Below, piece after piece: positions 1 to 64,000 of a stretch of DNA of 64,000 nt. A program made the translations under genes and the position numbers. Each line of letters starts with the position of its first letter. Within the stretch, counting starts at the first letter, position 1. The stretch comes from Subtercola boreus (GTDB lineage Bacteria > Actinomycetota > Actinomycetes > Actinomycetales > Microbacteriaceae). The notes beneath the pieces are model-generated. The model saw nothing but the letters and a program-made list of their open reading frames with translations, was not told the origin of the DNA and ran no database searches. The DNA lies in assembly GCF_003399645.1 (NCBI RefSeq), contig NZ_NBXD01000002.1, forward strand, positions 1-64,000. The letters are read 5' to 3'.

Positions 1-1
1 C

Positions 2-64
2 CGCAACCACACCGCAGCATCCGACGAACTACGCCGCATCACCACCGGCACAAACCTGCGCTAA
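2..64 (+). CDS. C-terminal end of an unidentified protein (5' truncated by window edge)
   Basis: Only the last 20 codons and a TAA stop are present. The readable tail is polar and basic and ends in ITTGTNLR. Nothing in it identifies a family. It lies at the outer side of the tRNA-Gly-linked island, so it could be mobile-element cargo, but that is inference. Confidence 0.4.
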   Translation, partial: RNHTAASDELRRITTGTNLR

Positions 65-150
65 CCTAACCCCGCGACCTGGGGAGTTTCAACGAGCAGG
101 ACTGGGGAAATTCGCTGAGCGCCGTCACCTTTGACCTAGAAGGGCTGAGG

Positions 151-378
151 TTGGCAAATCGTCTAGCCGGCGAGCTCGGCGACGCGGTCGAGGTGGAATA
201 CCTCAACTACCAAGAGGGTGCACCCAAGCCTGCGAGGGTGCGCGGAACAGGCAACGGAACGAACGCGGCCGCGAGAGCAGCATTCGTGAAAATGGCACAC
301 GACGCAAAAGTGGAGCATGAAAGCCGCTTGCACGTTCCGCCTGACGACGAAGTGCGCTTAAGGTTCGGTCCGCGCTAA
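151..378 (+). CDS. small hypothetical protein
   Basis: A 75-residue frame starting at TTG, with a purine-rich AGAAGGGCTGAGG stretch just upstream as a possible ribosome binding site. The protein is soluble, with a patterned core (VEVEYLNY, then AAARAAFVKMAHDAK) that suggests a small alpha/beta fold. It has no signal peptide or membrane segment, and no family is recognised. It sits in the poorly conserved island and could be a fragment of a longer phage or plasmid protein. The start is uncertain because the next in-frame codon upstream of the TTG region is a stop. Confidence 0.4.
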   Translation: MANRLAGELGDAVEVEYLNYQEGAPKPARVRGTGNGTNAAARAAFVKMAHDAKVEHESRLHVPPDDEVRLRFGPR

Positions 379-491
379 CCAAAAGGATCGCCTATCAACC
401 GGGCACCAGGTCATCCCGGTTGACGTCCGGTTCTCGAATCGCTTAGTCGGGGATTCGAGCTGGAGGTGGATTGCGCAAACCACCACCGCAT

Positions 492-1124
492 TTATCGAGC
501 AAAAACCAAATGCCGTTGCAAGTCGCGTAGCGTCTGCAACGTCAACTGATCGCGAAGGCCAGTTGTCGTAGACCAATCGACCCCCGAGCCAAGAACGTCG
601 CTTGCGAAGACAAACTCGGTCGACACAAGAGCCCGCGTCCAATCATGGCGCTTCATCGGCCTGCCTTGAACTATGTCTTCGGCGATCCTCGATCCAGTCG
701 CAAACAGATCGGCTTTCGAAGCGAAGCCCGTCACCCTTGCCAACTCATCAGTGGGTCTGGCCGGACCACCCCATTCCCGCAGTCCATTGCGGAGAACACT
801 TCTCTCAACGGATGTCAGCCGAAAGTCGACAGGCTCATCTCGCTCAGCCCCTCTGACGTTTCGATCGTCCGGGTAGGCCGAACGCCATGTTTTAGACCTT
901 CGAACCTTCATCTGCACGGCGTAGTCGAGATCATGCCTGAGCACCTCCAACGCTTCTATCGGAAGGTTGCGATTGAACGACACCATGAACCGGCATTCAG
1001 GGAACTCACGAACCACGGCGAGCCAAGTGTCAACCGAAGCGACGGCGTCACAAAGATAACGGAACCGTTCGACACTGTCTTGTTCGTCGAAATGTTGTTT
1101 GTAATCGGCCGCCGATGTGATCAT
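492..1124 (-). CDS. hypothetical protein
   Basis: About 210 residues from the start chosen here (MITSAADYKQ); the frame is open up to 1193, so a start at 1148 or 1193 is also possible. The protein is soluble, with many charged residues, a Trp-rich N-terminal half and a C-terminal run of regularly spaced Leu/Arg residues (TLQTLRDLQRHLVF). There is no signal peptide, membrane segment or catalytic motif. Amino-acid composition and codon use look like a real gene. No family is recognised. It lies alone in the island, convergent with the small gene at 151-378. Confidence 0.5.
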   Translation of the reverse strand: MITSAADYKQHFDEQDSVERFRYLCDAVASVDTWLAVVREFPECRFMVSFNRNLPIEALEVLRHDLDYAVQMKVRRSKTWRSAYPDDRNVRGAERDEPVDFRLTSVERSVLRNGLREWGGPARPTDELARVTGFASKADLFATGSRIAEDIVQGRPMKRHDWTRALVSTEFVFASDVLGSGVDWSTTTGLRDQLTLQTLRDLQRHLVFAR

Positions 1125-1242
1125 GCTCCATTCTGACCACGACGGCATGAACTCGCTGCATCTCTCACAACCGACTACGCAACCCTGCCCCACTTGACGT
1201 CCGGCAATGGAGACTTGGGCGGAGCCGTCTGAGACTGATTTT

Positions 1243-2118
1243 TTAGCGGCCTGCGGCGTAGTGATTGTTGGTCTGGGCCTGGGTGAACACGGTTGTGTAC
1301 ACGGCGGCGTAGCGGAGGGTTCCGGTAAAGAAAGTGTTCGTTCCGGTGTTGGGCCAGCCGTTTTGGTTTCCTTGCCCGAAACGCCAGTACCCGGCGTGGG
1401 GCTCGGCGGCGGTGTAGGTGGTGTTGCTGGCGGCGAGGGTCCCGTCGAGGTAGAGGTTCATGCCCGTTCCGGCGGAGAATGTGGCGATCATGTGGTGCCA
1501 GGCGCCGTTGGCGTACCCGGCGGGGCTGGTGATGACTTGCACAGCGTTGTTGTAGGTGCCGAAGATCACTTGCCCGGTGGGTGAGAGGTATACCTGGCGG
1601 TCGTACTGGCCGGACGCGGTTCCGGTTTGTCCGTTTTCGAACCCGACGATCTTGCCCGACGCGACGGATGTTTTGAACCAGGTCTCGAGGGTGAAGGTTG
1701 CGGGGCTGGTGACCTGGGTGGGGGTGGTGAGGTAGCTGGTGCTGCCGTTGAGCACGTAGGAGCTGCCGGTGTCGCGGGGGCAAGCGATCGGGGTGGTTGT
1801 GCTCGACGCAAGAGAGCCCTGGTAAGTGCCGTTCGCGTTCTTCCCTGAGATGTCCGCTGCGACGGTGCCGGTGGTTTCGGTCAGGGGGTATTGAAAGAGG
1901 GCGTTGGCTTTGTCGACGCCGTAGGCGCCGGTGCAGGTGAAGTTCGCAGCCGTCGCTGCAGTGTCGGTGTTGTTGGTGATCTTGGCTACATACGCTGAAG
2001 ACGTACCGGGTGCGAACGCGGTCACGGCGATCACCGCGATGAGCAGGAAAGTCAGGGCAGTGATGCCTAGGCCACGCCAGGGGGCGAGGGGCGGGTTGCC
2101 GGGTGTGCGGATGCTCAT
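1243..2118 (-). CDS. exported LamG/concanavalin-like domain protein, SipW-type signal
   Basis: A 291-residue exported protein. After a proline-rich start there is one hydrophobic segment (about residues 17-38), then the sequence YVAKITNNTDTAATAANF, which closely resembles the region after the hydrophobic segment of the neighbouring protein at 3125-3778. From about residue 75 there is a LamG/laminin-type jelly roll: an FTLETWFK strand, GAWHHMIATF, LYLDGTLAA and a final FTGTLRYAAVY. Such domains bind sugars or matrix. The start overlaps the stop of the signal peptidase gene by 4 nt, so the two are translationally coupled. The likely role is a cell-surface or matrix protein cleaved by that peptidase. 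Confidence 0.85.
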   Translation of the reverse strand: MSIRTPGNPPLAPWRGLGITALTFLLIAVIAVTAFAPGTSSAYVAKITNNTDTAATAANFTCTGAYGVDKANALFQYPLTETTGTVAADISGKNANGTYQGSLASSTTTPIACPRDTGSSYVLNGSTSYLTTPTQVTSPATFTLETWFKTSVASGKIVGFENGQTGTASGQYDRQVYLSPTGQVIFGTYNNAVQVITSPAGYANGAWHHMIATFSAGTGMNLYLDGTLAASNTTYTAAEPHAGYWRFGQGNQNGWPNTGTNTFFTGTLRYAAVYTTVFTQAQTNNHYAAGR

Positions 2119-3005
2119 GCGGTGCCGTTTTCTGGGTCTGCGGGCAGGCCGATGATGATTGTCCAGAGCAGCGGTATCGCGCAGACCGCGAGGAGGATGA
2201 CCCAGCCCAGAAGGGACAGGTTCAAAGCCGAGGCGAGATGGTATTGGCTGGTGTCGAGGAGACTCGGAACGGTGAGGGTGCCGACTTGCCCGGTCACGAG
2301 GTCGGCGGTGTTTCCGCCGGCGGCTTGGACCCGGATCGGGAGGATTCCGGTGGACACGACTGTTGCGGTGGCTCCGGTGGTGTCGGCGGTGGTGCTGAGG
2401 ACGACGATCCCGATCAGGGGGCGGAGGATGTACGCTGCGACGGCTACGACGAGGGAGGTTCCGGCGACCCGGAGCGCGGATCGGGTTGTCGGAGACCGGA
2501 ACATCGACGATAGGGCCCAGACCAGGAGCGACCCGACGGCGACGATCGGGATGGCTTTCACGACCCAGCCGGCCGTTGGGAGGATGAAGCTCGCGTGGCC
2601 GATGATGTCAGAGGACCGCAGTTGCCACGGGTCGGTTGCGCCGTTGATGTCTCCGCGGGTGCTGATGGCGCCGTCCGCGTCGATGCTGATGATGCGGTGG
2701 GTGTAGACCTCGTCAGGTGTTGTCGGGGGGTGGAACGTGATTACGTCTCCGACCTCGTTGGAGTCATAGGTGGGGGTGGTGAGGATCAAAGTCCCCACGG
2801 GTGCTGTTTCCCCCATCGAGGGGGTCTGCACCACGAACCACCGCCCACCGGTCAGGAAGAACACCAAAGCGGCAAGAAGGACCGCGCCTAGAACGGACGC
2901 CGCCGTGACGAACAGAAACCGGCCAGGGAGACTGAGGGGGGCCTGTTTGGGGATCCACCGGTAGGGTCCGGAATGAGCACCCTTCTGTTCGCGTTGTGAC
3001 GGCAT
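2115..3005 (-). CDS. SipW-like signal peptidase I (Ser/His type)
   Basis: A 296-residue membrane serine protease of the S26 family. One membrane segment at about residues 29-52 is followed by the nucleophile box TPSMGETAPVGTL (Ser63). The usual bacterial lysine is replaced by histidine in YTHRIISID (His103), the hallmark of the ER/archaeal/SipW type. The conserved acidic box is TRGDINGATD (Asp119, Asp125). Two or three more hydrophobic segments follow to the C-terminus (about 140-200 and 265-288), making the protein longer than typical SipW. It is co-transcribed with two exported proteins carrying the matching signal, which are its presumed substrates. Confidence 0.88.
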   Translation of the reverse strand: MPSQREQKGAHSGPYRWIPKQAPLSLPGRFLFVTAASVLGAVLLAALVFFLTGGRWFVVQTPSMGETAPVGTLILTTPTYDSNEVGDVITFHPPTTPDEVYTHRIISIDADGAISTRGDINGATDPWQLRSSDIIGHASFILPTAGWVVKAIPIVAVGSLLVWALSSMFRSPTTRSALRVAGTSLVVAVAAYILRPLIGIVVLSTTADTTGATATVVSTGILPIRVQAAGGNTADLVTGQVGTLTVPSLLDTSQYHLASALNLSLLGWVILLAVCAIPLLWTIIIGLPADPENGTA

Positions 3006-3124
3006 CGGGCTCCTTCCTAACAGTTCACCAGCGAAGTACCGGGCGTGGGGGTGAAAGAGGTATCGCGGATCCGCCCCGGACTACTGAGGCGAACCCGCGA
3101 TACCCACGATGAGGTGGATGGGAA

Positions 3125-3778
3125 CTAGCTGCCGAAGGTCCAGGTCAGCGGCAGCGAAGCCTGCAGGCCTTGGTACGTGTTACCCGCGGTCGACGCGAGG
3201 GTGACAGCGAATGAGAACGGAACCAACACACCTGCCGCCGGCGCTGAGGGCATTGTGAACGCGGCAGGCGCTGCGCCGGCGAGGGAGGCGAGGGTGCCGC
3301 TGAACACGGTCGTCGCACCCGAGGTGATGACGATGTTCATTTTCGCGCAGAGATCCGTGGCCGTACCGTTCTGGGTTCCGACGTTTGTCTGGGTGCATGT
3401 CGCACCAGGCGTGAGGGTGAACGTCGTCGCGGCGACCGTGCCGATGTTCTTGATCGTGATGGGGGTCGTAACCGTGTTACCCGGCGTCATGGTCGTGCTG
3501 CCACCGAATTTGTTGATCGTCGCGCACGTCGAAGCGTTCGTCGAGACGCTGCCACCGTCGGTGCTGAGGCAGGTGACCGTGGCGCCGGAGTTCTGCTCCT
3601 GCATGACGAGCGCACCCGTCGCTGCGGTGTTCTGCGAGTTGGTGATGCTCGCAACGAACCCGGACATCGTCCCGGTGAGGCTCAGGGAGAGAAGGACAGC
3701 ACCGAGGACACCGGCGCCGAGAGCGACAGGTGCGAAACGGCGGCGTTTGTTCTTCGGAAGAGCAGCGTGACCAGACAT
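3125..3778 (-). CDS. TasA/camelysin-like exported protein with SipW-type signal
   Basis: A 217-residue exported protein. A basic KNKRRRF patch precedes a long hydrophobic segment (about residues 16-38), then FVASITNSQNTAATG, the same consensus as in the LamG neighbour. The mature part is Thr/Ala/Gly-rich with Cys residues that may form disulfides (CLSTDG, STCATI, ATCTQT, DLCAKM) and beta-strand repetition (TITIKNIGTVAATTF), like TasA-type matrix or fibre proteins. It is the first gene of the operon with the peptidase and LamG genes and has a promoter and operator upstream. It was probably the original SipW client; fibre formation is inference. Confidence 0.8.
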   Translation of the reverse strand: MSGHAALPKNKRRRFAPVALGAGVLGAVLLSLSLTGTMSGFVASITNSQNTAATGALVMQEQNSGATVTCLSTDGGSVSTNASTCATINKFGGSTTMTPGNTVTTPITIKNIGTVAATTFTLTPGATCTQTNVGTQNGTATDLCAKMNIVITSGATTVFSGTLASLAGAAPAAFTMPSAPAAGVLVPFSFAVTLASTAGNTYQGLQASLPLTWTFGS

Positions 3779-3863
3779 GAATGAATCCCCTTAGGAGTGA
3801 AGTGAGTGAAGCTTTGCCCTGAAATCACCCTGCGGGTTATCTACATCATCGGCAAGCACCTTT

Positions 3864-3892
3864 AGTATGAAGAAACATTAGAGCTAATGCAA
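3864..3892 (-). promoter_or_regulatory. promoter of the SipW/TasA-like operon
   Basis: On the minus strand a -35 TTGCAT (3887-3892) and -10 CATACT (3864-3869) are separated by exactly 17 bp. They lie about 85 nt upstream of the ATG at 3778. A palindrome overlaps the -35 and spacer, so the promoter is probably repressed. Confidence 0.6.
3876..3889. promoter_or_regulatory. palindromic operator, probable MarR site
   Basis: CATTAG-AG-CTAATG is a perfect inverted repeat with 6-bp arms. It overlaps the -35 element of the minus-strand promoter and lies about 100 bp upstream of the divergent MarR gene. Position and symmetry fit repression of the exported-protein operon, and autorepression, by that MarR protein. 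Confidence 0.5.
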
Positions 3893-3992
3893 ACCCCCCG
3901 TTTTGGGGCGCAGCACCCCCTAAACCAGCACCCTATGCTCGAACGAACCCCTCTGTTCCTAGCGGAGGCACTCAACCGAAAGATTTCACCCC

Positions 3993-4550
3993 ATGGCCAT
4001 GCTGATTACCAAGGACGACGCCACCAAAAAGGGGCACCTCACCGCACTTCCCCGCGCTTCGAAGCCAAAGAAGGAGGCAGCGGAGCACGCTACCGCAGCC
4101 GACGGGGCGGCCGAGTATGCATCCGCGCTGCACCGGCTGGATGTGGAACACCGGAAGCTCCGCACCGCGTTCGCCGATCACCTCGGCCTTACCCACAACG
4201 AATACGACGCCTTCATGCACATCGCCGAAACCGGCACCACCACACCCAAAGAACTTGCCGCAACCCTCCGATTCACGACTGGCGCAACGACCGCGATGAT
4301 CGACCGACTCGAAAAAGTCGACCTCGTACACCGGATCCCGAATCCGGACGACCGGCGAAGCGTGCTCCTAGAACCCACCCCCCACGGCAAAACCCAAGCC
4401 GCATGGGTCGTCAACGCCTACACCAGCCTCGCCGCCACCGCCGTCACAACCCACAACGCGCTCACAGCAAACGAACTCACCGAGACCATCGACCACATTA
4501 CTGAAATCATTAACACGACCACCACACATATCGCCGACCCGGCGCATTGA
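3993..4550 (+). CDS. MarR-family transcriptional regulator
   Basis: A 185-residue protein. The first 45 residues are charged and probably disordered. A winged helix follows: LTHNEYDAFMHIAETGTTTPKELAATL (recognition region), then TTAMIDRLEKVDLVHRIPNPDDRRSVLLEPTPHG, which carries the family DRR wing motif. The C-terminal helix would form the dimer interface. The gene diverges from the SipW-like operon and shares its upstream region with the CATTAG-AG-CTAATG palindrome, so it is the likely local regulator. Its inducing signal is unknown. Confidence 0.85.
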   Translation: MAMLITKDDATKKGHLTALPRASKPKKEAAEHATAADGAAEYASALHRLDVEHRKLRTAFADHLGLTHNEYDAFMHIAETGTTTPKELAATLRFTTGATTAMIDRLEKVDLVHRIPNPDDRRSVLLEPTPHGKTQAAWVVNAYTSLAATAVTTHNALTANELTETIDHITEIINTTTTHIADPAH

Positions 4551-4965
4551 ACACTGCCCCCATACCTGGCCTGGAACATCGGTCCGCAAAGCTGAACCAG
4601 ATCGATGGCTAAATACGGCCGCCGCGCAACACTCAACAATCTGCCGGTTTGACCGGCCGCAGATCGCGTCAGACAACTGGAAGCGACTTGTCCGGCGTAT
4701 CCTGCCGCCCGCCACCCTGTCCACGCGAAAGAGCTCACCGTAGACGTGGAACGCACCATTCAGTGGCTCCAAAATAACGTCAGCGAGCGTCACTTACAAG
4801 TCGCGCCACGGCACCGATTGGTTGAACCCGTCCCACTGAGCGACCCGTCTAAGGTCTGCACCAGACTAAACGACGCCCACTCCCCCAAGGACGCGGCTCA
4901 CGCAGGAGCTCATGCCGTTGGTTATGGGGTTTCCCCATCAGGGACGACGTAGCTTGCACGGAGAT
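4551..4965. other. gene-poor intergenic stretch
   Basis: About 415 bases between the MarR gene and the convergent hypothetical gene. Only short frames with atypical composition are present. No tRNA, strong hairpin or recognisable promoter was seen. It may hold eroded island DNA. Confidence 0.4.
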
Positions 4966-5301
4966 TCAGGGCGCGGCTGAGGAAGCAAATCTACGCACTT
5001 CCGCTTCAGGCTCCGTCAGGGGAAGTTCCACAACAAAGTTTCGGCCCACCTCCATACTGAGAAGTTCGGCTAGCCTCGCCCCCTCTGCTTCAAAGGCGTC
5101 CCTCAGACTTGGACTCGACCAGGTCTGCTCATCGGGACGACCACGGTGTAGGAAAGCTCCCAATTCTGCATGGCCTCCACTAGACCATTTGAAAGTCTGG
5201 ACTTGTCGTATGAAACCGGACTCGGGAAGCCAGATCACACTCTCTGCATCATCGGGAAGGAGGTGGATGACCTTCGGGTCGAGGATCTCAGGGTCGCTCA
5301 T
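4966..5301 (-). CDS. hypothetical protein
   Basis: A 111-residue acidic, soluble protein with no signal peptide. The N-terminal half has a likely beta sheet (VIHLLPDDAESVIWLPESGFIRQV). The C-terminal half has a helix (LRDAFEAEGARLAELLSME) and a strand (NFVVELPLTEPEAEVRRF). No family is recognised. The composition is protein-like, and the gene sits alone between the MarR gene and the integrase remnant, probably as island cargo. Confidence 0.5.
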   Translation of the reverse strand: MSDPEILDPKVIHLLPDDAESVIWLPESGFIRQVQTFKWSSGGHAELGAFLHRGRPDEQTWSSPSLRDAFEAEGARLAELLSMEVGRNFVVELPLTEPEAEVRRFASSAAP

Positions 5302-5350
5302 ACGACGACACTAGGCCCAACACTGGGATGACGGCCTTGATCGGCGAGGA

Positions 5351-5796
5351 ATGAAACGAGTCAGCGATCTCGCGGACCCAATCGACATGTATCTCGCGAC
5401 AGGATGTCGAACTGGTGAGGTGCTGGCCGCCAGGTGGGAGGCAGTGAATTTCACGGCGGCGCCGGCTACGTTCACTATCGCAGGGGACGGTGGTCCGCAA
5501 AGCCGGCGGTCTTGTCATTCAGCCCAAGACGAAGAGCGCCAGCTCCCAGCGCGTCGTGAAGCTCTCTCCTTTTGCGCACTCGATGCTAGAGCGTCGGAGA
5601 ATTGACGCATCGACTGACCTCGTGTTTCCCTCCTCCACGGGCACACTCCGGGCCCCGAGTAACTTCCTGTTGCAATGGCACGCGGCTCTGGAAGGGACGC
5701 GATCTCAAGGAGCATTACCGAATCATTCCGTTCCACCGTCGCGACCTCACTGCTATTCTGGAAACGTTCAACGTCTCCCGCCAAAACCTTGACTAA
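5351..5796 (+). pseudogene. tyrosine recombinase (phage-type integrase) remnant
   Basis: Fragments of the catalytic domain remain in three different frames. The first frame has IDMYLATGCRTGEVLAARW, the box holding the first catalytic Arg. A shifted frame has IQPKTKSASSQRVVKLSPFA and LVFPSSTGTLRAPSNF, typical of the middle of the domain. A third frame has IIPFHRRDLTAILET, close to the usual His-x-x-Arg box. The frame changes and the absence of the N-terminal domain and the catalytic Tyr show it is dead. It ends about 70 bp before tRNA-Gly, the classic position of an integrase next to its attachment site. Confidence 0.7.
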
Positions 5797-5837
5797 ACAT
5801 TGACTTTCGGCGAAAACTTTGAATCGCTAGACACCGA

Positions 5838-5859
5838 GATCCCCGAAATGACGGGGATC
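5838..5859. other. 8-bp stem hairpin between integrase remnant and tRNA
   Basis: GATCCCCG and CGGGGATC form a perfect inverted repeat around a 6-nt loop. No T-tract follows, so it is a weak terminator at best. It may be part of the ancestral attachment or recombinase-binding region. Confidence 0.4.
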
Positions 5860-5868
5860 AAGGCACAT

Positions 5869-5942
5869 GCGGATGTAGTTCAATGGCAGAACTTCAGCTT
5901 CCCAAGCTGATAGTGCGGGTTCGATTCCCGTCATCCGCTCCA
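5869..5942 (+). tRNA. tRNA-Gly (anticodon CCC)
   Basis: The cloverleaf can be drawn directly. The acceptor stem GCGGATG pairs with CATCCGC. The anticodon stem TCAGC/GCTGA encloses loop TTCCCAA (anticodon CCC). The T-loop contains GGTTCGATTCC. The 3' end TCCA is encoded. It is a likely integration site for the element whose integrase remnant lies just upstream. Confidence 0.95.
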
Positions 5943-5957
5943 CGGGGCCGGCGAGGC

Positions 5958-6608
5958 TCAGCGCCGGGCGGCGCGCGCCGCGTCATCGATTCGGGCGACG
6001 TACCGCTGCCACGCGGCGGCATCGCGCGCGGGGATGTTCGGATCGGCGGGCCCGTTTCCGGCGCGGCCGTCGATGAGTTCCCGCATGATGTCTGCGTGCC
6101 CGGCATGGCGGGCGACCTCCGCGACGACGTGCACGAGGATCTGGTGCATCGTCACGTCACAGCGATCGGCGGGCCACCAGGGCACCGTGCCGGTCGCGTC
6201 GAGAGGCAGGACGTCGATGGTTGCGTCGCTGTGGGCGGAGGAGAAATCGAAGAAGTCGAGCACCTCGACCCGGGACTGCTCCGCCGGCGCCCACATGTCC
6301 GCGTCTTCGAAGGCAGCATCCACGCCGAAAGAGCCCGGCAGACCTACGGAGCCAGCCAACGCGGCCAACGCCTCGGCAGCATCCAGAGCGGTGATCTGCT
6401 CGGCAACGGGATGCGTCGCCGAGCGCCCGAACACCTCGCCGAAGTACCCGAGCTGCACGCTCGCCACGTGCTTCACGAGCCCAAGCAGGTTGGTGCCCGT
6501 CGGCGTCAGCGGCCGGCGCACGTCGTACTCGTCCAGACCGTCGAGCGTGCCGAGGAGGTCTGACCGGCGCCTCTGCAGGTAGGTGCGGAGTGTCTCTTTC
6601 TCGTCCAT
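5958..6608 (-). CDS. DinB-family / DUF664 protein
   Basis: A 216-residue protein starting at MDEKETLRTYLQ. It has the DinB four-helix layout. The first helix RRSDLLGTLDGLDEYDVRRPLTPTG is followed by TNLLGLVKHVASVQLGYFGEVFG, whose His is the first metal ligand of the family. The second pair of ligands lies in QILVHVVAEVARHAGHADIMRELIDG. Actinobacterial members of this family are thought to be metal- and thiol-dependent (often mycothiol) transferases. The start was chosen by the DinB N-terminus; the frame is open further upstream but the added residues look unlike the family. It is divergent from the HAD gene. Confidence 0.8.
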   Translation of the reverse strand: MDEKETLRTYLQRRRSDLLGTLDGLDEYDVRRPLTPTGTNLLGLVKHVASVQLGYFGEVFGRSATHPVAEQITALDAAEALAALAGSVGLPGSFGVDAAFEDADMWAPAEQSRVEVLDFFDFSSAHSDATIDVLPLDATGTVPWWPADRCDVTMHQILVHVVAEVARHAGHADIMRELIDGRAGNGPADPNIPARDAAAWQRYVARIDDAARAARR

Positions 6609-6711
6609 GAACCGATTCTGCACCACCCTTCCGACACCGGATGGGGCTACCCCGTACCATGGAGCGGCGCGGAAATCTGTCGCGCACCCCAGACACGTGA
6701 AGGAATCACCC

Positions 6712-7512
6712 GTGACGACATCTCCCCGATTGGTCGCTTTCGACCTCGACGACACGCTCGCACCGTCGAAGTCTCCGCTCGACCCGGCGATGGCCGCCCT
6801 TCTCATCAGGCTCCTCGACGTGTCGCCGGTCTGCATCATCTCGGGCGGGCAGATCGCCCAGTTCCAGATGCAGGTCATCGACAATCTCGGTGACGCCAGT
6901 GAAGACCAGCTCGCCCGACTCCACCTGATGCCCACCTGCGGCACGCAGTACTACCGACACGAGAACGGCGCCTGGAGCCAGATCTACGCCCAGAACCTGA
7001 CCGATGACGAGAAGGCACGCGCCCTCGAGGTGGTCGAGCGCGTCGCGAAGCACCTCGGCTTCTGGGAGACCGAGACCTGGGGGCCCATTCTCGAAGACCG
7101 CGGTTCGCAGATCACGTTCTCGGCCCTCGGCCAGGCTGCTCCCGTCGCGGCGAAGATGGCGTGGGACCCGTCGGGCGAGAAGAAGAACGCCCTGCGGGAG
7201 GCCGCCCAGGCGGAGCTTCCCGACCTCGAAGTGCGTGCGGGCGGGTCGACGAGCGTCGACATCACCCGCCGGGGCATCGACAAGGCGTACGGCATGAACA
7301 AGCTCGCCGACCTGACCGGAATCCCGCTCGACGACATGCTCTTCATCGGCGACCGCCTCGACGAGAACGGCAACGACTACCCCGTGAAGGCCATGGGAGT
7401 TTCGTGCGTGGCCGTCGAGGGCTGGCACGACACGGCCGCATACCTCGAGAAGCTCATCCCTGAGCTGCAGGCGGCTGCGAACCGGGTGACGGATGACCCG
7501 ACTGACGGATGA
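6712..7512 (+). CDS. HAD-IIB hydrolase, phosphomannomutase-like
   Basis: A 266-residue cytoplasmic HAD phosphatase or mutase. The catalytic motif VAFDLDDTLAPSKSPLD at the N-terminus has both Asp residues. Motif II is CIISGGQIAQF, and the acidic motif IV is DDMLFIGDRLDENGNDYP. A Cof/PMM-type cap lies between (KHLGFWETETW to GSTSVDITRRGIDKAYGM). The pattern resembles eukaryotic-type phosphomannomutase and sugar-phosphate phosphatases; the exact substrate is not determined. It starts at GTG after GAAGGAA. Its end overlaps the DksA-like gene by 20 nt. Confidence 0.8.
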   Translation: MTTSPRLVAFDLDDTLAPSKSPLDPAMAALLIRLLDVSPVCIISGGQIAQFQMQVIDNLGDASEDQLARLHLMPTCGTQYYRHENGAWSQIYAQNLTDDEKARALEVVERVAKHLGFWETETWGPILEDRGSQITFSALGQAAPVAAKMAWDPSGEKKNALREAAQAELPDLEVRAGGSTSVDITRRGIDKAYGMNKLADLTGIPLDDMLFIGDRLDENGNDYPVKAMGVSCVAVEGWHDTAAYLEKLIPELQAAANRVTDDPTDG

Positions 7513-7873
7513 CCGGCTGACCGATGACCGGCTGGCGCACCTGCGGCGGGAGCTCGAGCGGCTGCGCTCCGAACTCGACACCGAGCTGAAGCGCATGACG
7601 GGATCGCTCGACGACGTGCGGGACGCCCGTGGTGACGCCTCGGCCGATGACGAACACGATCCCGAGGGACCGACGCTCTCGTCGGAGTGGTCGCGCATCG
7701 CTGGGGTCACCGCAGAACTGCAGGCACGCTCGACCGCGATCGACGGCGCCCTCGAGCGTTTCGAGCGGGGTACCTACGGAACGTGCATCCGGTGCGGTCT
7801 GCCCATCGACGCCGGGCGACTGGATGCCCGCCCCTTCGCCGAGCTCTGCATCACCTGTGCACGCCGTGGCTGA
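7493..7873 (+). CDS. DksA/TraR-type C4 zinc-finger protein
   Basis: A 126-residue protein with a long N-terminal coiled coil (LAHLRRELERLRSELDTELKRM and later SRIAGVTAELQARSTAIDGALERFERGTYG). A zinc finger follows: CIRCGLPI ... ELCITCARRG, with the four cysteines of the DksA/TraR family. Such proteins bind in the RNA polymerase secondary channel; the actinobacterial homologues are less studied. It overlaps the HAD gene upstream and a zinc-ribbon gene downstream, so the three probably form one transcript. Confidence 0.85.
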   Translation: MTRLTDDRLTDDRLAHLRRELERLRSELDTELKRMTGSLDDVRDARGDASADDEHDPEGPTLSSEWSRIAGVTAELQARSTAIDGALERFERGTYGTCIRCGLPIDAGRLDARPFAELCITCARRG

Positions 7874-8162
7874 GTCGGGCGGCAAGAACCGCGCCGGCGG
7901 AAGGAAGGGCGCCGGCGACGGGAAGCGCCCGGGCGGGCTCGGCGGCTGGCTGAATGCACGGCTCTTCCCCTACCTCGGCCCCCCTCCTCTCGGCCCGTTC
8001 GACACCGAATCGGCCGAGTCGAAGACGGAACGCGCCAGTGCGGGGTCGTGCCCCCTCTGCGGACGACCGATGCGTGAGCACACCATCGATCGCGCCGGTG
8101 AGCGCACCCAGCTCTACTGCCCTGACGGGCCCGAGGCAGAGATCCCGACCACGTCGTCTTGA
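7866..8162 (+). CDS. small zinc-ribbon-like protein
   Basis: A 98-residue protein starting at GTG, overlapping the end of the DksA-like gene by 8 nt. The N-terminus is Gly/Lys/Arg-rich and likely disordered. A proline-rich middle (LFPYLGPPPLGPF) leads to a single CPLCGRPM knuckle and a second Cys in LYCPD, a partial zinc ribbon. The function is unknown. The overlap suggests co-translation with the two genes before it. Confidence 0.65.
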   Translation: MAESGGKNRAGGRKGAGDGKRPGGLGGWLNARLFPYLGPPPLGPFDTESAESKTERASAGSCPLCGRPMREHTIDRAGERTQLYCPDGPEAEIPTTSS

Positions 8163-8163
8163 C

Positions 8164-8200
8164 CCCCATTCGGGGGCTAGGCAGCGTCCCCCGAATGGGG
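8164..8200 (+). terminator. hairpin terminator after the HAD-DksA operon
   Basis: CCCCATTCGGGGG and CCCCCGAATGGGG form a perfect 13-bp stem with an 11-nt loop. It starts 2 nt after the last stop codon. There is no clear T-tract, which is common in high-GC actinobacteria. Confidence 0.6.
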
Positions 8201-8359
8201 CAACCTGATGTGACCGTGCGTGAGGGGGTCTCGACGCACAGTGCACAGCCCAGAAAGCCGCTGTGGCAAGAACGACGCTGGTGTTCCTCGACAATGCCAG
8301 GTACTCGTCGACTGACCCCCGGCACGCGGAGCCGGCGTCAGATCGACCAAGGGGACGAA

Positions 8360-9457
8360 ATGACGACCGCACCACAGCACCCGACCGCGAAGCACCATCC
8401 GACCGCACCACACCACCCGACCGCGCAGCCGCACCCGATCGTGCGAAACCAGCCGACACCGTGGTTGCACGCACCCGCGCCGCAGGCTTTCGCCGAGACA
8501 CAGGCGACGACCCGCCAGCAGTGGTCGAGGCAGGGCCAGGAGGCCCTCGATCTCTCAGCGGGCAATGTCACCTGCGACGACCCGAAGAACTTCCGCTCGC
8601 GGGGCGTGCTCTGGACCTTCGGCGACGTCATCGCCTCCGACGTCGTCATGACACCCTGCTCGATCACCCCCACGTTCGAGGAGGCGACCGGCGACGCCGA
8701 CTATGTGAGTGTCGTCTTCATCATGACGGGTGGGTTCACCATCTTCGACGGGAGCCAGCCGTTCACGGTGTCCAAGGGGGGATCGGGGTGGTTTCCCGGC
8801 TGGACGAGGGTCACGGCCACGAATCAGCACACGTCACGTTTCGCACGCGTCTCCGTTCCGCGGTGTGCTCTCAACGGCGTGGAGAAGCGTCACCGCCCGT
8901 TCGGTGTGTTCAAGAGCCAGATGATGCTGACGGCGCCGGCCCTCTCGTTCGTGCTCGAACTGATGCACACGACCGATGAACGCAGCCTTCGGGAAGCTCG
9001 CCCGCGGAGCGTCGGCAGCACGTCGAACGGTCATCCGGCCGCGGCCGTGCTCACCCAGCTCGTCTCGGGGCTGTTCATCGAGCAGGCCGGTTTCCGGCTG
9101 GACTCCACCGACCTCACCTCGGGCCTCTGGGCCCAGGCCATGGCGGTCATCGACCGGGAGTTCGCCAACCCGATGCTCGACCCTGGCGCCCTGGCCGACC
9201 GGTTGCACGTCTCACTGCGGCACCTTCAGAGGGCTTTCGCCCAGAACGGCGCGACCATCAGCGATGCTGTGCGCGAGCGCCGCGCCGCCGCAGTCGTGGC
9301 GACGATGACGGGCGGAACGAGCCCCTACCTCTCGCTGGGCGAGGTCGCGCTGATGAACGGCTTCTCGAGCATCAAGGAGATGAGGTTCGCCCTGCGTTCG
9401 AAGCACGGCATGACGCCGAGCGAGTTTCGAACGACCTCCCTGGCGGCCGCCGGATGA
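8360..9457 (+). CDS. AraC-family transcriptional regulator
   Basis: A 365-residue regulator. ATG was chosen because AAGGGGACGAA precedes it. The first 35 residues are a His/Pro-rich run with repeated HPTA units, then an AraC_binding_2-like sensor domain (about 50-230; VVFIMTGGFTIFDGSQPFTVSKGGSGWF). The C-terminal pair of helix-turn-helices runs from about 275 (LADRLHVSLRHLQRAFAQNG; then LGEVALMNGFSSIKEMRFALRSKHGMTPSEF). The inducer and targets are unknown; there is no obvious partner gene next to it. Confidence 0.85.
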   Translation: MTTAPQHPTAKHHPTAPHHPTAQPHPIVRNQPTPWLHAPAPQAFAETQATTRQQWSRQGQEALDLSAGNVTCDDPKNFRSRGVLWTFGDVIASDVVMTPCSITPTFEEATGDADYVSVVFIMTGGFTIFDGSQPFTVSKGGSGWFPGWTRVTATNQHTSRFARVSVPRCALNGVEKRHRPFGVFKSQMMLTAPALSFVLELMHTTDERSLREARPRSVGSTSNGHPAAAVLTQLVSGLFIEQAGFRLDSTDLTSGLWAQAMAVIDREFANPMLDPGALADRLHVSLRHLQRAFAQNGATISDAVRERRAAAVVATMTGGTSPYLSLGEVALMNGFSSIKEMRFALRSKHGMTPSEFRTTSLAAAG

Positions 9458-9506
9458 CCGGCAGAGGGCGCGCGGCGAGGCGAACCGCTCCGCTCCGCGC
9501 CTTCGC

Positions 9507-9836
9507 TCAGCCGATGCGCGCGACCTTCACCGCGATCGACGCCGTCTCGGCCATCCCGCCCAGCAGGAGGCGTTCGGCGATCGCGTCGTAGACCTGCCGG
9601 CACACTTCGGTGGCCGGCAGACCCTCGCTCACGCCGATCGTGACCGAGACCGTGAGGCCACCGTTCGCCTCAGCGACCGCCACGACATCGTGAGCGACGG
9701 CGCCGCGCAACACCACCTGCGTCACGGCAGAGACGGCCTCGACCACGACGGGTCCCGAGGAGTAGACGGCCGCGACGCCGGGAATGAGCCGGACGAGGTC
9801 GGTCAGGTCGCGCGTCAGAGCAGTTCGATCATCCAT
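9507..9836 (-). CDS. Asp23/Gls24-like small protein
   Basis: A 109-residue soluble protein with alternating strands typical of the Asp23 fold (AAVYSSGPVVVEAVSAV, LTVSVTIGVSEGLPATEVCRQVYDAIAERL). Asp23-type proteins form envelope-associated assemblies linked to alkaline and cell-wall stress. It is the last gene of the minus-strand sigma-factor operon, 16 nt after the preceding gene, and mirrors the Asp23 genes of the divergent operon. The start MDDRTALT follows GGGAAC. Confidence 0.65.
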   Translation of the reverse strand: MDDRTALTRDLTDLVRLIPGVAAVYSSGPVVVEAVSAVTQVVLRGAVAHDVVAVAEANGGLTVSVTIGVSEGLPATEVCRQVYDAIAERLLLGGMAETASIAVKVARIG

Positions 9837-9852
9837 TGTTCCCGTACCCCTG

Positions 9853-10473
9853 TCACTCGATCTCTTCGGCAGCGTCTTCACCGAGGCTGCGGGAGAGATG
9901 CACGTCATGGATCACGACGTCGATCGCCGCAATGGTCAGTTCGGTGTGCTTCAGGAGCTCTGCGTAGATCGCCTCGCGCACCCGCGCGGCCGCCTCGGGG
10001 ATGGACTCTCCCCAGAAGACGCTCGCGTCGACGAGCACCGTGATGGGCTCGCCCGGAACCGTCACATCGCCCTGCAGCCGGCATCGCCCGATGAGAACCC
10101 CCGTCACGGAGTCGCCCGCGGCGCGGATGAGCCCGCGGACCGCGCCCTCGGTGAGGGTGAGGAAGGCCTGGGCGGAGGGATGCGACACCGGGATGCTGCG
10201 CCCGGCCTGCGCCTCGAAACCGATTCGGTTCAGAATGCCCGCGACCCAGCTGTCGTCGCGCGCCGGCTCGTCGATCGCCTCGGTCTCGAGCAGCGACAAC
10301 GACACCCCCCGCAGGCGGATGAGTGCGGCCATGGCGATTTGGCAGCCGGGAGACGACTCGATCGACGGGTCGAACGGCAGGCAGCCGGCTTCGAGGTAGT
10401 CGCTGAGCTCGTCGATGGTGTGGCCGTCGAGATCGGCCGGTTCGAAACCTTCGAGTGCGATTTCGTCGCTCAT
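9853..10473 (-). CDS. Asp23/Gls24-domain protein with anti-sigma-like N-terminus
   Basis: A 206-residue protein. The ATG overlaps the sigma-factor stop (ATGA) and follows GGAGGAG. The N-terminal 45 residues (HTIDELSDYLEAGCLPFDP ... SPGCQIAMAAL) resemble the helix pair and cysteine spacing of zinc-associated anti-sigma domains but lack the His-x3-Cys-x2-Cys signature. The C-terminal half (from about residue 115) is Asp23-like: VTGVLIGRCRLQGDVTVPG, then VREAIYAELLKHTELTIAAIDVVIHDV. Position directly after an ECF sigma gene fits a regulator of that sigma factor; this is inference. Confidence 0.65.
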   Translation of the reverse strand: MSDEIALEGFEPADLDGHTIDELSDYLEAGCLPFDPSIESSPGCQIAMAALIRLRGVSLSLLETEAIDEPARDDSWVAGILNRIGFEAQAGRSIPVSHPSAQAFLTLTEGAVRGLIRAAGDSVTGVLIGRCRLQGDVTVPGEPITVLVDASVFWGESIPEAAARVREAIYAELLKHTELTIAAIDVVIHDVHLSRSLGEDAAEEIE

Positions 10474-11033
10474 CGCCACTCCTCCATCTCACGCATCAGA
10501 TTCTTGCGCGCCCGGGCCAGCAGCCCGCGCACGGTCGAGGTGGGCAGGTCGAGCTCGGCGGCGATGTCGTCGTAACTGTACTCGGCGATCTCCTTGAGAA
10601 CCCAGCACTGGCGCTGCTGGGCGGGCATCGCACGCAGTGCGCGGCTGAGCGCCGCCTCGCGCGAGTGCGCCTCGGCGATGCGCTCCGGCCCGTGTGCCCG
10701 GGGCGCCTCCTGCTCGAAGTCGTCGATGTCGACGTGCTGCTTTCGCGCCCTGATGCGGTCGATACTCTTACGGCTCACGATGCGCATCAGCCAGCTCTTG
10801 ACGACACCCGCGTCGGTGAGGGTCGACAGCTGCTGCCAGGCGGTGATGAACGATTCCTGCACCACATCGTCGGTCTCGTCGTTCGACCCGAGCACCCGGG
10901 TCGCGTAGGCCCGCATCAACGGTCCGTACCGCCGCACGAGAACCTCGAAGGCACGCACGTCGCCGTCGGCCGCGCGGCCCACGATGGTTCGGTCATCCGC
11001 CTGGCTGAGCGAAGGGGGGGAATGGACATCCAT
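10470..11033 (-). CDS. ECF-type RNA polymerase sigma factor
   Basis: A 187-residue sigma-70 family protein. Region 2 is FEVLVRRYGPLMRAYATRVLGS followed by ETDDVVQESFITAWQQL and SWLMRIVSRKSIDRIR. Region 4 is ALRAMPAQQRQCWVLKEIAEYSYDDIAAELDLPTSTVRGLLARARKNL. There is no region 3, as in ECF factors. It is divergent from the Asp23 operon and heads its own operon with two Asp23-like genes, so it probably controls this envelope-stress locus. A GTG at 11042 is an alternative start with slightly better spacing to GAAGGG. Confidence 0.9.
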   Translation of the reverse strand: MDVHSPPSLSQADDRTIVGRAADGDVRAFEVLVRRYGPLMRAYATRVLGSNDETDDVVQESFITAWQQLSTLTDAGVVKSWLMRIVSRKSIDRIRARKQHVDIDDFEQEAPRAHGPERIAEAHSREAALSRALRAMPAQQRQCWVLKEIAEYSYDDIAAELDLPTSTVRGLLARARKNLMREMEEWR

Positions 11034-11172
11034 TCGACTCACGCACCCTTCACAGAAATAGAGCAACCCACTGGTGTGACGAATGGGACTCGGCCACCGT
11101 CTTACTAGTGACTATCGCACAAACACCCCGGGCTTCTGCTCGGGGCCCCGCACTCAGATCAAGGAGCACACC

Positions 11173-11637
11173 ATGGCAACCCCCACCACCCCCGCAACCG
11201 TCAAGCCGACCGTCGTGACCTCGTCGGCCACGATTCCCGCGTCGCCGACCGCTGAGATCGCCATCGGCAAGACCGTCATCAACGACGGCGTCATCGCCAA
11301 AGTCGCCGGTATCGCGGCCCGTGAGGTCAGCGGAGTGCACGCCCTCGGCGGTGGAGCGGCCCGCGTTCTCGGTTCCATCCGCAGCGCCATGAACAACACC
11401 GACCTCTCGCAGGGCATCACCGTCGAGGTCGGCGAGACCCAGGTCGCCGTCGACGTGACCATCGTCGCCGAGTACCCGGTACCGCTGCAGGATGTTGCGG
11501 ACAAGGTGCGCTCGTCGATCGTCGACGCCATCGAGACCCTCGTCGGCATGGAGGTCACCGAGGTCAACGTGACCATCGTCGACGTCTTCATCCCGTCCGA
11601 CGACGCCGATGACGAGACCGAAGCGCGGGTTCAGTAG
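11173..11637 (+). CDS. Asp23/Gls24 family envelope stress response protein
   Basis: A 154-residue canonical Asp23 protein starting at ATG after AAGGAGCACACC. The core motifs are present: ISNDGVIAKVAGIAAREV-type (here VINDGVIAKVAGIAAREVSGVHAL), GITVEVGETQVAVDVTIVAEYPVPL and a final VTEVNVTIVDVFIPSDD. It is soluble, without a signal; homologues bind membrane partners of the AmaP type. First gene of a five-gene operon (11173-13394) divergent from the ECF sigma factor. Confidence 0.92.
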   Translation: MATPTTPATVKPTVVTSSATIPASPTAEIAIGKTVINDGVIAKVAGIAAREVSGVHALGGGAARVLGSIRSAMNNTDLSQGITVEVGETQVAVDVTIVAEYPVPLQDVADKVRSSIVDAIETLVGMEVTEVNVTIVDVFIPSDDADDETEARVQ

Positions 11638-11639
11638 TC

Positions 11640-11837
11640 ATGACCAGTTCTGCAACCCGGGCAGGCATCGTCATCGGTGCCGTTCTCGCCCTCACCTGGA
11701 TCGCCTTCGGCTTCTGGGCGTTCGTCTTCGTCGCCGTCGCGATGGCGATCGGAGCCCTCGTCGGTCGCGTGATGGAGGGCAAGCTCGACCTCACCGCCCT
11801 CATCGGCGCGTTCAGAGGGAAGCGTTCGTCATCGTGA
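11640..11837 (+). CDS. small membrane protein of the Asp23 operon (DUF2273-like)
   Basis: A 65-residue protein starting 2 nt after the Asp23 stop. It has two closely spaced hydrophobic segments (IVIGAVLALTWIAFGFW and FVFVAVAMAIGALVGRVM), then a short basic tail. Small membrane partners of this kind regularly follow asp23 and are thought to anchor the Asp23 protein. Family assignment is by size, layout and context. Confidence 0.75.
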   Translation: MTSSATRAGIVIGAVLALTWIAFGFWAFVFVAVAMAIGALVGRVMEGKLDLTALIGAFRGKRSSS

Positions 11838-12217
11838 GCACGGTTGTGGCGTCGCGTCCCCTCCGGGCGCCCGCCGCCGGCCGAACGCGGGTGACAGCGA
11901 AAGCCCTCAACCGCGTGATCGCCGCGGTGGCGGCCGAGGCTCTCGGGGTCGACGCATCGTCGGTCTCGATCGACCTCGCCGACTCCGCTGGCGCGCTGAC
12001 CGTGACCGTTCGATCGCCGCTTCGCGTGGTGTCGCTCGGCCGGGTTCAGGATGACCGGGGCATCGTCGCTCGAACGGGCGGCACGCTCCTCGAGCGTGCC
12101 GCGGTCGCGCAGACCGAGATCCGTCGGCGTGCCTCCGACCTCAGCGGATCGAACATCTCCACCGTCACGGTGCGGCTCACCGGAATCGACGTCCAGTCAG
12201 AGAAGAGGGTGAGATGA
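11834..12217 (+). CDS. Asp23-operon soluble protein, Asp23-like
   Basis: A 127-residue protein starting at GTG, overlapping the preceding stop by 4 nt. The basic N-terminus (RPLRAPAAGRTRVTAKALNR) leads into a strand-helix pattern (SVSIDLADSAGALTVTVRSPLRVV; LERAAVAQTEIRRRASDLSG; ISTVTVRLTGIDV) similar to the Asp23 fold. It probably belongs to the same envelope complex. There is no membrane segment. Confidence 0.65.
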   Translation: MSTVVASRPLRAPAAGRTRVTAKALNRVIAAVAAEALGVDASSVSIDLADSAGALTVTVRSPLRVVSLGRVQDDRGIVARTGGTLLERAAVAQTEIRRRASDLSGSNISTVTVRLTGIDVQSEKRVR

Positions 12218-12792
12218 GTACGACATCGCTCTACCGACGACTGAGCCGTCGCGAAACGCACTCCCCGCTGTCTGGTCTGGCCATTGTTCTGGCGCTGCTC
12301 GCCATCCTCGCGCTGGCCTACCTCGGCGTGGAGTTCGTGCTGCGGCTGCTGGGCCGCTCCGCCCTGCTCGTCGCGCCGGCCCAGCTCGCCCAAGCGGTGA
12401 CGGATGCGCCCGGCTACCCGGCTGGCGCCCTGATCGCCGGCGGCATCGTCGCTGCGGTCATCGGCCTGATCCTCGTCATCGTCGCGTTCTCCGGCAGCCG
12501 CCGGGCCCGGCACACGCTGACGTCGGAGCGGGCGGCCACCGTCATCGACAACGAGGTGATCGCGTCGGCCCTGGCTCGGCACGCGGCCTACGCGGCCCGC
12601 ATCAGTCCCGACAACACGCAGGTCACCGTTTCACACCGTAGGGCGATCGTGCGGGTGACCCCGGCCTCCGGGCTCACCGTCGACCGCGATGCTGTGAGTG
12701 CGGCCGTCGATGAACAGCTCGCTGCCTATGAACTCGAGCCGAGCATCCGTTCGCGCGTCATCATCGAGAGCCAGGGAAAGGTCGGAGCATGA
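12214..12792 (+). CDS. membrane protein of the Asp23 operon (DUF6286-like)
   Basis: A 192-residue protein with two N-terminal membrane segments (about 20-45 and 68-92), then a cytoplasmic domain with conserved-looking elements: RHTLTSERAATVIDNEVIASALARHAAYAA, and VTVSHRRAIVRVTPASGLTVDRDAV. The start overlaps the previous stop (ATGA). The layout matches the DUF6286/AmaF-type proteins that accompany actinobacterial asp23. It is likely the membrane anchor for the Asp23 assembly. Confidence 0.75.
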   Translation: MSTTSLYRRLSRRETHSPLSGLAIVLALLAILALAYLGVEFVLRLLGRSALLVAPAQLAQAVTDAPGYPAGALIAGGIVAAVIGLILVIVAFSGSRRARHTLTSERAATVIDNEVIASALARHAAYAARISPDNTQVTVSHRRAIVRVTPASGLTVDRDAVSAAVDEQLAAYELEPSIRSRVIIESQGKVGA

Positions 12793-13394
12793 ACAGCACC
12801 AATCGCGGCGCGAACCGGACAGTCATCCTGCTCGCCGGTCTCGTGCTCCTCGCCCTCGGCCTGGTTTCTCTTGCCCTCGGCGCACTGCCCGGGTTCAGCA
12901 GGGCGTTCGATGATGCCGCCCCCGGCGTCACGTCGACGCTCACCGACGCGCTGAAGGCCACGCCGTTCAGCGCGACCGGGCACAGCTGGCTCTGGCTCAT
13001 CGCGGCCCCGGTGCTGCTCGTCTTCGCCGTGCTGTTCGTCGTCTTCATCGCACGCCAGGGGCGCGGGCACACCCGCGCTCTGCTCTCGCAGAAGCCGACA
13101 GACGACGGCTCGACGGTGGTCGATGCATCCGTCGCCGAAGACCTGCTCAAGGAGTCGCTTGCGTCACACCCCGAGCTCGTCGGGTCACGCGTCACGACCT
13201 ACGACGTGAAGGGCACCTCGGTGTTGAAGGTCTCGGTGTCGTGCCGGCGCGGGGTCTCCCCCGTCGATGCGCGCGACCTGGTGGAGCAACAGCTCATCGC
13301 CCTCGACGCCCTGCTCGGTACCACTGTTCCCGCCCTCATCCAGGTGAGTGGGGGGTTTCGCACACGAACCGCTGGGGTAACCCGGCTGGCGTGA
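12789..13394 (+). CDS. membrane protein of the Asp23 operon (AmaF-like)
   Basis: A 201-residue protein. Two membrane segments (about 11-34 and 68-90) flank a short extracytoplasmic loop. A cytoplasmic C-terminal domain follows (VVDASVAEDLLKESLASHPELVG; VLKVSVSCRRGVSPVDARDLVEQQLI) with the same strand-helix layout as the preceding gene, so the two are probably paralogous partners. It overlaps the previous gene by 4 nt and ends the operon before csbD. Confidence 0.7.
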   Translation: MNSTNRGANRTVILLAGLVLLALGLVSLALGALPGFSRAFDDAAPGVTSTLTDALKATPFSATGHSWLWLIAAPVLLVFAVLFVVFIARQGRGHTRALLSQKPTDDGSTVVDASVAEDLLKESLASHPELVGSRVTTYDVKGTSVLKVSVSCRRGVSPVDARDLVEQQLIALDALLGTTVPALIQVSGGFRTRTAGVTRLA

Positions 13395-13452
13395 GCCCGT
13401 TCGTTCGACCCGATCCCCGGGCCGACCTTCACAACAAGAAAGGCAACACATC

Positions 13453-13626
13453 ATGAGTGCAGCAGACAAGATCCAGAACGCCGCCCAGGACCTCGCCGGC
13501 AAGGCGAAGGAAGCGTTCGGCAACGCCACCAACGACGACTCCAAGGTCGCCGAAGGCAAGGCCGATCAGACCTCCGCGAGCGCCAAGAAGGCCGGCGAGA
13601 ACGTCAAAGACGTCTTCAAGGACTGA
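13453..13626 (+). CDS. CsbD-family stress protein
   Basis: A 57-residue hydrophilic protein, MSAADKIQNAAQDLAGKAKE and so on, with repeated AxxxxGKAKE-type units and many Lys, Ala and Asp residues; length and pattern are those of CsbD. Family members are induced by general or envelope stress; their biochemical role is not known. It follows the Asp23 operon by 58 nt and is closed by a strong hairpin. Confidence 0.9.
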   Translation: MSAADKIQNAAQDLAGKAKEAFGNATNDDSKVAEGKADQTSASAKKAGENVKDVFKD

Positions 13627-13659
13627 GTTCGGTCGCGCCGTTTCCTCGGCGCACTGATC

Positions 13660-13694
13660 AGAAGGAGCGGGGCGATGGATGCCCCGCTCCTTCT
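13660..13694 (+). terminator. strong hairpin terminator after csbD
   Basis: AGAAGGAGCGGGGC and GCCCCGCTCCTTCT form a perfect 14-bp stem around the loop GATGGAT. It lies 33 nt after the CsbD stop and ends transcription of the envelope-stress operon. Confidence 0.8.
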
Positions 13695-13761
13695 GTCATT
13701 CGCGGGCCGGTTGCTGGCGGAGTTTCCCTGCTGCTTGCTTTGTGTTTGCTAAGCAGTCTTT

Positions 13762-13808
13762 TTGACACGTGATCCTGTGAGAACGCTCATCATGAGTGCC
13801 CTGACAGG
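13762..13808 (+). promoter_or_regulatory. phosphatase upstream region: TTGACA and imperfect palindrome
   Basis: A TTGACA hexamer at 13762-13767 could be a -35 element, but the -10 at 17-bp spacing (GCTCAT) is weak. It is followed by a 35-bp imperfect palindrome (CCTGTGAGAACGCTCAT - C - ATGAGTGCCCTGACAGG, 13774-13808) immediately before the phosphatase ATG. This could be a PhoP-type or other operator; no clear PHO-box repeats were seen. Confidence 0.35.
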
Positions 13809-13818
13809 AGTTCGAACC

Positions 13819-15519
13819 ATGAAGCTTTCCCCACCCCCGGCGCGCGGAAAGCGCCGCGTCATCTCGATTGCCGCTGCAGCCGTCGCAGCGACAGTCCTTC
13901 TCCCCGCCGCGGCCTTCGCCGGTGCCGGCGTCGCCCTCTCGGCCAACGGGGGCGCAACCCGTCTCGACGGCGACCAGACCACCGCCATCCGCTCGGAGAT
14001 CAAGAACGCCTCCGCGAAGAACGTCATCCTGCTCATCGGTGATGGCATGGGCGACTCCGAGATCACCATCGCGCGTGACTACGCGTACGGTGCCGCCGGC
14101 CGCCTCCCCGGAATCGATGCCCCGCCCCTCACCGGCCAGTACACGACCTACTCGCTCTACAAAGACGGCGAGAACAAGGGCAAGCCCGACTACGTGCCGG
14201 ACTCCGCCGCGACCGGCAGCGCCTGGTCGACCGGCACCAAGACCTACGACAACGCGATCTCCGTCGACATCGACGGAAAGCCGCAGCAGACGATCACCGA
14301 GATCGCCAAGGCCAACGGAATGAACACCGGTGACGTCAGCACCGCCGAGATCCAGGATGCCACGCCCGCCGTCCAGGTCGCCCACGTCGGCGCCCGCTCC
14401 TGCTACGGCCCCGACTCCCCCACCTGCGGCAGCGACGCCCTCGCCGCCGGCGGACTCGGCTCGATCAGCGAGCAGCTGCTCAACACCCGCGCAGACGTCA
14501 CCCTGGGTGGAGGCGCGGCAACGTTCGCGCAGACCGCCAAGGCCGGCGCCTACTCGGGCCAGACCCTCTTCTCGCAGGCTTCGGCTCGCGGCTACCAGGT
14601 CGTTCAGGATGCTGCCGGCCTCAACGCGGTGAAGACCGCCGACCAGAGCAAGCCCGTTCTCGGCCTGTTCACGCCCGGCAACTTCCCCACCCGCTTCCTC
14701 CCCACGGTCGCCACCGTCGGTGGAGCGGATGCCGCACCGAGCACCTGCGCCCTGAACCCCGACCGGCTCACCAACGACCTGTCGCTGCCGAACCTGACGA
14801 ACAAGGCGATCTCGCTGCTCGACACCAACAAGAACGGCAAGGGCTTCTTCCTCCAGGTCGAAGGCGCGTCGATCGACAAGCAGGACCACGCTGCGAACGC
14901 CTGCGGCCAGATCGGTGAGACCCTCGACTTCGACGAAGCCGTTCAGGCAGCAATGGCCTTCGCGAAGAAAGACGGCAACACGCTCGTCATCGTGACTGCC
15001 GACCACGCCCACTCGAGCCAGATCGTCGACAGCACGCCGCCGACCTCGCTGAGCACCGCGCTCAAGACGGTCGACGGCACCACGCTGAAGATCTCCTACG
15101 GAACCGCCGCCGCCGGTGGATCGCAGCAGCACACGGGCACCCAGGTGCGCGTCGCGGCCTACGGCCCCGGAGCTGCGAACGTTGTCGGTCTGACCGACCA
15201 GACCGACACCTTCTTCACCATCACGGACACCCTCAAGGTGAACAAGGACCTGCCCAGCCTGAGCCGCAGCGCGAGCGCCGCGTCGAGCGACTACCGCCCC
15301 ACCAAGGGCGAGAAGATCACGATCACGGGAACCCGTTTCAACGGCGACCGCCAGGTCACCGTGACCTCCTCGATCGGCGCCACCGTCGGCACCTTCGACG
15401 TGATCGACGGCAAGGTCACCGTGCCGTTCACCGCGCCGAACACGGCCGGCGACGTGACGCTCACCCTGACGGGTGTGCAGTCGGGCAAGAGCTTCCCGGT
15501 GAAGATCACCGTCAAGTAG
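13819..15519 (+). CDS. phoA: secreted alkaline phosphatase (PhoA family)
   Basis: A 566-residue secreted enzyme that hydrolyses phosphomonoesters. The start [11 protein letters not shown] follows AGGAG at good spacing. The signal peptide is KRR plus a hydrophobic stretch, cleaved near AAFA|GAG (about residue 34). The metal motif is GDGMGD (74-79) and the nucleophile box DSAATGS has Ser129. Later metal ligands lie in [15 protein letters not shown] and [10 protein letters not shown], and HTG follows. After the catalytic domain a C-terminal Ig/IPT-like extension of about 85 residues ([12 protein letters not shown] to FPVKITVK) may bind the wall or substrate. A hairpin terminator follows. Confidence 0.93.
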
Positions 15520-15537
15520 CTCGACCCGTTACGCCTC

Positions 15538-15575
15538 GAGGGCGGCTTCACCGGAACACCGGTGGGGCCGCCCTC
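15538..15575. terminator. hairpin terminator after the phosphatase gene
   Basis: GAGGGCGGC and GCCGCCCTC form a 9-bp stem, with an inner CACCGG/CCGGTG pairing in the loop. It lies 18 nt after the phosphatase stop, between convergent genes. Confidence 0.65.
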
Positions 15576-15610
15576 TTCGCGTTGCCGGGCGGTGTGCGGT
15601 CCAGCGCTGC

Positions 15611-15703
15611 CGGGCGCGGCTTCTGCTCGGGCGCGGTTTCTGCTCAGGCGGGGTTTCTTCTCAGGCGGGGTTTCTTCTCAGGCGGGGTTTCTTCTCAGGC
15701 GGG
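15611..15703. repeat. 17-bp tandem repeats at the 3' end of the lactonase gene
   Basis: Three exact copies of CTCAGGCGGGGTTTCTT run from 15643 to 15693, followed by a 10-bp partial copy that holds the lactonase stop codon. Two degenerate copies lie upstream. The array looks like local expansion of the end of the minus-strand gene. Confidence 0.8.
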
Positions 15704-16957
15704 AACGAGGGCGGTGGGGGCCTCGACGTGCAGCCGGGCGGAGGGTATTGCCTCGAGGAGACCCGTGTCGGGGTCGAGAGCGAACACGGTCACGTCGTTC
15801 GAGCGCTCGTGGGCGACGAGCAGGAGTACGTTCGAGCCGGACGGTGCGGGCAGAACGAGGTGGTGGCGGGGCCAGTCTCCTCCGCTTGAGACGTCGGCGA
15901 TCGGATGCACGGTACCCCGGTCATCCATTCGAAGCGTACTGACCAGGTTCGAGCCACGCACGGTCACGTGGACGAGCCCGGTGCCCGGGGTGAGGGTGAT
16001 CTCGGCTCCCGCATCGCCCGGGCGCGCGCCGCGCTGGGTCGCAGGGCCGACCGATGAGACCGCGAAGCGTGCACCCGCGGACCGGGCGCCCGGCTCGGCC
16101 TGCGGCTCGAGCACCACGACCTCGACCGAGTACTCCGTCACGATGAGCACCGTGCCGTTCGGATGCTGCACGAGATGCCGGGGCCCGGAGCCGAACGGGA
16201 GCACGATCTCGTGGTCGAGTTCCAGCCCCGACGGGTGGTCTCGATTTTGCGCAAAAGCACCAACCTCGGAGTTCTTGGGTGCATTTGCGCGAAATGGAAT
16301 GACCCGCCAGACCCGCACGAGGTCGAATCCGAGGTCGGTCGTCATCACCCGGCCGTCGGCCAGCATCAGGCTGGCGTGGGCACGGCTCTGACGGGGCGGC
16401 TGGTCTTCGACCGGCCCGGTGGTGAGCGCCCAAACAGTGTGGGGGTCTGCGGCCGGAGCCGCCACGAACCTGGAGACGATCCGTCCCGCGTCGTCGAGGC
16501 CGTAGAGCAGCACACGGCCGTCGCCCCAGCAGGTTGCCGTGATGAAGCGCCCCGCCGGATCGACTGCAACGTGGCACACCGCCTCTCCCGCCTCCCAGGG
16601 GTCACCCAGTGATTCGAGCGTGCCGCTCTCGCCGCGCGTTCCCGTGGCCGGATCGCCGTCGACGACGGTGCCGTTGTCGCCGACGGCGCGGGCGCCGGTG
16701 CGGCGGTACGCGGCCACCGTCTGGGCCGCCTCCCCCACCGCGTACACAACAGGGAGGGTCGGATGCACGGCCATGAACGAGGGCGACGGCGCGGCGACCG
16801 CAGTCCCCACCCATTCGAACTGCGGCGCATCGGCCGCCGCCCCGCCGGGCGCGAACAGGCGCATCAACCCGATCCCGACCCCCTCGCGGCCCGAGTCGGC
16901 GGTGTAGCAGCCCACCCAGATCAGCGGAGCGGCGGGCAGAGTGTTCCGTTCGTTCAT
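15695..16957 (-). CDS. lactonase-family seven-bladed beta-propeller (6-phosphogluconolactonase-like)
   Basis: A 420-residue protein of the YbhE/Pgl lactonase family. Blade motifs include IWVGCYTADSGREGVGIG at the start, PSFMAVHPTLPVVYAVGE, CHVAVDPAGRFITATCWGDG, GSGPRHLVQHPNGTVLIVTEYS and WPRHHLVLPAPSGSNVLLLVAHERSNDVTVF. Such proteins hydrolyse 6-phosphogluconolactone or related lactones in the cytosol; the substrate is not proven here. It is odd in two ways. A palindromic repeat (16245-16294) is inserted in frame and encodes about 17 extra residues, and the stop codon sits inside a 17-bp tandem array. Confidence 0.82.
   Translation of the reverse strand: MNERNTLPAAPLIWVGCYTADSGREGVGIGLMRLFAPGGAAADAPQFEWVGTAVAAPSPSFMAVHPTLPVVYAVGEAAQTVAAYRRTGARAVGDNGTVVDGDPATGTRGESGTLESLGDPWEAGEAVCHVAVDPAGRFITATCWGDGRVLLYGLDDAGRIVSRFVAAPAADPHTVWALTTGPVEDQPPRQSRAHASLMLADGRVMTTDLGFDLVRVWRVIPFRANAPKNSEVGAFAQNRDHPSGLELDHEIVLPFGSGPRHLVQHPNGTVLIVTEYSVEVVVLEPQAEPGARSAGARFAVSSVGPATQRGARPGDAGAEITLTPGTGLVHVTVRGSNLVSTLRMDDRGTVHPIADVSSGGDWPRHHLVLPAPSGSNVLLLVAHERSNDVTVFALDPDTGLLEAIPSARLHVEAPTALVPA
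16245..16294. repeat. palindromic repeat element inside the lactonase gene
   Basis: The arms TTTTGCGCAAAAGCACC (16245-16261) and GGGTGCATTTGCGCGAAA (16277-16294) are inverted repeats with two mismatches. The element matches the copy at 61280-61328 in arm sequence, arm length and spacing. It stays in frame, adding about 17 codons (FRANAPKNSEVGAFAQN) between two propeller blades. Confidence 0.75.
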
Positions 16958-17023
16958 CACCCCACCATCGTGCCACCGCACTCGCGCAGACGGCGAGCGC
17001 CGGCATGCCGGTAGGGTGCTGGC

Positions 17024-17692
17024 ATGGGCGACACGATCATCACCGTCGAAGGTCACTTCGACTACCACCACCCTGCCGAACGCGGCACCGTCACGCTGAG
17101 CGCCGGATTCGAGGGGCCCGACCGCGGTGCCGTCGTGACCCGCACCACCGGCACGCACAGCACGCTCGTCACGCAGGCACAGCAGCTCAGCTCCAGCGGC
17201 TCGGTCACCTGGTTCTCGGCCGACCGGATGCGTGCCTGGAGCGAACGGCCCTGGAATTCCGACGGCAAACAACTGCCCCTCGTTCACCACGCGAGCGTCA
17301 GTCTCGAGGTGAAGTTCGCCGACCTCGGCGCCCTCGCCGAGTGGGCCGAGACCATCGCGACGGTCGAGGGAGTCACGGTGGCCGGCATCCGCTGGGCTCT
17401 CACCGAGGTCACGAAGGCGCGCATCACGGCAGAGGCCCAGAACCGGGCGGTTCAGGATGCCGTCTCCCGCGCGACGGCCTACGCCCAGAGCCTCGGGCTG
17501 TCATCCGTTCGCCCCCTGGCGGTCGCAGACCCCGGCATGCTCGGCGACGAGTCACGCCCTCAGCCGTCGGTCGGAGCGGCACCCATGAGCCGGGCTCTCG
17601 CCGCAACGTCTGGCGGCAGCGGCGGCCTCGACCTCAAACCGGAGGACATCACGGTCGCCTCCCGCGTACACGCCCGCTTCGCGGCCAGCTGA
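17024..17692 (+). CDS. SIMPL-domain (DUF541) protein
   Basis: A 222-residue protein with the SIMPL/DUF541 pattern. The N-terminal strand is IITVEGHFDYHHPAERGTVTLS, the middle is HHASVSLEVKFADLGALAEWAETIATVEGVTVAGIRWALTE, and the C-terminal helix is ARITAEAQNRAVQDAVSRATAYAQSLGL, which precedes the final strand DITVASRVHARF. There is no signal peptide, so it is probably cytoplasmic. The biochemical role of the family is unclear; it is often linked to stress or surface complexes. Confidence 0.85.
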   Translation: MGDTIITVEGHFDYHHPAERGTVTLSAGFEGPDRGAVVTRTTGTHSTLVTQAQQLSSSGSVTWFSADRMRAWSERPWNSDGKQLPLVHHASVSLEVKFADLGALAEWAETIATVEGVTVAGIRWALTEVTKARITAEAQNRAVQDAVSRATAYAQSLGLSSVRPLAVADPGMLGDESRPQPSVGAAPMSRALAATSGGSGGLDLKPEDITVASRVHARFAAS

Positions 17693-17828
17693 GGGTTCGG
17701 CCCGCGGGGGCGCTTGGCCCGCGGTGCTACCAGGGCGTCATCCTTTCGTCATGCGCTGTTCAACGGGATCGCATACCGTGCTCTCGGGTGACCGGTGAAG
17801 GCTGCCTCAGCAAATCTAAGGACCGGTG

Positions 17829-18029
17829 ATGCTCGCCTACTCGGAGTTCTTCTACCTGGTGCACGCCGGCCAGGGCCGCTGGAGCATCAAGCACCGCATC
17901 ACCGATGAGCCCGCGGGCGTCGTGACCCGCAGCGGTGCTGCCTTCGACATCTACGACGACAGCGACCGACTCGTCGGCACCTCAGACACCATCGAGCACG
18001 CTCTCGGCGAGCTCTACGCTTCCGCCTGA
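17829..18029 (+). CDS. small hypothetical protein
   Basis: A 66-residue acidic protein. Its strand-rich sequence (FYLVHAGQGRWSIKHRI, then AFDIYDDSDRLVGTSDTIEHALGELYAS) suggests a small beta sheet with one helix, like short proteins common in Microbacteriaceae. No family is named. An overlapping GTG at 17826 could be the start instead. Confidence 0.6.
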   Translation: MLAYSEFFYLVHAGQGRWSIKHRITDEPAGVVTRSGAAFDIYDDSDRLVGTSDTIEHALGELYASA

Positions 18030-18080
18030 CCCACCGCCTGAATACCCACGGGCCGAGCGCGACAGCGGAGGGTCAGGGGG

Positions 18081-19568
18081 TCAGGGGCGCGGCGCGAAGA
18101 AAGCGGTGATGGTGGCCGCGAGGGCGACGGGGTCGTTCACGTGGCAGAGTTCGCGGGCGGAGTGCATCGAGAGCAGGGGCACACCGACATCGACGGTGCG
18201 GATGCCGAGGCGCGTCGCGGTGAGCGGGCCGATGGTCGAGCCGCACGGCACGGCGTTGTTCGAGACGAACTCCTGGTACGCGACACCGGCCTGCTCGCAG
18301 GCTGCGGCCCAGAGAGCGGCGCCCTGGGCGTCGGTCGCGTAACGCTGGTTCGCGTTGATCTTCAGCAGCGGCCCACCGCCCGCGATCACGCGGTTCGCCG
18401 GGTCGTGCTTCTCGGGGTAGTTCGGATGCACGGAGTGACCCGCATCGGCCGACAGGCACCACGAACCGGCGTAGGCACGGAGGCGCTGCTCGGTCGAGGC
18501 TCCCAGCCCGCCCGAGATACGGGTCAGGATGTCGTCGAGCAGCGGCCCGCTGGCACCGGAACGCGACTCCGACCCGAGCTCCTGATGATCGAAGGCGGCA
18601 AGCACGCTGATGTGCGGGCTCGCCGCCACCGAGCCGACCCCAGCCGCGCCGACACCCGCCGCACCGGCCCCAGCCGCGCCGACACCCGCCGAGCCGACCC
18701 CAGCCGCGCCGACACCAGCCGCACCCGCGCCAGCCCCAGCCGCGCCGCGGTCGGGTGCGGCGGCCGCCTCCAGAAGCGCCCGAAGTCCCGCGAACACAGA
18801 GGTCAGGTTGTCCATCCGCCCGGCCGCGAACAGCTGCCCGTCGAGCCCGAAACGCGCGGGAGGCGTCGTGTCGGCGGTCAGGATGTCGTAGCCCGCGACA
18901 TCCGCCCCCGACAGCCCCTCCTCGGCAAGGCCGGCCAGGTGGTCGACGAGATCGGTCGAATCGAGCGGCCCCACTCCGAAGACCGGAGTGGTGTGACGCT
19001 GCCGGTCGAGGGTGAGGCCCGTGTTGACGTCTCGGTCGAGGTGGATCGCCAGCTGCGGGATGCGCAGGAACGGCCCGGTGCGCACGAGGAGTTCACGGCC
19101 ATCCCGGGTCACGAGCCGCCCCGCGAGCTCGAGTTCGCGGTCGAGCCAGGAGTTCAGCAACGGACCGCCGTAGACCTCGACCCCGGCCTGCAGCCAGCCG
19201 TTCGACCCGATGGTGGGCTTCGGCTTGAGCTTGAAGCCGGGCGAGTCGGTGTGCGCCCCCAGAATGCGGAAGGGGCTCGTCGGTCCGGCGCCCTCGGGCA
19301 CGATCCACGCCACCACAGCGCCGTCGCGGATCACGTAGAACCGCCCTGCCGTCGATGGATGCGCCCCGGCCGACCACGCCTCAGGTTCGCCCGCGACAGA
19401 GCCGCCGCCGGCCCCGGCCGCCCACGACTCCGTTTCGTCGAGGCGGGTGAACCCGGCCTCCGACAGCTGTCGCCCCACCTCGGCGGCCGCGTGGTACGAC
19501 GAGGGCGAAGCACTGATGAACCGGGCGAAGTCGTCGATGTAGGCGGAGAAGTCGAGTGCAGCATCCAT
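18081..19568 (-). CDS. M18-family aminopeptidase
   Basis: A 495-residue zinc aminopeptidase that removes N-terminal residues (often Asp/Glu) in the cytosol. Family motifs are present: SASPSSYHAAAEVGRQL near the N-terminus, GAHTDSPGFKLKPKP (metal His/Asp), GGPLLNSWLDREL, FAAGRMDNLTSVFAGL, AAFDHQELGSESRSGASGP, ADAGHSVHPNYPEKHDP and a final CGSTIGPLTATRLGIRTVDVG ... SMHSARELCHVND. Between FAGLRALLEAAAA and SPHISVLAAFDHQE lies an Ala/Gly/Val insertion of about 45 residues coded by 30-bp tandem repeats, absent from typical members. It probably forms a surface loop. Confidence 0.92.
   Translation of the reverse strand: MDAALDFSAYIDDFARFISASPSSYHAAAEVGRQLSEAGFTRLDETESWAAGAGGGSVAGEPEAWSAGAHPSTAGRFYVIRDGAVVAWIVPEGAGPTSPFRILGAHTDSPGFKLKPKPTIGSNGWLQAGVEVYGGPLLNSWLDRELELAGRLVTRDGRELLVRTGPFLRIPQLAIHLDRDVNTGLTLDRQRHTTPVFGVGPLDSTDLVDHLAGLAEEGLSGADVAGYDILTADTTPPARFGLDGQLFAAGRMDNLTSVFAGLRALLEAAAAPDRGAAGAGAGAAGVGAAGVGSAGVGAAGAGAAGVGAAGVGSVAASPHISVLAAFDHQELGSESRSGASGPLLDDILTRISGGLGASTEQRLRAYAGSWCLSADAGHSVHPNYPEKHDPANRVIAGGGPLLKINANQRYATDAQGAALWAAACEQAGVAYQEFVSNNAVPCGSTIGPLTATRLGIRTVDVGVPLLSMHSARELCHVNDPVALAATITAFFAPRP
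18631..18747. repeat. 30-bp in-frame tandem repeats in the M18 aminopeptidase gene
   Basis: Three near-identical 30-bp units (18631-18660, 18661-18690, 18691-18720) and a degenerate fourth code for AGVGAAGVGS-type peptides. The unit length is a multiple of three, so copy-number change would not break the gene. Confidence 0.8.
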
Positions 19569-19597
19569 TCGCCCAGTCAACCACCTCGGCCTGCGGC

Positions 19598-20779
19598 TCA
19601 CTGCCGGGCGAGCTGGGCCCCGACCGACTCCGGATGCCCGGCCACTGCGGCGGCCAGCCACTCTTCGACCGTGACCCCGTCTTGCCGGTCGGTCTGGAAG
19701 GAGTCGACTGTCGAGAGCACGTGCCGCGTCTCGCCGCGGGAGTCGGCCCCCGCCTCGGTGAGGTAGACGTAGACGCCGCCGCCGTCGGTGGTCAGGGCCC
19801 GCACCGTGGACTTCATCGCATAGTTCCAGTCGGCGCCGGCCTGGGGGGTGTAGTAGCCATCGTCGAGCCCGGCCGAGAAGCCCGCCAGCGTGCGGTCGAG
19901 CATCGACAGCGAGAGGAGCGTCGTGAGCCGGGAGCCGAAAGCTGCGGTGTTGTGCACGACGGCCGACCGCAGCGGATCGGTGCCGGGGGCGAAGCCGAAG
20001 CGCGTCGTGAACTGCGACTGCCAGAGCGCGCCGATCGTGTACGGAAGGGCGGCGGCCGTGATGAAGGAGCTGTCGGAGTATTCGATGAGCGGAACGTCGC
20101 TGTAGTGACCGCCGACGTCACCGAGCCAGAACGCTGCGTTGAGCCCGCCGGTTCCGGCGCCCGCGACGAGTACTCCGGCCGGCGCGGGCACGTTCTCGTA
20201 CACCCAGTCGAGCGCGGCGCGGCTGTTGTTGTAGCCGTTGAAGTCGGCCGTGGCGGTGTCGCCCTCCTCGGAGGTCATCGTCACCGCCTGGCCATCGCCC
20301 ACCCCGAGATCGCCCGTCGTGGTGGGGATGTAGACGATCGTCGAGTCGCCGAAGGGGGCCGGGGCATCCGTTCGCAGCAGTCCGCCGAAGCTGCTGAGCG
20401 CCGTGAAGGGAACGTTGTCGGAGTAGAAGTTGCCGCCGGTGCCGAAGAAACTCGACTGCGGCGTGATGGGTTCGCGGGTGGTCTGCTCGTTCCAGTTGAG
20501 GCCACCGTCGCCGAAGACGACGATGAGGTTCGCGCCCGAGCCGGGCTTTACGAAGAGAGAGTACGACGACCCATCGCCGTTCCGTGCGGGGGCCGGGAGC
20601 GGGATGCTCGACCACTGTCCCGGCTGGGCATCGGCGAGCGCCCCCACCGTCGGCGCCCGCTTGATGGCGACCGCGGCGACGATGACGGCCGCAATCGCGA
20701 GAACGAGCACGGCCGCTATCAGGATGAACGGCCAGCGCCGCCGCCGGGTGCGCGTTCGTTCGGGCTGGGTGGCGGTCAC
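19598..20779 (-). CDS. pectinacetylesterase-family-like membrane-anchored hydrolase
   Basis: A 393-residue protein starting at GTG after GGAGGATGAAACG. An Arg-rich N-terminus (ERTRTRRRRW) and one membrane segment (about 17-41) anchor an extracytoplasmic alpha/beta-hydrolase-like domain. PAE-type elements are present: LIVVFGDGGLNWNE, FGTGGNFYSDNVPF, STIVYIPTTTGDL, FNGYNNSRAALDWVYENV and a late SFQTDRQDGVTVEEWLAAAV. The nucleophile elbow, normally GCSAGG, reads GAGTGG here, so the catalytic Ser appears to be lost. It may bind rather than hydrolyse, or use another residue. Confidence 0.7.
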   Translation of the reverse strand: MTATQPERTRTRRRRWPFILIAAVLVLAIAAVIVAAVAIKRAPTVGALADAQPGQWSSIPLPAPARNGDGSSYSLFVKPGSGANLIVVFGDGGLNWNEQTTREPITPQSSFFGTGGNFYSDNVPFTALSSFGGLLRTDAPAPFGDSTIVYIPTTTGDLGVGDGQAVTMTSEEGDTATADFNGYNNSRAALDWVYENVPAPAGVLVAGAGTGGLNAAFWLGDVGGHYSDVPLIEYSDSSFITAAALPYTIGALWQSQFTTRFGFAPGTDPLRSAVVHNTAAFGSRLTTLLSLSMLDRTLAGFSAGLDDGYYTPQAGADWNYAMKSTVRALTTDGGGVYVYLTEAGADSRGETRHVLSTVDSFQTDRQDGVTVEEWLAAAVAGHPESVGAQLARQ

Positions 20780-20829
20780 CGTTTCATCCTCCCACGCCGG
20801 GGGCGGGCGGGGTGGCCGTGGGCGCGGCG

Positions 20830-21684
20830 CTACAGGATGATCGTTCCCCCGATGCACGTCACGCTCGAGCCTCCCACCCAGACCTGCCCATCGATGCGGT
20901 CGAGGTGCACCCGCCCGTCGCGGCCGAGTCGCGCACCCTGGCCGGCGATGTAGTGGTCGGGAGCGTGGCCCGCCGCCATCATCCACTGCGCAAGGCCCGC
21001 GTTGAGACTCCCTGTCACCGGGTCCTCCCACACGCCCGCGCCGCCGGCGAACCCCCGCACCTCGAACTGCGGCGATCCTGCGGCCGGGTTCGGGTAGGGG
21101 CCGACGACCCCGACCGAGCTCGAGCCCAGACGTGAGAAATCGGGTTCGAGCGCCAGCACGGCGTCGGCTGACGCGAGCAGCACCCCCGACCATCCGGGTC
21201 CGTTGTCGATCCAGTTGGCATCGACGACGTCAGACACCCCGACGCCCACGAAGGCGGCGATCTCGGCGAGATCGTCTGCGGCGATCGGGCCGCTCCTCGC
21301 GAGGGGCGGGGCGGCGAACGCGAGCCGGTCTTCCTCGCGGCGGATGCGAACGAGGCCCACGCCGCACTCCTGCACCACGGCCGACGGGTCGCGGGGCTCA
21401 TTGCCCGCCTCGAGCCAGGCGTGGGCCGTGCCGAGGGTCGGATGTCCGGCGAACGGCAGCTCGCGGCTCGGGGTGAAGATGCGCACGCGGTAGTCGGCTC
21501 CCTGGGCGGCAGCCTCGGGCGAGGCGGGGAGAACGAACGTCGTCTCGGAGAGATTGGTCCAGTTCGCGAACCGGGCGAGTGCCTCGTCGTCGATGTCGAC
21601 GGCGTCGAGCACGACGGCGAGGGGGTTTCCGCGGTAGGGCGTGCCCGAGAACACATCGACCTGGCTGAACGGGCGTTCGCGCAT
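20830..21684 (-). CDS. PhzF-family isomerase-like protein
   Basis: A 284-residue protein of the PhzF/diaminopimelate-epimerase-like fold. It has QVDVFSGTPYRGNPLAVVLDA at the N-terminus, the family acid in NLSETTFVL (Glu47), RIFTPSRELPFAGHPTLGTAHAW, and the second half GGAGVWEDPVTGSLNAGLAQWM. Apart from phenazine producers, most members have unknown substrates; no phenazine genes are nearby. It stands alone downstream of the esterase-like gene on the same strand. Confidence 0.88.
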   Translation of the reverse strand: MRERPFSQVDVFSGTPYRGNPLAVVLDAVDIDDEALARFANWTNLSETTFVLPASPEAAAQGADYRVRIFTPSRELPFAGHPTLGTAHAWLEAGNEPRDPSAVVQECGVGLVRIRREEDRLAFAAPPLARSGPIAADDLAEIAAFVGVGVSDVVDANWIDNGPGWSGVLLASADAVLALEPDFSRLGSSSVGVVGPYPNPAAGSPQFEVRGFAGGAGVWEDPVTGSLNAGLAQWMMAAGHAPDHYIAGQGARLGRDGRVHLDRIDGQVWVGGSSVTCIGGTIIL

Positions 21685-21877
21685 CAGAGAACTCCTTATG
21701 GAAGACGGGCGCCCGGCATCCCTGCCGCAGCGCGTGTCGACCCGACGATACCCGTCGCCAAGACGACCCACTGCACAAACCAGTGTGCACGACAACCCGT
21801 TATGCCGGCCACGGACGATGGGGCACTGTGGAACCTCACCCGCGCAGCCGCGCCCACACCGCCCGACCCGGATTGGA

Positions 21878-22132
21878 ATGGCCATGCTTCTCATTTTCGG
21901 CAGCCGCATCAGCGAGGCCATCATCAACATGGTCACCTTCGTCTGCGGCTACTGCCACCAGCAGGCGCCCCAGAACGTGATCAAGCGTTCCAACCGCTTC
22001 ACCCTGTTCTTTGTACCGCTGTTCCCGTTCTCGACGAAGTACGTCAACCAGTGCACTAACTGCGGCGGACTGACCGAGCTCACCGCCGACCAGGCCAGGC
22101 ACAGCCTGGAGTGGGCCGAAGCGCAACGCTGA
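21878..22132 (+). CDS. zinc-ribbon domain protein
   Basis: An 84-residue protein starting at ATGGCCATG. It has a treble-clef/zinc-ribbon pair, CGYCHQQAPQ and CTNCGGLTEL, separated by a hydrophobic, aromatic stretch (FTLFFVPLFPFSTKYV) that may insert in or lie on the membrane. The N-terminal hydrophobic run (LLIFGSRISEAIINMVTF) is typical of this short actinobacterial family. Function unknown. Confidence 0.75.
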   Translation: MAMLLIFGSRISEAIINMVTFVCGYCHQQAPQNVIKRSNRFTLFFVPLFPFSTKYVNQCTNCGGLTELTADQARHSLEWAEAQR

Positions 22133-22225
22133 CAGCCGACGTCATACTGGCCTCCACCTGGCCGGCCGACGGGCTCGCTCGGGGTTTCGGGATGGTCCGG
22201 GTCTTTCTGGCTCAAGTAGACGGAC

Positions 22226-22545
22226 TTACAAAGCATCGTCGAATTCGCCGGAACACTCATCGACGGCGCCGGGGTGCTCATCATCGTCGGCGGTGCAGCC
22301 AGCTCCACCGAGCTCGTTCTGGTCAGGATCTTTCGCGGGCAACGCCCGGTCATAGTGTGTACCCCCAATAACTCGATCGGTCGATCCTGCTGGGTCTGGA
22401 TTTTCTGGTTGCCGCGGACATCATCCGTACAGTGGCAGTGACGCCGACCCTCGACAGCGTCACGGTGGCCGCGGCGATCATCCTGATCAGCACCTTTCTG
22501 AGTTACTCGCCCGAGCTCGAGATCACCGGCCGGTGGCCGTGGTAA
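22226..22545 (+). pseudogene. DUF1622 small membrane protein, frameshifted
   Basis: The first half reads IVEFAGTLIDGAGVLIIVGGAASSTELVLVRIF. After about 22350 the DUF1622 sequence continues in another frame with ILLGLDFLVAADIIRTV and ends TFLSYSPELEITGRWPW before a TAA at 22543. No start codon is available for the first part because TAG lies in frame just upstream. The gene is therefore broken twice. DUF1622 proteins are about 110-residue membrane proteins of unknown function. Confidence 0.7.
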
Positions 22546-22581
22546 CGAAGAAGGCGCCCTCCGCTGAGGACGACCCCGCCC

Positions 22582-23022
22582 TCAGCTCAGACTGATCGGG
22601 CGTTCACCCACCCTGGCCAGGATGCCCGCCAGCGCCTCCAGGTCGGACGGCTCGAGCACGGCGAACTCCGGCGGTGCCTTCGGAGCGACATTTTCGACAC
22701 GGGCATGCAGCTCACGCCCGGCCGCCGTGAGCTCGACCATCTTCACTCGCCGGTTCGACGGGTCGGTCGCACGCACCACGAGCCCGCGCTGCTCGAGGTC
22801 GTTCACGGCGACCGAAGCGGCCGGCGCGTCCATTCCTGAGGCATCGGCCACCCCGCCCATGGTGAGCGGGCGGGCGGCCAGGCGTCGGATGACGCGTACC
22901 CGGCTGAAGGGCAGGCCCACCGCCTCGGAGACCTGGCGGCGGTAGTCCTCCAGGTTGTGGGTGGCGAGGGTGAGGAGGCTGGACCAGACCTCGTCGGCGC
23001 TGCTGCTGCTGCTGCTGCTCAC
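22582..23022 (-). CDS. MarR-family transcriptional regulator
   Basis: A 146-residue winged-helix protein starting at GTG, overlapping the MFS stop by 4 nt. After a run of serines it reads SRVRVIRRLAARPLTMGGVADASGMDAPAASVAVNDLEQRGLVVRATDPSNRRVKMVELTAAG, the MarR DNA-binding core with the NRR wing. It is translationally coupled to the transporter and probably represses the operon from the inverted repeat at 24561-24587. Confidence 0.9.
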   Translation of the reverse strand: MSSSSSSSADEVWSSLLTLATHNLEDYRRQVSEAVGLPFSRVRVIRRLAARPLTMGGVADASGMDAPAASVAVNDLEQRGLVVRATDPSNRRVKMVELTAAGRELHARVENVAPKAPPEFAVLEPSDLEALAGILARVGERPISLS

Positions 23023-24557
23023 GAGCGGATGCCCGTCTCGGAGGGTTCGCGGGAGTCGGCGTCGGCCGCGGCGGCGCGGGAGTCGGCGGATGCCGCGGCG
23101 GCGGCGGCGTCGGCGTCGGCGTCCGCGCCGGTGAACAGGTGCGCGATGCGCGCCGTCGTGCCGTCGGCCCACGAGGTGGTCGAGAGGATGCCGAGGCCCA
23201 CGATCACGGCGCCGCAGCCCACCACGATCCACCAGAGCGGATGTGTCGCGAGCGCGAACTCCGCACCGATGGCCCCCGCCGCCCCCGAGGCGCCCACGTC
23301 TCCCGCAGCCGTCACCGTTCCGGCGAGCGCCACCCCGATCGAGCTGCCCGTCTGGCGGCTCGTGGAGGCGAGCCCCGCCGCGACGCCGGCCTGTGACCGG
23401 GGCATGCCAGAGACAGCCGTCGTCGTGATGGGTGCGTTGATCATCCCGTAGCCCAGACCGAACAGAACGTAGGCGCCGAGCAGCACCACGTTCTCGGTCG
23501 TCGCAGTGAGGGTCGTCATCACGAGGGCGCTGGCGGCGATCAGCGATCCGGCCAGCACCAGGGAGGGTCGGGTACCGAATCGCGCGACGAGTCGTCCCGA
23601 AATGAGCGAACAGACCAGCGTCGCTACGGCGAGGGGCAGCATGTACAGACCCGTCTCGAGTGCTGACAGACCCCGGACATCCTGCAGGTAGAGCGCATTG
23701 ACGAAGAGAAAGGCACCGTACGCCGCAAAGCCGCAGACCGCCGTGATGGTCGCCGAACTGAAGGGCACGCTGCGAAAGAAGCGCAGATCGACGAAGGGTT
23801 CGCGGGTGCGCCCCTCGTGCCGGATGAGCAGCACGACCGCCAGCACCGCGATCGCGAACAGGCCGATGATCAGCGGGTTGTCCCAGCCCTGCCGCGGCGC
23901 CTCGATCAGACCGAACACGAGCGCGACCAGCGCGACGATGACGAAGAGCTGGCCGAGCGGATCGAGCTTGCGGGCCTTCGATGCCTTCGACTCCGGCACG
24001 AAAACGGCGCACAGGATGATCGCGGCAATGCCGATCGGAATGTTCACCCAGAACACGGAACGCCAGCCGATGCTCTCGGTGAGGGCGCCCCCGACGAGCG
24101 GGCCGAACGCCATGCTCACGCCCATGACAGCCCCCCAGACGCCCACCGCGCGCGCCCGCTCCTTGGGAACGGTGAAGGTGTTGGTGATGATCGACATGGC
24201 GACGGGGTTGAGCATCGAACCGCCGAGGGCCTGCACGACGCGCGCGAAGATGAGAAAGCCGATGCTCGGGGCGATGCTGCACAGGAGCGAACCGATGCTG
24301 AAGATGACGAGGCCGACCTGGAACACCCGGCGCCGGCCGAGACGGTCGGCGGTCGAGCCCGAGAGCAGCAGGAAGCTGGCGACCGTGAGGGTGTAGCCGT
24401 CGACGATCCACTGCAGGTCAGAGACGGATGCGCCGAGGTCGACACGGATGGACGGCAGCGCGACGTTCACGATCGTGACGTCCATCGACACGATGAAGAG
24501 GCTCAGGCAGCAGATCGCGAGAATGAGGTTCTTCGGGGCCGTCTTGGCCGACCGCAT
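23019..24557 (-). CDS. MFS drug efflux transporter, DHA2 (EmrB/QacA) family
   Basis: A 512-residue transporter from MRSAKTAPKNL, with the 14-segment layout of DHA2 drug:proton antiporters. Motif A is GSTADRLGRRRVF; motif C-type glycines occur in GGSMLNPVAMSIITNTFTVPKERARAVGVWGAVMG, followed by LVGGALTESIGWRSVFWVNIPIG. The C-terminal tail after the last segment is Ala/Asp/Ser-rich and probably disordered. Substrate unknown. It forms an operon with the MarR gene and diverges from the vitamin B6 region, from which it is probably independent. Confidence 0.92.
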   Translation of the reverse strand: MRSAKTAPKNLILAICCLSLFIVSMDVTIVNVALPSIRVDLGASVSDLQWIVDGYTLTVASFLLLSGSTADRLGRRRVFQVGLVIFSIGSLLCSIAPSIGFLIFARVVQALGGSMLNPVAMSIITNTFTVPKERARAVGVWGAVMGVSMAFGPLVGGALTESIGWRSVFWVNIPIGIAAIILCAVFVPESKASKARKLDPLGQLFVIVALVALVFGLIEAPRQGWDNPLIIGLFAIAVLAVVLLIRHEGRTREPFVDLRFFRSVPFSSATITAVCGFAAYGAFLFVNALYLQDVRGLSALETGLYMLPLAVATLVCSLISGRLVARFGTRPSLVLAGSLIAASALVMTTLTATTENVVLLGAYVLFGLGYGMINAPITTTAVSGMPRSQAGVAAGLASTSRQTGSSIGVALAGTVTAAGDVGASGAAGAIGAEFALATHPLWWIVVGCGAVIVGLGILSTTSWADGTTARIAHLFTGADADADAAAAAASADSRAAAADADSREPSETGIRS

Positions 24558-24560
24558 ATT

Positions 24561-24604
24561 TGTAAGCACACAACTATTGTGTTTACACAACTATCGTCTG
24601 TCAA
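24561..24604 (-). promoter_or_regulatory. MFS-MarR operon promoter with MarR-type operator
   Basis: On the minus strand -35 TTGACA (24599-24604) and -10 CACAAT (24576-24581) are 17 bp apart. The inverted repeat TGTAAGCACA - 7 bp - TGTGTTTACA (24561-24587; 9 of 10 pairs) covers the -10 and start region. A direct repeat, ATAGTTGTGT, also occurs twice. The arrangement fits steric repression by the MarR protein of the operon. Confidence 0.7.
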
Positions 24605-24719
24605 CCCCCGTGTTAATACCGTGTTACATCTCGGCGACTCGCGAAATGTTCGCTCAGTCTGTGTCATATGATGAAAGTCCTATCCACATGGTGAGAAATA
24701 CGAGCATCGGGAGTGTGAC

Positions 24720-25856
24720 ATGGCAGGCAGTTCGACAGATCTGGCGTACCGGGATGCCGTGGCCCTGGTCACCCCTCAGATCGAGGCGGTCGTCGATTTC
24801 GTCACCGAACATCCTGAACTCGCGCACGAAGAGACGGAGACGTCCGGGTACCTCGTGGAGCAGCTCCGCGGTGCCGGGTATTCCGTCACGACGGGGATCG
24901 CAGGCATGCCGATGGCCTTTCGCGCCGAGCTCGCCTTCGGCACGACCGGCAGAACCGTCGGGGTCGTCGCCGTCTACGACGCCCCTGCGTCGATCAACTC
25001 CGAGGGAGCGGTCGAACCCGTTCACTCCTGCGGCCACGGCCCGCAGGCCGGTGGAGTGATCGGAGCCGCCCTGGCACTGGCCCGCATCGGCGACGAACTC
25101 TCGGGAACAGTCGTCATCGTCGGCTGCCCGGCCGACGAGATCCACTCGCCGATGACGAGGCGGCAGGGAAGCGGCAAGGCGCTGACGGCTGACCACGGCG
25201 TCTGGGACAGCATCGACTTCGCCCTCTACCCGCATCCGGAGTTCATCGACACGGTCTGGCCGTCGTCGCTCTGGATGCGCCGGGAGACGGCGCGGGTGAT
25301 CGGGCAGCGAACACTGCGGCGAGACGTCATCTCGACCCCGCTCCGGGCGCTGGCGAACGTGACCACGATCGCGGAGGCGTTCGATCCGGCGATGCTCATC
25401 ATCGAGACGGTCATCGTCGACGGAGACGTCGAAGAGTCGGCCGGCATGACGTTCGAGGCCAGCTTTCTGCTCTTCGCGAAGACCGAGCTCGAACTCGACG
25501 AACGCGCGGCCGAGCTGCACGAGCTGCTCGGCCCGGCCTCGTGGACGAGTTCTGCAGCGATCGCCGGGGTGCGACCCGACGCCGCCGTCACGGCCGTGGT
25601 CGGCGACGCCTTCCGTGCAGCCGGCCGCGAATTCGACTCGAGCCCGCCGGCCCTCGGATTCGCGACCGACTTCGGCAACGTCACCCAGGTGGCCAGAGCG
25701 GCGCTCGTCGGAGTCGGTCGGGAAGGCGGCTGGCGCTATCACACCGCGGAGGGCGCAGAGCAGTTCGCGGGGCCGGCCGGCAGAGACGTTGCTGTCGCGA
25801 CCGCCGAGGTCATCGGCCTCTCCGTCATCAGGCTCTGCGCCGCCACGGAGCTGTGA
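24720..25856 (+). CDS. M20-family amidohydrolase (AbgB-like), first gene of the B6 catabolic operon
   Basis: A 378-residue metal-dependent amidohydrolase. N-terminal helix VVDFVTEHPELAHEETETSGYLVEQLRGAGY, a lid strand, then VVAVYDAP and VHSCGHGPQAGG, equivalent to the YDAL and HACGH metal boxes of the M20D/AbgB group. Later DEIHSPMTRRQGSGKAL and ATDFGNVTQVARAALVGVG complete the active site. AbgB-like enzymes cleave N-acyl amides; none is needed in the known B6 pathway, so this one may act on an N-acetyl intermediate or be an accessory. It lies 61 nt upstream of MHPC oxygenase. A -10-like TATGAT at 24667-24672 lacks a good -35. Confidence 0.75.
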   Translation: MAGSSTDLAYRDAVALVTPQIEAVVDFVTEHPELAHEETETSGYLVEQLRGAGYSVTTGIAGMPMAFRAELAFGTTGRTVGVVAVYDAPASINSEGAVEPVHSCGHGPQAGGVIGAALALARIGDELSGTVVIVGCPADEIHSPMTRRQGSGKALTADHGVWDSIDFALYPHPEFIDTVWPSSLWMRRETARVIGQRTLRRDVISTPLRALANVTTIAEAFDPAMLIIETVIVDGDVEESAGMTFEASFLLFAKTELELDERAAELHELLGPASWTSSAAIAGVRPDAAVTAVVGDAFRAAGREFDSSPPALGFATDFGNVTQVARAALVGVGREGGWRYHTAEGAEQFAGPAGRDVAVATAEVIGLSVIRLCAATEL

Positions 25857-25917
25857 AGCACCACCCAGACAACCCGCACCATCCCCCCACCACCAGAACA
25901 GAACAGGAACACCACAC

Positions 25918-27066
25918 ATGACCGACAGCCGACACGTCGCCGAGATCGCGGGCGGAGGGTTCGCAGGTCTCACCGCAGCCACCGCCCTGGCCCAGATGGG
26001 ATGGCGCGTGCGGGTGCACGAGCAGGCCGACGAGCTGCGGGCCGAGGGCGCGGGGATCGTGCTGTGGAACAACAGCCTGCAGGTGCTCGACAAGATCGGC
26101 GCCAAACCGGATCTCGAGTCGCGCTCGATGACCCCGCCGGCCTACGAGACCCGCATGAACAACGTCATCCAGTCGCAGGAGACGCTCGACGGCATCCGGT
26201 GGCGAACCATGACCCGCCCGCACCTGCACCAGACCCTGCTGACGGCGGCGCGGGAGTCGGGCGTCGAGGTCATCGCCGGCTCTGCGGTGACGAAGGCCAC
26301 GCCCGATGGCACGATCACCCTCGCCAGCGGCGAGACCGCCACCGCCGACCTGGTCATCGGGGCCGACGGGGTGACCTCGGCCGTGCGGGACTCTCTCTCG
26401 ATTCCGTTCACCAGGCAGCGATCCGGCGATGGGATCTCCCGGTTCCTGGTGCCTCGCCGCAAGGCCGAACTCCTCGCGTTGGAGCCCGAGACCGAGTGGG
26501 ACAACGTGATCGACTTCTGGAACCTCGATCCGCGGGTGCTCCGGGTGCTCTACACCCCGGCAAACGACGAAGAGCTCTACCTCGCCCTCATGTCTCCCTC
26601 GGCAGATGCCGACGGATCGCGGGTGCCGATCGATCTCGCCCTCTGGACCTCGATCTTTCCGCAGCTCGCACCCGTTCTCGAGGATGCCGCGAAGATCCAG
26701 GGGCGCTACTACGGCTACCAGACCACCCGACTCGAGCGCTGGACCGAGGGGAAAGTCGCGCTGATCGGCGATTCCGCCCATGCCATGTGCCCGGCCCTCG
26801 CCCAGGGCGCCGGCACGTCGATGCAGAACGCCTGGACCCTCGCCGTGGCAGCGACAGAAGCCCTGGCCGCCGGCGTCGACCTGCCCGCCGCGCTCACCGA
26901 GTGGGAGCGGCTCGAGCGGCCCTACACCGACATCGCCCAGGATCGCTCGCAGTGGTATGCCGACACCCGCGAGATGGCCAAAGGCAACCAGTTCACCGGT
27001 GAGAGCGTCGTGACCGCCCTCTACAATCCCACCGACCCCCACCGACACGAGGTACACGCAGCATGA
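25918..27066 (+). CDS. 2-methyl-3-hydroxypyridine-5-carboxylate (MHPC) oxygenase
   Basis: A 382-residue FAD monooxygenase of the aromatic hydroxylase family. It is assigned as the ring-opening step of B6 degradation: MHPC + O2 + NAD(P)H to acetamidomethylene-succinate (AAMS). The FAD motif is GGGFAGL (12-18), followed by LRAEGAGIVLWNN, the RPHLH box, ADLVIGADGVTS, and the second FAD motif GDSAHAMCPALAQGAG (from residue 284). From memory these segments, and TPPAYET and ELYLALMSP, closely match the Mesorhizobium loti MHPC oxygenase. Start ATG overlaps nothing; its stop overlaps the next start (ATGA). Confidence 0.88.
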   Translation: MTDSRHVAEIAGGGFAGLTAATALAQMGWRVRVHEQADELRAEGAGIVLWNNSLQVLDKIGAKPDLESRSMTPPAYETRMNNVIQSQETLDGIRWRTMTRPHLHQTLLTAARESGVEVIAGSAVTKATPDGTITLASGETATADLVIGADGVTSAVRDSLSIPFTRQRSGDGISRFLVPRRKAELLALEPETEWDNVIDFWNLDPRVLRVLYTPANDEELYLALMSPSADADGSRVPIDLALWTSIFPQLAPVLEDAAKIQGRYYGYQTTRLERWTEGKVALIGDSAHAMCPALAQGAGTSMQNAWTLAVAATEALAAGVDLPAALTEWERLERPYTDIAQDRSQWYADTREMAKGNQFTGESVVTALYNPTDPHRHEVHAA

Positions 27067-27644
27067 GCATCGATCCCTTCTACAGCGTGCGCGCATGGCA
27101 CTCCTTCGTGCAGGAGACCGTGCACGAGCTGGGCCCGGCGCCCGAACATCCCCTCGTGAAGGCCGCCGTCGCAGTGGTCTTCACGAATCCGTTCGCCGGC
27201 AGGTGGGTCGAAGACCTGTCACCGCTGACCGACGCGAGCGAAAGCCTCGGCAGAGAACTGGGTGCCCGGGCGGTGGCCCTGCTCGGCGGTCGCCCCGCAG
27301 AGAGCTACGGCAAGGGCGGGCTCGTCGGCGTGAACGGCGAGCAGGAGCACATCGTGGCCTGCGTCACGACCGTCTTCGGCAACGCGCTGCGCGCCGCGGT
27401 CGGCGGGGGCGAGGCCTGGATCTCGTCGGCGACGAAGGTCGCGACCACCGGGGCGTCGATCGATGTGCCTCTGGCGTACAAAGATGAGGTGTACGTGCGT
27501 TCGCACTACGACGCGATCACACTGACACTGCCGGATGCGCCGCGACCCGACGAGATCGTCATCATCGCGGCCGTGGCCACCGGTGGCCGGGTCAACGCCC
27601 GGGTCGGCGGCATGACGGTCGCAGACGTCGTCGCCGGCACGTGA
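27063..27644 (+). CDS. DUF1185 / amino acid synthesis family protein
   Basis: A 193-residue soluble protein, overlapping MHPC oxygenase by 4 nt. Family-like segments are KAAVAVVFTNPFAGRWVEDL, LGARAVALLGGRPAESYGKGGLVG, GEQEHIVACVTTVFGNALRAAVGGGEAWISSATK and PDEIVIIAAVATGGRVNARVGG. The family (DUF1185) has structures but no known reaction; it recurs beside catabolic operons. Strict coupling to the oxygenase suggests a role in this pathway, perhaps on a ring-cleavage intermediate or as a missing oxidation partner. That is inference. Confidence 0.8.
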   Translation: MSIDPFYSVRAWHSFVQETVHELGPAPEHPLVKAAVAVVFTNPFAGRWVEDLSPLTDASESLGRELGARAVALLGGRPAESYGKGGLVGVNGEQEHIVACVTTVFGNALRAAVGGGEAWISSATKVATTGASIDVPLAYKDEVYVRSHYDAITLTLPDAPRPDEIVIIAAVATGGRVNARVGGMTVADVVAGT

Positions 27645-27673
27645 TCGAACCGAACGGATAACGAGGAGCCGAA

Positions 27674-28453
27674 GTGACCTACACGCACACGCAGTACTAC
27701 GAAGACCAGTCCATCGCGAGCATTCTCGCCGACGCTGCACGGGCCCATCGCATTCTCGAGCTCGAGGGCCATGGCGACATGTCGATGGGACACGTCTCGT
27801 TCCGCGATCCGTTCGGTCGCGGCCTCTGGCTCAAGCGTGGCAACCTGGCGCTCAGCGAAGTCGAAGGAGACGACTTCATTCTGATCGGCTTCGACGGCAC
27901 CATGCTCGAGGGAACCGGACTGCGCCACCTCGAGTGGCCGTTGCACGCGGAGATCATGAAGGCGCGCCCCGACGTCAACTTCGTCGGGCACTCGCACCCT
28001 CACTACTCGACCGTGCTCGGCGCCTCTGACGAGAGCCTGAAACCATACAACAACCACGGTGTGTGGTTTGCATATGAGGGCGTTCCCCGGTTCACCGAAA
28101 CGAGCCACATCATCACGACCGTCCCGCTCGGGATCGCGGCCGCGAAGACCCTCGGAAACGCCCAGGCGCTGCTGCTCGCCAATCACGGGGTGGCCTTCGT
28201 CGGCAGCACGGCGGCCGAAATGACCCTCACCGGCATCTTCCTCGAGAAGGCGGCCCGCTTCCAGGTCGATCTGAAGGCATCCGGCTTCACCCCCCTGGAG
28301 CCCGACGCCGAGGAGACCAAAGAGAAGTTCGACCGCATCTACCCGGCGAAGGCCCAGCACAACTTCTGGACCTACTTCAATCGCCGCCTCGAGCGTGTCG
28401 AGGCGGCATTCGGCATCGGCATCTCGCCGATCGGGCTCCCCCCGGGCATCTGA
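27674..28453 (+). CDS. 3-hydroxy-2-methylpyridine-4,5-dicarboxylate (HMPDC) 4-decarboxylase
   Basis: A 259-residue class II aldolase-fold protein starting at GTG after ACGAGGAG. Assigned to removal of the 4-carboxylate of HMPDC to give MHPC. The metal site His residues are in GHSHPHY (His106, His108) and ANHGVAF (His171), the same layout as fuculose aldolase. The N-terminal GHGDMSMGHVSFRDPFGRGLW is typical of the decarboxylase/aldolase family. By sequence alone it could be called an aldolase; the placement between MHPC oxygenase and FHMPC dehydrogenase genes decides the call. Confidence 0.82.
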   Translation: MTYTHTQYYEDQSIASILADAARAHRILELEGHGDMSMGHVSFRDPFGRGLWLKRGNLALSEVEGDDFILIGFDGTMLEGTGLRHLEWPLHAEIMKARPDVNFVGHSHPHYSTVLGASDESLKPYNNHGVWFAYEGVPRFTETSHIITTVPLGIAAAKTLGNAQALLLANHGVAFVGSTAAEMTLTGIFLEKAARFQVDLKASGFTPLEPDAEETKEKFDRIYPAKAQHNFWTYFNRRLERVEAAFGIGISPIGLPPGI

Positions 28454-28509
28454 GCCAGCCACCACCCGTTTTCACCCACATCCCACCCCTTCGTGAAAGA
28501 GAGCAACAG

Positions 28510-29445
28510 ATGAGCAGCCTTCCCTCCATCGCCACCGTCATCGGATCGGGCACCATGGGCCCCGGCATCGCGGCCGTTCTGGCGCGAGCGGGCGCCACGG
28601 TGCGTCTGTACGACATCTCTGAAGACGCGATCGCCCGCGCCGAGGCCGCCTACGGCGTCGTGCAGGGTGTGCTCGCGGCCGTGGAGTCGCCCTCCGCCCC
28701 GGGCGGTTCTGTCAGCTTCGGCACCGACCTCGACGCGGCCCTCGTCGGCACCGAACTGATCATCGAGGCCGTGCCCGAGATCCTCGAGCTCAAGCAGAAG
28801 GTGTTCGCCGACCTCGAGGCGCGCATCGGCGACGACGTCATCATCGCCACCAACACCTCCGGCATCCCGATCAGCACCATGGCGACGTCGATGACCGTGC
28901 CCGCACGCCTCATCGGCATGCACTGGTCGAACCCGCCGCACCTCATCCCGATGATCGAGATCATTCCGGGCGCCGCCACCGATCCGGCCCTCGTGGGCCA
29001 GCTCACCGAGATCGTCAAAGCGTTCAACTACGTGCCCGTGCTCGAGAAGGAGATTCCCGGGTTCGTGGAGAACCGCGTGCTCTACGCGATCCTCCGCGAG
29101 TGCATGGCGCTGCTCGAAGAGGGCATCGTCACGCCCGAGGGCCTGGATGCCTGCGTGAAGTGGGGCATCGGCTACAAGCTGTCTGTCATCGGCCCAACGA
29201 GGCTTCTCGACATGGCGGGGCTCGACATCTACCAGGCCGTCTCGGGTTACCTGAACAAAGACCTCGACGTGAGCACCGACACACCCCAGTTCATCAAAGA
29301 CAAGATCGCGGCGGGCAAACTCGGCTTCAAGTCGAACGGCGGCATGTACGAATATGGTGAGGGCGACGTCGACGCCAAGCGCAAGGAGATCATCACCGGT
29401 CTCATCGCCGCCCGCAAGACGCTGGCCACCATTCCCAACGTCTGA
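28510..29445 (+). CDS. 5-formyl-3-hydroxy-2-methylpyridine-4-carboxylate (FHMPC) dehydrogenase
   Basis: A 311-residue NAD-dependent enzyme of the 3-hydroxyacyl-CoA dehydrogenase family. Assigned to FHMPC + NAD to HMPDC. Rossmann motif GSGTMGPG (12-19); catalytic His in GMHWSNPPH (His138); C-terminal domain with PGFVENRVLYAILRE, VKWGIGYKLSVIGP and LLDMAGLDIYQAV. From memory HWSNPPH, KWGIGYK-type and LLDMAGLDIY signatures match the Mesorhizobium loti FHMPC dehydrogenase, not fatty-acid enzymes, which have HFFNP. Its stop overlaps the next ATG by 1 nt. Confidence 0.87.
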   Translation: MSSLPSIATVIGSGTMGPGIAAVLARAGATVRLYDISEDAIARAEAAYGVVQGVLAAVESPSAPGGSVSFGTDLDAALVGTELIIEAVPEILELKQKVFADLEARIGDDVIIATNTSGIPISTMATSMTVPARLIGMHWSNPPHLIPMIEIIPGAATDPALVGQLTEIVKAFNYVPVLEKEIPGFVENRVLYAILRECMALLEEGIVTPEGLDACVKWGIGYKLSVIGPTRLLDMAGLDIYQAVSGYLNKDLDVSTDTPQFIKDKIAAGKLGFKSNGGMYEYGEGDVDAKRKEIITGLIAARKTLATIPNV

Positions 29446-30284
29446 TGGTCGACGGCCCTGCGGTGGAGAGCATCGGCGATGACCTCCACCGCACCCGGAA
29501 CGCTCCCGTCGACATCGCGTTCCGGGTGCGGGGCTCCGGCCCCGCCGTCGTGCTGTTGCACGGCACCACGGCGAACCACGCCGTCTGGGAGCCGGTCGGC
29601 GATGCGCTGGAAGGGCGGGCCACCGTCATCGCTCTCGACCAGCGCGGCCACGGGCGAAGCGACAAGCCGGCCCAGGGCTACTCGGGTGACGACTTCGTCA
29701 CCGACGTCATCACTGTGCTCGATGCCCTCGGGGTGCAGCAGGCCCTGGTGGCCGGCCACTCTCTCGGCGGGCGGAATGCCTGGCTCGCCGCGGCGCGGCA
29801 TCCGGACCGGGTCGTGGGGGCCGTCGTCGTCGACTACTCCCCCTACGTCGAGATGCCCGTGCTCGACCAGCTCGAGGAACGCGTCGCCCTCGGCTTTCGT
29901 CCGTTCGCCTCACCCGACGAGATCGAGGCCTATCTTCGAGGCCGCTACCCGGCCATCCTGCCCGGCGCGATCGAGCGGCGAACCCGGTGGGGCTACCGTC
30001 TGCTCGCTGACGGGCAGTGGGTACCGCGGGCGTCAGCGCCGGCGATGGCGAAGCTCATCGACGGCTTCCGTACGCCCTACGATCGGGAATTCCGCGAGGT
30101 CACCGTGCCAATGACCCACCTCCGCGGCAGTAAGAGCGCGCTCGTCAGCCCGACCGCCTGGCTGAGAACCATCGCCGACCGGCCCGCAGACCGCTGGGTC
30201 GAGGTCGCGGGCGCCGACCACTACATTCCCGAGGAGCGACCCGAGCTCGTCGCCGTCGAGATCGCTCGCGCTCTCGACACCTGA
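29445..30284 (+). CDS. 2-(acetamidomethylene)succinate hydrolase
   Basis: A 279-residue alpha/beta hydrolase. Assigned to the last step of B6 degradation: acetamidomethylene-succinate (AAMS) to succinic semialdehyde, acetate, ammonia and CO2. Oxyanion strand VVLLHGTTANHAVWEP, DQRGHGRSDKP, nucleophile elbow GHSLGG (Ser106), VVDYSPYVEMP cap, and catalytic His in GADHY (His259). From memory the DQRGHG-SDKP, GHSLG-RN and D(F/Y)(S/T)PY-E segments closely follow the M. loti enzyme. It is the last gene of the plus-strand operon, convergent with the GMC gene 52 nt away. Confidence 0.85.
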   Translation: MVDGPAVESIGDDLHRTRNAPVDIAFRVRGSGPAVVLLHGTTANHAVWEPVGDALEGRATVIALDQRGHGRSDKPAQGYSGDDFVTDVITVLDALGVQQALVAGHSLGGRNAWLAAARHPDRVVGAVVVDYSPYVEMPVLDQLEERVALGFRPFASPDEIEAYLRGRYPAILPGAIERRTRWGYRLLADGQWVPRASAPAMAKLIDGFRTPYDREFREVTVPMTHLRGSKSALVSPTAWLRTIADRPADRWVEVAGADHYIPEERPELVAVEIARALDT

Positions 30285-30336
30285 CCGGCCGCTCCTTCCG
30301 GCACGACCGATCACCCGCCTGGGCCGGTTACGCGGT

Positions 30337-31878
30337 CTACCCCGGGTAGGAGGCCGCGAACGTCTCGGCGATCGCCAGGACGGCAGCATGCACCGGCCCC
30401 GCCGTGATGGAGGGGATCACCGAGGCGTCGACGACGCGCACCCCGTCCACTCCGCGCAGTCGCAGATCCGGCGTCACGGGCGCCTCATCGGAACGGCCCA
30501 TGCTCAGGGTGCCGACCGGGTGATGGTGCGTGATCGCGGCGCGGGCGATGAATGCATCCTCCTCCGCTCGGGTCGAGAGCGGCCCGACGGGCAGTACTTC
30601 GGCGCGTCGCCAGCGGGCGAGCCCCTCCGACCCGCCGACCAACCGGGCGTGTTCGAGCGCCAGTCGAAACATGTCCCGGTCGTGCTCGGTGCTGAGGTAG
30701 TTCGGATCGATCACCGGTTCGTTCTCGATGTCGGGCCCCGAGATGCGAAGCGAACCTCGGCTCGTCGGATTGGTGACGCCGAACAGCAGCGTGTAGCCCT
30801 CTCCGGGGTTCACGCCCGCCGCATCCGGCGCCAGCGACTCCGAGGCGCTCGGGCCCACCACGCAGCCCACCACCAGATCGACGACTCCGGATGTCTCGGC
30901 GATCCCATTGCGTGAGAGGTAGGTCATCGACTCCGAGAGTTGCAGCCTCGTCGGCGGAACCGGAATCCGCGACGAATACAGATTGCCCGCGCCGAGCAGA
31001 TGGTCGTGCAGGTTGGTGCCGATCTGCGGCGACTCGACCACGGTCTCGACACCGGCCGCACGCAACACCTCCGGATCGCCGATACCCGACCTCATGAGCA
31101 ACAGCGGGTCGCCGATCGATCCACCGCAGAGAACGACCTCGTCGGCCTGAAGCACCTCGCTCCGGCCATTCCGGGTCACGGCGACACCGGTGACCCGGCC
31201 GTGGTCGAGAAGGAGGCGGTGAACGGTCACCCCGGTCACAAGAGTCAGGTTCTGCCGTTCGAGCACCGGGTCGAGATAGACATCGCAGACGGTCACCCGC
31301 TCGCCGCCCCGAATGGTCAGCGAGTTGGGGGTGGCCCCGATCATCTCGCCGCGATTGTGGTCGGGGATGCGGGCGACTCCGAGCGCCTCCCAGGCGGAGA
31401 GGTAGTCGAGCACCAGGGGGCTCGAGGCCTCGGGGCCGGGAAGCAGCACGGGGAGGGGGCCGGTATCTCCGTGCACCTCATCTCTGCCACCCGAGAAGCT
31501 CTCCGAACGCATGAATGCCGGCAGCAGGGAGTCCCACGACCAGCGGTCGTCACCGGTCAGCTGTACCCAGCGCTCGAAGTCGGCACGGCATCCGCGCATG
31601 TGCGCCATCGCGTGCACGAGGCTCGACCCACCGGGTCCCTTGCCGCGCGCCCAGTCGAGTGAACGCCCAGCGAGACCGGCCTGCGGCGTGGTGCGGTAGG
31701 CCCAGTCGTACGACCGGCCGTGGATGAACGGCCATAGTTCGGGCCGCCGCATCTCGGGGTCGGTCACCCTGGTGCCCGCCTCGAGCACCGTCACGCGCCT
31801 GGTCGGGTCGGCGCTGAGCCGGTTGGCGACGACACTGCCCGCCGAGCCGGCCCCGATGATCAGAACGTCGGCGCCCAT
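30337..31878 (-). CDS. GMC-family flavoenzyme, pyridoxine 4-oxidase (probable)
   Basis: A 513-residue FAD alcohol oxidase. FAD motif VLIIGAGSAGSVVANRLS at the N-terminus, GKGPGGSSLVHAM signature, and C-terminal active site THHHPVGTLSMG with His451 and His453. The usual Asn/His near the C-terminus is replaced in ITAGPVHAAV by Pro495. M. loti pyridoxine 4-oxidase is reported to use His460, His462 and Pro504; all three are offset here by exactly 9. It would convert pyridoxine to pyridoxal. Alternative: 4-pyridoxate dehydrogenase, also a GMC protein. It is the last gene of the minus-strand B6 operon. Confidence 0.82.
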   Translation of the reverse strand: MGADVLIIGAGSAGSVVANRLSADPTRRVTVLEAGTRVTDPEMRRPELWPFIHGRSYDWAYRTTPQAGLAGRSLDWARGKGPGGSSLVHAMAHMRGCRADFERWVQLTGDDRWSWDSLLPAFMRSESFSGGRDEVHGDTGPLPVLLPGPEASSPLVLDYLSAWEALGVARIPDHNRGEMIGATPNSLTIRGGERVTVCDVYLDPVLERQNLTLVTGVTVHRLLLDHGRVTGVAVTRNGRSEVLQADEVVLCGGSIGDPLLLMRSGIGDPEVLRAAGVETVVESPQIGTNLHDHLLGAGNLYSSRIPVPPTRLQLSESMTYLSRNGIAETSGVVDLVVGCVVGPSASESLAPDAAGVNPGEGYTLLFGVTNPTSRGSLRISGPDIENEPVIDPNYLSTEHDRDMFRLALEHARLVGGSEGLARWRRAEVLPVGPLSTRAEEDAFIARAAITHHHPVGTLSMGRSDEAPVTPDLRLRGVDGVRVVDASVIPSITAGPVHAAVLAIAETFAASYPG

Positions 31879-32613
31879 TCAGTTGCGGGTGTGGCCGGCG
31901 TCGACCACGAGGGTCTGGCCGGTGATCCAGGCCGCCTTCTCCGAGGCCAGGAAGGCGACGGCCGGCGCGACGTCGCGCGGTAGGCCACGACGGTTGATGG
32001 CCTGCATCGGAACGACGAACTCGAACCCGGCCTCGTGCGGCCCCGACAGCACACCCTCGCTCGCGATGATGCCGGGAGCGACCGCGTTGATGGTGATGCC
32101 CAGGGGGCCGAGTTCGCCGGCCAGGCCGCGAACCAGGCCGATCGACGCTCCCTTGGTGGCGACGTAGTGGGCGCAGTCCGGCGTGCCGGCCACGAACGTG
32201 TTGGAGGCGATGTTGACGATGCGACCGTAGCCGGCCTTGCCCATGACCGCGGTGACGGCGTGGGTCGTCAGGTAGATGCCGTCGAGATTGACCGACATGA
32301 CCTTTCGCCACTCTTCGAAGGAGATTTCGGCCCAGGGCGTGAGAGGTACGAGCGCGGCGTTGTTGACGAGAACATCGATGCGACCGAACTCGGCCACGAT
32401 CTCGTCGACGACGGCCTGCACCCGCTCGGGGTCGCTCACATCGAGCAGCTTCGCGACGCCGGAGTTGCGGGCGGCGACCGCCTCGGCACCCTCGAGGTTC
32501 ACATCGGCGACGACCACCAGCATCCCGTCGGCGGCCAGCTCGTCGGCGATGGCCGCCCCGATCCCCTGCGCAGCACCGGTGACGAGGGCGACGCGTTGTG
32601 TTGTCTCAGGCAT
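31879..32613 (-). CDS. SDR-family pyridoxal 4-dehydrogenase
   Basis: A 244-residue NAD-dependent short-chain dehydrogenase. Assigned to pyridoxal to 4-pyridoxolactone. Cofactor motif TGAAQGIG (12-19), NNAA (84-87), catalytic Ser137, Tyr150 and Lys154 (ASNTF; YVATKG). The C-terminal segments PGIIASEGVLSGPH, FVVPMQAI and WITGQTLVVDAGHTR match, from memory, the M. loti tetrameric pyridoxal dehydrogenase pattern. Start ATG at 32613 follows GGAGG by 8 nt; the GGAGG is the end of the lactonase gene, so the two are coupled. Confidence 0.87.
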   Translation of the reverse strand: MPETTQRVALVTGAAQGIGAAIADELAADGMLVVVADVNLEGAEAVAARNSGVAKLLDVSDPERVQAVVDEIVAEFGRIDVLVNNAALVPLTPWAEISFEEWRKVMSVNLDGIYLTTHAVTAVMGKAGYGRIVNIASNTFVAGTPDCAHYVATKGASIGLVRGLAGELGPLGITINAVAPGIIASEGVLSGPHEAGFEFVVPMQAINRRGLPRDVAPAVAFLASEKAAWITGQTLVVDAGHTRN

Positions 32614-32618
32614 GTCTT

Positions 32619-33374
32619 TCATCCTCCGTAATAGTGGGGAGCGAGCTTCCACTCCTGGAACGACGCGAGCTCGTGGGAGGGATAGATGTCGGCGTCTCTC
32701 GTTCGCGCGAGGTAGTTGAGGCGGCGGATTGCCTCGACCGACTTCGTGGGGTCGAGGTGGAAGCCCGCGATCCACTCCTTCTCGAGTGTCGTGCGGGTGT
32801 ATGCCGCATCGCCGCAGAACAGCATGCTGCGGTCATTCTCGAGCTCGACCAGCAGTGAGTAGTGGCCGATGGTGTGGCCGGGAGTCTCGAACAGCCAGAC
32901 ACCCGGAACGATCTCGTAGTCGCCCGAAATGGGGCGGTACGTCACATCGGCGTGGTCGAACGACAGGTCGGAGTAGCCGAGGCGCTCGAACGGCTCAGGC
33001 ACCTTGGCGTGGCGGAGCTCCTCTTTGTGCACCAGGGTCGCCGCTTTCGTTATGTGCTTGTTGCCGCCGACGTGATCGAAATGGAAGTGCGAGTTGACCA
33101 CGATGTCGACGTCGTCGGGGCTGAAGCCGCAGGCGGCGAGCTGCGCCGGAATGGTCTGCTCGGGCGTCTGCAGGGGCAGCTCGAACGGCAGCACGGCATT
33201 GACGTGGTCGAGGTCGAAACCGGTGTCGTAGAGGATCAGGGCGTCGCGATGCTCGACCAGCACGCTGTACACGGGAAAACGCACCGGGTTGCCTGCGTTG
33301 ATGTGCCAGTGCACGTCTGACTCATCGATCACCAGCGTGCCGCCGTCGAGCAGATAGACCTTCGGGTCTGTCAT
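32619..33374 (-). CDS. 4-pyridoxolactonase (metallo-beta-lactamase fold)
   Basis: A 251-residue zinc hydrolase that opens 4-pyridoxolactone to 4-pyridoxate. Metal motif NSHFHFDH (His96, His98, Asp100, His101), then TPGHTIGHYS, GDAAY and the C-terminal YPSHE His. The N-terminal KVYLLDGGTLVIDE, VRFPVYSVLVEH and LGYSDLSF segments match, from memory, the M. loti enzyme. The fold is shared with N-acyl-homoserine lactonases, but the operon context with pyridoxal dehydrogenase and pyridoxine oxidase favours pyridoxolactone. First gene of the minus-strand operon, about 45 nt from a promoter with TTGACA. Confidence 0.87.
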   Translation of the reverse strand: MTDPKVYLLDGGTLVIDESDVHWHINAGNPVRFPVYSVLVEHRDALILYDTGFDLDHVNAVLPFELPLQTPEQTIPAQLAACGFSPDDVDIVVNSHFHFDHVGGNKHITKAATLVHKEELRHAKVPEPFERLGYSDLSFDHADVTYRPISGDYEIVPGVWLFETPGHTIGHYSLLVELENDRSMLFCGDAAYTRTTLEKEWIAGFHLDPTKSVEAIRRLNYLARTRDADIYPSHELASFQEWKLAPHYYGG

Positions 33375-33420
33375 AAAGTCCCGCTTTCACAAATTATCAT
33401 CAGACGTTAACAATCAATCA

Positions 33421-33450
33421 AGCTATGAGAATTGTGACAGGCCTGTCAAG
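33421..33450 (-). promoter_or_regulatory. promoter/operator of the pyridoxolactonase operon
   Basis: Minus-strand -35 TTGACA (33445-33450) and weak -10 TAGCTT (33421-33426), 18 bp apart. A perfect palindrome TGACAGGCCTGTCA (33436-33449) overlaps the -35. Between them, read in the direction of transcription, lies AATTCTCATA (33425-33434), shared exactly with the ABC importer promoter. Confidence 0.55.
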
Positions 33451-33490
33451 CGTCGGCCGGGGAGTTTACGAGCCGGTAACACGGACCCGC

Positions 33491-33895
33491 TCACCCGGCC
33501 GCGACAGCGGGGGCGTCTTCGAAGCGGGGCGTTCCCGTGTAGTAGGCCCAGCGGTAGCAGTGGTCGAGCATCGGCCGGGCATCGAAGTCACCGACGCAGG
33601 TCGCGTCCTGATAACGGTCACCGCTCGAATCGACATAGTGCGTTCGGCAGAGAACCCGCCAGGTGGAGGCGCTGACCGTCTCGTCGATGACGAGATGCTC
33701 AGACGGCAGCCAGCACTCCGTACTGGTGATCTCGGCCGGGTCGACGTTCGACGTCGGACCGGCCACCTGGGCCAGCGTCTCGAGTGCGGCGGCATCCTGA
33801 GACGACAGCGGAGTCGACGGCTGAGGCGAGCCGGCGCAGGCCGTGAGCGCCAGCGTGAGCGCGACGACGAGCGCCATCGGGGTGCGGCGTTTCAT
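33491..33895 (-). CDS. small putative lipoprotein
   Basis: A 134-residue exported protein with start ATG after GAGGAGG. Basic N-terminus MKRRTP, hydrophobic core and lipobox LTAC (Cys20), so it is likely lipidated and outside the membrane. The mature part has three further Cys residues or more (TECWLP, VLCRTH, ATCVGD, DHCYRW) that may pair. No family known. It sits between the two B6 gene blocks; whether it belongs to them is not clear. Confidence 0.7.
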   Translation of the reverse strand: MKRRTPMALVVALTLALTACAGSPQPSTPLSSQDAAALETLAQVAGPTSNVDPAEITSTECWLPSEHLVIDETVSASTWRVLCRTHYVDSSGDRYQDATCVGDFDARPMLDHCYRWAYYTGTPRFEDAPAVAAG

Positions 33896-33963
33896 AGGAC
33901 AACCTCCTCGTACGTCATCGTTGGCGGAGCGTGTTTCGAGCGTGTAACAACTGAATTTCAAGC

Positions 33964-33992
33964 TTGGCATCTGTTGTAAATTCTCATATCGT
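33964..33992 (+). promoter_or_regulatory. promoter of the BMP-type ABC importer operon
   Basis: -35 TTGGCA (33964-33969) and -10 TATCGT (33987-33992) are exactly 17 bp apart. AATTCTCATA (33979-33988) lies between them at almost the same distance from the -35 (9 versus 10 nt) and in the same orientation to transcription as in the pyridoxolactonase promoter. Confidence 0.6.
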
Positions 33993-34079
33993 AGCGTCAC
34001 CCCTGCACAATGTAAGAGAACTTCGCTATCGCAGCACCTGAACCCGGGGGCCCATCACCTTGAGAGGAAGATCCCGGCA

Positions 34080-35183
34080 ATGACAAGTCTCACCAGCGGC
34101 AGCCGCCGCAGCACCGCCAGGCGCCTGACGGTCATCACCGTCTCCGGCGCGCTGGCCCTCAGCCTCGCCGCCTGTTCATCGGGCCGCGGTTCCAGCGACT
34201 CCAGCAGCTCCGGAGCATCGTCGGCCGCGACCACGGTCACCCAGTTCGCGCTTGTCGCCCCCGAGAACGAGTCGGACTACGGCTACAACCAGGCCGGTAT
34301 CGACGCGGCGAACGACGCAGCCAAAGAGCTCGGCATCGCTGTCACCGTCGTGCCCGACGCCGGTTACGACAACATCGAGACCGTCCTCACCCAGGTGGCC
34401 GACGGAGGAGCGCAGTTCATCGTCGCTCACGCCTCGGGGTACAACGTGGGCGCCGCCAGCACCGCGGCCGCCAAGAAGGTCCCCATTCTGATTCAGGATG
34501 CCGGCGCCGACGAGAACGTGCCCGGACAGATCGCGGCAGCCAAGCCCGAAGGCCAGGAGGGCGGCTACCTCGCCGGCATCGCCGCCGCGATGTCGACGAC
34601 CACCAAGAAGGTCGGAATCGTGGTGTCGGCCGACAACGCGAACTGGTTCGCTATGTCGTCGGGATTCGCAGAGGGCGTCTTCAGCGTCGACCCGACCATT
34701 CAGGTGCTCTACACCTCCGTCGGTCCGGCAGCCTATGCCGACGCCGCGGGGGGAAAGACCGCCACCGAACAGATCATCGCCTCTGGAGCGGATGTCGTGT
34801 TCGGAATGGGCGACGGTGCGACGCACGGTTACCTTCAGGCGATCGATGCTGCCGCGGGTGTGAAGTACATCGCCGACATCGGCGACGTCACCCCCGGCCT
34901 CAGCGACCCGAGAAAGCTCCTCACCTCGGTGCGCTGGAACTACGAACCCGCCTACGTGGCGGCGATCAAGGATGTCGACGCCGGCACTTTCGGAACGAAG
35001 ACATACCCGGTCGACGTCGAGAACGGCGGCATGTACCTGCAGAAGACCGATGCCATGACCGCCGACATCACGGCTGCCGTCGACAAGGCCTCGCAGGGCA
35101 TCATCGACGGATCGATCAAGCCGACGATCGCCACCTCGGCGGCCGAGGTCGCTGCGGTGATCGCCGCCAAGAAGGGCGCCTGA
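34080..35183 (+). CDS. BMP-family ABC transporter substrate-binding lipoprotein, candidate vitamin B6 receptor
   Basis: A 367-residue lipoprotein of the basic membrane protein / PnrA family. Signal sequence with lipobox LSLAAC (Cys32), a Ser/Gly linker, then TTVTQFALVAPENESDYGYNQAGIDAANDAAKELGI, ETVLTQVADGGAQFIVAHASGYN, EGGYLAGIAAAMSTTTKKVGIV and GADVVFGMGDGATHGYLQAIDAA. Known family members bind nucleosides, autoinducers or similar small molecules. First gene of a four-gene importer inside the B6 catabolic region and sharing its promoter box, so pyridoxine or a relative is the proposed ligand (inference). Confidence 0.85.
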   Translation: MTSLTSGSRRSTARRLTVITVSGALALSLAACSSGRGSSDSSSSGASSAATTVTQFALVAPENESDYGYNQAGIDAANDAAKELGIAVTVVPDAGYDNIETVLTQVADGGAQFIVAHASGYNVGAASTAAAKKVPILIQDAGADENVPGQIAAAKPEGQEGGYLAGIAAAMSTTTKKVGIVVSADNANWFAMSSGFAEGVFSVDPTIQVLYTSVGPAAYADAAGGKTATEQIIASGADVVFGMGDGATHGYLQAIDAAAGVKYIADIGDVTPGLSDPRKLLTSVRWNYEPAYVAAIKDVDAGTFGTKTYPVDVENGGMYLQKTDAMTADITAAVDKASQGIIDGSIKPTIATSAAEVAAVIAAKKGA

Positions 35184-35188
35184 GCACG

Positions 35189-36796
35189 ATGACCATCGCC
35201 GGTGCACTGACCACGGGTGACGTCATCTCGCTGAGAGGCATCACCAAGGCGTTCCCCGGCGTCATCGCCAACGACGATGTCTCTCTCGACATCGTCGGCG
35301 GCCAGGTGCACTGCCTGCTGGGCGAGAACGGGGCTGGCAAGTCGACGCTCATCAGCATCCTCGCCGGTATGCAGCAACCCGATTCGGGAACGGTAGCCAT
35401 CGGCGGCGAGATCGTCGACATCTCGTCGCCGAAGGTGGCCGTCGACCACGGCATCGGAGTGGTGCACCAGCACTCCACCCTCGTTCCCGCCTTCACCGTG
35501 CTCGAGAACCTCATGCTCGGCGAGACCGGCGTGATGCTCGACAAGAAGCGGGCGGCCGAGCGGCTCGCCGAACTCGCCGACCTGCTCGGCGTGCAGATCG
35601 ACCCGCACGTTCTGGCCTCCGACCTCGGGCTCGGGCAGCAGCAGCAGGTCGAGATCGCCAAGGCGATGTGGAAGGGCAGTCGGCTGCTGATCCTCGACGA
35701 GCCCACGTCGATGCTCACCCCGCAGGCCATCGAACACCTCGGGGAGAGCATCGCCCGGGTCAAGGCCCAGGGCCTGGCCGTCGTGCTCATCACGCACAAG
35801 CTGCGCGAGGCGTACGCGATGGGCGACTGCGTGACCATCCTCCGCGGCGGCCGCAACGTCGGCACCATCGGGGTCGACGAGCTCGCCTCCTACACCGAAG
35901 ACCAGGCGCGTGACGCCATCCTCGCCGCAATGTTCGGCGACGACCTCGCTGCGGCCGGAGAAAGTGCCTCCGAGCTCGCGGGCGCAGCCGAGGCCACCCT
36001 CGAGTCGCGTTCCATCGACGCCGACACGCGCCCCGTCCGCCTCGAGCTGCGGGGCGTGACCAGCCGCGCGAGCGGGCGCGACGTCGAGGCCGAAGACGTC
36101 ACGCTTACGGTGCGGGAGGGCGAGATCCTGGGTATTGCCGGCATCGACGGCCACGGCCAGGCAGCGCTCGCCGAGGTCGTCGCCGGGCAGCGCTCGGCGT
36201 CATCCGGGGCCGTGATCTTCGACGGCGCCGACATCACCCGCTCGGGCGTGCACAGCCGCCAGCAACTCGGCGTGCGATACGTGACGGATGACCGGCTCTA
36301 CGAGGGCACGGTGGGCTCGATGTCGGTCGCACTCAACCTCGTGATCAAACGCATCGGGCAGCGGCCCTTCTGGCGCTCGGGCCGGATCCAGCCGAAGGCT
36401 GTCGACACCGAGGCAAGGCGGTTGATCGACGAGTACGGAATCCGTACTCCGTCGCCGGGCACTCGCGCCGGAACCCTCTCCGGGGGCAACATCCAGAAGA
36501 TCCTCCTGGCCCGCGAACTCACCAACGGCGCACGGCTCGTCGTGGTCAACAAGCCCACCTACGGGCTGGATCTGAAGACCGTGCGCCTGGTGCGGGAGAT
36601 ACTCATCGACTTCGCGGCGAAGGGCGGGTCTGTGCTGCTGCTCTCCACCGACCTCGACGAGCTCATCGAGCTCTCCCACCGCATCGACGTCATCTCGCGG
36701 GGTCGCCTTGTTGGCTCCGTGGTGAACGACGGAGCCGGAACGGCAGAGAAGGTGGGCCAGTACATGACCGGCGCGATCGAAGGCACTGACCGATGA
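35189..36796 (+). CDS. ABC transporter ATP-binding protein, duplicated RbsA/MglA type
   Basis: A 535-residue protein with two nucleotide-binding domains. N-terminal domain: Walker A GENGAGKST (from residue 45), Q-loop, signature LGLGQQQQVEIAKAMW, Walker B LLILDEPTSM. The C-terminal domain (from about 285) has a degenerate Walker A (GIAGIDGHGQAAL), signature LSGGNIQKILLARELTNGARLVVVNKPTYGLDLKTV. Asymmetric NBDs of this kind power BMP/ribose-type importers. 5 nt after the receptor gene and overlapping the first permease by 4 nt. Confidence 0.93.
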   Translation: MTIAGALTTGDVISLRGITKAFPGVIANDDVSLDIVGGQVHCLLGENGAGKSTLISILAGMQQPDSGTVAIGGEIVDISSPKVAVDHGIGVVHQHSTLVPAFTVLENLMLGETGVMLDKKRAAERLAELADLLGVQIDPHVLASDLGLGQQQQVEIAKAMWKGSRLLILDEPTSMLTPQAIEHLGESIARVKAQGLAVVLITHKLREAYAMGDCVTILRGGRNVGTIGVDELASYTEDQARDAILAAMFGDDLAAAGESASELAGAAEATLESRSIDADTRPVRLELRGVTSRASGRDVEAEDVTLTVREGEILGIAGIDGHGQAALAEVVAGQRSASSGAVIFDGADITRSGVHSRQQLGVRYVTDDRLYEGTVGSMSVALNLVIKRIGQRPFWRSGRIQPKAVDTEARRLIDEYGIRTPSPGTRAGTLSGGNIQKILLARELTNGARLVVVNKPTYGLDLKTVRLVREILIDFAAKGGSVLLLSTDLDELIELSHRIDVISRGRLVGSVVNDGAGTAEKVGQYMTGAIEGTDR

Positions 36797-37905
36797 AACC
36801 AACCGGCTCGGCCCCCCGACTGGCCCAGGGTCTCGTGCGATCCGTCGTACCCGTGCTGCTGGCGCTGCTCGTCTCGGGCCTGATCATGCTCGCCATCGGC
36901 GCCCACCCGCTGGACTTCTTCGCCGGCGTGTGGAAGTACGGCATCACCGGCAGCAACTGGCAGCGCAGCCTCTCGCTGATGTCGCCGTTGCTGATCGTGG
37001 CCATCGGACTCATCGTGGCCTTTCGCGGCCAGCTCTGGAACCTCGGCTACAACGGTCAGTACCTGCTCGGCGCCGTCGTCGCGTCAGGGCTCGGGCCGAT
37101 GCTGTTCGCGGTCATGCCCGCCTTCCTCGCCACCATCATCGTTTTCATCGTCGCCATCCTCGCCGGCGCCGTGTGGTCGCTCATCCCCGCGCTGCTCAAG
37201 GCCCGGTACGGCACCAACGAGATCATCACGTCGCTGGTGATGTCCTTTATCGCCGTGGGGGTCGTGAACCTGCTCATCAAGGGCGTGTTCAAAGACCCCG
37301 GCACCTCGACGCCGCAGACCACGGTCATTCCTGACACCGATCTGCTGCCCTACATTCCCGGCACCGAGATCCACATCGGCTTCGTGCTGGCGATCGTGCT
37401 GGCCATCGTGGCGCAGTACGTTCTGAGCCGTACCTCCTTCGGACTGCGGGTGGACATCTTCGGCGCAAGCCCCAAGGCGGCCCGCCACATGGGGCTGAAC
37501 TCGACCTGGATGGTCATTCTGCTGTTCGCTCTCTCGAGCGGTCTGATCGCGTTCGCGGGATCGATCGACATTCTCGGCCAGTTCAGCTACCAGCGGGCCG
37601 ACTGGGACCCCCGGTACGGCGACGCAGTCATGCCACTGGTGTTCCTCGCGCGATTCCGTCCGGTCGCCGCCATTCCGTTCGTGGCGTTCTACGCCGTACT
37701 CGCGACCGGTGGAACGCTGGCCAGCCAGCAGGCGGGGTTGAACGTGGACTTCCTCCTGGTGATCGTGGGCCTCATCCTGCTCTTCATGACCGTCACCGAG
37801 TACATCGGAGAGCGCCGCCGACTCGGTCAGAGCTACCTTCCGCCGGGCCTCAGGCGCAGCCTGCCGGTTCCCCTCCGCGCCGAGTCCGAGAGGACCCCGG
37901 TATGA
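36793..37905 (+). CDS. ABC transporter permease (BMP-associated, first)
   Basis: A 370-residue polytopic membrane protein with eight to ten hydrophobic segments. Family signatures LNLGYNGQ-like (LWNLGYNGQYLLGAVVASGL), ARYGTNEIITSLVMSFIAVGVVNLLIKG, and FGLRVDIFGASPKAARHMGLN (the EAA-type cytoplasmic loop contacting the ATPase) are present. Pairs with the next permease as a heterodimeric channel. Overlaps both neighbours by 4 nt. Confidence 0.92.
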   Translation: MKPTGSAPRLAQGLVRSVVPVLLALLVSGLIMLAIGAHPLDFFAGVWKYGITGSNWQRSLSLMSPLLIVAIGLIVAFRGQLWNLGYNGQYLLGAVVASGLGPMLFAVMPAFLATIIVFIVAILAGAVWSLIPALLKARYGTNEIITSLVMSFIAVGVVNLLIKGVFKDPGTSTPQTTVIPDTDLLPYIPGTEIHIGFVLAIVLAIVAQYVLSRTSFGLRVDIFGASPKAARHMGLNSTWMVILLFALSSGLIAFAGSIDILGQFSYQRADWDPRYGDAVMPLVFLARFRPVAAIPFVAFYAVLATGGTLASQQAGLNVDFLLVIVGLILLFMTVTEYIGERRRLGQSYLPPGLRRSLPVPLRAESERTPV

Positions 37906-38837
37906 GCGACATGCTCTCGGCAGCCTTCGTCACCGTCTTCATCGCCACGGTCATCGCTCAGGCGATGCCCCTCATGCTGGCCGCGGTCGGGGAGACCCTC
38001 GGCGAACAGGCGGGCGTGCTCAACCTCGGCATCGAGGGCGTGATGCTCGTCGGCGCCTACACCGGGTTCGTCGTGACCCTCACCACGGGCAGTTTCTGGA
38101 TCGGGATGCTCGGCGGCGCGATCGGCGGCGTGGCCGCGAACCTGGCCATGCTCATCCTGAACGTGTGGCTCGGCCTGAACCAGATCGTCATCGGGCTCGC
38201 GATCACACTGATCGGCGAGGGCATCACCAGCGTGCTGTACCTGCAGAACTACACCAAGTCCCCCGCGAGCCTGGGCCAGCAGCCGAAGCTCACCCTGCCG
38301 GGGCTCTCCGACATCCCTGTGATCGGCCAGGCGCTGTTCCAGCAGTCGGGAATCTTCTGGATCTGCATTCTGCTGACGCTCGGCCTGGCCTTCGCCCTGG
38401 CGCGCACGAACTGGGGCCTGTCGACCCGTTCGGCCGGGCAGAAGCCATCGTCTCTCGACGCGGCCGGAGGCAGTGTGATGCGCACCCGGTCGATGGCCGT
38501 GCTGCTGAGCGGCGCCCTCGCCGGCCTGGGCGGTGCCTACCTTTCCCTTCTGACAACGGCCACATTCAGCCCGTTCCTCACCAACGGACTCGGTTTCATC
38601 GCGATCGTCATCACCATGCTCTCCCGGGGGCGCATCCTCGTCGTCATGATCACGTCTCTCGTCTACGGTCTGGCCGTGGCCGTCGGCCCGGCACTTCAGG
38701 TGGTCGGGTTCACCGTGCCCGCCGACATCATCAAGATGCTCCCGTTCATCATTGTCATCGTGATGCTGATCGTCTTCGCGCGAAGCTCCGTCGTGCCGCC
38801 GGCCCTGGGCGCACCGTACACACGCGGAGCGCGGTGA
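37902..38837 (+). CDS. ABC transporter permease (BMP-associated, second)
   Basis: A 311-residue polytopic membrane protein. Signatures LMLAAVGETLGEQAGVLNLGIEGVMLVGAYTGF at the N-terminus, LNQIVIGLAITLIGEGITSVLY, GLSTRSAGQKPSSLDAAGGSVMRTRSMAVLLSGALAGLGGAYLSL and TNGLGFIAIVITMLSRGR. This is the second half of the permease pair of nucleoside-type BMP importers. Its stop is 46 nt before the IclR start, so the regulator may be in the same transcript. Confidence 0.92.
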   Translation: MSDMLSAAFVTVFIATVIAQAMPLMLAAVGETLGEQAGVLNLGIEGVMLVGAYTGFVVTLTTGSFWIGMLGGAIGGVAANLAMLILNVWLGLNQIVIGLAITLIGEGITSVLYLQNYTKSPASLGQQPKLTLPGLSDIPVIGQALFQQSGIFWICILLTLGLAFALARTNWGLSTRSAGQKPSSLDAAGGSVMRTRSMAVLLSGALAGLGGAYLSLLTTATFSPFLTNGLGFIAIVITMLSRGRILVVMITSLVYGLAVAVGPALQVVGFTVPADIIKMLPFIIVIVMLIVFARSSVVPPALGAPYTRGAR

Positions 38838-38883
38838 GGGCCCGTCTGGAGCAACACGCGGATAAGATCGATCGGAGCCGACT

Positions 38884-39702
38884 ATGAATGCCAACGACAA
38901 CAACGCCGAGCTGGCCCAGACCCCCGCCGCTGAGCAGGCGACACCCGAGCCCCAGCGCACGAAGGGTGTCGACAGCGCCCGTCGGGCGCTGCAGATCCTT
39001 CTCGAGTTCAGCGAGCAGATGCCGGAACTGACGGTCGACAACATTCTCGAGAAGCACGACATCTCGGTTCCGAGCGCCTACCGCTACATCTCTCTCCTGC
39101 GCGAACTCGACCTCATCGAGGAGCGCGACAAGGGTCGCTTCGTGCTGTCACCCCAGGTTCTGCGCCTCTCCCGTGCGGCAGAGGCGACGATGGACTTCCG
39201 CGCGCAGGTGCAGCCCATCCTGAACACCATGGCCGAAGAGACCGGTGAGACCGCTCTGTATCTCCGACGCGTCAACGACTCGGCGGTCTGCCTGGCCATC
39301 GCCAAGTCGGAACATCCGATCTCCATCTCCTTCCAGCCGGGCAACCGTATGCCCCTGCACGGAGGCGCCGGCGCGAAGCTGCTCCTGAGCGAACTGACCC
39401 CGTCGAAGCTCGCGCAGTACTTCAACCGTCTCGTGCCGTCCCTGTCGAAGCCCGCCCAGAAGAAACTCGAGACCGACCTCGAAACGCTTCGGAAGACCGG
39501 CTACGCCGAGAGTGCCGGCGAAGTCGACCGCGGTGTCTGGGCCAGCGCGGCCAGCGTCCACACCAACGGCACACTCGTGGGCGCCCTCACGATCGTCGCT
39601 CCCGACTACCGTCTCTCCGACGAGCACAAGACCGAGATCGCCCGTTCGGTGCGCGCGGGCGCAGAAGAATTCCGCGCCGCGCTCGACGGACGCCGCCGCT
39701 AG
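38884..39702 (+). CDS. IclR-family transcriptional regulator, candidate regulator of B6 genes
   Basis: A 272-residue regulator. A polar N-terminal tail of about 25 residues precedes the winged helix KGVDSARRALQILLEFSEQMPELTVDNILEKHDISVPSAYRYISLLRELDLIEERDKGRFVLS. The ligand-binding domain has GETALYLRRVNDSAVCLAIAKSEHPISISFQPGNRMPLHGGAGAKLLLSE and a C-terminal ARSVRAGAEEFRAAL. IclR proteins usually control nearby catabolic operons in response to a pathway compound. Placed at the end of the importer operon, it is the best candidate to bind the shared AATTCTCATA box. Confidence 0.88.
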   Translation: MNANDNNAELAQTPAAEQATPEPQRTKGVDSARRALQILLEFSEQMPELTVDNILEKHDISVPSAYRYISLLRELDLIEERDKGRFVLSPQVLRLSRAAEATMDFRAQVQPILNTMAEETGETALYLRRVNDSAVCLAIAKSEHPISISFQPGNRMPLHGGAGAKLLLSELTPSKLAQYFNRLVPSLSKPAQKKLETDLETLRKTGYAESAGEVDRGVWASAASVHTNGTLVGALTIVAPDYRLSDEHKTEIARSVRAGAEEFRAALDGRRR

Positions 39703-39753
39703 CCCCCGCCCGCGGTCGCGACGTCGGGCCGCTTCGGAGGGGGATGAGGCCCG

Positions 39754-41154
39754 TCAGCGGCGACGCAGCCGCTCCGCGAGGTGCGCGTGCAGCTCGGCGA
39801 TCGGCACGCGCTCCTGCTGCATGGTGTCGCGGTCCCGCACGGTCACGGCCGCGTCTTCGAGTGAGTCGAAGTCCACCGTGACGCAGAACGGCGTGCCGAT
39901 CTCGTCGAAACGGCGGTAACGACGTCCGATCGCCTGGGCGTCGTCGAACTCGATGTTCCACTCGCCGGCCAGGTCATCCGCCACCTGCCGTGCGAGCGGC
40001 GACAGGGCCTCGTTGCGGGAGAGCGGCAGCACGGCCACCGTCACGGGCGCCAGGCGCGGGTCGAGGTGCAACACGACGCGCTTGTCGGTTCCGCCCTTGG
40101 CGTTCGGAACCTCCTCTTCGTCGTAGGCATCGACAAGGAAGGCCATCAGGGCGCGGGTCAGACCGAACGACGGCTCGATGACGTACGGGGTGTACCGCTC
40201 CCCGGTCGTCTGGTCGAAGTACGACAGGTCTTTGCCCGAGGCCTCGGAGTGGGTCTTCAGGTCGAAGTCGGTTCGGTTCGCGACGCCCATCAGCTCGCCC
40301 CACTCGCTGCCCGCGAACTCGAATTTGTACTCGATGTCGACGGTGCGCTTCGAGTAGTGCGCCAGCTTCTCGGGGGCGTGCTCGAAGAAACGGATGTTGT
40401 CAGCCGACACCCCCAGGTCGATGAACCAGTTCCAGCACAGGTCCATCCAGGTCTGCTGCCACTGTTCGTCGTCGCCGGGCTTGACGAAGAACTCGATCTC
40501 CATCTGCTCGAACTCGCGCGTGCGGAAGATGAAGTTGCCGGGCGTGATCTCGTTGCGGAACGCCTTGCCGATCTGGCCGATGCCGAACGGCGGCTTCTTG
40601 CGCGACGTCTGCAGCACGGCCGCGAAGTCGGTGAAGATACCCTGCGCCGTCTCGGGGCGGAGGTAGTGCAGCCCGGTCTCGTCGTCGACGACGCCCAGGT
40701 AGGTCTTCATCATTCCCGACATCTGGCGGATGGGCGACCACTGCCCGATCTTCTTCGGGTGCTCCGGGTCGGGAATGTCGTCGAGCCCGTTGGCCGGCGG
40801 ATGCCCGTGCTCGGCCTCGTAGGCCTCGAACAGGTGATCGGCGCGGTACCGTTTGTGCGTCACGAGCGATTCGGTGAGCGGGTCGCTGAAGACCTTCACG
40901 TGGCCGGATGCCTCCCAGACGGGAGTGGGCAGGATGATCGCCGAGTCGAGCCCGACCATGTCGCGGCGCCCGCGCACGAAGGTGTTCCACCACTGGCGCT
41001 TGATGTTCTCCTTGAGCTCCACGCCGAGGGGCCCGTAGTCCCACGCCGAGCGGGTTCCGCCGTAGATGTCGCCCGACGGAAAGACGAACCCTCGGTGCTG
41101 GGCGAGGGCGATGACGGCGTCGAGGCGAGACTGCTCGCGGGGCTCTTGAGCCAT
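39754..41154 (-). CDS. glyS: glycyl-tRNA synthetase (dimeric, eukaryote-like type)
   Basis: A 466-residue class II aminoacyl-tRNA synthetase that charges tRNA-Gly. Motifs: [36 protein letters not shown], motif 2 region [32 protein letters not shown], motif 3 [17 protein letters not shown], and an anticodon-binding domain from about residue 360. Length and single-chain form match the alpha2 enzyme of actinobacteria. No T-box leader was seen upstream. Confidence 0.97.
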
Positions 41155-41292
41155 GGTGGGGTGTTCCCTACGGGTATACGAAAGCTGGAGTGTGCGGCGA
41201 AGACGCCTCGGGTGGCGACTTCGCCTCCAACTCTAACGAACGCGGCGCGTCGGCCCCTGACCCCCGGGGCGTCGGCCGTCGACCCCCGGGTG

Positions 41293-41991
41293 TCAGCCCT
41301 CGACCCGCAGCCCGAGGTGCTCGGCGAAGAGGGGCGCGAAGAGCGAGAGTTGCAGGTCGTCGATGGTCGCTCCCGCCAGCCCCTCGATGCCGTGCAGCCG
41401 ACTGAACTCGCTCGATCGAAGGTCGACGCTGCAGCAGGATGCCCGGGTGACGTCGAGCGTACCGATCCGGCAGTCGACGAAGGCCACCCGCGTCACCCGC
41501 GCATCGGCGAGGTCGAGGTCGGTGATGGTGCAGCCCTCCAGCACCACGTTGCTGAGACGTGAGCCCCGCAGGTTGAGGTAGTCGATCTTGCCACCGGTGA
41601 GGTGCACGGAGTCGAGCTCGCTGTCGAAGAGCTCCGCCGACCCCCAGCGCGGGTTCACGACCCGAACGTCACGCCAGGTCGTGCGCGCCGCCTTCAGCGT
41701 GTGGGCGAACGGCGCCTCGAACACCGTCTCGACGAACCGGCTGCCGCGAAGCTCGGCGTCGGTCAGCGTGACCCCGGTGAAACGGCATTCGAGGAACGAG
41801 CATCCGGTGAGCGCCTCGCCGTCGGCAGCACCGCCCTCATAGTGCTCCCTCTCACGGCTGTCTCCCGCGACCAGTTCGTCGAGCGCCGCCACGGTGAGGC
41901 GGTCGGGCACAATCGGTTCGAAGTCGACCGAGGGCGGCGGCAGCGGCTTCTTCGGGTGGGCGGGCTTCGAATGGGCGGGCTTCGGGGGCAC
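41293..41991 (-). CDS. pentapeptide-repeat protein
   Basis: A 232-residue soluble protein. A Pro/Lys-rich start (KPAHSKPAHPKKPLPPP) leads to a right-handed beta helix of degenerate A(D/N)LXX-type pentapeptides: GCSFLECRFTGVTLTDAELRGSRFVETVF, then SVHLTGGKIDYLNLRGSRLSNVVLEGCTITDLDLADARVTRVAFVDCRIGTLDV. Some members mimic DNA and protect gyrase; no such evidence here. Stands alone, convergent with nothing nearby. Confidence 0.85.
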   Translation of the reverse strand: MPPKPAHSKPAHPKKPLPPPSVDFEPIVPDRLTVAALDELVAGDSREREHYEGGAADGEALTGCSFLECRFTGVTLTDAELRGSRFVETVFEAPFAHTLKAARTTWRDVRVVNPRWGSAELFDSELDSVHLTGGKIDYLNLRGSRLSNVVLEGCTITDLDLADARVTRVAFVDCRIGTLDVTRASCCSVDLRSSEFSRLHGIEGLAGATIDDLQLSLFAPLFAEHLGLRVEG

Positions 41992-42072
41992 ACGGCGAGT
42001 GTAGAGGGCGAAGCCGACATGGGCCGGGGCGCGTTCTACGATGGAGCGTTCGATGACATGTCAGGAGAACGG

Positions 42073-42582
42073 ATGCCTCTGCTCAGGGAACGCGCAACAG
42101 GAGCGGTCGACGCTGCGGCGGCGGGGCGCCTCGCACAGGCGCTGGCGAACATCCCCTCGGCCGACACCGACGCCGCGTCGAGTCCGACGCCGACCCGCGA
42201 TTCAGTCGGGCGGCTGGCATCGGTGAGTGTGGATGAGACGGCCATCCGGGTGCCCACCGAGGTGCGTGACGCCGTACTCGACCTCCTCCAGCGGTTCGCC
42301 GACGGGCAGGCAGTCGTGGTCGGTTCGACGGATTCGCTCCTCACCACCTCGCAGGCCGCAGAGCTGCTCGGCATCTCGGCCACGTACCTCCTGCGCCTCG
42401 CGAACGAGGGCACCCTGCCGGTGGAGTACCGCGGCACCCACCGCCGCTTCCGGCTGGCCGACGTGATGCGGTACCTGGAGTCCGCGCGGGCCGCAAAGGC
42501 CACGAAGGCGGCGGCCGCGGCGGCGGATGCGGCCGCGAAAGCGCCGGCCGCACAGGCAGACCCCGAGCCGACGAGCTCGTAG
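42073..42582 (+). CDS. excisionase-type helix-turn-helix DNA-binding protein
   Basis: A 169-residue protein; ATG chosen because CAGGAGAACGG precedes it. The first 85 residues are mostly helical. A MerR-like excisionase domain follows (SLLTTSQAAELLGISATYLLRLANEGTLPVEYRGTHRRFRLADVMRYLESARAAK), then an Ala/Lys-rich tail. Proteins of this form are often antitoxins paired with PIN toxins, but no partner gene is next to it. Confidence 0.8.
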   Translation: MPLLRERATGAVDAAAAGRLAQALANIPSADTDAASSPTPTRDSVGRLASVSVDETAIRVPTEVRDAVLDLLQRFADGQAVVVGSTDSLLTTSQAAELLGISATYLLRLANEGTLPVEYRGTHRRFRLADVMRYLESARAAKATKAAAAAADAAAKAPAAQADPEPTSS

Positions 42583-42682
42583 GACGAAGCGGGAAGCTCA
42601 GGGCGAGCACCTGCGTTGACGCTCAGGGAGCCAGCGATTCATCCGGAGCCCCGACCACGCACGCACGCCTTAAGGAGCCCTC

Positions 42683-43543
42683 ATGTCACTCGTCGTCACC
42701 GGCGCAACCGGCCAGCTCGGCCGTCTCGTCATCACCAACCTGCTCGCCCGCGGGGTCGACCCCGCCGAGATCGTCGCCGCCGGGAGGAACACCGAGAAAG
42801 TGGCAGCCCTGGAGGGGCTGGGCGTGCGGACAGCGGTCATCGACTTCGCCGACCCCTCGACGCTCGCCTCCGTGTTCGGCCGGGGCGACACCGTTCTGCT
42901 CGTCTCCGGCAGCGACCTCGGCGGGCGTGTCGAGCAGCACCAGAACGTGATCGATGCCGCGAAGGCGGCCGGCGTCTCGCGCATCGTCTACACGAGCGCG
43001 CCCCGCGCCGACTCGACCGATCTGATCCTGGCCCCCGAGCACAAGGCGACCGAGGAGTACCTGCGGGCATCCGGGGCTCCGTTCACCATCCTGCGCAACA
43101 ACTGGTACACCGAGAACTACGCCCAGACGCTCACTCAGGCCGAAGCGACGGGCGTCTATGCGGCCAGTACGGGTGAGGGCCGCGTGGCCAGCGCCTCGCG
43201 CCACGACTACGCCGAGGCCGCGGCTGTCTCGCTCATCACCGACGGTCTCGAAGGCCGCACGTTCGAGCTCTCAGGCGACACCGCCTGGAACGGGACCGAG
43301 TTCGCGGCGACGCTGGCCGAGGTGCTGGGGCGCGACGTACGGTTCGAGTCGCTGTCGACGGAGGCCCACACGGCGGCCCTCCTCGCCGCGGGCCTCGACG
43401 AGGGAACCGCCGGCTTCGTCGCCGGTCTCGATGCGAACATCGCGGCAGGCGCGCTCGACAAGAGCTCCGACGACCTCTCGACCCTCATCGGCCGTCCCAC
43501 CACACCGGCCGTTGACACCCTGCGGGAACTCGCCCGATCCTGA
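42683..43543 (+). CDS. NAD(P)-binding quinone-oxidoreductase-like protein (NmrA/QorB type)
   Basis: A 286-residue atypical SDR. Cofactor motif TGATGQLG near the N-terminus, VIDFADPSTLASVF, LLVSGSD, HQNVIDAAKAAGVSRIVYTSAPRAD and LRNNWYTENY. The set is that of NmrA-like NADPH:quinone oxidoreductase 2. Preceded by TTAAGGAG. 48 nt upstream of a methyltransferase gene on the same strand; co-transcription is possible. Confidence 0.88.
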   Translation: MSLVVTGATGQLGRLVITNLLARGVDPAEIVAAGRNTEKVAALEGLGVRTAVIDFADPSTLASVFGRGDTVLLVSGSDLGGRVEQHQNVIDAAKAAGVSRIVYTSAPRADSTDLILAPEHKATEEYLRASGAPFTILRNNWYTENYAQTLTQAEATGVYAASTGEGRVASASRHDYAEAAAVSLITDGLEGRTFELSGDTAWNGTEFAATLAEVLGRDVRFESLSTEAHTAALLAAGLDEGTAGFVAGLDANIAAGALDKSSDDLSTLIGRPTTPAVDTLRELARS

Positions 43544-43591
43544 CGCGATTGCCTCAGCCTGACGCACACTCGCCCCGTCCTGGAGAACACT

Positions 43592-44344
43592 ATGCAGCGC
43601 GACACCAGTAATGCTCTCTCCTTCGGCAACGCCGTCGCCGCCTACGAACTCGGGAGGCCGAGCTACCCGGCCGCCGCGGTGGAATGGATGCTCGCCCAGC
43701 TCGGCGGCGAGCCGGCGGGCCGCACGTTCGTCGACGTCGGGGCCGGTACGGGCAAGTTCACGGCGGCCCTCCTGCACCGCGGTGCTGAGGTCGTCGCCGT
43801 CGAACCGGATGCGACGATGCGCGCCACGCTCAGCGCGAACCTCCCCGAGGTACGGGCCCTCGAGGGCACGGGCGAGCACCTACCGGTCGGTGATGGCTCA
43901 GCAGACCTCGTGACGTTCGCCCAGGCGTGGCACTGGGTCGACGAGCATGCTGCCTCCGCGGAGATCGCTCGCGCACTGAAGGCGACCGGTGCGCTGGCGC
44001 TGGTCTGGAACATCCGCGACGACCGGGTCGACTGGGTGCAAGAGCTCACCGGCATCATGGGATCGTCGGCCGCCGAAGACTACGACAGCATCGAGCCGCC
44101 ACTCGGCGCACACCTCGAGCGCAGCGCCTACGCGGAGTTCTTCTGGGAGAATCCGCTGACCCGCGACCAGGTGATCGCGATGATCACTTCACGCAGCTAC
44201 ATCATCGCGATGGGCAGCGATGAGCGGGCCGCGCTGCTCGACCGGGTCGAGAAGTTGCTCGACGAGCATCCTCACCTCGCCCACCGAACCGTCTACCCGA
44301 TGCCGTACGTGACGCGGATGACGATCGCGCGACCACTCAGATGA
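43592..44344 (+). CDS. class I SAM-dependent methyltransferase
   Basis: A 250-residue methyltransferase. SAM motif I TFVDVGAGTGKFTAALL, acidic loop VVAVEPDATMRATL, motif ALEGTGEHLPVGDGSADLVTFAQAWHWVD and VWNIRDDRVDWVQEL. The N-terminal FGNAVAAYELGRPSYP is common to the methyltransferase_11 group. Substrate unknown. Confidence 0.88.
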   Translation: MQRDTSNALSFGNAVAAYELGRPSYPAAAVEWMLAQLGGEPAGRTFVDVGAGTGKFTAALLHRGAEVVAVEPDATMRATLSANLPEVRALEGTGEHLPVGDGSADLVTFAQAWHWVDEHAASAEIARALKATGALALVWNIRDDRVDWVQELTGIMGSSAAEDYDSIEPPLGAHLERSAYAEFFWENPLTRDQVIAMITSRSYIIAMGSDERAALLDRVEKLLDEHPHLAHRTVYPMPYVTRMTIARPLR

Positions 44345-44390
44345 CCGTCATCCCGCCCAGCCCGCGACAGTCACCGAATCGGCCCGACGA

Positions 44391-44609
44391 TCACTTGAAG
44401 CGCTTCTCGGCCTTCTTCGCTGCCTTCTTGGAAGCCTTCTTGGCGTTGGCGACGGCGCGCTTGCGGGCCTTCTTCACCTTGGGGTCGTTCCAGAAGTTGT
44501 TGACTGTGGAAGAGATCTCCTTGTACCGCGCCTTACCGGCCTTTGCGCCGAGGGTGTACGCGAGGAAGGCGACGAGCGCCAGGAATACGAAACCGACTTT
44601 GTTCTTCAT
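44391..44609 (-). CDS. small YtxH-like membrane protein
   Basis: A 72-residue protein with one N-terminal membrane segment (VGFVFLALVAFLAYTLGAKAG) and a very Lys/Ala-rich helical tail (KKARKRAVANAKKASKKAAKKAEKRF). The positive tail would face the cytoplasm. Similar short proteins are widespread in Microbacteriaceae. Function unknown. Confidence 0.75.
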   Translation of the reverse strand: MKNKVGFVFLALVAFLAYTLGAKAGKARYKEISSTVNNFWNDPKVKKARKRAVANAKKASKKAAKKAEKRFK

Positions 44610-44683
44610 GCGTCATGTCTAGCACTCCGGTCTGCACGCACGCAGGTCGCGGCAGAACGCTTGACGCCCGGGCCGCCTGAACG

Positions 44684-45166
44684 CTAGGCGCCGCGCGCCT
44701 GGAACCTGTTCTCCGGGTCGAGCTTCTCGAGCAGAGTACCCATGATGCGGTCGAGGTCGTTCACGTCGTCTGCGGAGAGCGGCGAGATGACGTTCGCGAG
44801 AACCGTGCCCACGTGACCGGGCGCGGTGTGCATGACTTTCTTTCGACCGGCGGCTGTGAGGGAGGCATTGGTCGCGCGACGATCCTCCGCGCAGGGCGAG
44901 CGGAGGATGTAGCCGCGCTGCTCCAACCGCGAGACGACGTGCGAGAGCCGGGGCAGGGTGGAGTTCGTCAGCGAGGCGAGGGCGGTCATCCGCAGCGTCT
45001 CATCGGGCGCCTCCGAGAGCATCGCGAGGGAGAAGTACTCGAAGTGCGTCAGGTCGGCGTCGCGTTGCAGTTGGGAGTCCAGAACCCCGGGAAGCAGCTC
45101 GACGACGGCGATGAACTTCTTCCAGGCGCTCAATTCGGCCGGGGAGAGCCAGCGCTGATCGGTCAT
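44684..45166 (-). CDS. MarR-family transcriptional regulator
   Basis: A 160-residue winged-helix protein. LSPAELSAWKKFIAVVELLPGVLDSQLQRDADLTHFEYFSLAMLSEAPDETLRMTALASLTNSTLPRLSHVVSRLEQRGYILRSPCAEDRRATNASLTAAGRKKV shows the complete MarR domain, with the DRR wing. Isolated gene; the target is not evident. The neighbours are an alpha/beta hydrolase (same strand) and a small membrane protein. Confidence 0.9.
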   Translation of the reverse strand: MTDQRWLSPAELSAWKKFIAVVELLPGVLDSQLQRDADLTHFEYFSLAMLSEAPDETLRMTALASLTNSTLPRLSHVVSRLEQRGYILRSPCAEDRRATNASLTAAGRKKVMHTAPGHVGTVLANVISPLSADDVNDLDRIMGTLLEKLDPENRFQARGA

Positions 45167-45242
45167 GGCAGCATCCTAACCCCAATGCTTGACGCAACAA
45201 CCTTCCGCCACCCGAGGAAGGGGCGTGAGAACACGCCGGGAC

Positions 45243-46073
45243 TCAGCCGAGGAACGCTGCGGCCCGGTCACCCCAGCCCCGAACATCCTGCAGCGTCGAC
45301 GACACCACGAGCTCGGAGTTCGGCAGGAGTTCGGCGAGCTTCTCGGCCGTCGACACCGGATGCGCGGGGTCGCCCGCCCACGCCAGAATGAGCGTCGGCT
45401 GGATGATCTCGGCGAGCGCCTCGAACGACGGAAGATCGGACTCGGCCGCACCTCGGAGCACGGTCGGCAGCAGTCGCATCGAGACGTCCGGAACCCCCGG
45501 ATAGTTCGGCAGCTCGGCGAACAACTCCGGCAGCGGCGCCGACGCGAACATCGCCATCAGCGCCGCTTCGGCCTCCTCGGCGCTCGGATACCGCTCGATC
45601 GTGTCGGCCATCATCGTGTAGATCGAGGCCTGGCCGGCGCGCGTCTGCCAGGCGGTGGGCGGGGCGGTCAACACCAGGCGGTCGAATCGACCGGGCAGGT
45701 GGGCGGCCGCGTGCAGCAGCGTTCCCGTACCCATCGAGAGACCGATGCCCGAGACCGGCGCGTCGGGTGAGAATCGATCGGCCACGGCGAGCAGGTCGAG
45801 CGCCAGCTCGGTCCAGACGAAATCCTCGACCTGCGGCGCGTCACCCGCACCCGACTCTCCGTGGCCGCGGGCGTCGTAGGAGAGGAGCCGCCGCCGGCCC
45901 GTCTCGCCGACGGCCCGATAGTCGCCGAGGGTCGACGAGATCGCGCTGGCACGACTCGAAGTGAGGCCGTGCGCGTTGATCACGAGGGGCAGGCTGTCGC
46001 CGCCGGTATCGGTGTACGCCAGGCGCGCGCCGCGCACATCGAGCGTGGACTGAGTCTCGGGAGGGAGGGCCAT
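45243..46073 (-). CDS. alpha/beta hydrolase
   Basis: A 276-residue hydrolase. LVINAHGLTSSRASAISS (oxyanion), LLSYDARGHGESG, nucleophile elbow GLSMGTG, and late acidic and basic segments LILAWAGDPAHPVSTAEKLAELL (Asp, His region). Substrate unknown; similar proteins are often esterases or haloperoxidase-like enzymes. About 75 nt upstream of the MarR gene on the same strand, possibly co-transcribed. Confidence 0.85.
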   Translation of the reverse strand: MALPPETQSTLDVRGARLAYTDTGGDSLPLVINAHGLTSSRASAISSTLGDYRAVGETGRRRLLSYDARGHGESGAGDAPQVEDFVWTELALDLLAVADRFSPDAPVSGIGLSMGTGTLLHAAAHLPGRFDRLVLTAPPTAWQTRAGQASIYTMMADTIERYPSAEEAEAALMAMFASAPLPELFAELPNYPGVPDVSMRLLPTVLRGAAESDLPSFEALAEIIQPTLILAWAGDPAHPVSTAEKLAELLPNSELVVSSTLQDVRGWGDRAAAFLG

Positions 46074-46165
46074 GATCTCCAGTATCGACCCTCTTCCCTG
46101 TCAAGGGTCCGGTGCATTCTGCGGTGCTTCGTCGGGCTCCGGATGCTCGCCTCTAGTGTTGTCGT

Positions 46166-47293
46166 ATGCCAGCCGAGATGATCGACCAGCCCACCGCCCC
46201 CAGCCGCCCGAGCCTTCGCGACATGCTCACCGACAAATTCGGACAGGTCGCCCTGCGCAGCGGCCAGATCATCGTCGTGCTCGTGCTCGCCGCCGCGGTG
46301 GTGTTCGCGCTGGTGCAGCTGAAGCTCGTGGTGATCCCGGTGCTCATTGCGCTCATTCTGGCCTCCGCGCTCAGCCCGGTGATCACGGTGATGCGCAAGC
46401 ACGTGTCGGCAGGGCTGGCGACCTGGATCACGCTCGTCGCGGGCATCCTGATCTTCGGCGGCATCATCGCTCTCATCGTTTTCGCGGTCGAGGGCCAGTG
46501 GAACGACCTGTCGACGTCGGCCGTCGAGGGGGTCAACCAGTTGCAGCAGTTCGTGCAGGGCCCTCCGTTCAACGTCGGACAGGAGCAGTTCACGTCCGCG
46601 CGTGACGCGGTGGTTGGCTTTCTGACGAGCAGCCAGTTCGGCACCGGCGCCATAGCGAGTGTCTCGGCGGCGGGCTCGGTGATCACCGGGGCGGTTCTCG
46701 CCATCGTCATCCTCTTCTTCTTCCTCAAAGACGGCGACCGCATCTGGGCGTTCTTCCTCCGCCCGTTCCACGGCTACCGGCACGATCGCGGAGTGCGCAT
46801 CGGGCGCACCGCCGTCAAGACCTTCGGCGGCTACGTGCGCGGCACGGCGATCGTGGCGTTCGTCGACGCGGTCTGCATCGGGGCGGGCGCTGCCGTGCTC
46901 GGGGTGCCGCTGGCGCTGCCGTTGGCTGTCATCGTGTTCCTCACGGCCTTCATCCCGATCATCGGAGCGACGTTGGCCGGGGTGCTCGCCGCCCTCGTGG
47001 CGCTGGTGGCGAACGGGCCGTTCATCGCGCTGATCGTGATCCTGATCGTCGTCGCCGTGAACCAGCTCGAGGGCAACCTGCTGCAGCCCGTCGTGATGGC
47101 GAACTCGCTGAAGCTGCATCCACTGGTCATTCTCGTCGCGCTGACCGCGGGCACCATCCTCGGCGGCATCGTCGGGGCCGTGCTCGCGGTGCCGATCGCG
47201 GCGGTCGCCTGGGCGACCATCAAGGTGTGGAACCACGCCGAGCGCCCAGCGCCCGCCGACCCGGAGCCCGAGAAGGAGCCAGCGGAGGCCTGA
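46166..47293 (+). CDS. AI-2E family (PerM-like) membrane transporter
   Basis: A 375-residue protein of the UPF0118/AI-2E family. Two N-terminal segments (IIVVLVLAAAVVFALVQLKLVVIPVLIALILASALSPV), a soluble loop, and a C-terminal bundle with FGGYVRGTAIVAFVDAVCIG, IVFLTAFIPIIGATLAGVLAALVAL, and VAVNQLEGNLLQPVVMANSLKLHPLVILVALTAGT, the family signature. Members export small molecules or act in ion homeostasis; the substrate is unknown. Confidence 0.9.
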   Translation: MPAEMIDQPTAPSRPSLRDMLTDKFGQVALRSGQIIVVLVLAAAVVFALVQLKLVVIPVLIALILASALSPVITVMRKHVSAGLATWITLVAGILIFGGIIALIVFAVEGQWNDLSTSAVEGVNQLQQFVQGPPFNVGQEQFTSARDAVVGFLTSSQFGTGAIASVSAAGSVITGAVLAIVILFFFLKDGDRIWAFFLRPFHGYRHDRGVRIGRTAVKTFGGYVRGTAIVAFVDAVCIGAGAAVLGVPLALPLAVIVFLTAFIPIIGATLAGVLAALVALVANGPFIALIVILIVVAVNQLEGNLLQPVVMANSLKLHPLVILVALTAGTILGGIVGAVLAVPIAAVAWATIKVWNHAERPAPADPEPEKEPAEA

Positions 47294-47380
47294 CCCGCCG
47301 CGGCACGCGCGTTCCGACGGACATGCAATGCGCACCTCGCACTCGTGTTTCTCCCAGTGGGCAGGCCTAGTTTTGGGCAC

Positions 47381-47722
47381 ATGACAACCGCCTGGCAGAG
47401 AAGCATCGACGAGGGAAGTTCAGCGAGACATCCGTTCCGGCTGTGGCTCGCCCGGCGCCGGGCGTTCATCGAGCTCCATCCCCGCCTTCGCCTCTCCTAC
47501 CTCGTCGCGGTCGCGGCGGTCGGCATCACGATCGTGCTGGTGGGTATCGTGCTCATTCCGCTGCCGGGTCCGGGCTGGCTGATCGTGTTCCTCGGGTTCG
47601 CGGTGCTCGGCACCGAGTTCGCCGCCGCGCGGCGGGTCAACGCCTTCCTGCGCCGGATGCTCGGCAGGGCATCCGCGTGGTGGCGACGTCGGCGCGAGCA
47701 GCGCAAGGCCCGCACGGCCTGA
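47381..47722 (+). CDS. TIGR02611-family small membrane protein
   Basis: A 113-residue protein from MTTAWQRS. Basic N-terminus with LWLARRRAFIELHPRLRLSYLVAVAAVGITIVLVGIVLIPLPGPGWLIVFLGFAVLGTEFAAARRVN, the family core of two membrane segments around PLPGPGW. A long Arg-rich helix ends the protein. Function unknown; common in actinobacteria. Confidence 0.88.
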   Translation: MTTAWQRSIDEGSSARHPFRLWLARRRAFIELHPRLRLSYLVAVAAVGITIVLVGIVLIPLPGPGWLIVFLGFAVLGTEFAAARRVNAFLRRMLGRASAWWRRRREQRKARTA

Positions 47723-47831
47723 CCCCGCTTCGGGCGGGGGCTCTGTTCCACCAGGACGGAGCTCCGCCAGATCGCATCTCCAGGGTGCTCCACATCGGCT
47801 GAGCTCCGGTCGAGTGGTCGACGGCCGGGGC

Positions 47832-48530
47832 CTACCCGCGCCGGAGGGTCGGGCGCATCGAGAGCGTCTCGATCGTTCCGCCCGGGGGCAGGTCGACCAC
47901 GCTACGCACGGCTGCGGCCACCGACTCCGGCGCCAGGTACAGCCGCGTGTCGTACTCGTCGCCCTCAGCCGCGACCTTGGCCCGCTGCATCGCTGTGTCT
48001 GTGCGCCCCGGATGCACGCTCGACACCCTGACGCCGTGAAGGCGTTCCTCCTCCCGCAGTGCATCGGTGAAGGCGCGGAGGGCGAACTTCGAGGCGGCGT
48101 ACACCGCTCCGCCCGGGGTGCTGCTGAAGCCGGATCCGCTGTTGATCGTGACGACGAGCCCGGATGCCGCACGGAGCGCCGGGAGCGCCAGCCGCGTGAG
48201 TTCGGCGACCGCGAACACGTTCGCGGCGAAAACGGTCTCCCAGGTCTCGCGTTCGGTGTGTTCGACGGTCGATCCGGCTTCCACCCCCGCGGAGTGCACC
48301 AGCACGTCGAGCGAGGCGGGCAGAGGTGGGATCGGACCCTGCACCAGGTCGCCGGCGAACGGTTCGGCCGACGGCAGCGACCCGACGAGCTCGTCGATGC
48401 GTGCACGGTTGCGGCCACCGACCAGAACGTGGTGGGTGCGGCCGAGGTCGATCGCGATTGCGCGGCCGATGCCGCTCGTTGCGCCCGTGACGAGGGCGGT
48501 GGGGCGCGCGGTGGGGCGAGCGGTGGTCAT
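47832..48530 (-). CDS. SDR-family oxidoreductase
   Basis: A 232-residue classical short-chain dehydrogenase. TGATSGIG cofactor motif, VLVHSAG in place of NNAG, catalytic Ser in TINSGSG and YAASK box (Tyr, Lys). The repeated RPTARPTA at the N-terminus precedes the first strand. Substrate unknown. Its upstream side carries a low-complexity GC repeat. Confidence 0.88.
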   Translation of the reverse strand: MTTARPTARPTALVTGATSGIGRAIAIDLGRTHHVLVGGRNRARIDELVGSLPSAEPFAGDLVQGPIPPLPASLDVLVHSAGVEAGSTVEHTERETWETVFAANVFAVAELTRLALPALRAASGLVVTINSGSGFSSTPGGAVYAASKFALRAFTDALREEERLHGVRVSSVHPGRTDTAMQRAKVAAEGDEYDTRLYLAPESVAAAVRSVVDLPPGGTIETLSMRPTLRRG

Positions 48531-48552
48531 GCCGCGAGCCTAGCCGCGTGGC

Positions 48553-48690
48553 GGCTCTGCGCGGTGCGGTGCGGTGCGGTGGGGCTCTGCGCGGTGGGGT
48601 GCGGCGCGGCGCCGCGTGGCGGCTCTGCGCGGCGCGGCTCTGCGCGGTGGGGTGCAGTGCGGCCGGGCGCAGCGCGGCGTAGCGCGGCGA
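48553..48690. repeat. low-complexity GC repeat with four GGCTCTGC units
   Basis: GGCTCTGC recurs at 48553, 48583, 48621 and 48636 within GCGGTG/GCGGCG runs. The stretch fills the gap between the SDR start and the stop of the DUF429 gene. It is irregular; slipped-strand expansion is likely. No gene is supported here. Confidence 0.6.
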
Positions 48691-48699
48691 CCGGGGTGC

Positions 48700-49545
48700 T
48701 CAGCGACCGGCGAGCGAGTCGACGGTGCCGTTGGGGAGGGCGACCCACCCCTCGCGGCGAGCGCGGGCGAGCATCCGTTCGTCGGGGGCGTCGTATGCTC
48801 CGAGGGCTGCTGCGCGCGTCGCAAGGGCGGCGATCACCGCGTCGAACGCATCGGTCGAGGAGTGCATGAGGGCGCCGAACGCCCCCACCTCGAGCCAGGG
48901 CGCGGCCGCCAGCACCTCTGTCACGAGCTCGGAGCGCCGCCGGGCATCCGTTCGATAGTTGGTCGTGACGAAGCCCCAGAGCCTGAGCGAGGCGCCCGGG
49001 TAGATCTCGACCACCCGGCCGGCGCCCGAACGGTCGACCGGGATGCCTCGCTCCGCGATGCGCGCGAGCAGGCCCGCACAGCGCATGGCGGTCAGCCCGA
49101 GGCGGTCGGTTGAGACGCTGAGGGGCCAGCGCCCGGTTCGGGCGCGCACCCGGCGGTCTGTCTCACGGTAGGCCAGGCTGCGGCGCCAGTCCATCCCGCC
49201 GTCGCTCGAGGGGTCGAGGGGCCGTTCGTCGCGGTGCGCGACCACGAAGTCGACGAATTCGTCGGGCCAGCCGAGGGCGCAGTCGATGCCGAGCTTGTCG
49301 ACTCTCGTGGCCGTCTCGGCGATGAGGTCGTCGCCGACGCCCAGGGTGAGGGCGGTGAGGGTCGCGCGCTGGGCGGTCATCGAGTCGCCTGGCGCAGGTT
49401 CCTCCGTACCGGCGTCCACCGCTCCGGGGGTCGCCGTGGTCGCGCCGTCGGCCGGGGCGGCCACGGTAACCGCGTCGCTCCACTCGATGATGGCGAGCGC
49501 CGTGCCCTTCGCCTCCGCCGCGAGGTCGACTCCGGCGGTGATCAT
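48700..49545 (-). CDS. DUF429 domain protein
   Basis: A 281-residue protein with the predicted RNase H-like DUF429 fold. [19 protein letters not shown] near the N-terminus, [66 protein letters not shown], and [23 protein letters not shown]. Acidic residues in these boxes fit a nuclease-like site, but no activity is known for the family. An Ala/Thr/Pro-rich insertion occurs at about residues 30-55. Confidence 0.85.
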
Positions 49546-49661
49546 GCCAGCAGCGTAGCAAGACGCGCCGAGCGCTTCGGTCGCGGGGTGCCGGAGTGTT
49601 TCGCGCTTCGCCCTCAGCGCAACCCGTGGCATCCGGTGTTCGTCCGACGGATGATGGAAGC

Positions 49662-50036
49662 ATGCCTCCCGCCGACAAGACCTGCGCCTCCTGCGGACGC
49701 CGCATCGAGTGGCGCAAGAAGTGGGAGCGCAACTGGGATGACGTGCGCTACTGCAGCGATGCGTGCCGGCGGCAGAAGGTGTCGGCATCCGATCTGAAAC
49801 TGGAGGACGGCATCCGGAGCCTGCTCGCCGGCCGAGCCGCCTCGTCGACGATCTGCCCCTCGGATGTCGCACGGGCCGTCACCTCGAACGAAGACGAGTG
49901 GCGAGCCCTGATGGAGCCGGTCCGGCGGGCGGCCAGGCGGATGGTCGCGGCCGGCGAAGTGGAGATCACGCAGGGCGGCTCGGTCGTCGACCCGTCGACA
50001 GCGAAGGGGCCGATCCGCATCCGTCGCCGCCGCTGA
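49662..50036 (+). CDS. DUF2256-DUF3253 fusion protein
   Basis: A 124-residue protein. The N-terminal zinc-binding part [30 protein letters not shown] is DUF2256. The C-terminal part [27 protein letters not shown] ... [24 protein letters not shown] is DUF3253, a winged-helix-like fold. The two domains often occur apart; the fusion is also seen in actinobacteria. Function unknown. Confidence 0.88.
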
Positions 50037-50127
50037 TCCCGTGGGCTCGCGGACGACGGGCGCGTCCCTGCAGAGATCACCCGTGGGCTCACAGGCGCCG
50101 GGTGCCCTGCGGGCGCACAACGGAACC

Positions 50128-50337
50128 ATGGACCCGACCCGCCGACTGATGTTCTGGCTCAAGGTGCCCTACGCGGCCGACGTCGCCCTGGTGCTCATCG
50201 GCGTCACCCTGCTCGTCGGCGGCCAGAGTATGGGCTGGTGGGTGCTCGTCTTCGCAGCAGTGCGCGCAATCGTCGGAACCGTCGCGCTCCTCTGGATCGC
50301 CCCCCGCATGATCGCCAAACGCTCTCAGACGCCGTAA
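50128..50337 (+). CDS. small hypothetical membrane protein
   Basis: A 69-residue protein with two hydrophobic segments (AADVALVLIGVTLLVGG and WVLVFAAVRAIVGTVALLWIAP) and a basic C-terminus (RMIAKRSQTP). The ATG has no strong ribosome binding site; the frame is open back to 50041. Its 3' end overlaps the end of the convergent PIN gene by 13 nt. Confidence 0.6.
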   Translation: MDPTRRLMFWLKVPYAADVALVLIGVTLLVGGQSMGWWVLVFAAVRAIVGTVALLWIAPRMIAKRSQTP

Positions 50338-50726
50338 CCGCACCCGACGTCGACCGCGAGACCGAGGGATGCCGCCGACAACCGGGAGTCTGCGGTCCAC
50401 AGTTCAGAGCACCCTGCGCCCTGTGCCGCAGCCAGATGCAGGGAGTCGGGCGTCCTGATGCCGTGCCGGGCCTGGAGCTCTGCGGCTCGGAGGTACTGGG
50501 CGTCGCCGAGCTCGACCAGCCCGAACTGCTCGAACGCCCGCAGATAGTGGTCGACCAACGCGAGATCACCCTTCCGATGAGCACCGACGAGGCACTCCAA
50601 CTTCACCAGCGAGCTGATGACCACCGTCTGCGCACCGAGCTCAGCCAGGCGCCGACGCACCGCACGCCCCTGCTGCCCGTCATCTTCGACCGCGTAGATG
50701 ACGATGCACGAGTCGAGGTAGATCAC
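50325..50726 (-). CDS. PIN-domain toxin (VapC-like ribonuclease)
   Basis: A 133-residue PIN-domain protein starting at GTG. The acidic site is Asp5 (MIYLDSC), Glu44 (SLVKLECLVG), Asp94 (RTPDSLHLAAA) and Asp113 (LWTADSRL). VapC toxins cleave tRNA or rRNA. The start overlaps the stop of a very short upstream gene by 4 nt (GTGA), the usual antitoxin-toxin order. Confidence 0.88.
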   Translation of the reverse strand: MIYLDSCIVIYAVEDDGQQGRAVRRRLAELGAQTVVISSLVKLECLVGAHRKGDLALVDHYLRAFEQFGLVELGDAQYLRAAELQARHGIRTPDSLHLAAAQGAGCSELWTADSRLSAASLGLAVDVGCGYGV

Positions 50727-50842
50727 TCCCAGGAGTCTCTCTCCGCCTCGATCTGCTCGTCGAGCTCATGAGATGAACGCACTGAGTACGCGGGAGGCGG
50801 GTTGCGGGTCAACCACTCCGCGGCCTGGCTGCCCGTGTGCAC
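50723..50842 (-). CDS. very short VapB-like antitoxin
   Basis: A 39-residue frame from GTG, preceded by GACGAGGGAG. It reads HTGSQAAEWLTRNPPPAYSV, then SSHELDEQIEAERDSWE, the acidic helix typical of an antitoxin C-terminus that wraps its toxin. It overlaps the PIN gene by 4 nt. It lacks a normal N-terminal DNA-binding domain, so it is either a minimal antitoxin or a 5'-truncated one. Upstream in the same frame is a TGA. Confidence 0.55.
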   Translation of the reverse strand: MHTGSQAAEWLTRNPPPAYSVRSSHELDEQIEAERDSWE

Positions 50843-50918
50843 GGGGGCTCCCTCGTCGACGCGAACAAGTCAGGATCCTTCTGCCCCGGTGGGGCGCTCG
50901 GAAGGCCTGGCGAGGGGG

Positions 50919-51728
50919 TCAGAGCCTGCCCCAGCGCGCACGCGCCCCGAGGTACGCCCCGTACGCGATCAGTCCGATACCGATCACGATCAGGATGACC
51001 GCTCCGAAAGGAAGAGCCGCGAGCGCCTTGAGGGCGCCGTCCAGCCCCGTCGCCTTCGACGCGTCGAACGTCGCTGCCGCAACCACGAACAGCGCGCCGA
51101 CGACCGCGAGCGCGATGCCTTTCGCGATGTAGCCGACCGTCCCGAGCACGACGACAATCCGGCCGGCCGTACCGGCGGGCATCCGGAGGTCTTTGGTGAA
51201 TCTGCGGGAGATGCCCCGCACGATGAAGAAGACACCGATACCGAACACGACCAGCCCCACAGCGACCACTGCGAACACACCGCCCGGTGTCGCGAGGGCC
51301 GTCGCGCTCGCGCCCTGGCTCGATCCCGACGAACTCTTCGAGCCCCCGAGTGCGAACGTGAGCGCCGTGACCCCGACGGCGAGGTAGGCGAGGGCCTTGC
51401 CGAACTCGGAGACGCGCTTGCCCCAGGCCTTCTTCGGATCGCTCCGTCTCACCTGGAAGCCCGCGACGATCTGCCACAGCCCGAGCGCGAAGAGCCCGAC
51501 GACGATCAGCCAGAGCAGCGCGACGCCGGCCGGATTGCTGGCGAGCTGCGAGAGCGCGCCCGACTGATCGGCCTCCCCACCGCCACCGCCCACCACCACA
51601 GAGAGGGCGATGACCCCGATCAGCACATGCAGCAGCCCGTTGACGGCATAGCCGAGGCGGGCGAGCACCTGAAAGGTTCTGCTGTTCTCAGCGTCGGCGG
51701 CGGCCTTCGTTGCGGGGTTCTCGGGCAT
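50919..51728 (-). CDS. DUF1206 membrane protein
   Basis: A 269-residue protein made of three repeats of a two-segment unit, the DUF1206 layout: VLARLGYAVNGLLHVLIGVIALS, VSEFGKALAYLAVGVTALTFAL, and VLGTVGYIAKGIALAVVGALFVV. Six membrane segments are expected. A Gly-rich loop follows the first unit. Function unknown. Confidence 0.9.
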   Translation of the reverse strand: MPENPATKAAADAENSRTFQVLARLGYAVNGLLHVLIGVIALSVVVGGGGGEADQSGALSQLASNPAGVALLWLIVVGLFALGLWQIVAGFQVRRSDPKKAWGKRVSEFGKALAYLAVGVTALTFALGGSKSSSGSSQGASATALATPGGVFAVVAVGLVVFGIGVFFIVRGISRRFTKDLRMPAGTAGRIVVVLGTVGYIAKGIALAVVGALFVVAAATFDASKATGLDGALKALAALPFGAVILIVIGIGLIAYGAYLGARARWGRL

Positions 51729-51806
51729 GCTCCGAGGGTAGCCCGACCGCAGGATAAGCTTTCACCAGGGATCTCAGACATTCACGAACGAGGAGTTTGA
51801 ACGCAC

Positions 51807-52184
51807 ATGGTCGACAACATTGTGGTCAGGTCTCCTGGCGCGTCGCTGCCGAAGCCGGTCGCCGGGTTGGCATTCGTCACCATGTGGGCTGTCGCCATCG
51901 TTCTGTGGAGCATCGCGCACCTCATCACGAACCCCCAGCTCGGCGCCTTCGTCGTCGACACGGGCCTCGTGCTCGTGTCGGTCGGCCTCGCCATCCTGTT
52001 CGTGGAATGGCGCCGCACCGCCGTTCGAGCGATGCTCTTCGGCCTCGTCGCCATCGTGCTGTTCCTCATCTCCGACCTGGCTGACATCACCGTGATCGTC
52101 TACATGCTGCGCATCATCGTGCCGCTCTTCGCCTTCTTCACCCCCGTCAACCGCATCGCCAACGGCTTCCGCATCTTCGCCTGA
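51807..52184 (+). CDS. hypothetical membrane protein
   Basis: A 125-residue protein with three to four hydrophobic segments (GLAFVTMWAVAIVLWSIAHLI-like, FVVDTGLVLVSVGLAILFVEW, AMLFGLVAIVLFLISDLADITVIVYMLRIIVPLFAFF). No signal or domain is recognised. The ATG follows GAACGAGGAGTTTGAACGCAC. It lies divergent from the DUF1206 gene. Confidence 0.7.
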   Translation: MVDNIVVRSPGASLPKPVAGLAFVTMWAVAIVLWSIAHLITNPQLGAFVVDTGLVLVSVGLAILFVEWRRTAVRAMLFGLVAIVLFLISDLADITVIVYMLRIIVPLFAFFTPVNRIANGFRIFA

Positions 52185-52259
52185 CAGGCTCCGGCCGAAC
52201 GTGAGAGCCCGACGGCGACCCCGAACGGACAGCCCCCGTCTGCCCGCATCAGAGTGCGG

Positions 52260-53819
52260 CTAGTGCCCCAGCGGGGCCGACCCACCCTGCACATCGGCGG
52301 GCTTGCGCACGAAGAACGAGACCACGACCGCGCCGACCGACACGATCGCGCCGACCAGGAACGCGGCCCGGATGCCGTCGGTCTGCGCCAGGATCGGGTC
52401 GGCCCCGGTCGCCACGAGTGACGCGGCACGGGTCGACATGAGTGTCACGAAGACCGCGGTACCGGCGGCACCCGCCACCTGCTGCACCGTGCCGACGACG
52501 GCGCTGCCGTGCGAGTACAGCGCAGGCTTCAGCGATCCGAGACTCGCGGTGAACAGCGGCGTGAACAGCAGCGCGAGCCCGACGGAGAGAACGATGTGCG
52601 CGACGAGGATGAGCGGCACCGGCGTTGTCGACGTGACCTGCGTGAGCGACCAGAGCACCCCGCTCACGATGATGGCGCCCGGAACGAGCAGCACCATCGG
52701 CCCACGCCTGTCGTAGATGCGCCCGACGAACGGAGCCAGCACACCCATCACGAGCCCACCCGGCAGCAGCAGCAGTCCGGTCGAGAGCGTGTCGAGACGC
52801 AGCACGTTCTGCAGGTACAGCGGCAGCAGAATCAGTGTGCCGAACAGTGCCATCATGCTGATTGCGAACATCACGATCGAGAGAGTGAAGTTCTTCGACA
52901 GGAAGGTGCGCAGGTCGAGCAGCGCACGATCCGTGCGCTGCAGCTGCAACTGCCGCAGCACGAAGGCCGCGAGCGCGACGATTCCGATGACGAGCGGGCC
53001 CCAGCTGGGCATCCAGCTCACCGCATTCGCCCCGCCGATGGTCGTCAGCCCATAGACCAGACCGCCGAAGCCGAAGACGGAGAGCACCACCGACAGCACG
53101 TCGAACGGCGCCTTGCGCGGCGTCGTGACGTTCGGGATGCGCAGGGCGCCCACGATGAGACCTGCGACGGCGATGGGGAGCACGAGCCAGAACATCCAGC
53201 GCCAGTCGAGCACGCTCAGAATGAGGCCCGAGATGGTCGGTCCGATCGCCGGCGCCACCGAGATGACGATGGAGATGTTGCCCATCGTGCGCCCACGCGA
53301 GGCGGGTGCGACGAGCGTCATCACCGTGGTCATCAGAAGCGGCATCATGATGGCCGTTCCGCAGGCCTGGATGACGCGGGCAACCAGCAGCACCTCGAAC
53401 CCGGGGGCGGTCGCCGCGACGAACGTTCCGATGGAGAACAGCCCCATGGCCGCAATGAAGACGGGCCGGGTGTTGAAGCGCTGCAGCAGGAAGCCGGTGA
53501 TCGGAATGACCACGGCCATTGTCAGCATGAACGCCGTCGTGAGCCACTGGGCCGACTCGGCCGGGATGACCAGGTCTTCCATCAGGCGGGGCAGGGCCAC
53601 GCTCATGATGGTCTCGTTCAGAATGACGATGAACGCGCTGACCAGCAGGATGCCGATGACCAGCCTGTTGCGCGCGGCGAGAGCGGCGTCGGCGTCGGGC
53701 CCGGTGGGCGCGGCGGTCGCGGCGGCCCTAGCAGCCCCGGCAGCCCCAGCCGGCACGGCCGGCGCAGCGGTCGCGGTGGGCTCCCCCTTGCGAAGATCGG
53801 GAAGGGTCTTGTCAGACAC
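52260..53819 (-). CDS. MFS drug efflux transporter, DHA2 (EmrB/QacA) family
   Basis: A 519-residue transporter starting at GTG. An Ala/Pro-rich N-terminal tail of about 45 residues precedes 14 predicted membrane segments. Motifs: AFIVILNETIMSVALPRLMEDLVIPAESAQWLTTAFMLTMAVVIP, motif A-like LLQRFNTRPVF, and VIQACGTAIMMPLLMTTVMTLVAPASRGRTMGNISIVISVAPAIGPTISGLIL. It exports drugs or other hydrophobic compounds by proton antiport. No regulator is directly attached; a GNAT gene lies upstream on the same strand. Confidence 0.92.
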   Translation of the reverse strand: MSDKTLPDLRKGEPTATAAPAVPAGAAGAARAAATAAPTGPDADAALAARNRLVIGILLVSAFIVILNETIMSVALPRLMEDLVIPAESAQWLTTAFMLTMAVVIPITGFLLQRFNTRPVFIAAMGLFSIGTFVAATAPGFEVLLVARVIQACGTAIMMPLLMTTVMTLVAPASRGRTMGNISIVISVAPAIGPTISGLILSVLDWRWMFWLVLPIAVAGLIVGALRIPNVTTPRKAPFDVLSVVLSVFGFGGLVYGLTTIGGANAVSWMPSWGPLVIGIVALAAFVLRQLQLQRTDRALLDLRTFLSKNFTLSIVMFAISMMALFGTLILLPLYLQNVLRLDTLSTGLLLLPGGLVMGVLAPFVGRIYDRRGPMVLLVPGAIIVSGVLWSLTQVTSTTPVPLILVAHIVLSVGLALLFTPLFTASLGSLKPALYSHGSAVVGTVQQVAGAAGTAVFVTLMSTRAASLVATGADPILAQTDGIRAAFLVGAIVSVGAVVVSFFVRKPADVQGGSAPLGH

Positions 53820-53943
53820 GGTGGCTCCTGTCGGTGGAAGCAGTAGTCGGTGGCGGGCTGTGAGGCCCCCTCCACCCGAGAAGCGCGGGCGCCGGGTGTT
53901 TATTCCACGCCACGCCGACCCCCCGATGTGAACATCGTTTACA

Positions 53944-54408
53944 TTAGCAGAGTCGCCGGGCGAAGCACAGGGAGCCCTCGGATTCCTCGTAGTACCCGAA
54001 CCGCGGGATGCTCGTGTACCCCTCACGCGTGTAGAACCGCACGGCGTCCGGCTGGGCCGGACCAGTCTCGAGCTTCAGCGTCGTGACCCCGAGCCGAAGC
54101 GCCTCGGTTTCGAGGGCGCGCAGGATGACCGTGGAGACCCCTGTGCCCCGCGACGGCCTCTCGACGAACATCCGTTTCACCTCCGCCTCACCGGGGCCGA
54201 GCATCCGGAGCGCGCCGCAGCCGACGGCGGCACCGGATTCGTCGCGGGCCACCAGGAACACGGCGATGTCGTCTGCGGTCGGTTTGGTACCGGGTTCGGT
54301 GTCGGCGCCGTAGCGGGTGTCGAGTTCCGCGCGCTGTGCGCGGCGCAGGCGGTCGGCGTCGGGGTCGTTCCAGTCGGTGGGAGAGATCGTCACGGTCACC
54401 CGATCCAT
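53944..54408 (-). CDS. GNAT-family N-acetyltransferase
   Basis: A 154-residue acetyltransferase. Central VFLVARDESGAAVGCGALRML, acetyl-CoA site EVKRMFVERPSRGTGVSTVILRALETEALRLG, then LETGPAQPDAVRFYTREGYTSIPRFGYY. Substrate unknown; this type often acts on small metabolites. Confidence 0.88.
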   Translation of the reverse strand: MDRVTVTISPTDWNDPDADRLRRAQRAELDTRYGADTEPGTKPTADDIAVFLVARDESGAAVGCGALRMLGPGEAEVKRMFVERPSRGTGVSTVILRALETEALRLGVTTLKLETGPAQPDAVRFYTREGYTSIPRFGYYEESEGSLCFARRLC

Positions 54409-54452
54409 CTTCGCCTACCCGGCGGCACCGCCAGACGCCTCGGCCGGCCCCA

Positions 54453-54506
54453 CGGCGCCCGCCGGCGCCGCGGCGCCCGCCGGCCCCACGGCGCCCGCCG
54501 GCGCCG
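54453..54506. repeat. 18-bp tandem repeat, three copies
   Basis: CGGCGCCCGCCGGCGCCG occurs at 54453, 54471 (three base changes at its end) and 54489. It lies between the two GNAT genes, just upstream of the second start. The GC-rich units can form hairpins. Confidence 0.75.
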
Positions 54507-54527
54507 CACGCGGCCTACGCTGGGAGG

Positions 54528-55037
54528 GTGAGCCCGCCCACGATCACCGTTCGCCGAACATCCGAAGCCGACTGGAGCCGGGTGCGTGCGCTGCGGCTCG
54601 AGATGCTCGCCGACACCCCGATCGCGTTCGGCGAGACGCTCGCCACGGCCGAGTCGCTGGGCGAGTCGACCTGGCGTGAGCGGGCCCGGCGCGGCGAGAA
54701 CACGCGCGGCACGGCACTCGTCGCCATCGACGAGGCCGCGGGCGGCCGTTGGGTGGGAACCATGGGCGGCTACCTCGACCCGGCCGGGCCGATGCTCGTG
54801 GGGGTGTTCGTGTCGCCGGCCTGGCGGGGAGCAACCTCCGGTGTCACCGATGCGCTGCTGCAGAGGGTCGAGGAGTGGGCACGAACCGAGTCAGACGCCC
54901 TGCTGCTGCACGTGCACTCCGAGAACTCCCGGGCGATCGCAGCGTACCGGCGCCGGGGCTACGTCGAGACGGGGCGGCTCTTTCCGTACATCCTGAATCC
55001 GCACCAGCGCGAGCTGGAGATGCGCAAGCCGCTCTGA
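54528..55037 (+). CDS. GNAT-family N-acetyltransferase
   Basis: A 169-residue acetyltransferase starting at GTG after TGGGAGG. N-terminal TITVRRTSEADWSRVRALRLEMLADTPIAFGETL, acetyl-CoA region PMLVGVFVSPAWRGATSGVTDALLQRVEEWA, and HVHSENSRAIAAYRRRGYVETG. Close in type to RimI-like enzymes acting on small molecules or peptides. Confidence 0.88.
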   Translation: MSPPTITVRRTSEADWSRVRALRLEMLADTPIAFGETLATAESLGESTWRERARRGENTRGTALVAIDEAAGGRWVGTMGGYLDPAGPMLVGVFVSPAWRGATSGVTDALLQRVEEWARTESDALLLHVHSENSRAIAAYRRRGYVETGRLFPYILNPHQRELEMRKPL

Positions 55038-55067
55038 GCGGCGGGGGGCAGCGGGGCGCGGCGATGT

Positions 55068-55105
55068 GCGGCCTGGGGCCGCGGTGGGGCGCGGCCCCAG
55101 GCCGC
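55068..55105. terminator. bidirectional hairpin between convergent GNAT and TetR genes
   Basis: GCGGCCTGGGGCCGC and GCGGCCCCAGGCCGC form a perfect 15-bp stem with an 8-nt loop. It lies 31 nt after the GNAT stop and 15 nt from the TetR stop. Confidence 0.7.
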
Positions 55106-55119
55106 GCAGGGGTGCCCGC

Positions 55120-55686
55120 CTAAACCCCCGAGGTCATTCCCCGCAGCTGGTCGAGCGAGTCGCGGATGCACCGCGCGAAATCCGGATGCGCGTCGTCACC
55201 GACCCAGGTCTCGAACCCGATCTTGAACACCGTCACCCCGGTCTCGGCGGCCAGGCTCGCCGCGAGCTCGGGCACGCCGCGCTCGCGGAGCGCGACAGCT
55301 GCGGCGGAGGCGAGCCGCGCCAACTTCAGCAGCTCCCGTTCCTGCAACCCCGGGTTCAGCGCGATCACTGCCGTGCGCTGCCTCGACCACGCGCGGTTCT
55401 CCTGCATGAGCGTTGCGGCGCCCTGCATCGCCCGGCTCATCACGTCGAGGGGCGCCATCTCGGCCGGCGCCTCGGCGATCGCGGTGACGACCCGGCGCTG
55501 CAGCTCGGCGGAACCGTTGAACAGAACCTCACGCTTGTCGGCGAAGTAGCGAAAGAACGTGCGCTCGGTCACCCCCGCCCGCTGGGCGATCTCGGCGGCC
55601 GTGGTCTGCTCGAAACCGCGCTCGGAGTACAGCTCTATCGCACTCTGCATCAGGCGCTCGTGCGCCCCCGGTTGCCATCGTCCCAC
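55120..55686 (-). CDS. TetR-family transcriptional regulator
   Basis: A 188-residue regulator. DNA-binding helix-turn-helix LMQSAIELYSERGFEQTTAAEIAQRAGVTERTFFRYFADKREVLF, followed by a helical ligand domain. It diverges from a frameshifted epimerase gene, with a 55-bp inverted repeat between them that is the likely operator for both. Confidence 0.9.
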   Translation of the reverse strand: MGRWQPGAHERLMQSAIELYSERGFEQTTAAEIAQRAGVTERTFFRYFADKREVLFNGSAELQRRVVTAIAEAPAEMAPLDVMSRAMQGAATLMQENRAWSRQRTAVIALNPGLQERELLKLARLASAAAVALRERGVPELAASLAAETGVTVFKIGFETWVGDDAHPDFARCIRDSLDQLRGMTSGV

Positions 55687-55712
55687 CCCCTCAGCGTACC
55701 GTGCGAGAAGAG

Positions 55713-55767
55713 GTGATGTCGGTGACTGTCATGATCATGCTACGCTCATGACAGCAACTGACATCAC
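55713..55767. promoter_or_regulatory. large palindromic operator between TetR and epimerase genes
   Basis: Arms of 22 bp (55713-55734 and 55746-55767) match at 19 positions around an 11-bp centre. The inner core is TGTCATGA/TCATGACA and the outer part GTGATGTC/GACATCAC. Size and position suit two TetR dimers. Confidence 0.65.
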
Positions 55768-55809
55768 GGTCGGCCGATCATCACCCGACCCCAGAAAGAG
55801 AGCAGAAGA

Positions 55810-56680
55810 ATGCGCGTATTCGTCACTGGAGCATCCGGCTGGATCGGCGGAGCCGTCGTTCCCGAACTCCTCGCGGCCGGCCACGAGGTGGTGGGCCTCG
55901 CCCGTTCCACCGAGGCTGAGGCCGCCCTTGCCGCAGCAGGCGTCACACCTCGACAGCCTCCGGACGGGCGCCGAGAACGCCGACGGCGTCATCCATCTCG
56001 CCTTCAACCACGACTTCTCCGACTACCTGGGTGCCGGTCGCACGGAACGCGCGGCCGTCGAGACCTTCCTCGACACCCTCAGCGGCACAGACAAGCCCTT
56101 TCTCTTCGCCTCGGGAGTTGCCCTCCTCGCACCCGGACGCCTCGCGACCGAGAACGACGCGAACCCCATGACCGGCCCCGATGCGCCCCGCGGCGGAGCC
56201 GAGGAGCTTGCGCTCTCCCCCGTCGCGCGCGGAGTGCGCACCGTTGCCCTGCGGTTCTCACCCACGGTGCATGGCGCGGGCGACCACGGCTTCGTCTCCA
56301 CCCTCGTCGGTGTCGCCCGCACCAAGGGTGTGTCGGCCTACATCGGCGACGGCTCCAACCGCTGGCCTGCGGTGCACCGGCTCGACGCCGCGAACATGGT
56401 GCGGCTGGCACTCGAGAAGGCCCCGGCCGGGTCTGTGGTGCATGCGGTCGGCGAGCAGGGCATTCCGACCCGCGAGATCGCCGAGGCGATCGGCCGCAAG
56501 CTCGGTCTCGAGACGGTGTCGGTGACTCCGGATGCTGCGGCCGGGCACTTCGGCTGGATCGGTCGTTTCTTCGGGGTCGACGTGCCCGCCTCGAGCGAGA
56601 TCACCCAGGCCCTGCTCGGCTGGACTCCCACCCACCAGGGCCTCCTCGCCGACCTCGACGCGGGCTACTACACCGACTGA
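55810..56680 (+). pseudogene. NAD-dependent epimerase/dehydratase (SDR), frameshifted
   Basis: The start reads [20 protein letters not shown] and LAAAGVTP, then the reading frame changes near 55945. From there the continuation [25 protein letters not shown] to [20 protein letters not shown] is in a second frame and ends at 56680. The sequence around the break lacks the usual stretch between AGV and LDSL, so a small deletion is likely. The rest is well conserved (about 290 residues in all), so the damage is recent or a sequencing error. Confidence 0.75.
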
Positions 56681-56829
56681 TCGCCCGGGATCGACGGCAC
56701 GAGGCACCCCTGACGATGGCGATGACCGCCGAGCCCGGCGACAGGCCGACGACAGGCCGAGGACGACCGAAACGCGGGTGTCGGCGATCCAGGTCACGAC
56801 GGGGCCCGGGAGAGCCGTAGGTTGAAGTC

Positions 56830-57867
56830 ATGACTGCCCAGTGGACCGCCTCAGACATCCCCGACCAGACCGGCAAGACGATCATCATCACCGGTGCGAA
56901 CAGCGGGCTGGGCGAGGCCGCCGCCACCGCCCTGGCCGGGCACGGTGCGCACGTCGTGCTGGCCTGCCGCACCGTCGCCAAGGGTGACGCCGCCGCTGCA
57001 CGCATGCCGGGTGACGTCACCGTGCGGCAGCTCGATGTCGCCGACCTCGAATCGGTGCGACGGTTCGCGGCGGAGACCGAGCGGGTCGACGTTCTCATCA
57101 ACAACGCCGGCGTCATGGCCACCCCCCAGCAGCGCACGGCCGACGGGTTCGAGCTGCAGTTCGGAACCAACTTCCTCGGCCATTTCGCCCTGACCGGGCT
57201 TCTGCTGCCGCTCATCACCGAGCGGGTCGTCTCGTTGTCGAGCCTCGCCCATCTGATGGGCCGGATCGATCTCGACGACCCGAACTACCTGCGGCGCACC
57301 TACCGTCGCTGGCCCGCCTACGGCCAGTCCAAACTCGCCGACCTCGTGTTCGCCTACGAACTGCAGAGGCGACTCTCGGCCTCCGGATCTGCCGTGCGGT
57401 CGTTCGCGGCGCATCCGGGCCTGGCAAGAACCGAGCTGCACACGCACACCGACCCGGTGCAGAGCGCGCTCATCGCGGCCCTCACCCGCGTCGGCCAGGC
57501 CAGCACCGAAGGGGCCCTGCCGGTGCTGTATGCAGCGACCTCGCCCGAAGCGGTCGGCGGGCAGTACTACGGACCCGGCGGGCCCGGTGAGGTTCGCGGG
57601 TACCCGCGCATCGCCTCCTCGACGCCGCTGTCGCGAGACCTGAAGGTCGCCTCCGGCCTCTGGGAGCTCGCCGAGAGTCTGACCGGTGTGCCGTTCCTCT
57701 CCCCCGCCCCCGTCGGCAGTGCCACCGTCAGGGTCGGCAGCGAGCTGCAGGATGCTGCGGCCTCCGCCCGCGTGTCGCCGACGACGCTCGGGGCTGTCGG
57801 TGCGCTCGCTCTGGCCGCCGGAGTGGCGGCCGTGGTGGCGGGCCGGGTGCGGGCGGCGCGGCGGTAG
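56830..57867 (+). CDS. SDR-family oxidoreductase (retinol dehydrogenase/WW-domain oxidoreductase-like)
   Basis: A 345-residue SDR. IIITGANSGLGEAAATALAGHGAHVVLACR, DVLINNAGVMATP, FGTNFLGHFALTGLLLP, SLSS and YGQSKLAD (Tyr, Lys). The C-terminal 45 residues (VSPTTLGAVGALALAAGVAAVVAGRVRAARR) add a hydrophobic segment, which may tether the enzyme to the membrane; this extension is unusual. Substrate unknown. Confidence 0.88.
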   Translation: MTAQWTASDIPDQTGKTIIITGANSGLGEAAATALAGHGAHVVLACRTVAKGDAAAARMPGDVTVRQLDVADLESVRRFAAETERVDVLINNAGVMATPQQRTADGFELQFGTNFLGHFALTGLLLPLITERVVSLSSLAHLMGRIDLDDPNYLRRTYRRWPAYGQSKLADLVFAYELQRRLSASGSAVRSFAAHPGLARTELHTHTDPVQSALIAALTRVGQASTEGALPVLYAATSPEAVGGQYYGPGGPGEVRGYPRIASSTPLSRDLKVASGLWELAESLTGVPFLSPAPVGSATVRVGSELQDAAASARVSPTTLGAVGALALAAGVAAVVAGRVRAARR

Positions 57868-57881
57868 GAGGCAGCGGGCGG

Positions 57882-58448
57882 CTAGGTGATCTTCAGTTCA
57901 CCGTAGACCAGCTCGATCGGCACACTGGAGTACCCATCGAGAAGTACCGTGTAACCCGACGCCGCTGGGATAGTCGAACCGGGAGGCCCCAGCTGCCGCA
58001 GGTTCGTCGTCGACTGCGAGACCACCACCACCCAAACAGGCCTGCTGTCTTCAATCTGGGAGGTGGTTCCGCCGCCATAGTGACCCACCCATTCTGCGTA
58101 TGTGATGAGCTTTGCAGCGGCGGGTGAGCCCTCGGGGGAACCATACCCGTGAACCGCTATCGAGATCGCCGTCCTCTCGTCTATGACTGCTTGCCCAGGA
58201 GTGGGGGCGACTCCGGGCAAGAACTCTCCCGTGCAGGTGGGGATTCTTCTGTTGGCTTCCGTCGTGCAGTCCAGTGATTCATTGGTCGGTTCGGCCGAGG
58301 TAGGCGGCACACCTGAGGTCGACAGGGCCGACGCCGATCCCGGTTGATCAGCAACGGCTTCGCCGGCGCACCCGGAGAGAAACAGAGAGCCACAGAAGAC
58401 GACGATCAGGCCATGAGGAAGCATTTTCACGGCGCGTTCCAGCTCCAT
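57882..58448 (-). CDS. putative lipoprotein
   Basis: A 188-residue exported protein starting at ATG after TGAGG. Lipobox LSGC with Cys27, then a Ser/Pro/Thr-rich linker and a compact domain (IDERTAISIAVHGYGSPEGSP; PVWVVVVSQSTTNLRQLG; TVLLDGYSSVPIELVYGELKIT). The Cys pair CTTEANRRIPTC may form a disulfide. No family recognised. Its 5' part overlaps a separate short frame with its own signal peptide (58348-58560). Confidence 0.65.
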   Translation of the reverse strand: MELERAVKMLPHGLIVVFCGSLFLSGCAGEAVADQPGSASALSTSGVPPTSAEPTNESLDCTTEANRRIPTCTGEFLPGVAPTPGQAVIDERTAISIAVHGYGSPEGSPAAAKLITYAEWVGHYGGGTTSQIEDSRPVWVVVVSQSTTNLRQLGPPGSTIPAASGYTVLLDGYSSVPIELVYGELKIT

Positions 58449-58560
58449 TCTTGAAAGCCTCAGCCGGTGTCGCCACGCCGAGCGTTGCAAGCACCGTAAG
58501 GCCTACGACCATAGCCAACCCCGCCGCACCGAGGCGCGACCTACTTGTTGAGCGTTCCAT
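58348..58560 (-). pseudogene. truncated exported protein: signal peptide remnant
   Basis: A 70-residue frame with a good ribosome binding site (AAAAGGA) encodes a clean signal peptide: MERSTSRSRLG, a hydrophobic core, and cleavage site TPAEA|F. After about residue 40 the sequence turns Arg-rich and loses any pattern because the lipoprotein gene overlaps in another frame. It looks like the 5' end of a lost secreted protein. Confidence 0.4.
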
Positions 58561-58652
58561 TACCCGATTTCCTTTTATTGGGCAATCCTCACTTTGGCCT
58601 CGGGCGGTTCACAAGTCAAGGAATGATTCGATGAGCCATTGCCGGGGCGGCG

Positions 58653-59534
58653 TCAGTCGGAGACGGGTTCGATCGCGCCGATGGGTTCGCGTTTCTCGGC
58701 CTGGAAGCGGTCTTCGGTGCGTCCCGCGGCCCAGTAGCCCGAGAGGGAGAGTTCCGAGCGAAGCACTCCGCGCTGGGCGAAGACATCGCGCAGCGCCTTC
58801 ATCGCGTCCCGCTCTCCGTGGGCGAAGACCTGCGGGCGGCCCGGGAGCCATTCGGCCGACGAGACCGCCTCCGCGAGACGCGCGCGGTGGCCACCACCGG
58901 TGAACAGCCACTGCACGGTCACGCCCGCCGGGGCATCCAGAACCAGAGCATCGTTCTCGGCGGTCGCCTCGATGAACGCGAGCCCCAAAGCCGTACGGGG
59001 CAGGGCGTCGATCGCCGCCGCAATGGCGGGCAGCGCCGACAGATCCCCGGCGAACAGGTGCCAGTCGGCGGCGGGGTCGGGCGCGTAGGCACCACCCGGC
59101 CCGCTGAAGGTGAGCGTGTCACCGGGCTGGGCGGCGTTCGCCCACGGCCCCGCGAGACCCTCGTCGCCGTGCACCACGAAATCGATCGAGAGCTCGCGGG
59201 CGACCGGATCGACCGTCCGCACGGTGTAGGTGCGCGTCACGGGAAGATCTGCTGCGGCAAGACCGCTCTCCCGCAGCGCGGCCAGATCGTACGGTGGCAC
59301 CAGTCCCAGCTCCGGCTTCGCGAAGACGATCTTCACGTACGCGTCGGTCGCCTCGGTGGTGGCGAACTCGTCGAACCGGTCTCCCCCCAGCACCACCCGC
59401 ACCAGGTGCGGACCGAGCTGCTCGCGCCGCACCACCGTCAGGGTGAGCTGCGGCCGCGCGGGGCGCCCGCCGCGCCTCGCCGGGTCCTGCGCGGGTACGG
59501 ATTCTGGTGGGGAGGGTGGGGCCGCGGTCATCAT
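58653..59534 (-). CDS. siderophore-interacting protein (FAD-dependent ferric reductase)
   Basis: A 293-residue SIP-family flavoprotein that releases iron from ferric siderophores in the cytosol. LGPHLVRVVLGGDRFDEF, the FAD motif RTYTVRTVDP, FVVHGDEGLAGPWANAAQPGDTLTFSGPGG, the NAD(P) strand DWHLFAGDLSALPAIAAAIDALP, and the C-terminal signature LSGYWAAGRTED. Start is ATGATG after CAGGAGTTC; the second ATG has better spacing. An IdeR/DtxR-type box lies just upstream. Confidence 0.93.
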   Translation of the reverse strand: MMTAAPPSPPESVPAQDPARRGGRPARPQLTLTVVRREQLGPHLVRVVLGGDRFDEFATTEATDAYVKIVFAKPELGLVPPYDLAALRESGLAAADLPVTRTYTVRTVDPVARELSIDFVVHGDEGLAGPWANAAQPGDTLTFSGPGGAYAPDPAADWHLFAGDLSALPAIAAAIDALPRTALGLAFIEATAENDALVLDAPAGVTVQWLFTGGGHRARLAEAVSSAEWLPGRPQVFAHGERDAMKALRDVFAQRGVLRSELSLSGYWAAGRTEDRFQAEKREPIGAIEPVSD

Positions 59535-59546
59535 GAACTCCTGTCG

Positions 59547-59566
59547 AGGTTAGGTAAGCCTAACTT
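59547..59566. promoter_or_regulatory. IdeR/DtxR-type iron box
   Basis: GTTAGG-TAAG-CCTAAC is a near-perfect match to the actinobacterial TTAGGTTAGGCTAACCTAA consensus. It lies 15 nt upstream of the siderophore-interacting protein start, inside the last codons of the diiron gene. Predicts repression by iron. Confidence 0.85.
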
Positions 59567-60428
59567 GCTCGGGTCGCACACCGAGGCTCACCGGCGACAT
59601 TCCGCAACCGCCCGCCGTCTGCGCGGTCGGCACTGCCGCCGTGCCGGCCACGGCTGCGGGGGTTCTCGGGCCGAAGCGCACCTCCCCGCCCCCGCCCAGC
59701 CGGAACGCCTGCGGCACCGCCCGGCCGAAGGCGCGGAGGGCTCGGCCCCAGAACAGCAGCGGATGCAATCCGCACGCCCGCATCGCCGGCGCGTGGTCGA
59801 GCGCCAGAACCGTCGCCGCGCCCGCGGCGACGACGCACGCGGCGGCTGCGGCGATCATCCGGCCCGCCTGCGGCGTGTGCTCGAAACCCACCCTCAGCTG
59901 ATCGATCTGGAACCGCACGTGCTCCACCTCGTCGGTCAGAACCCGCCGCGCGACGCCTCTGATGACCGGGTCGCCGCACCGACCGAGCGCGCGGAAGTAC
60001 TCCATCGCGGTCGTCTCGGCGATGAGGAAGAGGGTGACCTCGGTGCGCAGACCCATCAGGCGGCGCAGCACCACGAACGCGGCATCCGACCAGTGCGACG
60101 TGAGCCTCTTCTCACCGGACCCGGCCAGCGCGGCGCCGAAGAGCGCGGAGTGCTTCTGCTCCTCGGCGACGAAACGCACGAGCGCCCGGTCGTAGGCGGG
60201 GTCGTTCCGCTTGCGGGCCTTCGAACGGAGCCCCTCGCCCTCCCCGCTCTCTCCCAGCTCGAAACGCTGCAGCGATCGCGCGAGCGCCACGACGTCGCCA
60301 GCGGGCAGGAGCGAGACGGTGTTCCACGGAATCAGGGCGTCGAGACGGTCGTGCCGGGCGAGGTTGGCCTCGAAGTAGTCGTCCCAGATCGCGAAGTCGG
60401 CGGGCTGGGTGGTGGTCGATGCGGGCAT
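59550..60428 (-). CDS. ferritin-like diiron protein (AurF/diiron oxygenase-like)
   Basis: A 292-residue protein with ferritin-like diiron ligands: VRFVAEEQKHSALFGAAL (E-E-x-x-H), TTAMEYFRAL (Glu) and VLTDEVEHVRFQID (D-E-x-x-H). The spacing resembles p-aminobenzoate N-oxygenase-like proteins. The C-terminal 120 residues are Ala/Gly-rich and partly hydrophobic (MIAAAAACVVAAGAATVLAL). It precedes the siderophore-interacting protein gene on the same strand and ends within its iron box. Possible role: oxygenation in a siderophore-like pathway or iron handling (inference). Confidence 0.75.
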   Translation of the reverse strand: MPASTTTQPADFAIWDDYFEANLARHDRLDALIPWNTVSLLPAGDVVALARSLQRFELGESGEGEGLRSKARKRNDPAYDRALVRFVAEEQKHSALFGAALAGSGEKRLTSHWSDAAFVVLRRLMGLRTEVTLFLIAETTAMEYFRALGRCGDPVIRGVARRVLTDEVEHVRFQIDQLRVGFEHTPQAGRMIAAAAACVVAAGAATVLALDHAPAMRACGLHPLLFWGRALRAFGRAVPQAFRLGGGGEVRFGPRTPAAVAGTAAVPTAQTAGGCGMSPVSLGVRPEQVRLT

Positions 60429-60508
60429 GAGAACTCCTTGTGTCTGGCGCACAACGCCCGGCGAACTGGCCGCCGCGGGGCTGATGCGGTAATGTGTTGT
60501 CCGTTAAC

Positions 60509-60525
60509 GTATCGAATATCGATAC
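60509..60525. promoter_or_regulatory. 17-bp palindrome upstream of DUF2975/XRE operon
   Basis: GTATCGA-ATA-TCGATAC is a perfect inverted repeat with a 3-nt centre; a partial copy (TATTCGATA) follows at about 60537. It lies 30 nt upstream of the DUF2975 start and is the likely site for the XRE regulator. Confidence 0.55.
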
Positions 60526-60555
60526 AAAATGCACGGTATTCGATATGGGGTGCTC

Positions 60556-61035
60556 ATGTCCAGACTGACTCTGCTCTCGCTCAGGTCGCTGCTCGTCCTG
60601 CTGTTCGCGGGCGCCCTCGCGGCGCAGGCCTCCTCCGGAGCGGTGGCGACCGCACTGCTGTCAGGAGTGTCGGCCGGGGTGCTCGTCGGGGTCGTCATCG
60701 CTGGCTGCGTCGCGGTCGAATGCGTGCTGGTCAGCGCGTGGATGCTCGTCACGATGGTTCACCGCGACCGCATCTTCGACGACCGTGCACACGCCGACAC
60801 CTGGGTGAACACCGCCATCGGCGCTCTGAGTGTCGGCGCCGTCATCGCCGCCGCCGGATTCGTCTACTTCGCCGTCTGGCTCGTCGCCGACCCGCAGCCG
60901 ACCACTCTCCCGCTCGCCGTACTGGCCCTCACAGTGTCGGCCGCCGCGACCGCGCTCGCGCTGATCGTCGTGGTCATGCGTCGGTTGCTGCACACTGCCA
61001 TCCGCCTGCAGAGCGAACTCGCCGAGGTGATCTGA
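60556..61035 (+). CDS. DUF2975 membrane protein
   Basis: A 159-residue protein with four membrane segments: LLSLRSLLVLLFAGALAAQ, GVLVGVVIAGCVAVECVLVSAWML, WVNTAIGALSVGAVIAAAGFVYFAVW and LAVLALTVSAAATALALIVVVMRRLL. The motif IFDDRAHADTWVNT is typical of DUF2975. These genes nearly always pair with a small XRE regulator, as here (1-nt overlap). Function unknown. Confidence 0.85.
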   Translation: MSRLTLLSLRSLLVLLFAGALAAQASSGAVATALLSGVSAGVLVGVVIAGCVAVECVLVSAWMLVTMVHRDRIFDDRAHADTWVNTAIGALSVGAVIAAAGFVYFAVWLVADPQPTTLPLAVLALTVSAAATALALIVVVMRRLLHTAIRLQSELAEVI

Positions 61036-61250
61036 TGGCGATCGTCATCAACCTCGACGTCGAGCTCGCTAAGAAGAAGATGTCGGTGACCGACCTCGCC
61101 GCCGCGATCGACCTCGCGGTCGCGAACGTGTCGATCCTGAAGAACGGTCGCGCCAAGGCGGTGCGTTTCACGACGCTCGACGCCATCTGCTCCGTTCTGG
61201 GCTGCCAGCCCGGCGACATCCTGAGCTATGTGCCCGACGAGGTGCCCTGA
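61035..61250 (+). CDS. small XRE-family regulator (Cro/CI type)
   Basis: A 71-residue single-domain helix-turn-helix protein: INLDVELAKKKMSVTDLAAAIDLAVANVSILKNGRAKAVRFTTLDAICSVLGCQPGDILSYV. The length and pattern match the YozG-type partner of DUF2975 proteins. ATG overlaps the preceding stop by 1 nt. Probably autoregulates through the palindrome at 60509. Confidence 0.92.
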   Translation: MAIVINLDVELAKKKMSVTDLAAAIDLAVANVSILKNGRAKAVRFTTLDAICSVLGCQPGDILSYVPDEVP

Positions 61251-61279
61251 CCGCGCCGCGCGCGCCCGACCGGGCCGCG

Positions 61280-61328
61280 TTTTGCGCAAAAGCACCCAAG
61301 ACCTGAGGTTTGGGTGCTTTTGCGCAAA
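61280..61328. repeat. palindromic repeat element between convergent genes
   Basis: TTTTGCGCAAAAGCACCCAA (61280-61299) pairs with TTGGGTGCTTTTGCGCAAA (61310-61328): 19 perfect base pairs, with a second small inverted repeat ACCT/AGGT in the loop. It sits between the ends of the XRE and sulfurtransferase genes, where it can act as a bidirectional terminator. Its imperfect twin lies inside the lactonase gene at 16245-16294. Confidence 0.85.
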
Positions 61329-61350
61329 GTCGGCGGGCCGGGTGGGCGCG

Positions 61351-62181
61351 TCAGGCCCCCGTCGCGACCGGCCGGCCCGGCGTGTTCGACCACGCGGACC
61401 ATGAGCCCGGGTACAGCGCGGGCGCGAACCCTGCGAGCGTCAGCGCCACCGCGTCGGCCGCTGCCGTGACACCCGATCCGCAGTACACACCCACCGGCCG
61501 ATCGTCCCGCACACCCAGCGCCTCGAACCGTGCGCGCAGCTCGTCGGCGGGCAAAAACCGGCCCGAAGCGTCGACGTTCGCCGCCGCGGGTGCATTGCGC
61601 GCACCCGGAATGTGCCCCGCCCGCGGATCCATCGGCTCCACCTCACCCCGAAACCGTTCCGGCGCACGGGCATCGAGCAGCACCCCGGTCGACGCCAGGG
61701 CCGCAGCACCATCGCCGTCGAGCGTCGGCAGCGACCCGTACTCGAGCGTCACCGACCCAGGCGTGGGCCGAACGTCACCCGTCTCGAGTTCGTAGCCCGC
61801 GGCGATCCACGCTCCCAGTGCCCCATCGAGCAGGCGCACATCGGTGATGCCCGCGTTGCGAAGCAGCCACCACCCCCGCGCCGACGACAGATTCGAGAGG
61901 TCGTCGTAGACAACCACCGTGTCGCCGGGATCGATCCCCCAGGAGCGCGCGGCCCGCTGCAGGTCGTCGATGAGGGGCACCGGATGTCGCCCCTCATCCT
62001 TCTCGCCGTGCCGCGCAAGCTCGGTGTCGAGGTCGACGTAGACGGCCGTCGGGATGTGCCCCGCCAGGTACAGCGGCTTCCCGGGTGGGCCACCCAGCTT
62101 CCAGCGCACGTCGAGCACGACGACGCGGTCACCGGATGCGAGGAGGGCCTGCAGCTGCTCAGCCGTCACGAGGATGCTCAT
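61351..62181 (-). CDS. sulfurtransferase (thiosulfate/3-mercaptopyruvate, two-rhodanese)
   Basis: A 276-residue protein with two rhodanese domains. N-terminal inactive domain: RVVVLDVRWKLGGPPGKPLYLAGHIPTAVYVDLDTEL. C-terminal active domain: VLLDARAPERFRGEVEPMDPRAGHIPGARNAPAA and active-site loop VYCGSGVTA with Cys234. The loop CGSGVT is typical of mercaptopyruvate-type enzymes. Acts in sulfur transfer or cyanide detoxification. Confidence 0.92.
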   Translation of the reverse strand: MSILVTAEQLQALLASGDRVVVLDVRWKLGGPPGKPLYLAGHIPTAVYVDLDTELARHGEKDEGRHPVPLIDDLQRAARSWGIDPGDTVVVYDDLSNLSSARGWWLLRNAGITDVRLLDGALGAWIAAGYELETGDVRPTPGSVTLEYGSLPTLDGDGAAALASTGVLLDARAPERFRGEVEPMDPRAGHIPGARNAPAAANVDASGRFLPADELRARFEALGVRDDRPVGVYCGSGVTAAADAVALTLAGFAPALYPGSWSAWSNTPGRPVATGA

Positions 62182-62266
62182 GCACAGAAGCGTAGGCCGA
62201 ACGCGACCGGTTCGGGATGCCCGAACGCCTCGGCGCCCCGACGCCTCCCCGAGCCGGGCCCGCAGT

Positions 62267-62875
62267 TCAGGATGCCCGGGGCGCCGTCACCCGCCGCACC
62301 ACGTCTTCCCAGCCGTCGGCGAGCCGCTGCATTGACATGTTCGCCGACCGGTTCTCGTAGAGCACCACCGTGGCATCCAGCGACGACAGCAGAGTGAACG
62401 CCAGCACGGCCGTGTCGCCGTCGTATCCCGCCTGGTTGAGCAGAATGTGGATGTGCATCGCCCCCGCAGCCCGCGGCGCCGAGGCGTACCGCAAGTCGGG
62501 GCGCTCCTCGGCCGCGCGCAGCAGGTCGCCCTGCACCTCGAGTAGCGCGAGGCGCTCACGCCCGAACGCGACGAGGCGCTCGATCGGCAGAGCCCCCGGG
62601 CCGAGCGGCGCCGGGCCGCTCATGAACCGTCGCTGAAAGTCGGTCTCGAATTCGTTCAGCAGGGTGAGCAGGAGCCCCGAGCGGGAGCCGAAGCGGCGGA
62701 AGATGGTGCCCTTGCCCACCCCGGCCTCTGCGGCAAGCAGATCCATGGTGAGCCCGTCCACGCCGCGGTCGTTCAGGATGCGACGGGCCGCCTCCAGGAT
62801 GAGCCCACGGTTTCGTACGGCATCGGCTCGTTCGGGCGGGTTCGGGCCCGCGATTGGCAGCAGCCGGGCATCCAT
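62267..62875 (-). CDS. TetR-family transcriptional regulator
   Basis: A 202-residue regulator. DNA-binding domain RNRGLILEAARRILNDRGVDGLTMDLLAAEAGVGKGTIFRRFGSRSGLLLTLL, then a helical ligand domain (LPIERLVAFGRERLALLEVQGDLLRAAEERPDLRY). It diverges from the FMN reductase gene and probably controls it through the inverted repeat at 62927-62949. Confidence 0.9.
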   Translation of the reverse strand: MDARLLPIAGPNPPERADAVRNRGLILEAARRILNDRGVDGLTMDLLAAEAGVGKGTIFRRFGSRSGLLLTLLNEFETDFQRRFMSGPAPLGPGALPIERLVAFGRERLALLEVQGDLLRAAEERPDLRYASAPRAAGAMHIHILLNQAGYDGDTAVLAFTLLSSLDATVVLYENRSANMSMQRLADGWEDVVRRVTAPRAS

Positions 62876-62926
62876 GCACCCGACCGTAGCAGGTGGACAT
62901 TCTCAGATTGACCCGACCGGCGGGAA

Positions 62927-62949
62927 TAAACGGACTGCGGTCCGGTTTA
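62927..62949. promoter_or_regulatory. TetR-type operator between regulator and FMN reductase
   Basis: TAAACGGAC - TGCG - GTCCGGTTTA is an inverted repeat whose arms match except for one extra base. Its location in the divergent intergenic region fits the operator of the TetR protein. Confidence 0.5.
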
Positions 62950-63012
62950 CTTCTGTGTCAGACCACCCCTCTGCCGGCTCACCCCGGCTTCCCTCTTTAC
63001 CTAGGAGCAACC

Positions 63013-63576
63013 GTGTCAACCTCGATTCTCGTTCTCGTCGGCAGCCTCCGCGCCGGCTCGACCAACCGCCAGCTCGCCGAAGCCGCCGTGGGCGTCGCCC
63101 CCGAGGGCGTCGAACTGACCATCTTCGAAGGCCTCGCCGACATCCCGTTCTACAACGAGGACATCGACGTCGAGGGCTCCGTTCCCGCCGCGGCGACCAC
63201 GTACCGCGACGCTGTCGCGGCAGCAGATGCCGTTCTCGTCATCACGCCCGAGCACAACGCGACCATCCCCGCCGTGCTGAAGAACGCCATCGACTGGGCC
63301 TCGCGTCCCTTCGGCGCCAGCTCGCTCTCGGGCAAGCCCGTCGCGGCCATCGGCAGCGCCTACGGCCAGTTCGGCGGCATCTGGGCGCAGGACGAGGCCC
63401 GCAAGTCACTGGCCACAGCCGGCGCCTCGGTGCTCGAGGAGACGAAGCTCTCCATCCCCGGCTCGGTCGTGCGCTTCGCCGAGATCCACCCGAAGGATGA
63501 CGCCGAAGTCGTCGCCCAGCTCGAGTCTGTCGTGCGCGACGTCGTGGCTGCCGTGTCGGAGAAGGCTGCGGCCTAG
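63013..63576 (+). CDS. NADPH-dependent FMN reductase
   Basis: A 187-residue flavodoxin-like protein starting at GTG after TAGGAG. LVLVGSLRAGSTNRQLAEAA (FMN phosphate loop), FEGLADIPFYNEDID, ADAVLVITPEHNATIPAVLKNAIDWASRP and GKPVAAIGSAYGQFGG. Reduces FMN, quinones or azo compounds. A strong hairpin terminator follows. Confidence 0.93.
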   Translation: MSTSILVLVGSLRAGSTNRQLAEAAVGVAPEGVELTIFEGLADIPFYNEDIDVEGSVPAAATTYRDAVAAADAVLVITPEHNATIPAVLKNAIDWASRPFGASSLSGKPVAAIGSAYGQFGGIWAQDEARKSLATAGASVLEETKLSIPGSVVRFAEIHPKDDAEVVAQLESVVRDVVAAVSEKAAA

Positions 63577-63597
63577 CCCTCACCCCCAGCAACACCC

Positions 63598-63641
63598 CTG
63601 TGGCCCCGCACCCCGACCCGGTCGGCGGTTCGGGGCCACAG
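63598..63641 (+). terminator. hairpin terminator after FMN reductase
   Basis: CTGTGGCCCCG and CGGGGCCACAG form an 11-bp perfect stem around a loop of 22 nt. It lies 21 nt after the stop codon. Confidence 0.65.
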
Positions 63642-63697
63642 CTCGCTCAGCGAAGCGCTGCGGTCTCCCCTTCTCCACAAACTCGCTTTCGACAGGG

Positions 63698-63706
63698 TTA
63701 TCCACA
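63698..63706 (+). promoter_or_regulatory. single DnaA-box-like sequence
   Basis: TTATCCACA equals the DnaA consensus. It is a single site (a weaker CTCCACAA lies about 25 bp upstream), with no AT-rich unwinding region and no dnaA/dnaN genes. Not an origin; possibly chance or a regulatory site. Confidence 0.35.
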
Positions 63707-63757
63707 GATCATGGTTTGTCGCGGCGGGGCGGGCTGCGGGGAGCCAGTCTTCTCGGT

Positions 63758-64000
63758 ATGAACACACGAACCGCCGAGAAGGCACTCCATGACCCCCTGA
63801 CCACCGACACGCAGATCGAAGACCGCGCACTTCGGGTGATCGGAACAGCCGCCAGACGCCAACTCTGGCTGATGATGCTCGACGACCTGCACAATCACGT
63901 TCCGATCGTCATTCCGCTCGACGATCTACCACCAGTGCCCGATCGCACCGAGACCGACGTGCTCGTGAGTCGCCTCGCGGGTATCCTCGACATCGCTGAC
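63758..64000 (+). CDS. hypothetical protein, 3' truncated by window edge
   Basis: 81 codons from ATG (MNTRTAEKALHDPLTTDT) remain open to the window end. The visible part has a helix with ALRVIGTAARRQLWLMMLDD and a strand LHNHVPIVIPLDDLP, then VPDRTETDVLVSRLAGILDIA. It is soluble and acidic. Similar short proteins of unknown function occur in actinobacteria. Confidence 0.7.
   Translation, partial: MNTRTAEKALHDPLTTDTQIEDRALRVIGTAARRQLWLMMLDDLHNHVPIVIPLDDLPPVPDRTETDVLVSRLAGILDIAD

Follow-up and report, generated by a model that had tools for sequence, protein, structure and literature searches.

The window (the whole stretch of DNA that was analysed, 64,000 nucleotides of a Subtercola boreus genome) carries a genomic island of ~15.1 kb in a Microbacteriaceae chromosome, with an MFS/MarR gene pair as neighbour on one side and glyS on the other. 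Its cargo includes the seven genes that a preliminary description had assigned to vitamin B6 degradation, all of which are indeed open frames inside 24,720-39,702, together with an ABC importer of the B6 type and a regulator of the IclR family. The features are as follows.

24607..39752, no strand: genomic island with the whole B6 cluster, delimited by flank alignments against three congeners
24720..25856, plus: M20-family hydrolase, optional in the cluster (Pfam Peptidase_M20, 33.4 bits)
25918..27066, plus: MHPC oxygenase (flavin, ring-opening)
27063..27644, plus: PF06684/DUF1185 'AA_synth' protein, proposed to complete the processing of the product of ring opening
27674..28453, plus: class II aldolase-fold protein (Pfam Aldolase_II), presumed HMPDC (or 4-pyridoxate) decarboxylase
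28510..29445, plus: 3HCDH-family dehydrogenase homologous to FHMPC dehydrogenase, which may also oxidise 4-pyridoxate
29445..30284, plus: E-2-(acetamidomethylene)succinate hydrolase
30285..30336, no strand: site of a PEBP (PF01161) gene in the loci of relatives, empty here
30337..31878, minus: pyridoxine 4-oxidase (GMC)
31879..32622, minus: pyridoxal 4-dehydrogenase, SDR type (NF047923, 376 bits, cut-off 325)
32619..33374, minus: 4-pyridoxolactonase (NF047925, 426 bits, cut-off 325)
33491..33895, minus: predicted small lipoprotein, four Cys invariant in an 18-row alignment, no Pfam family
34080..35183, plus: B6 ABC transporter substrate-binding protein (NF047927, 441 bits, cut-off 400)
35189..36796, plus: B6 ABC transporter ATPase (NF047930, 792 bits, cut-off 670)
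36793..37905, plus: B6 ABC transporter permease 2 (NF047929, 498 bits, cut-off 400)
37902..38837, plus: B6 ABC transporter permease 1 (NF047928, 341 bits, below the cut-off of 465)
38884..39702, plus: IclR-family regulator (Pfam IclR_C and HTH_IclR)

BLAST of the flanks found the island absent from the same site in three congeners without MHPC oxygenase, taken from 11 seen. Congener flanks stop aligning at 24,545-24,556 and restart at 39,753, leaving about 100, 180, and 1,300 bp of congener sequence between the flank ends; alignment of two of the three moved the left island edge to about 24,607. No exact direct or inverted repeats of at least 9 bp were found between the island ends. The block is a discrete insertion, and we infer that it was acquired horizontally.

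Two sets of relatives, which share genomes, were compared: 23 family loci (26 matching genomes minus the fragment G012, the 35% identical G276, and the window itself) and 80 named loci (the best 80 of 94), split by record title into 35 actinobacterial and 45 proteobacterial loci. The order MHPC oxygenase, PF06684, aldolase, FHMPC dehydrogenase, hydrolase recurs in 23/23 family loci (a contig end cuts the hydrolase in L049), and homologues of the block genes are grouped in 33 of the 35 named actinobacterial loci, so that chance is excluded as the source of this arrangement.

Among the upper pathway enzymes, the pyridoxine 4-oxidase has 4ha6 and 3t37 as its best PDB matches (554 bits; next molecule 271), and the residues previously highlighted in it, His451, His453, and Pro495, align with the His, His, and Pro of 4ha6. 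The SDR and lactonase models are both NCBIfam equivalogs; a plasmid search with the SDR gave no match. For the lower pathway, MHPC oxygenase scores 388 bits against the M. loti enzyme (3alj; next PDB molecule 96) and is 52%–56% identical to 45 proteobacterial copies, the hydrolase is closest to 3kxp (198 bits; next 70), and the FHMPC-dehydrogenase homologue is closest to 4om8 (293 bits; next 145). The aldolase-fold protein, with a homologue in all 23 family loci, reaches 58 bits against Mlr6791 (2z7b), and three 'Aldolase' chains score higher at 72–74, which leaves the HMPDC decarboxylase assignment at superfamily level only. The proposal of a nearly complete B6 pathway I is thus borne out for six of the seven genes by best PDB match or curated cut-off; among these, the FHMPC-dehydrogenase homologue stays below its own NCBIfam cut-off. 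The decarboxylase is less specifically placed, and the missing step from 4-pyridoxate to FHMPC had gone unnamed. The expectation that generic annotation would miss the pathway applies to MHPC oxygenase, hydrolase, and oxidase, which reach no NCBIfam cut-off, but NCBIfam does give B6 names to the SDR and lactonase and to three of the four ABC subunits. Plasmid homologues of MHPC oxygenase were found in eight records (36%–40% identity); of four fetched, the three with annotation were other than B6 clusters and L058 was unannotated. FHMPC dehydrogenase had five plasmid matches (35%–36%).

The gene content points to an island, acquired horizontally, with which the host takes up vitamin B6 and degrades it completely, a reading to which we give a probability of roughly 0.85. 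Going by the NCBIfam names, B6 would be imported by a PnrA/Bmp-type ABC system. Pyridoxine would then be converted to pyridoxal by the GMC oxidase, pyridoxal to 4-pyridoxolactone by the SDR, and 4-pyridoxolactone to 4-pyridoxate by the lactonase. On the way to MHPC, the 5-hydroxymethyl group of 4-pyridoxate would be oxidised and the 4-carboxyl lost, with the clustered 3HCDH-family enzyme as the favoured candidate for taking the alcohol through the aldehyde to the acid. MHPC oxygenase would open the ring, the alpha/beta hydrolase would cleave the amide, and the resulting aminomethylene- or formyl-succinate would yield succinic semialdehyde, perhaps faster with the PF06684 protein. The best match to succinic semialdehyde dehydrogenase in the genome scores 550 bits, below the cut-off of 646. 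It is very improbable that the true substrate of the cluster is a different 3-hydroxypyridine and vitamin B6 is turned over only on the side: some clusters do combine the lower pathway alone with a different ABC importer type, but the island holds the upper-pathway oxidase, SDR, and lactonase, identified by best PDB match or above curated cut-offs. The oxidase gene lies outside the fetched stretch in 18 of the 35 actinobacterial loci, some on short contigs, so substrates may vary between clusters.

One defining gene of pathway I was searched for and not found, and we therefore consider the cluster a variant of that pathway. Our reference was the second of the GMC genes in the cluster of M. loti LU (L116), which we take from gene order to be the flavin (GMC) 4-pyridoxate dehydrogenase. 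It was found in 0/35 actinobacterial versus 42/45 proteobacterial loci (best 80 of 94), and no orthologue was found in the cluster or in the Subtercola boreus genome, so the route from 4-pyridoxate to FHMPC would be unlike that of Mesorhizobium. The genome has four PF00732 matches, of which two reach E 1e-30 or lower against the rhizobial dehydrogenase, namely the pyridoxine oxidase at 38% and a frame of 317 aa at 35%. When leftover ORFs of at least 180 aa were clustered across the 23 family loci, no second conserved oxidoreductase emerged, the families present in at least four loci being Amidohydro_2, PEBP, and an antisense frame. PEBP and PF06684 were themselves discarded as candidates for this step, as both are found next to the rhizobial dehydrogenase too, and also in minimal clusters that do not include the step.

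The clustered 3HCDH-family enzyme could perform both oxidations, a proposal that we hold at somewhat below even odds. It scores 381 bits on NF042925, under the cut-off of 500, as against 560 for the L116 copy, which fits a changed role but also plain divergence. Ala87 and Asn115 occur in 34/34 actinobacterial rows, compared with Asn and Asp at these positions in 42/42 proteobacterial rows; the Ala/Asn pair is also present in 2/2 ordinary 3HCDH proteins, a comparison of two proteins from which the third of the genome (L173), off the motif pattern, was left out.

Alternatively, the enzyme that makes FHMPC may be a dehydrogenase whose gene lies elsewhere than in the conserved cluster, a reading with a real though slightly lesser chance of being correct. 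A gene identified by eye as that of a Zn-type alcohol dehydrogenase adjoins the cluster in G152/L086, G206, G047, and L090 (61%–67% identical), and the actinobacterial cluster genomes G405, G191, G400, and G403 encode GMC proteins 40%–46% identical to the rhizobial dehydrogenase, unlinked or about 25 kb off. Against this, the best match in Subtercola boreus to that Zn enzyme is 36% and to the GMC dehydrogenase at most 38%, and no other dehydrogenase recurs in at least five of eight lower-pathway clusters. Paralogues within rhizobial genomes are 39%–45% similar, the same level as those GMC proteins. A further option, that the pyridoxine 4-oxidase also oxidises the 5-hydroxymethyl of 4-pyridoxate so that no further enzyme is required, seems unlikely. 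This oxidase is a GMC protein like the rhizobial 4-pyridoxate dehydrogenase and part of the island cluster; however, it is nearer to rhizobial oxidases (51%–56%) than to rhizobial 4-pyridoxate dehydrogenases (34%–38%), and the 98% complete relative G152 has the lactonase, SDR, and lower genes but no PF00732 match. The 18 actinobacterial loci with the oxidase beyond the fetched stretch weigh weakly in the same direction, given short contigs and a GMC gene just past the stretch in the family genomes G165 and G216.

The PF06684 protein matches its Pfam profile at 215.5 bits (cut-off 27), and across phyla it is more conserved than MHPC oxygenase. Its AF2 model matches 3byq and 2qtp, with a Foldseek TM-score of 0.85 to 3byq (BCM-like fold), and no chains but those of PF06684 were retrieved down to E 0.001. 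Its gene lies directly 3' of MHPC oxygenase in 78 of the 80 named loci (best 80 of 94); the exceptions are L094, with two copies farther upstream, and L088, where a contig end cuts the locus. PF06684 matches also occur in 382 plasmid records, from which 16 neighbourhoods were hand-picked, and homologues sit in other ring-opening clusters. Six plasmid neighbourhoods are alike in holding PF06684, alpha/beta hydrolase, flavin reductase, LLM oxygenase, and aldehyde dehydrogenase genes, a set that we take to be tgn genes.

We tentatively suggest that the PF06684 protein speeds the conversion of aminomethylene- or formyl-succinate to succinic semialdehyde. It is likewise conceivable, if doubtful, that the protein is a non-catalytic accessory of MHPC oxygenase, as its near-constant position immediately after the oxygenase gene would suggest; excerpts of one source also state that efforts to detect any effect of HcdD, a homologue, were unsuccessful (PMC7913881). 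This accessory role is countered by homologues beside other oxygenase types and, in 2/16 plasmid neighbourhoods, beside 6-hydroxynicotinate reductase, and by four residues invariant in 14 rows (Glu93, His96, Arg176, and Arg180). More speculatively still, PF06684/DUF1185 might be an unrecognised enzyme family that turns the aminomethylene- or formyl-dicarboxylate left by amide hydrolysis of opened N-heteroaromatic rings into the semialdehyde, common to vitamin B6, trigonelline, and reductive nicotinate degradation, with an actinobacterial B6 route in which a four-electron NAD dehydrogenase replaces the flavin 4-pyridoxate dehydrogenase; we consider this joint proposal rather improbable as a whole.

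The M20 homologue is present in 10/23 family loci and 10/35 named actinobacterial loci. Of the 20 named actinobacterial loci with the lactonase, 19 have a homologue of the small lipoprotein, which has no Pfam match above cut-off; the one miss (L069) is cut inside the lactonase, and the protein appears cluster-linked in actinobacteria. A PEBP gene is present in 77/80 loci (best 80 of 94), namely 45/45 proteobacterial and 32/35 actinobacterial ones, the three without it being short contigs; in L062 it lies at 14457-14912, between hydrolase and oxidase. None was found within the 64-kb window, and a PF01161 match was absent from the genome. Since nearly all other clusters have it, the copy studied here might be impaired. 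The IclR protein probably regulates the island genes. The PF06684, lipoprotein, and M20 genes, the discrete insertion, and the PEBP loss were all absent from the preliminary description.

According to excerpts of a 2013 paper, the M. loti genes for catabolism of the B6 cofactor are all identified (PMC3538738); one of them is missing from the actinobacterial clusters compared here. The literature matches listed, which covered few subscription journals, contained no description of a pathway I gene cluster from actinobacteria. Nor was a role for a PF06684 gene directly after a ring-opening enzyme, or an established activity, found in the excerpts of print sources. The known pathway appears to be an incomplete account because one textbook enzyme is missing and a small PF06684 protein nearly always adjoins the ring-opening enzyme. 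The function of PF06684 would help to explain many catabolic clusters, given its spread on plasmids.

Pathway I of Mesorhizobium loti and Pseudomonas sp. MA-1 shares with the island homologues of pyridoxine 4-oxidase, MHPC oxygenase, hydrolase, FHMPC dehydrogenase, and the B6 ABC transporter, as well as the PF06684 gene after MHPC oxygenase. In contrast to that pathway, in which rhizobia need a separate flavin dehydrogenase, the island has no 4-pyridoxate dehydrogenase orthologue, its presumed decarboxylase is 25%–34% identical to the rhizobial one, PEBP is missing, and IclR replaces GntR. The SDR and lactonase lie within the island cluster, whereas they were not found within 10 kb in proteobacterial loci. 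The B6 clusters of Herbiconiux and other Microbacteriaceae have the gene order of the island, with MHPC oxygenase up to 87% identical, and several Herbiconiux clusters share M20, oxidase, SDR, lactonase, lipoprotein, and transporter with it; unlike the island, these clusters retain PEBP between hydrolase and oxidase. In trigonelline (tgn) degradation by Acinetobacter baylyi, the PF06684 homologue TgnF is said, in excerpts of the source, to stimulate TgnE-dependent succinic semialdehyde oxidation (PMC7913881), but tgn has a two-component oxygenase and no B6 enzymes. Actinobacterial B6 degradation is described, again in excerpts, for pathway II (Pseudomonas sp. IA and Arthrobacter Cr-7; PMC3538738), which ends in 2-(hydroxymethyl)-4-oxobutanoate, whereas the island has the enzymes of the MHPC branch of pathway I.

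The vitamin B6 genes lie at 24,720-39,702, and the features discussed here are as follows.

Within 24,720-39,702, plus strand, in this order: M20 hydrolase, MHPC oxygenase, PF06684 (DUF1185) protein, class II aldolase-fold protein, FHMPC-dehydrogenase homologue, alpha/beta hydrolase
Within 24,720-39,702, after the alpha/beta hydrolase, minus strand: pyridoxine 4-oxidase, SDR pyridoxal 4-dehydrogenase, 4-pyridoxolactonase, small lipoprotein
33491-33895, minus strand: the predicted small lipoprotein, which carries four invariant Cys and matches no Pfam family
End of the 24,720-39,702 stretch, plus strand: four-gene ABC importer, then IclR regulator
13762-15519, plus strand: an alkaline phosphatase gene that is not part of the island

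The MHPC oxygenase starts at ~25,918; a frame at 26,001, in a different phase, had no family match. The preliminary description had read seven of these genes as a nearly complete vitamin B6 degradation pathway I, and this core claim holds. Against solved structures, the top match was the M. loti enzyme for the MHPC oxygenase (388 bits; next molecule 96), pyridoxine 4-oxidase (554; next 271), alpha/beta hydrolase (198; next 70), and FHMPC-dehydrogenase homologue (293 to M. loti FHMPC dehydrogenase; next 145). The oxidase residues His451, His453, and Pro495, singled out earlier as a signature, align opposite the His, His, and Pro of 4ha6. NCBIfam equivalog cut-offs were reached by the SDR pyridoxal 4-dehydrogenase and the 4-pyridoxolactonase, and three of the four ABC transporter subunits scored over the cut-offs of models named "putative B6 ABC transporter." The aldolase-fold protein scored 58 bits to the M. 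loti HMPDC decarboxylase Mlr6791 versus 72-74 bits to other aldolases, and its presumed decarboxylase role is based on gene position and the pathway's need for decarboxylation.

MHPC oxygenase matches at 1e-40 were found in 26 of 398 family (Microbacteriaceae) genomes, comprising the window's own genome, 23 full-length matches (at least 57% identity), one fragment, and one match at 35%; the genomes searched included 10 congeners, all without a match. Both sides of the insertion in the window align to the three congeners used for flank comparison (L168, L169, L170), with alignment ending at 24,545-24,556 and restarting at 39,753; the L169/L170 alignment moves the left edge to ~24,607. The insertion, an island of ~15.1 kb, holds the B6 genes, with nothing further recognized inside, and no exact repeats of at least 9 bp link its ends. 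Other DNA separates the aligned flanks in L169 (~100 bp), L170 (~180 bp), and L168 (~1,300 bp, at ~4601-5902 of that record, between an MFS gene and glyS), the last marking the site as a possible insertion hot spot. Elsewhere, window positions 1-6000 have a GC content of 0.60-0.63 versus 0.64-0.73 over the remaining window, encode a signal-peptidase-like gene, a laminin-G-like gene, and tRNA-Gly (5869-5942), and are possibly another island.

Mesorhizobium-type clusters carry two GMC genes, 51-56% and 34-37% like the window oxidase; the lower-identity gene, located between the decarboxylase and FHMPC dehydrogenase, we take to be 4-pyridoxate dehydrogenase. Among the best 80 of 94 loci in named genomes (split by title into 35 actinobacterial and 45 proteobacterial), this second GMC gene was present in 42/45 proteobacterial versus 0/35 actinobacterial loci, and near copies (87-100%) among 34 whole genomes were confined to the three proteobacterial ones. 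Its matches in the window genome were the pyridoxine oxidase itself (38%) and a short frame (35%). Judging by the titles that PMC3538738 cites, the M. loti 4-pyridoxate dehydrogenase gene has been identified. Counting against a clean picture of absence are GMC proteins 40-46% like the second gene in four actinobacterial cluster genomes (G405, G191, G400, G403), that of G191 lying ~25 kb from its B6 cluster; paralogues inside rhizobial genomes reach the same level (39-45%). The GMC family PF00732 had no match in G206 (77% complete) or in G152 (98% complete), and the latter has the lactonase, SDR, and all lower genes. With the cluster present and a PF00732 match absent, G152 suggests that conversion of 4-pyridoxate to FHMPC is probably achieved without a GMC enzyme in at least one genome.

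Eight clusters from Streptomyces, Georgenia, Arthrobacter, and others (L074, L085, L089, L091, L092, L093, L095, L096) hold the lower pathway only, with their own ABC importer, and their substrate may be 4-pyridoxate. Common to all eight are the importer, MHPC oxygenase, PF06684, aldolase, FHMPC-dehydrogenase homologue, hydrolase, PEBP, and IclR; among other dehydrogenases, none is shared by as many as five of them. The FHMPC-dehydrogenase homologue, a candidate for the step from 4-pyridoxate to FHMPC, is a protein of the 3-hydroxyacyl-CoA dehydrogenase family; ordinary enzymes of that family oxidize alcohols. Twenty positions separate the actinobacterial from the proteobacterial enzymes, including 87 and 115, which are Ala and Asn in 34/34 actinobacterial rows (window included) and Asn and Asp in 42/42 proteobacterial rows; the Ala87/Asn115 state also occurs in both ordinary family members read (L160, L171). 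The FHMPC dehydrogenase model NF042925 (cut-off 500) is passed by the M. loti protein of L116 (560), with the window (381) and Streptomyces (384) copies below it. This pattern of residues and scores agrees with one dehydrogenase that would carry the alcohol through to the acid, and plain divergence of the enzyme fits it too. Since a Zn-type alcohol dehydrogenase (named by eye) adjoins the cluster in G152/L086 (one locus), G206, G047, and L090, some clusters may have another solution for this step. In L086 (6100-7532) and L090 (6070-8129), divergent genes for Zn-type alcohol dehydrogenase and VOC-like proteins (both named by eye) stand beside the B6 cluster, joined in L090 by a PF06684 paralogue.

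The PF06684 gene follows the MHPC oxygenase in 23/23 family loci and in 78 of the best 80 of 94 named loci, the two exceptions being a contig end (L088) and a true exception (L094). Identity between the window and proteobacteria is 58-67% for PF06684 (median 62) and 52-56% for the oxygenase (median 53). A role at or after ring opening is probable for PF06684, because the minimal clusters L115 and L121 keep it with the MHPC oxygenase, hydrolase, and PEBP, the earlier steps being absent. These proteobacterial clusters (at ~4.6-12.3 kb of their records), which also include a GntR-like regulator and an ABC importer, possibly serve to import and consume MHPC or a closely related compound. Sixteen plasmid neighborhoods of PF06684 were examined, chosen by us from 382 plasmid records with homologues. 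Six contained an alpha/beta hydrolase, flavin reductase, LLM oxygenase, and aldehyde dehydrogenase; in five an amidohydrolase adjoined PF06684 (FAD monooxygenase nearby in two, succinate-semialdehyde dehydrogenase in two, one neighborhood having both); one had an alpha/beta hydrolase, aromatic hydroxylase, and succinate-semialdehyde dehydrogenase; two (L158, L167) had 6-hydroxynicotinate reductase and UPF0280, with PF06684 in a tandem pair in L158; and two had different contexts.

According to PMC7913881, the PF06684 homologue TgnF of Acinetobacter baylyi stimulates TgnE-dependent succinic semialdehyde oxidation, and no such effect could be seen for HcdD. Crystal structures of the family, as described in PMC2954203, are Bacillus chorismate mutase-like hexamers with no assigned function and a cavity with conserved Glu90, His93, and Arg176. 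Matched by spacing, these correspond to window Glu93, His96, and Arg176 or Arg180, all invariant in 14 rows. The hydrolase reaction products given in PMC3538738 (semialdehyde, ammonia, acetate, and CO2) imply deamination and decarboxylation besides amide cleavage, and we infer that PF06684 would catalyze one or the other in forming the semialdehyde.

The PEBP gene occurs in 45/45 proteobacterial and 32/35 actinobacterial loci among the best 80 of 94, the misses (L082, L087, L088) being short contigs. It is absent at window 30285-30336, its place between hydrolase and oxidase in relatives, and the PEBP family PF01161 has no match in the window genome, so this strain is a natural test of the need for PEBP. 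The small lipoprotein accompanies 19 of the 20 named actinobacterial loci holding the lactonase (within the same best 80 of 94), and in L090 it lies ~2 kb from the lactonase. The likely succinic semialdehyde dehydrogenase of the window genome scores 550 bits, below the model cut-off of 646. Because a search for one of the genes that define pathway I gave no orthologue, the window cluster is taken to encode a variant, rather than a copy, of vitamin B6 degradation pathway I.
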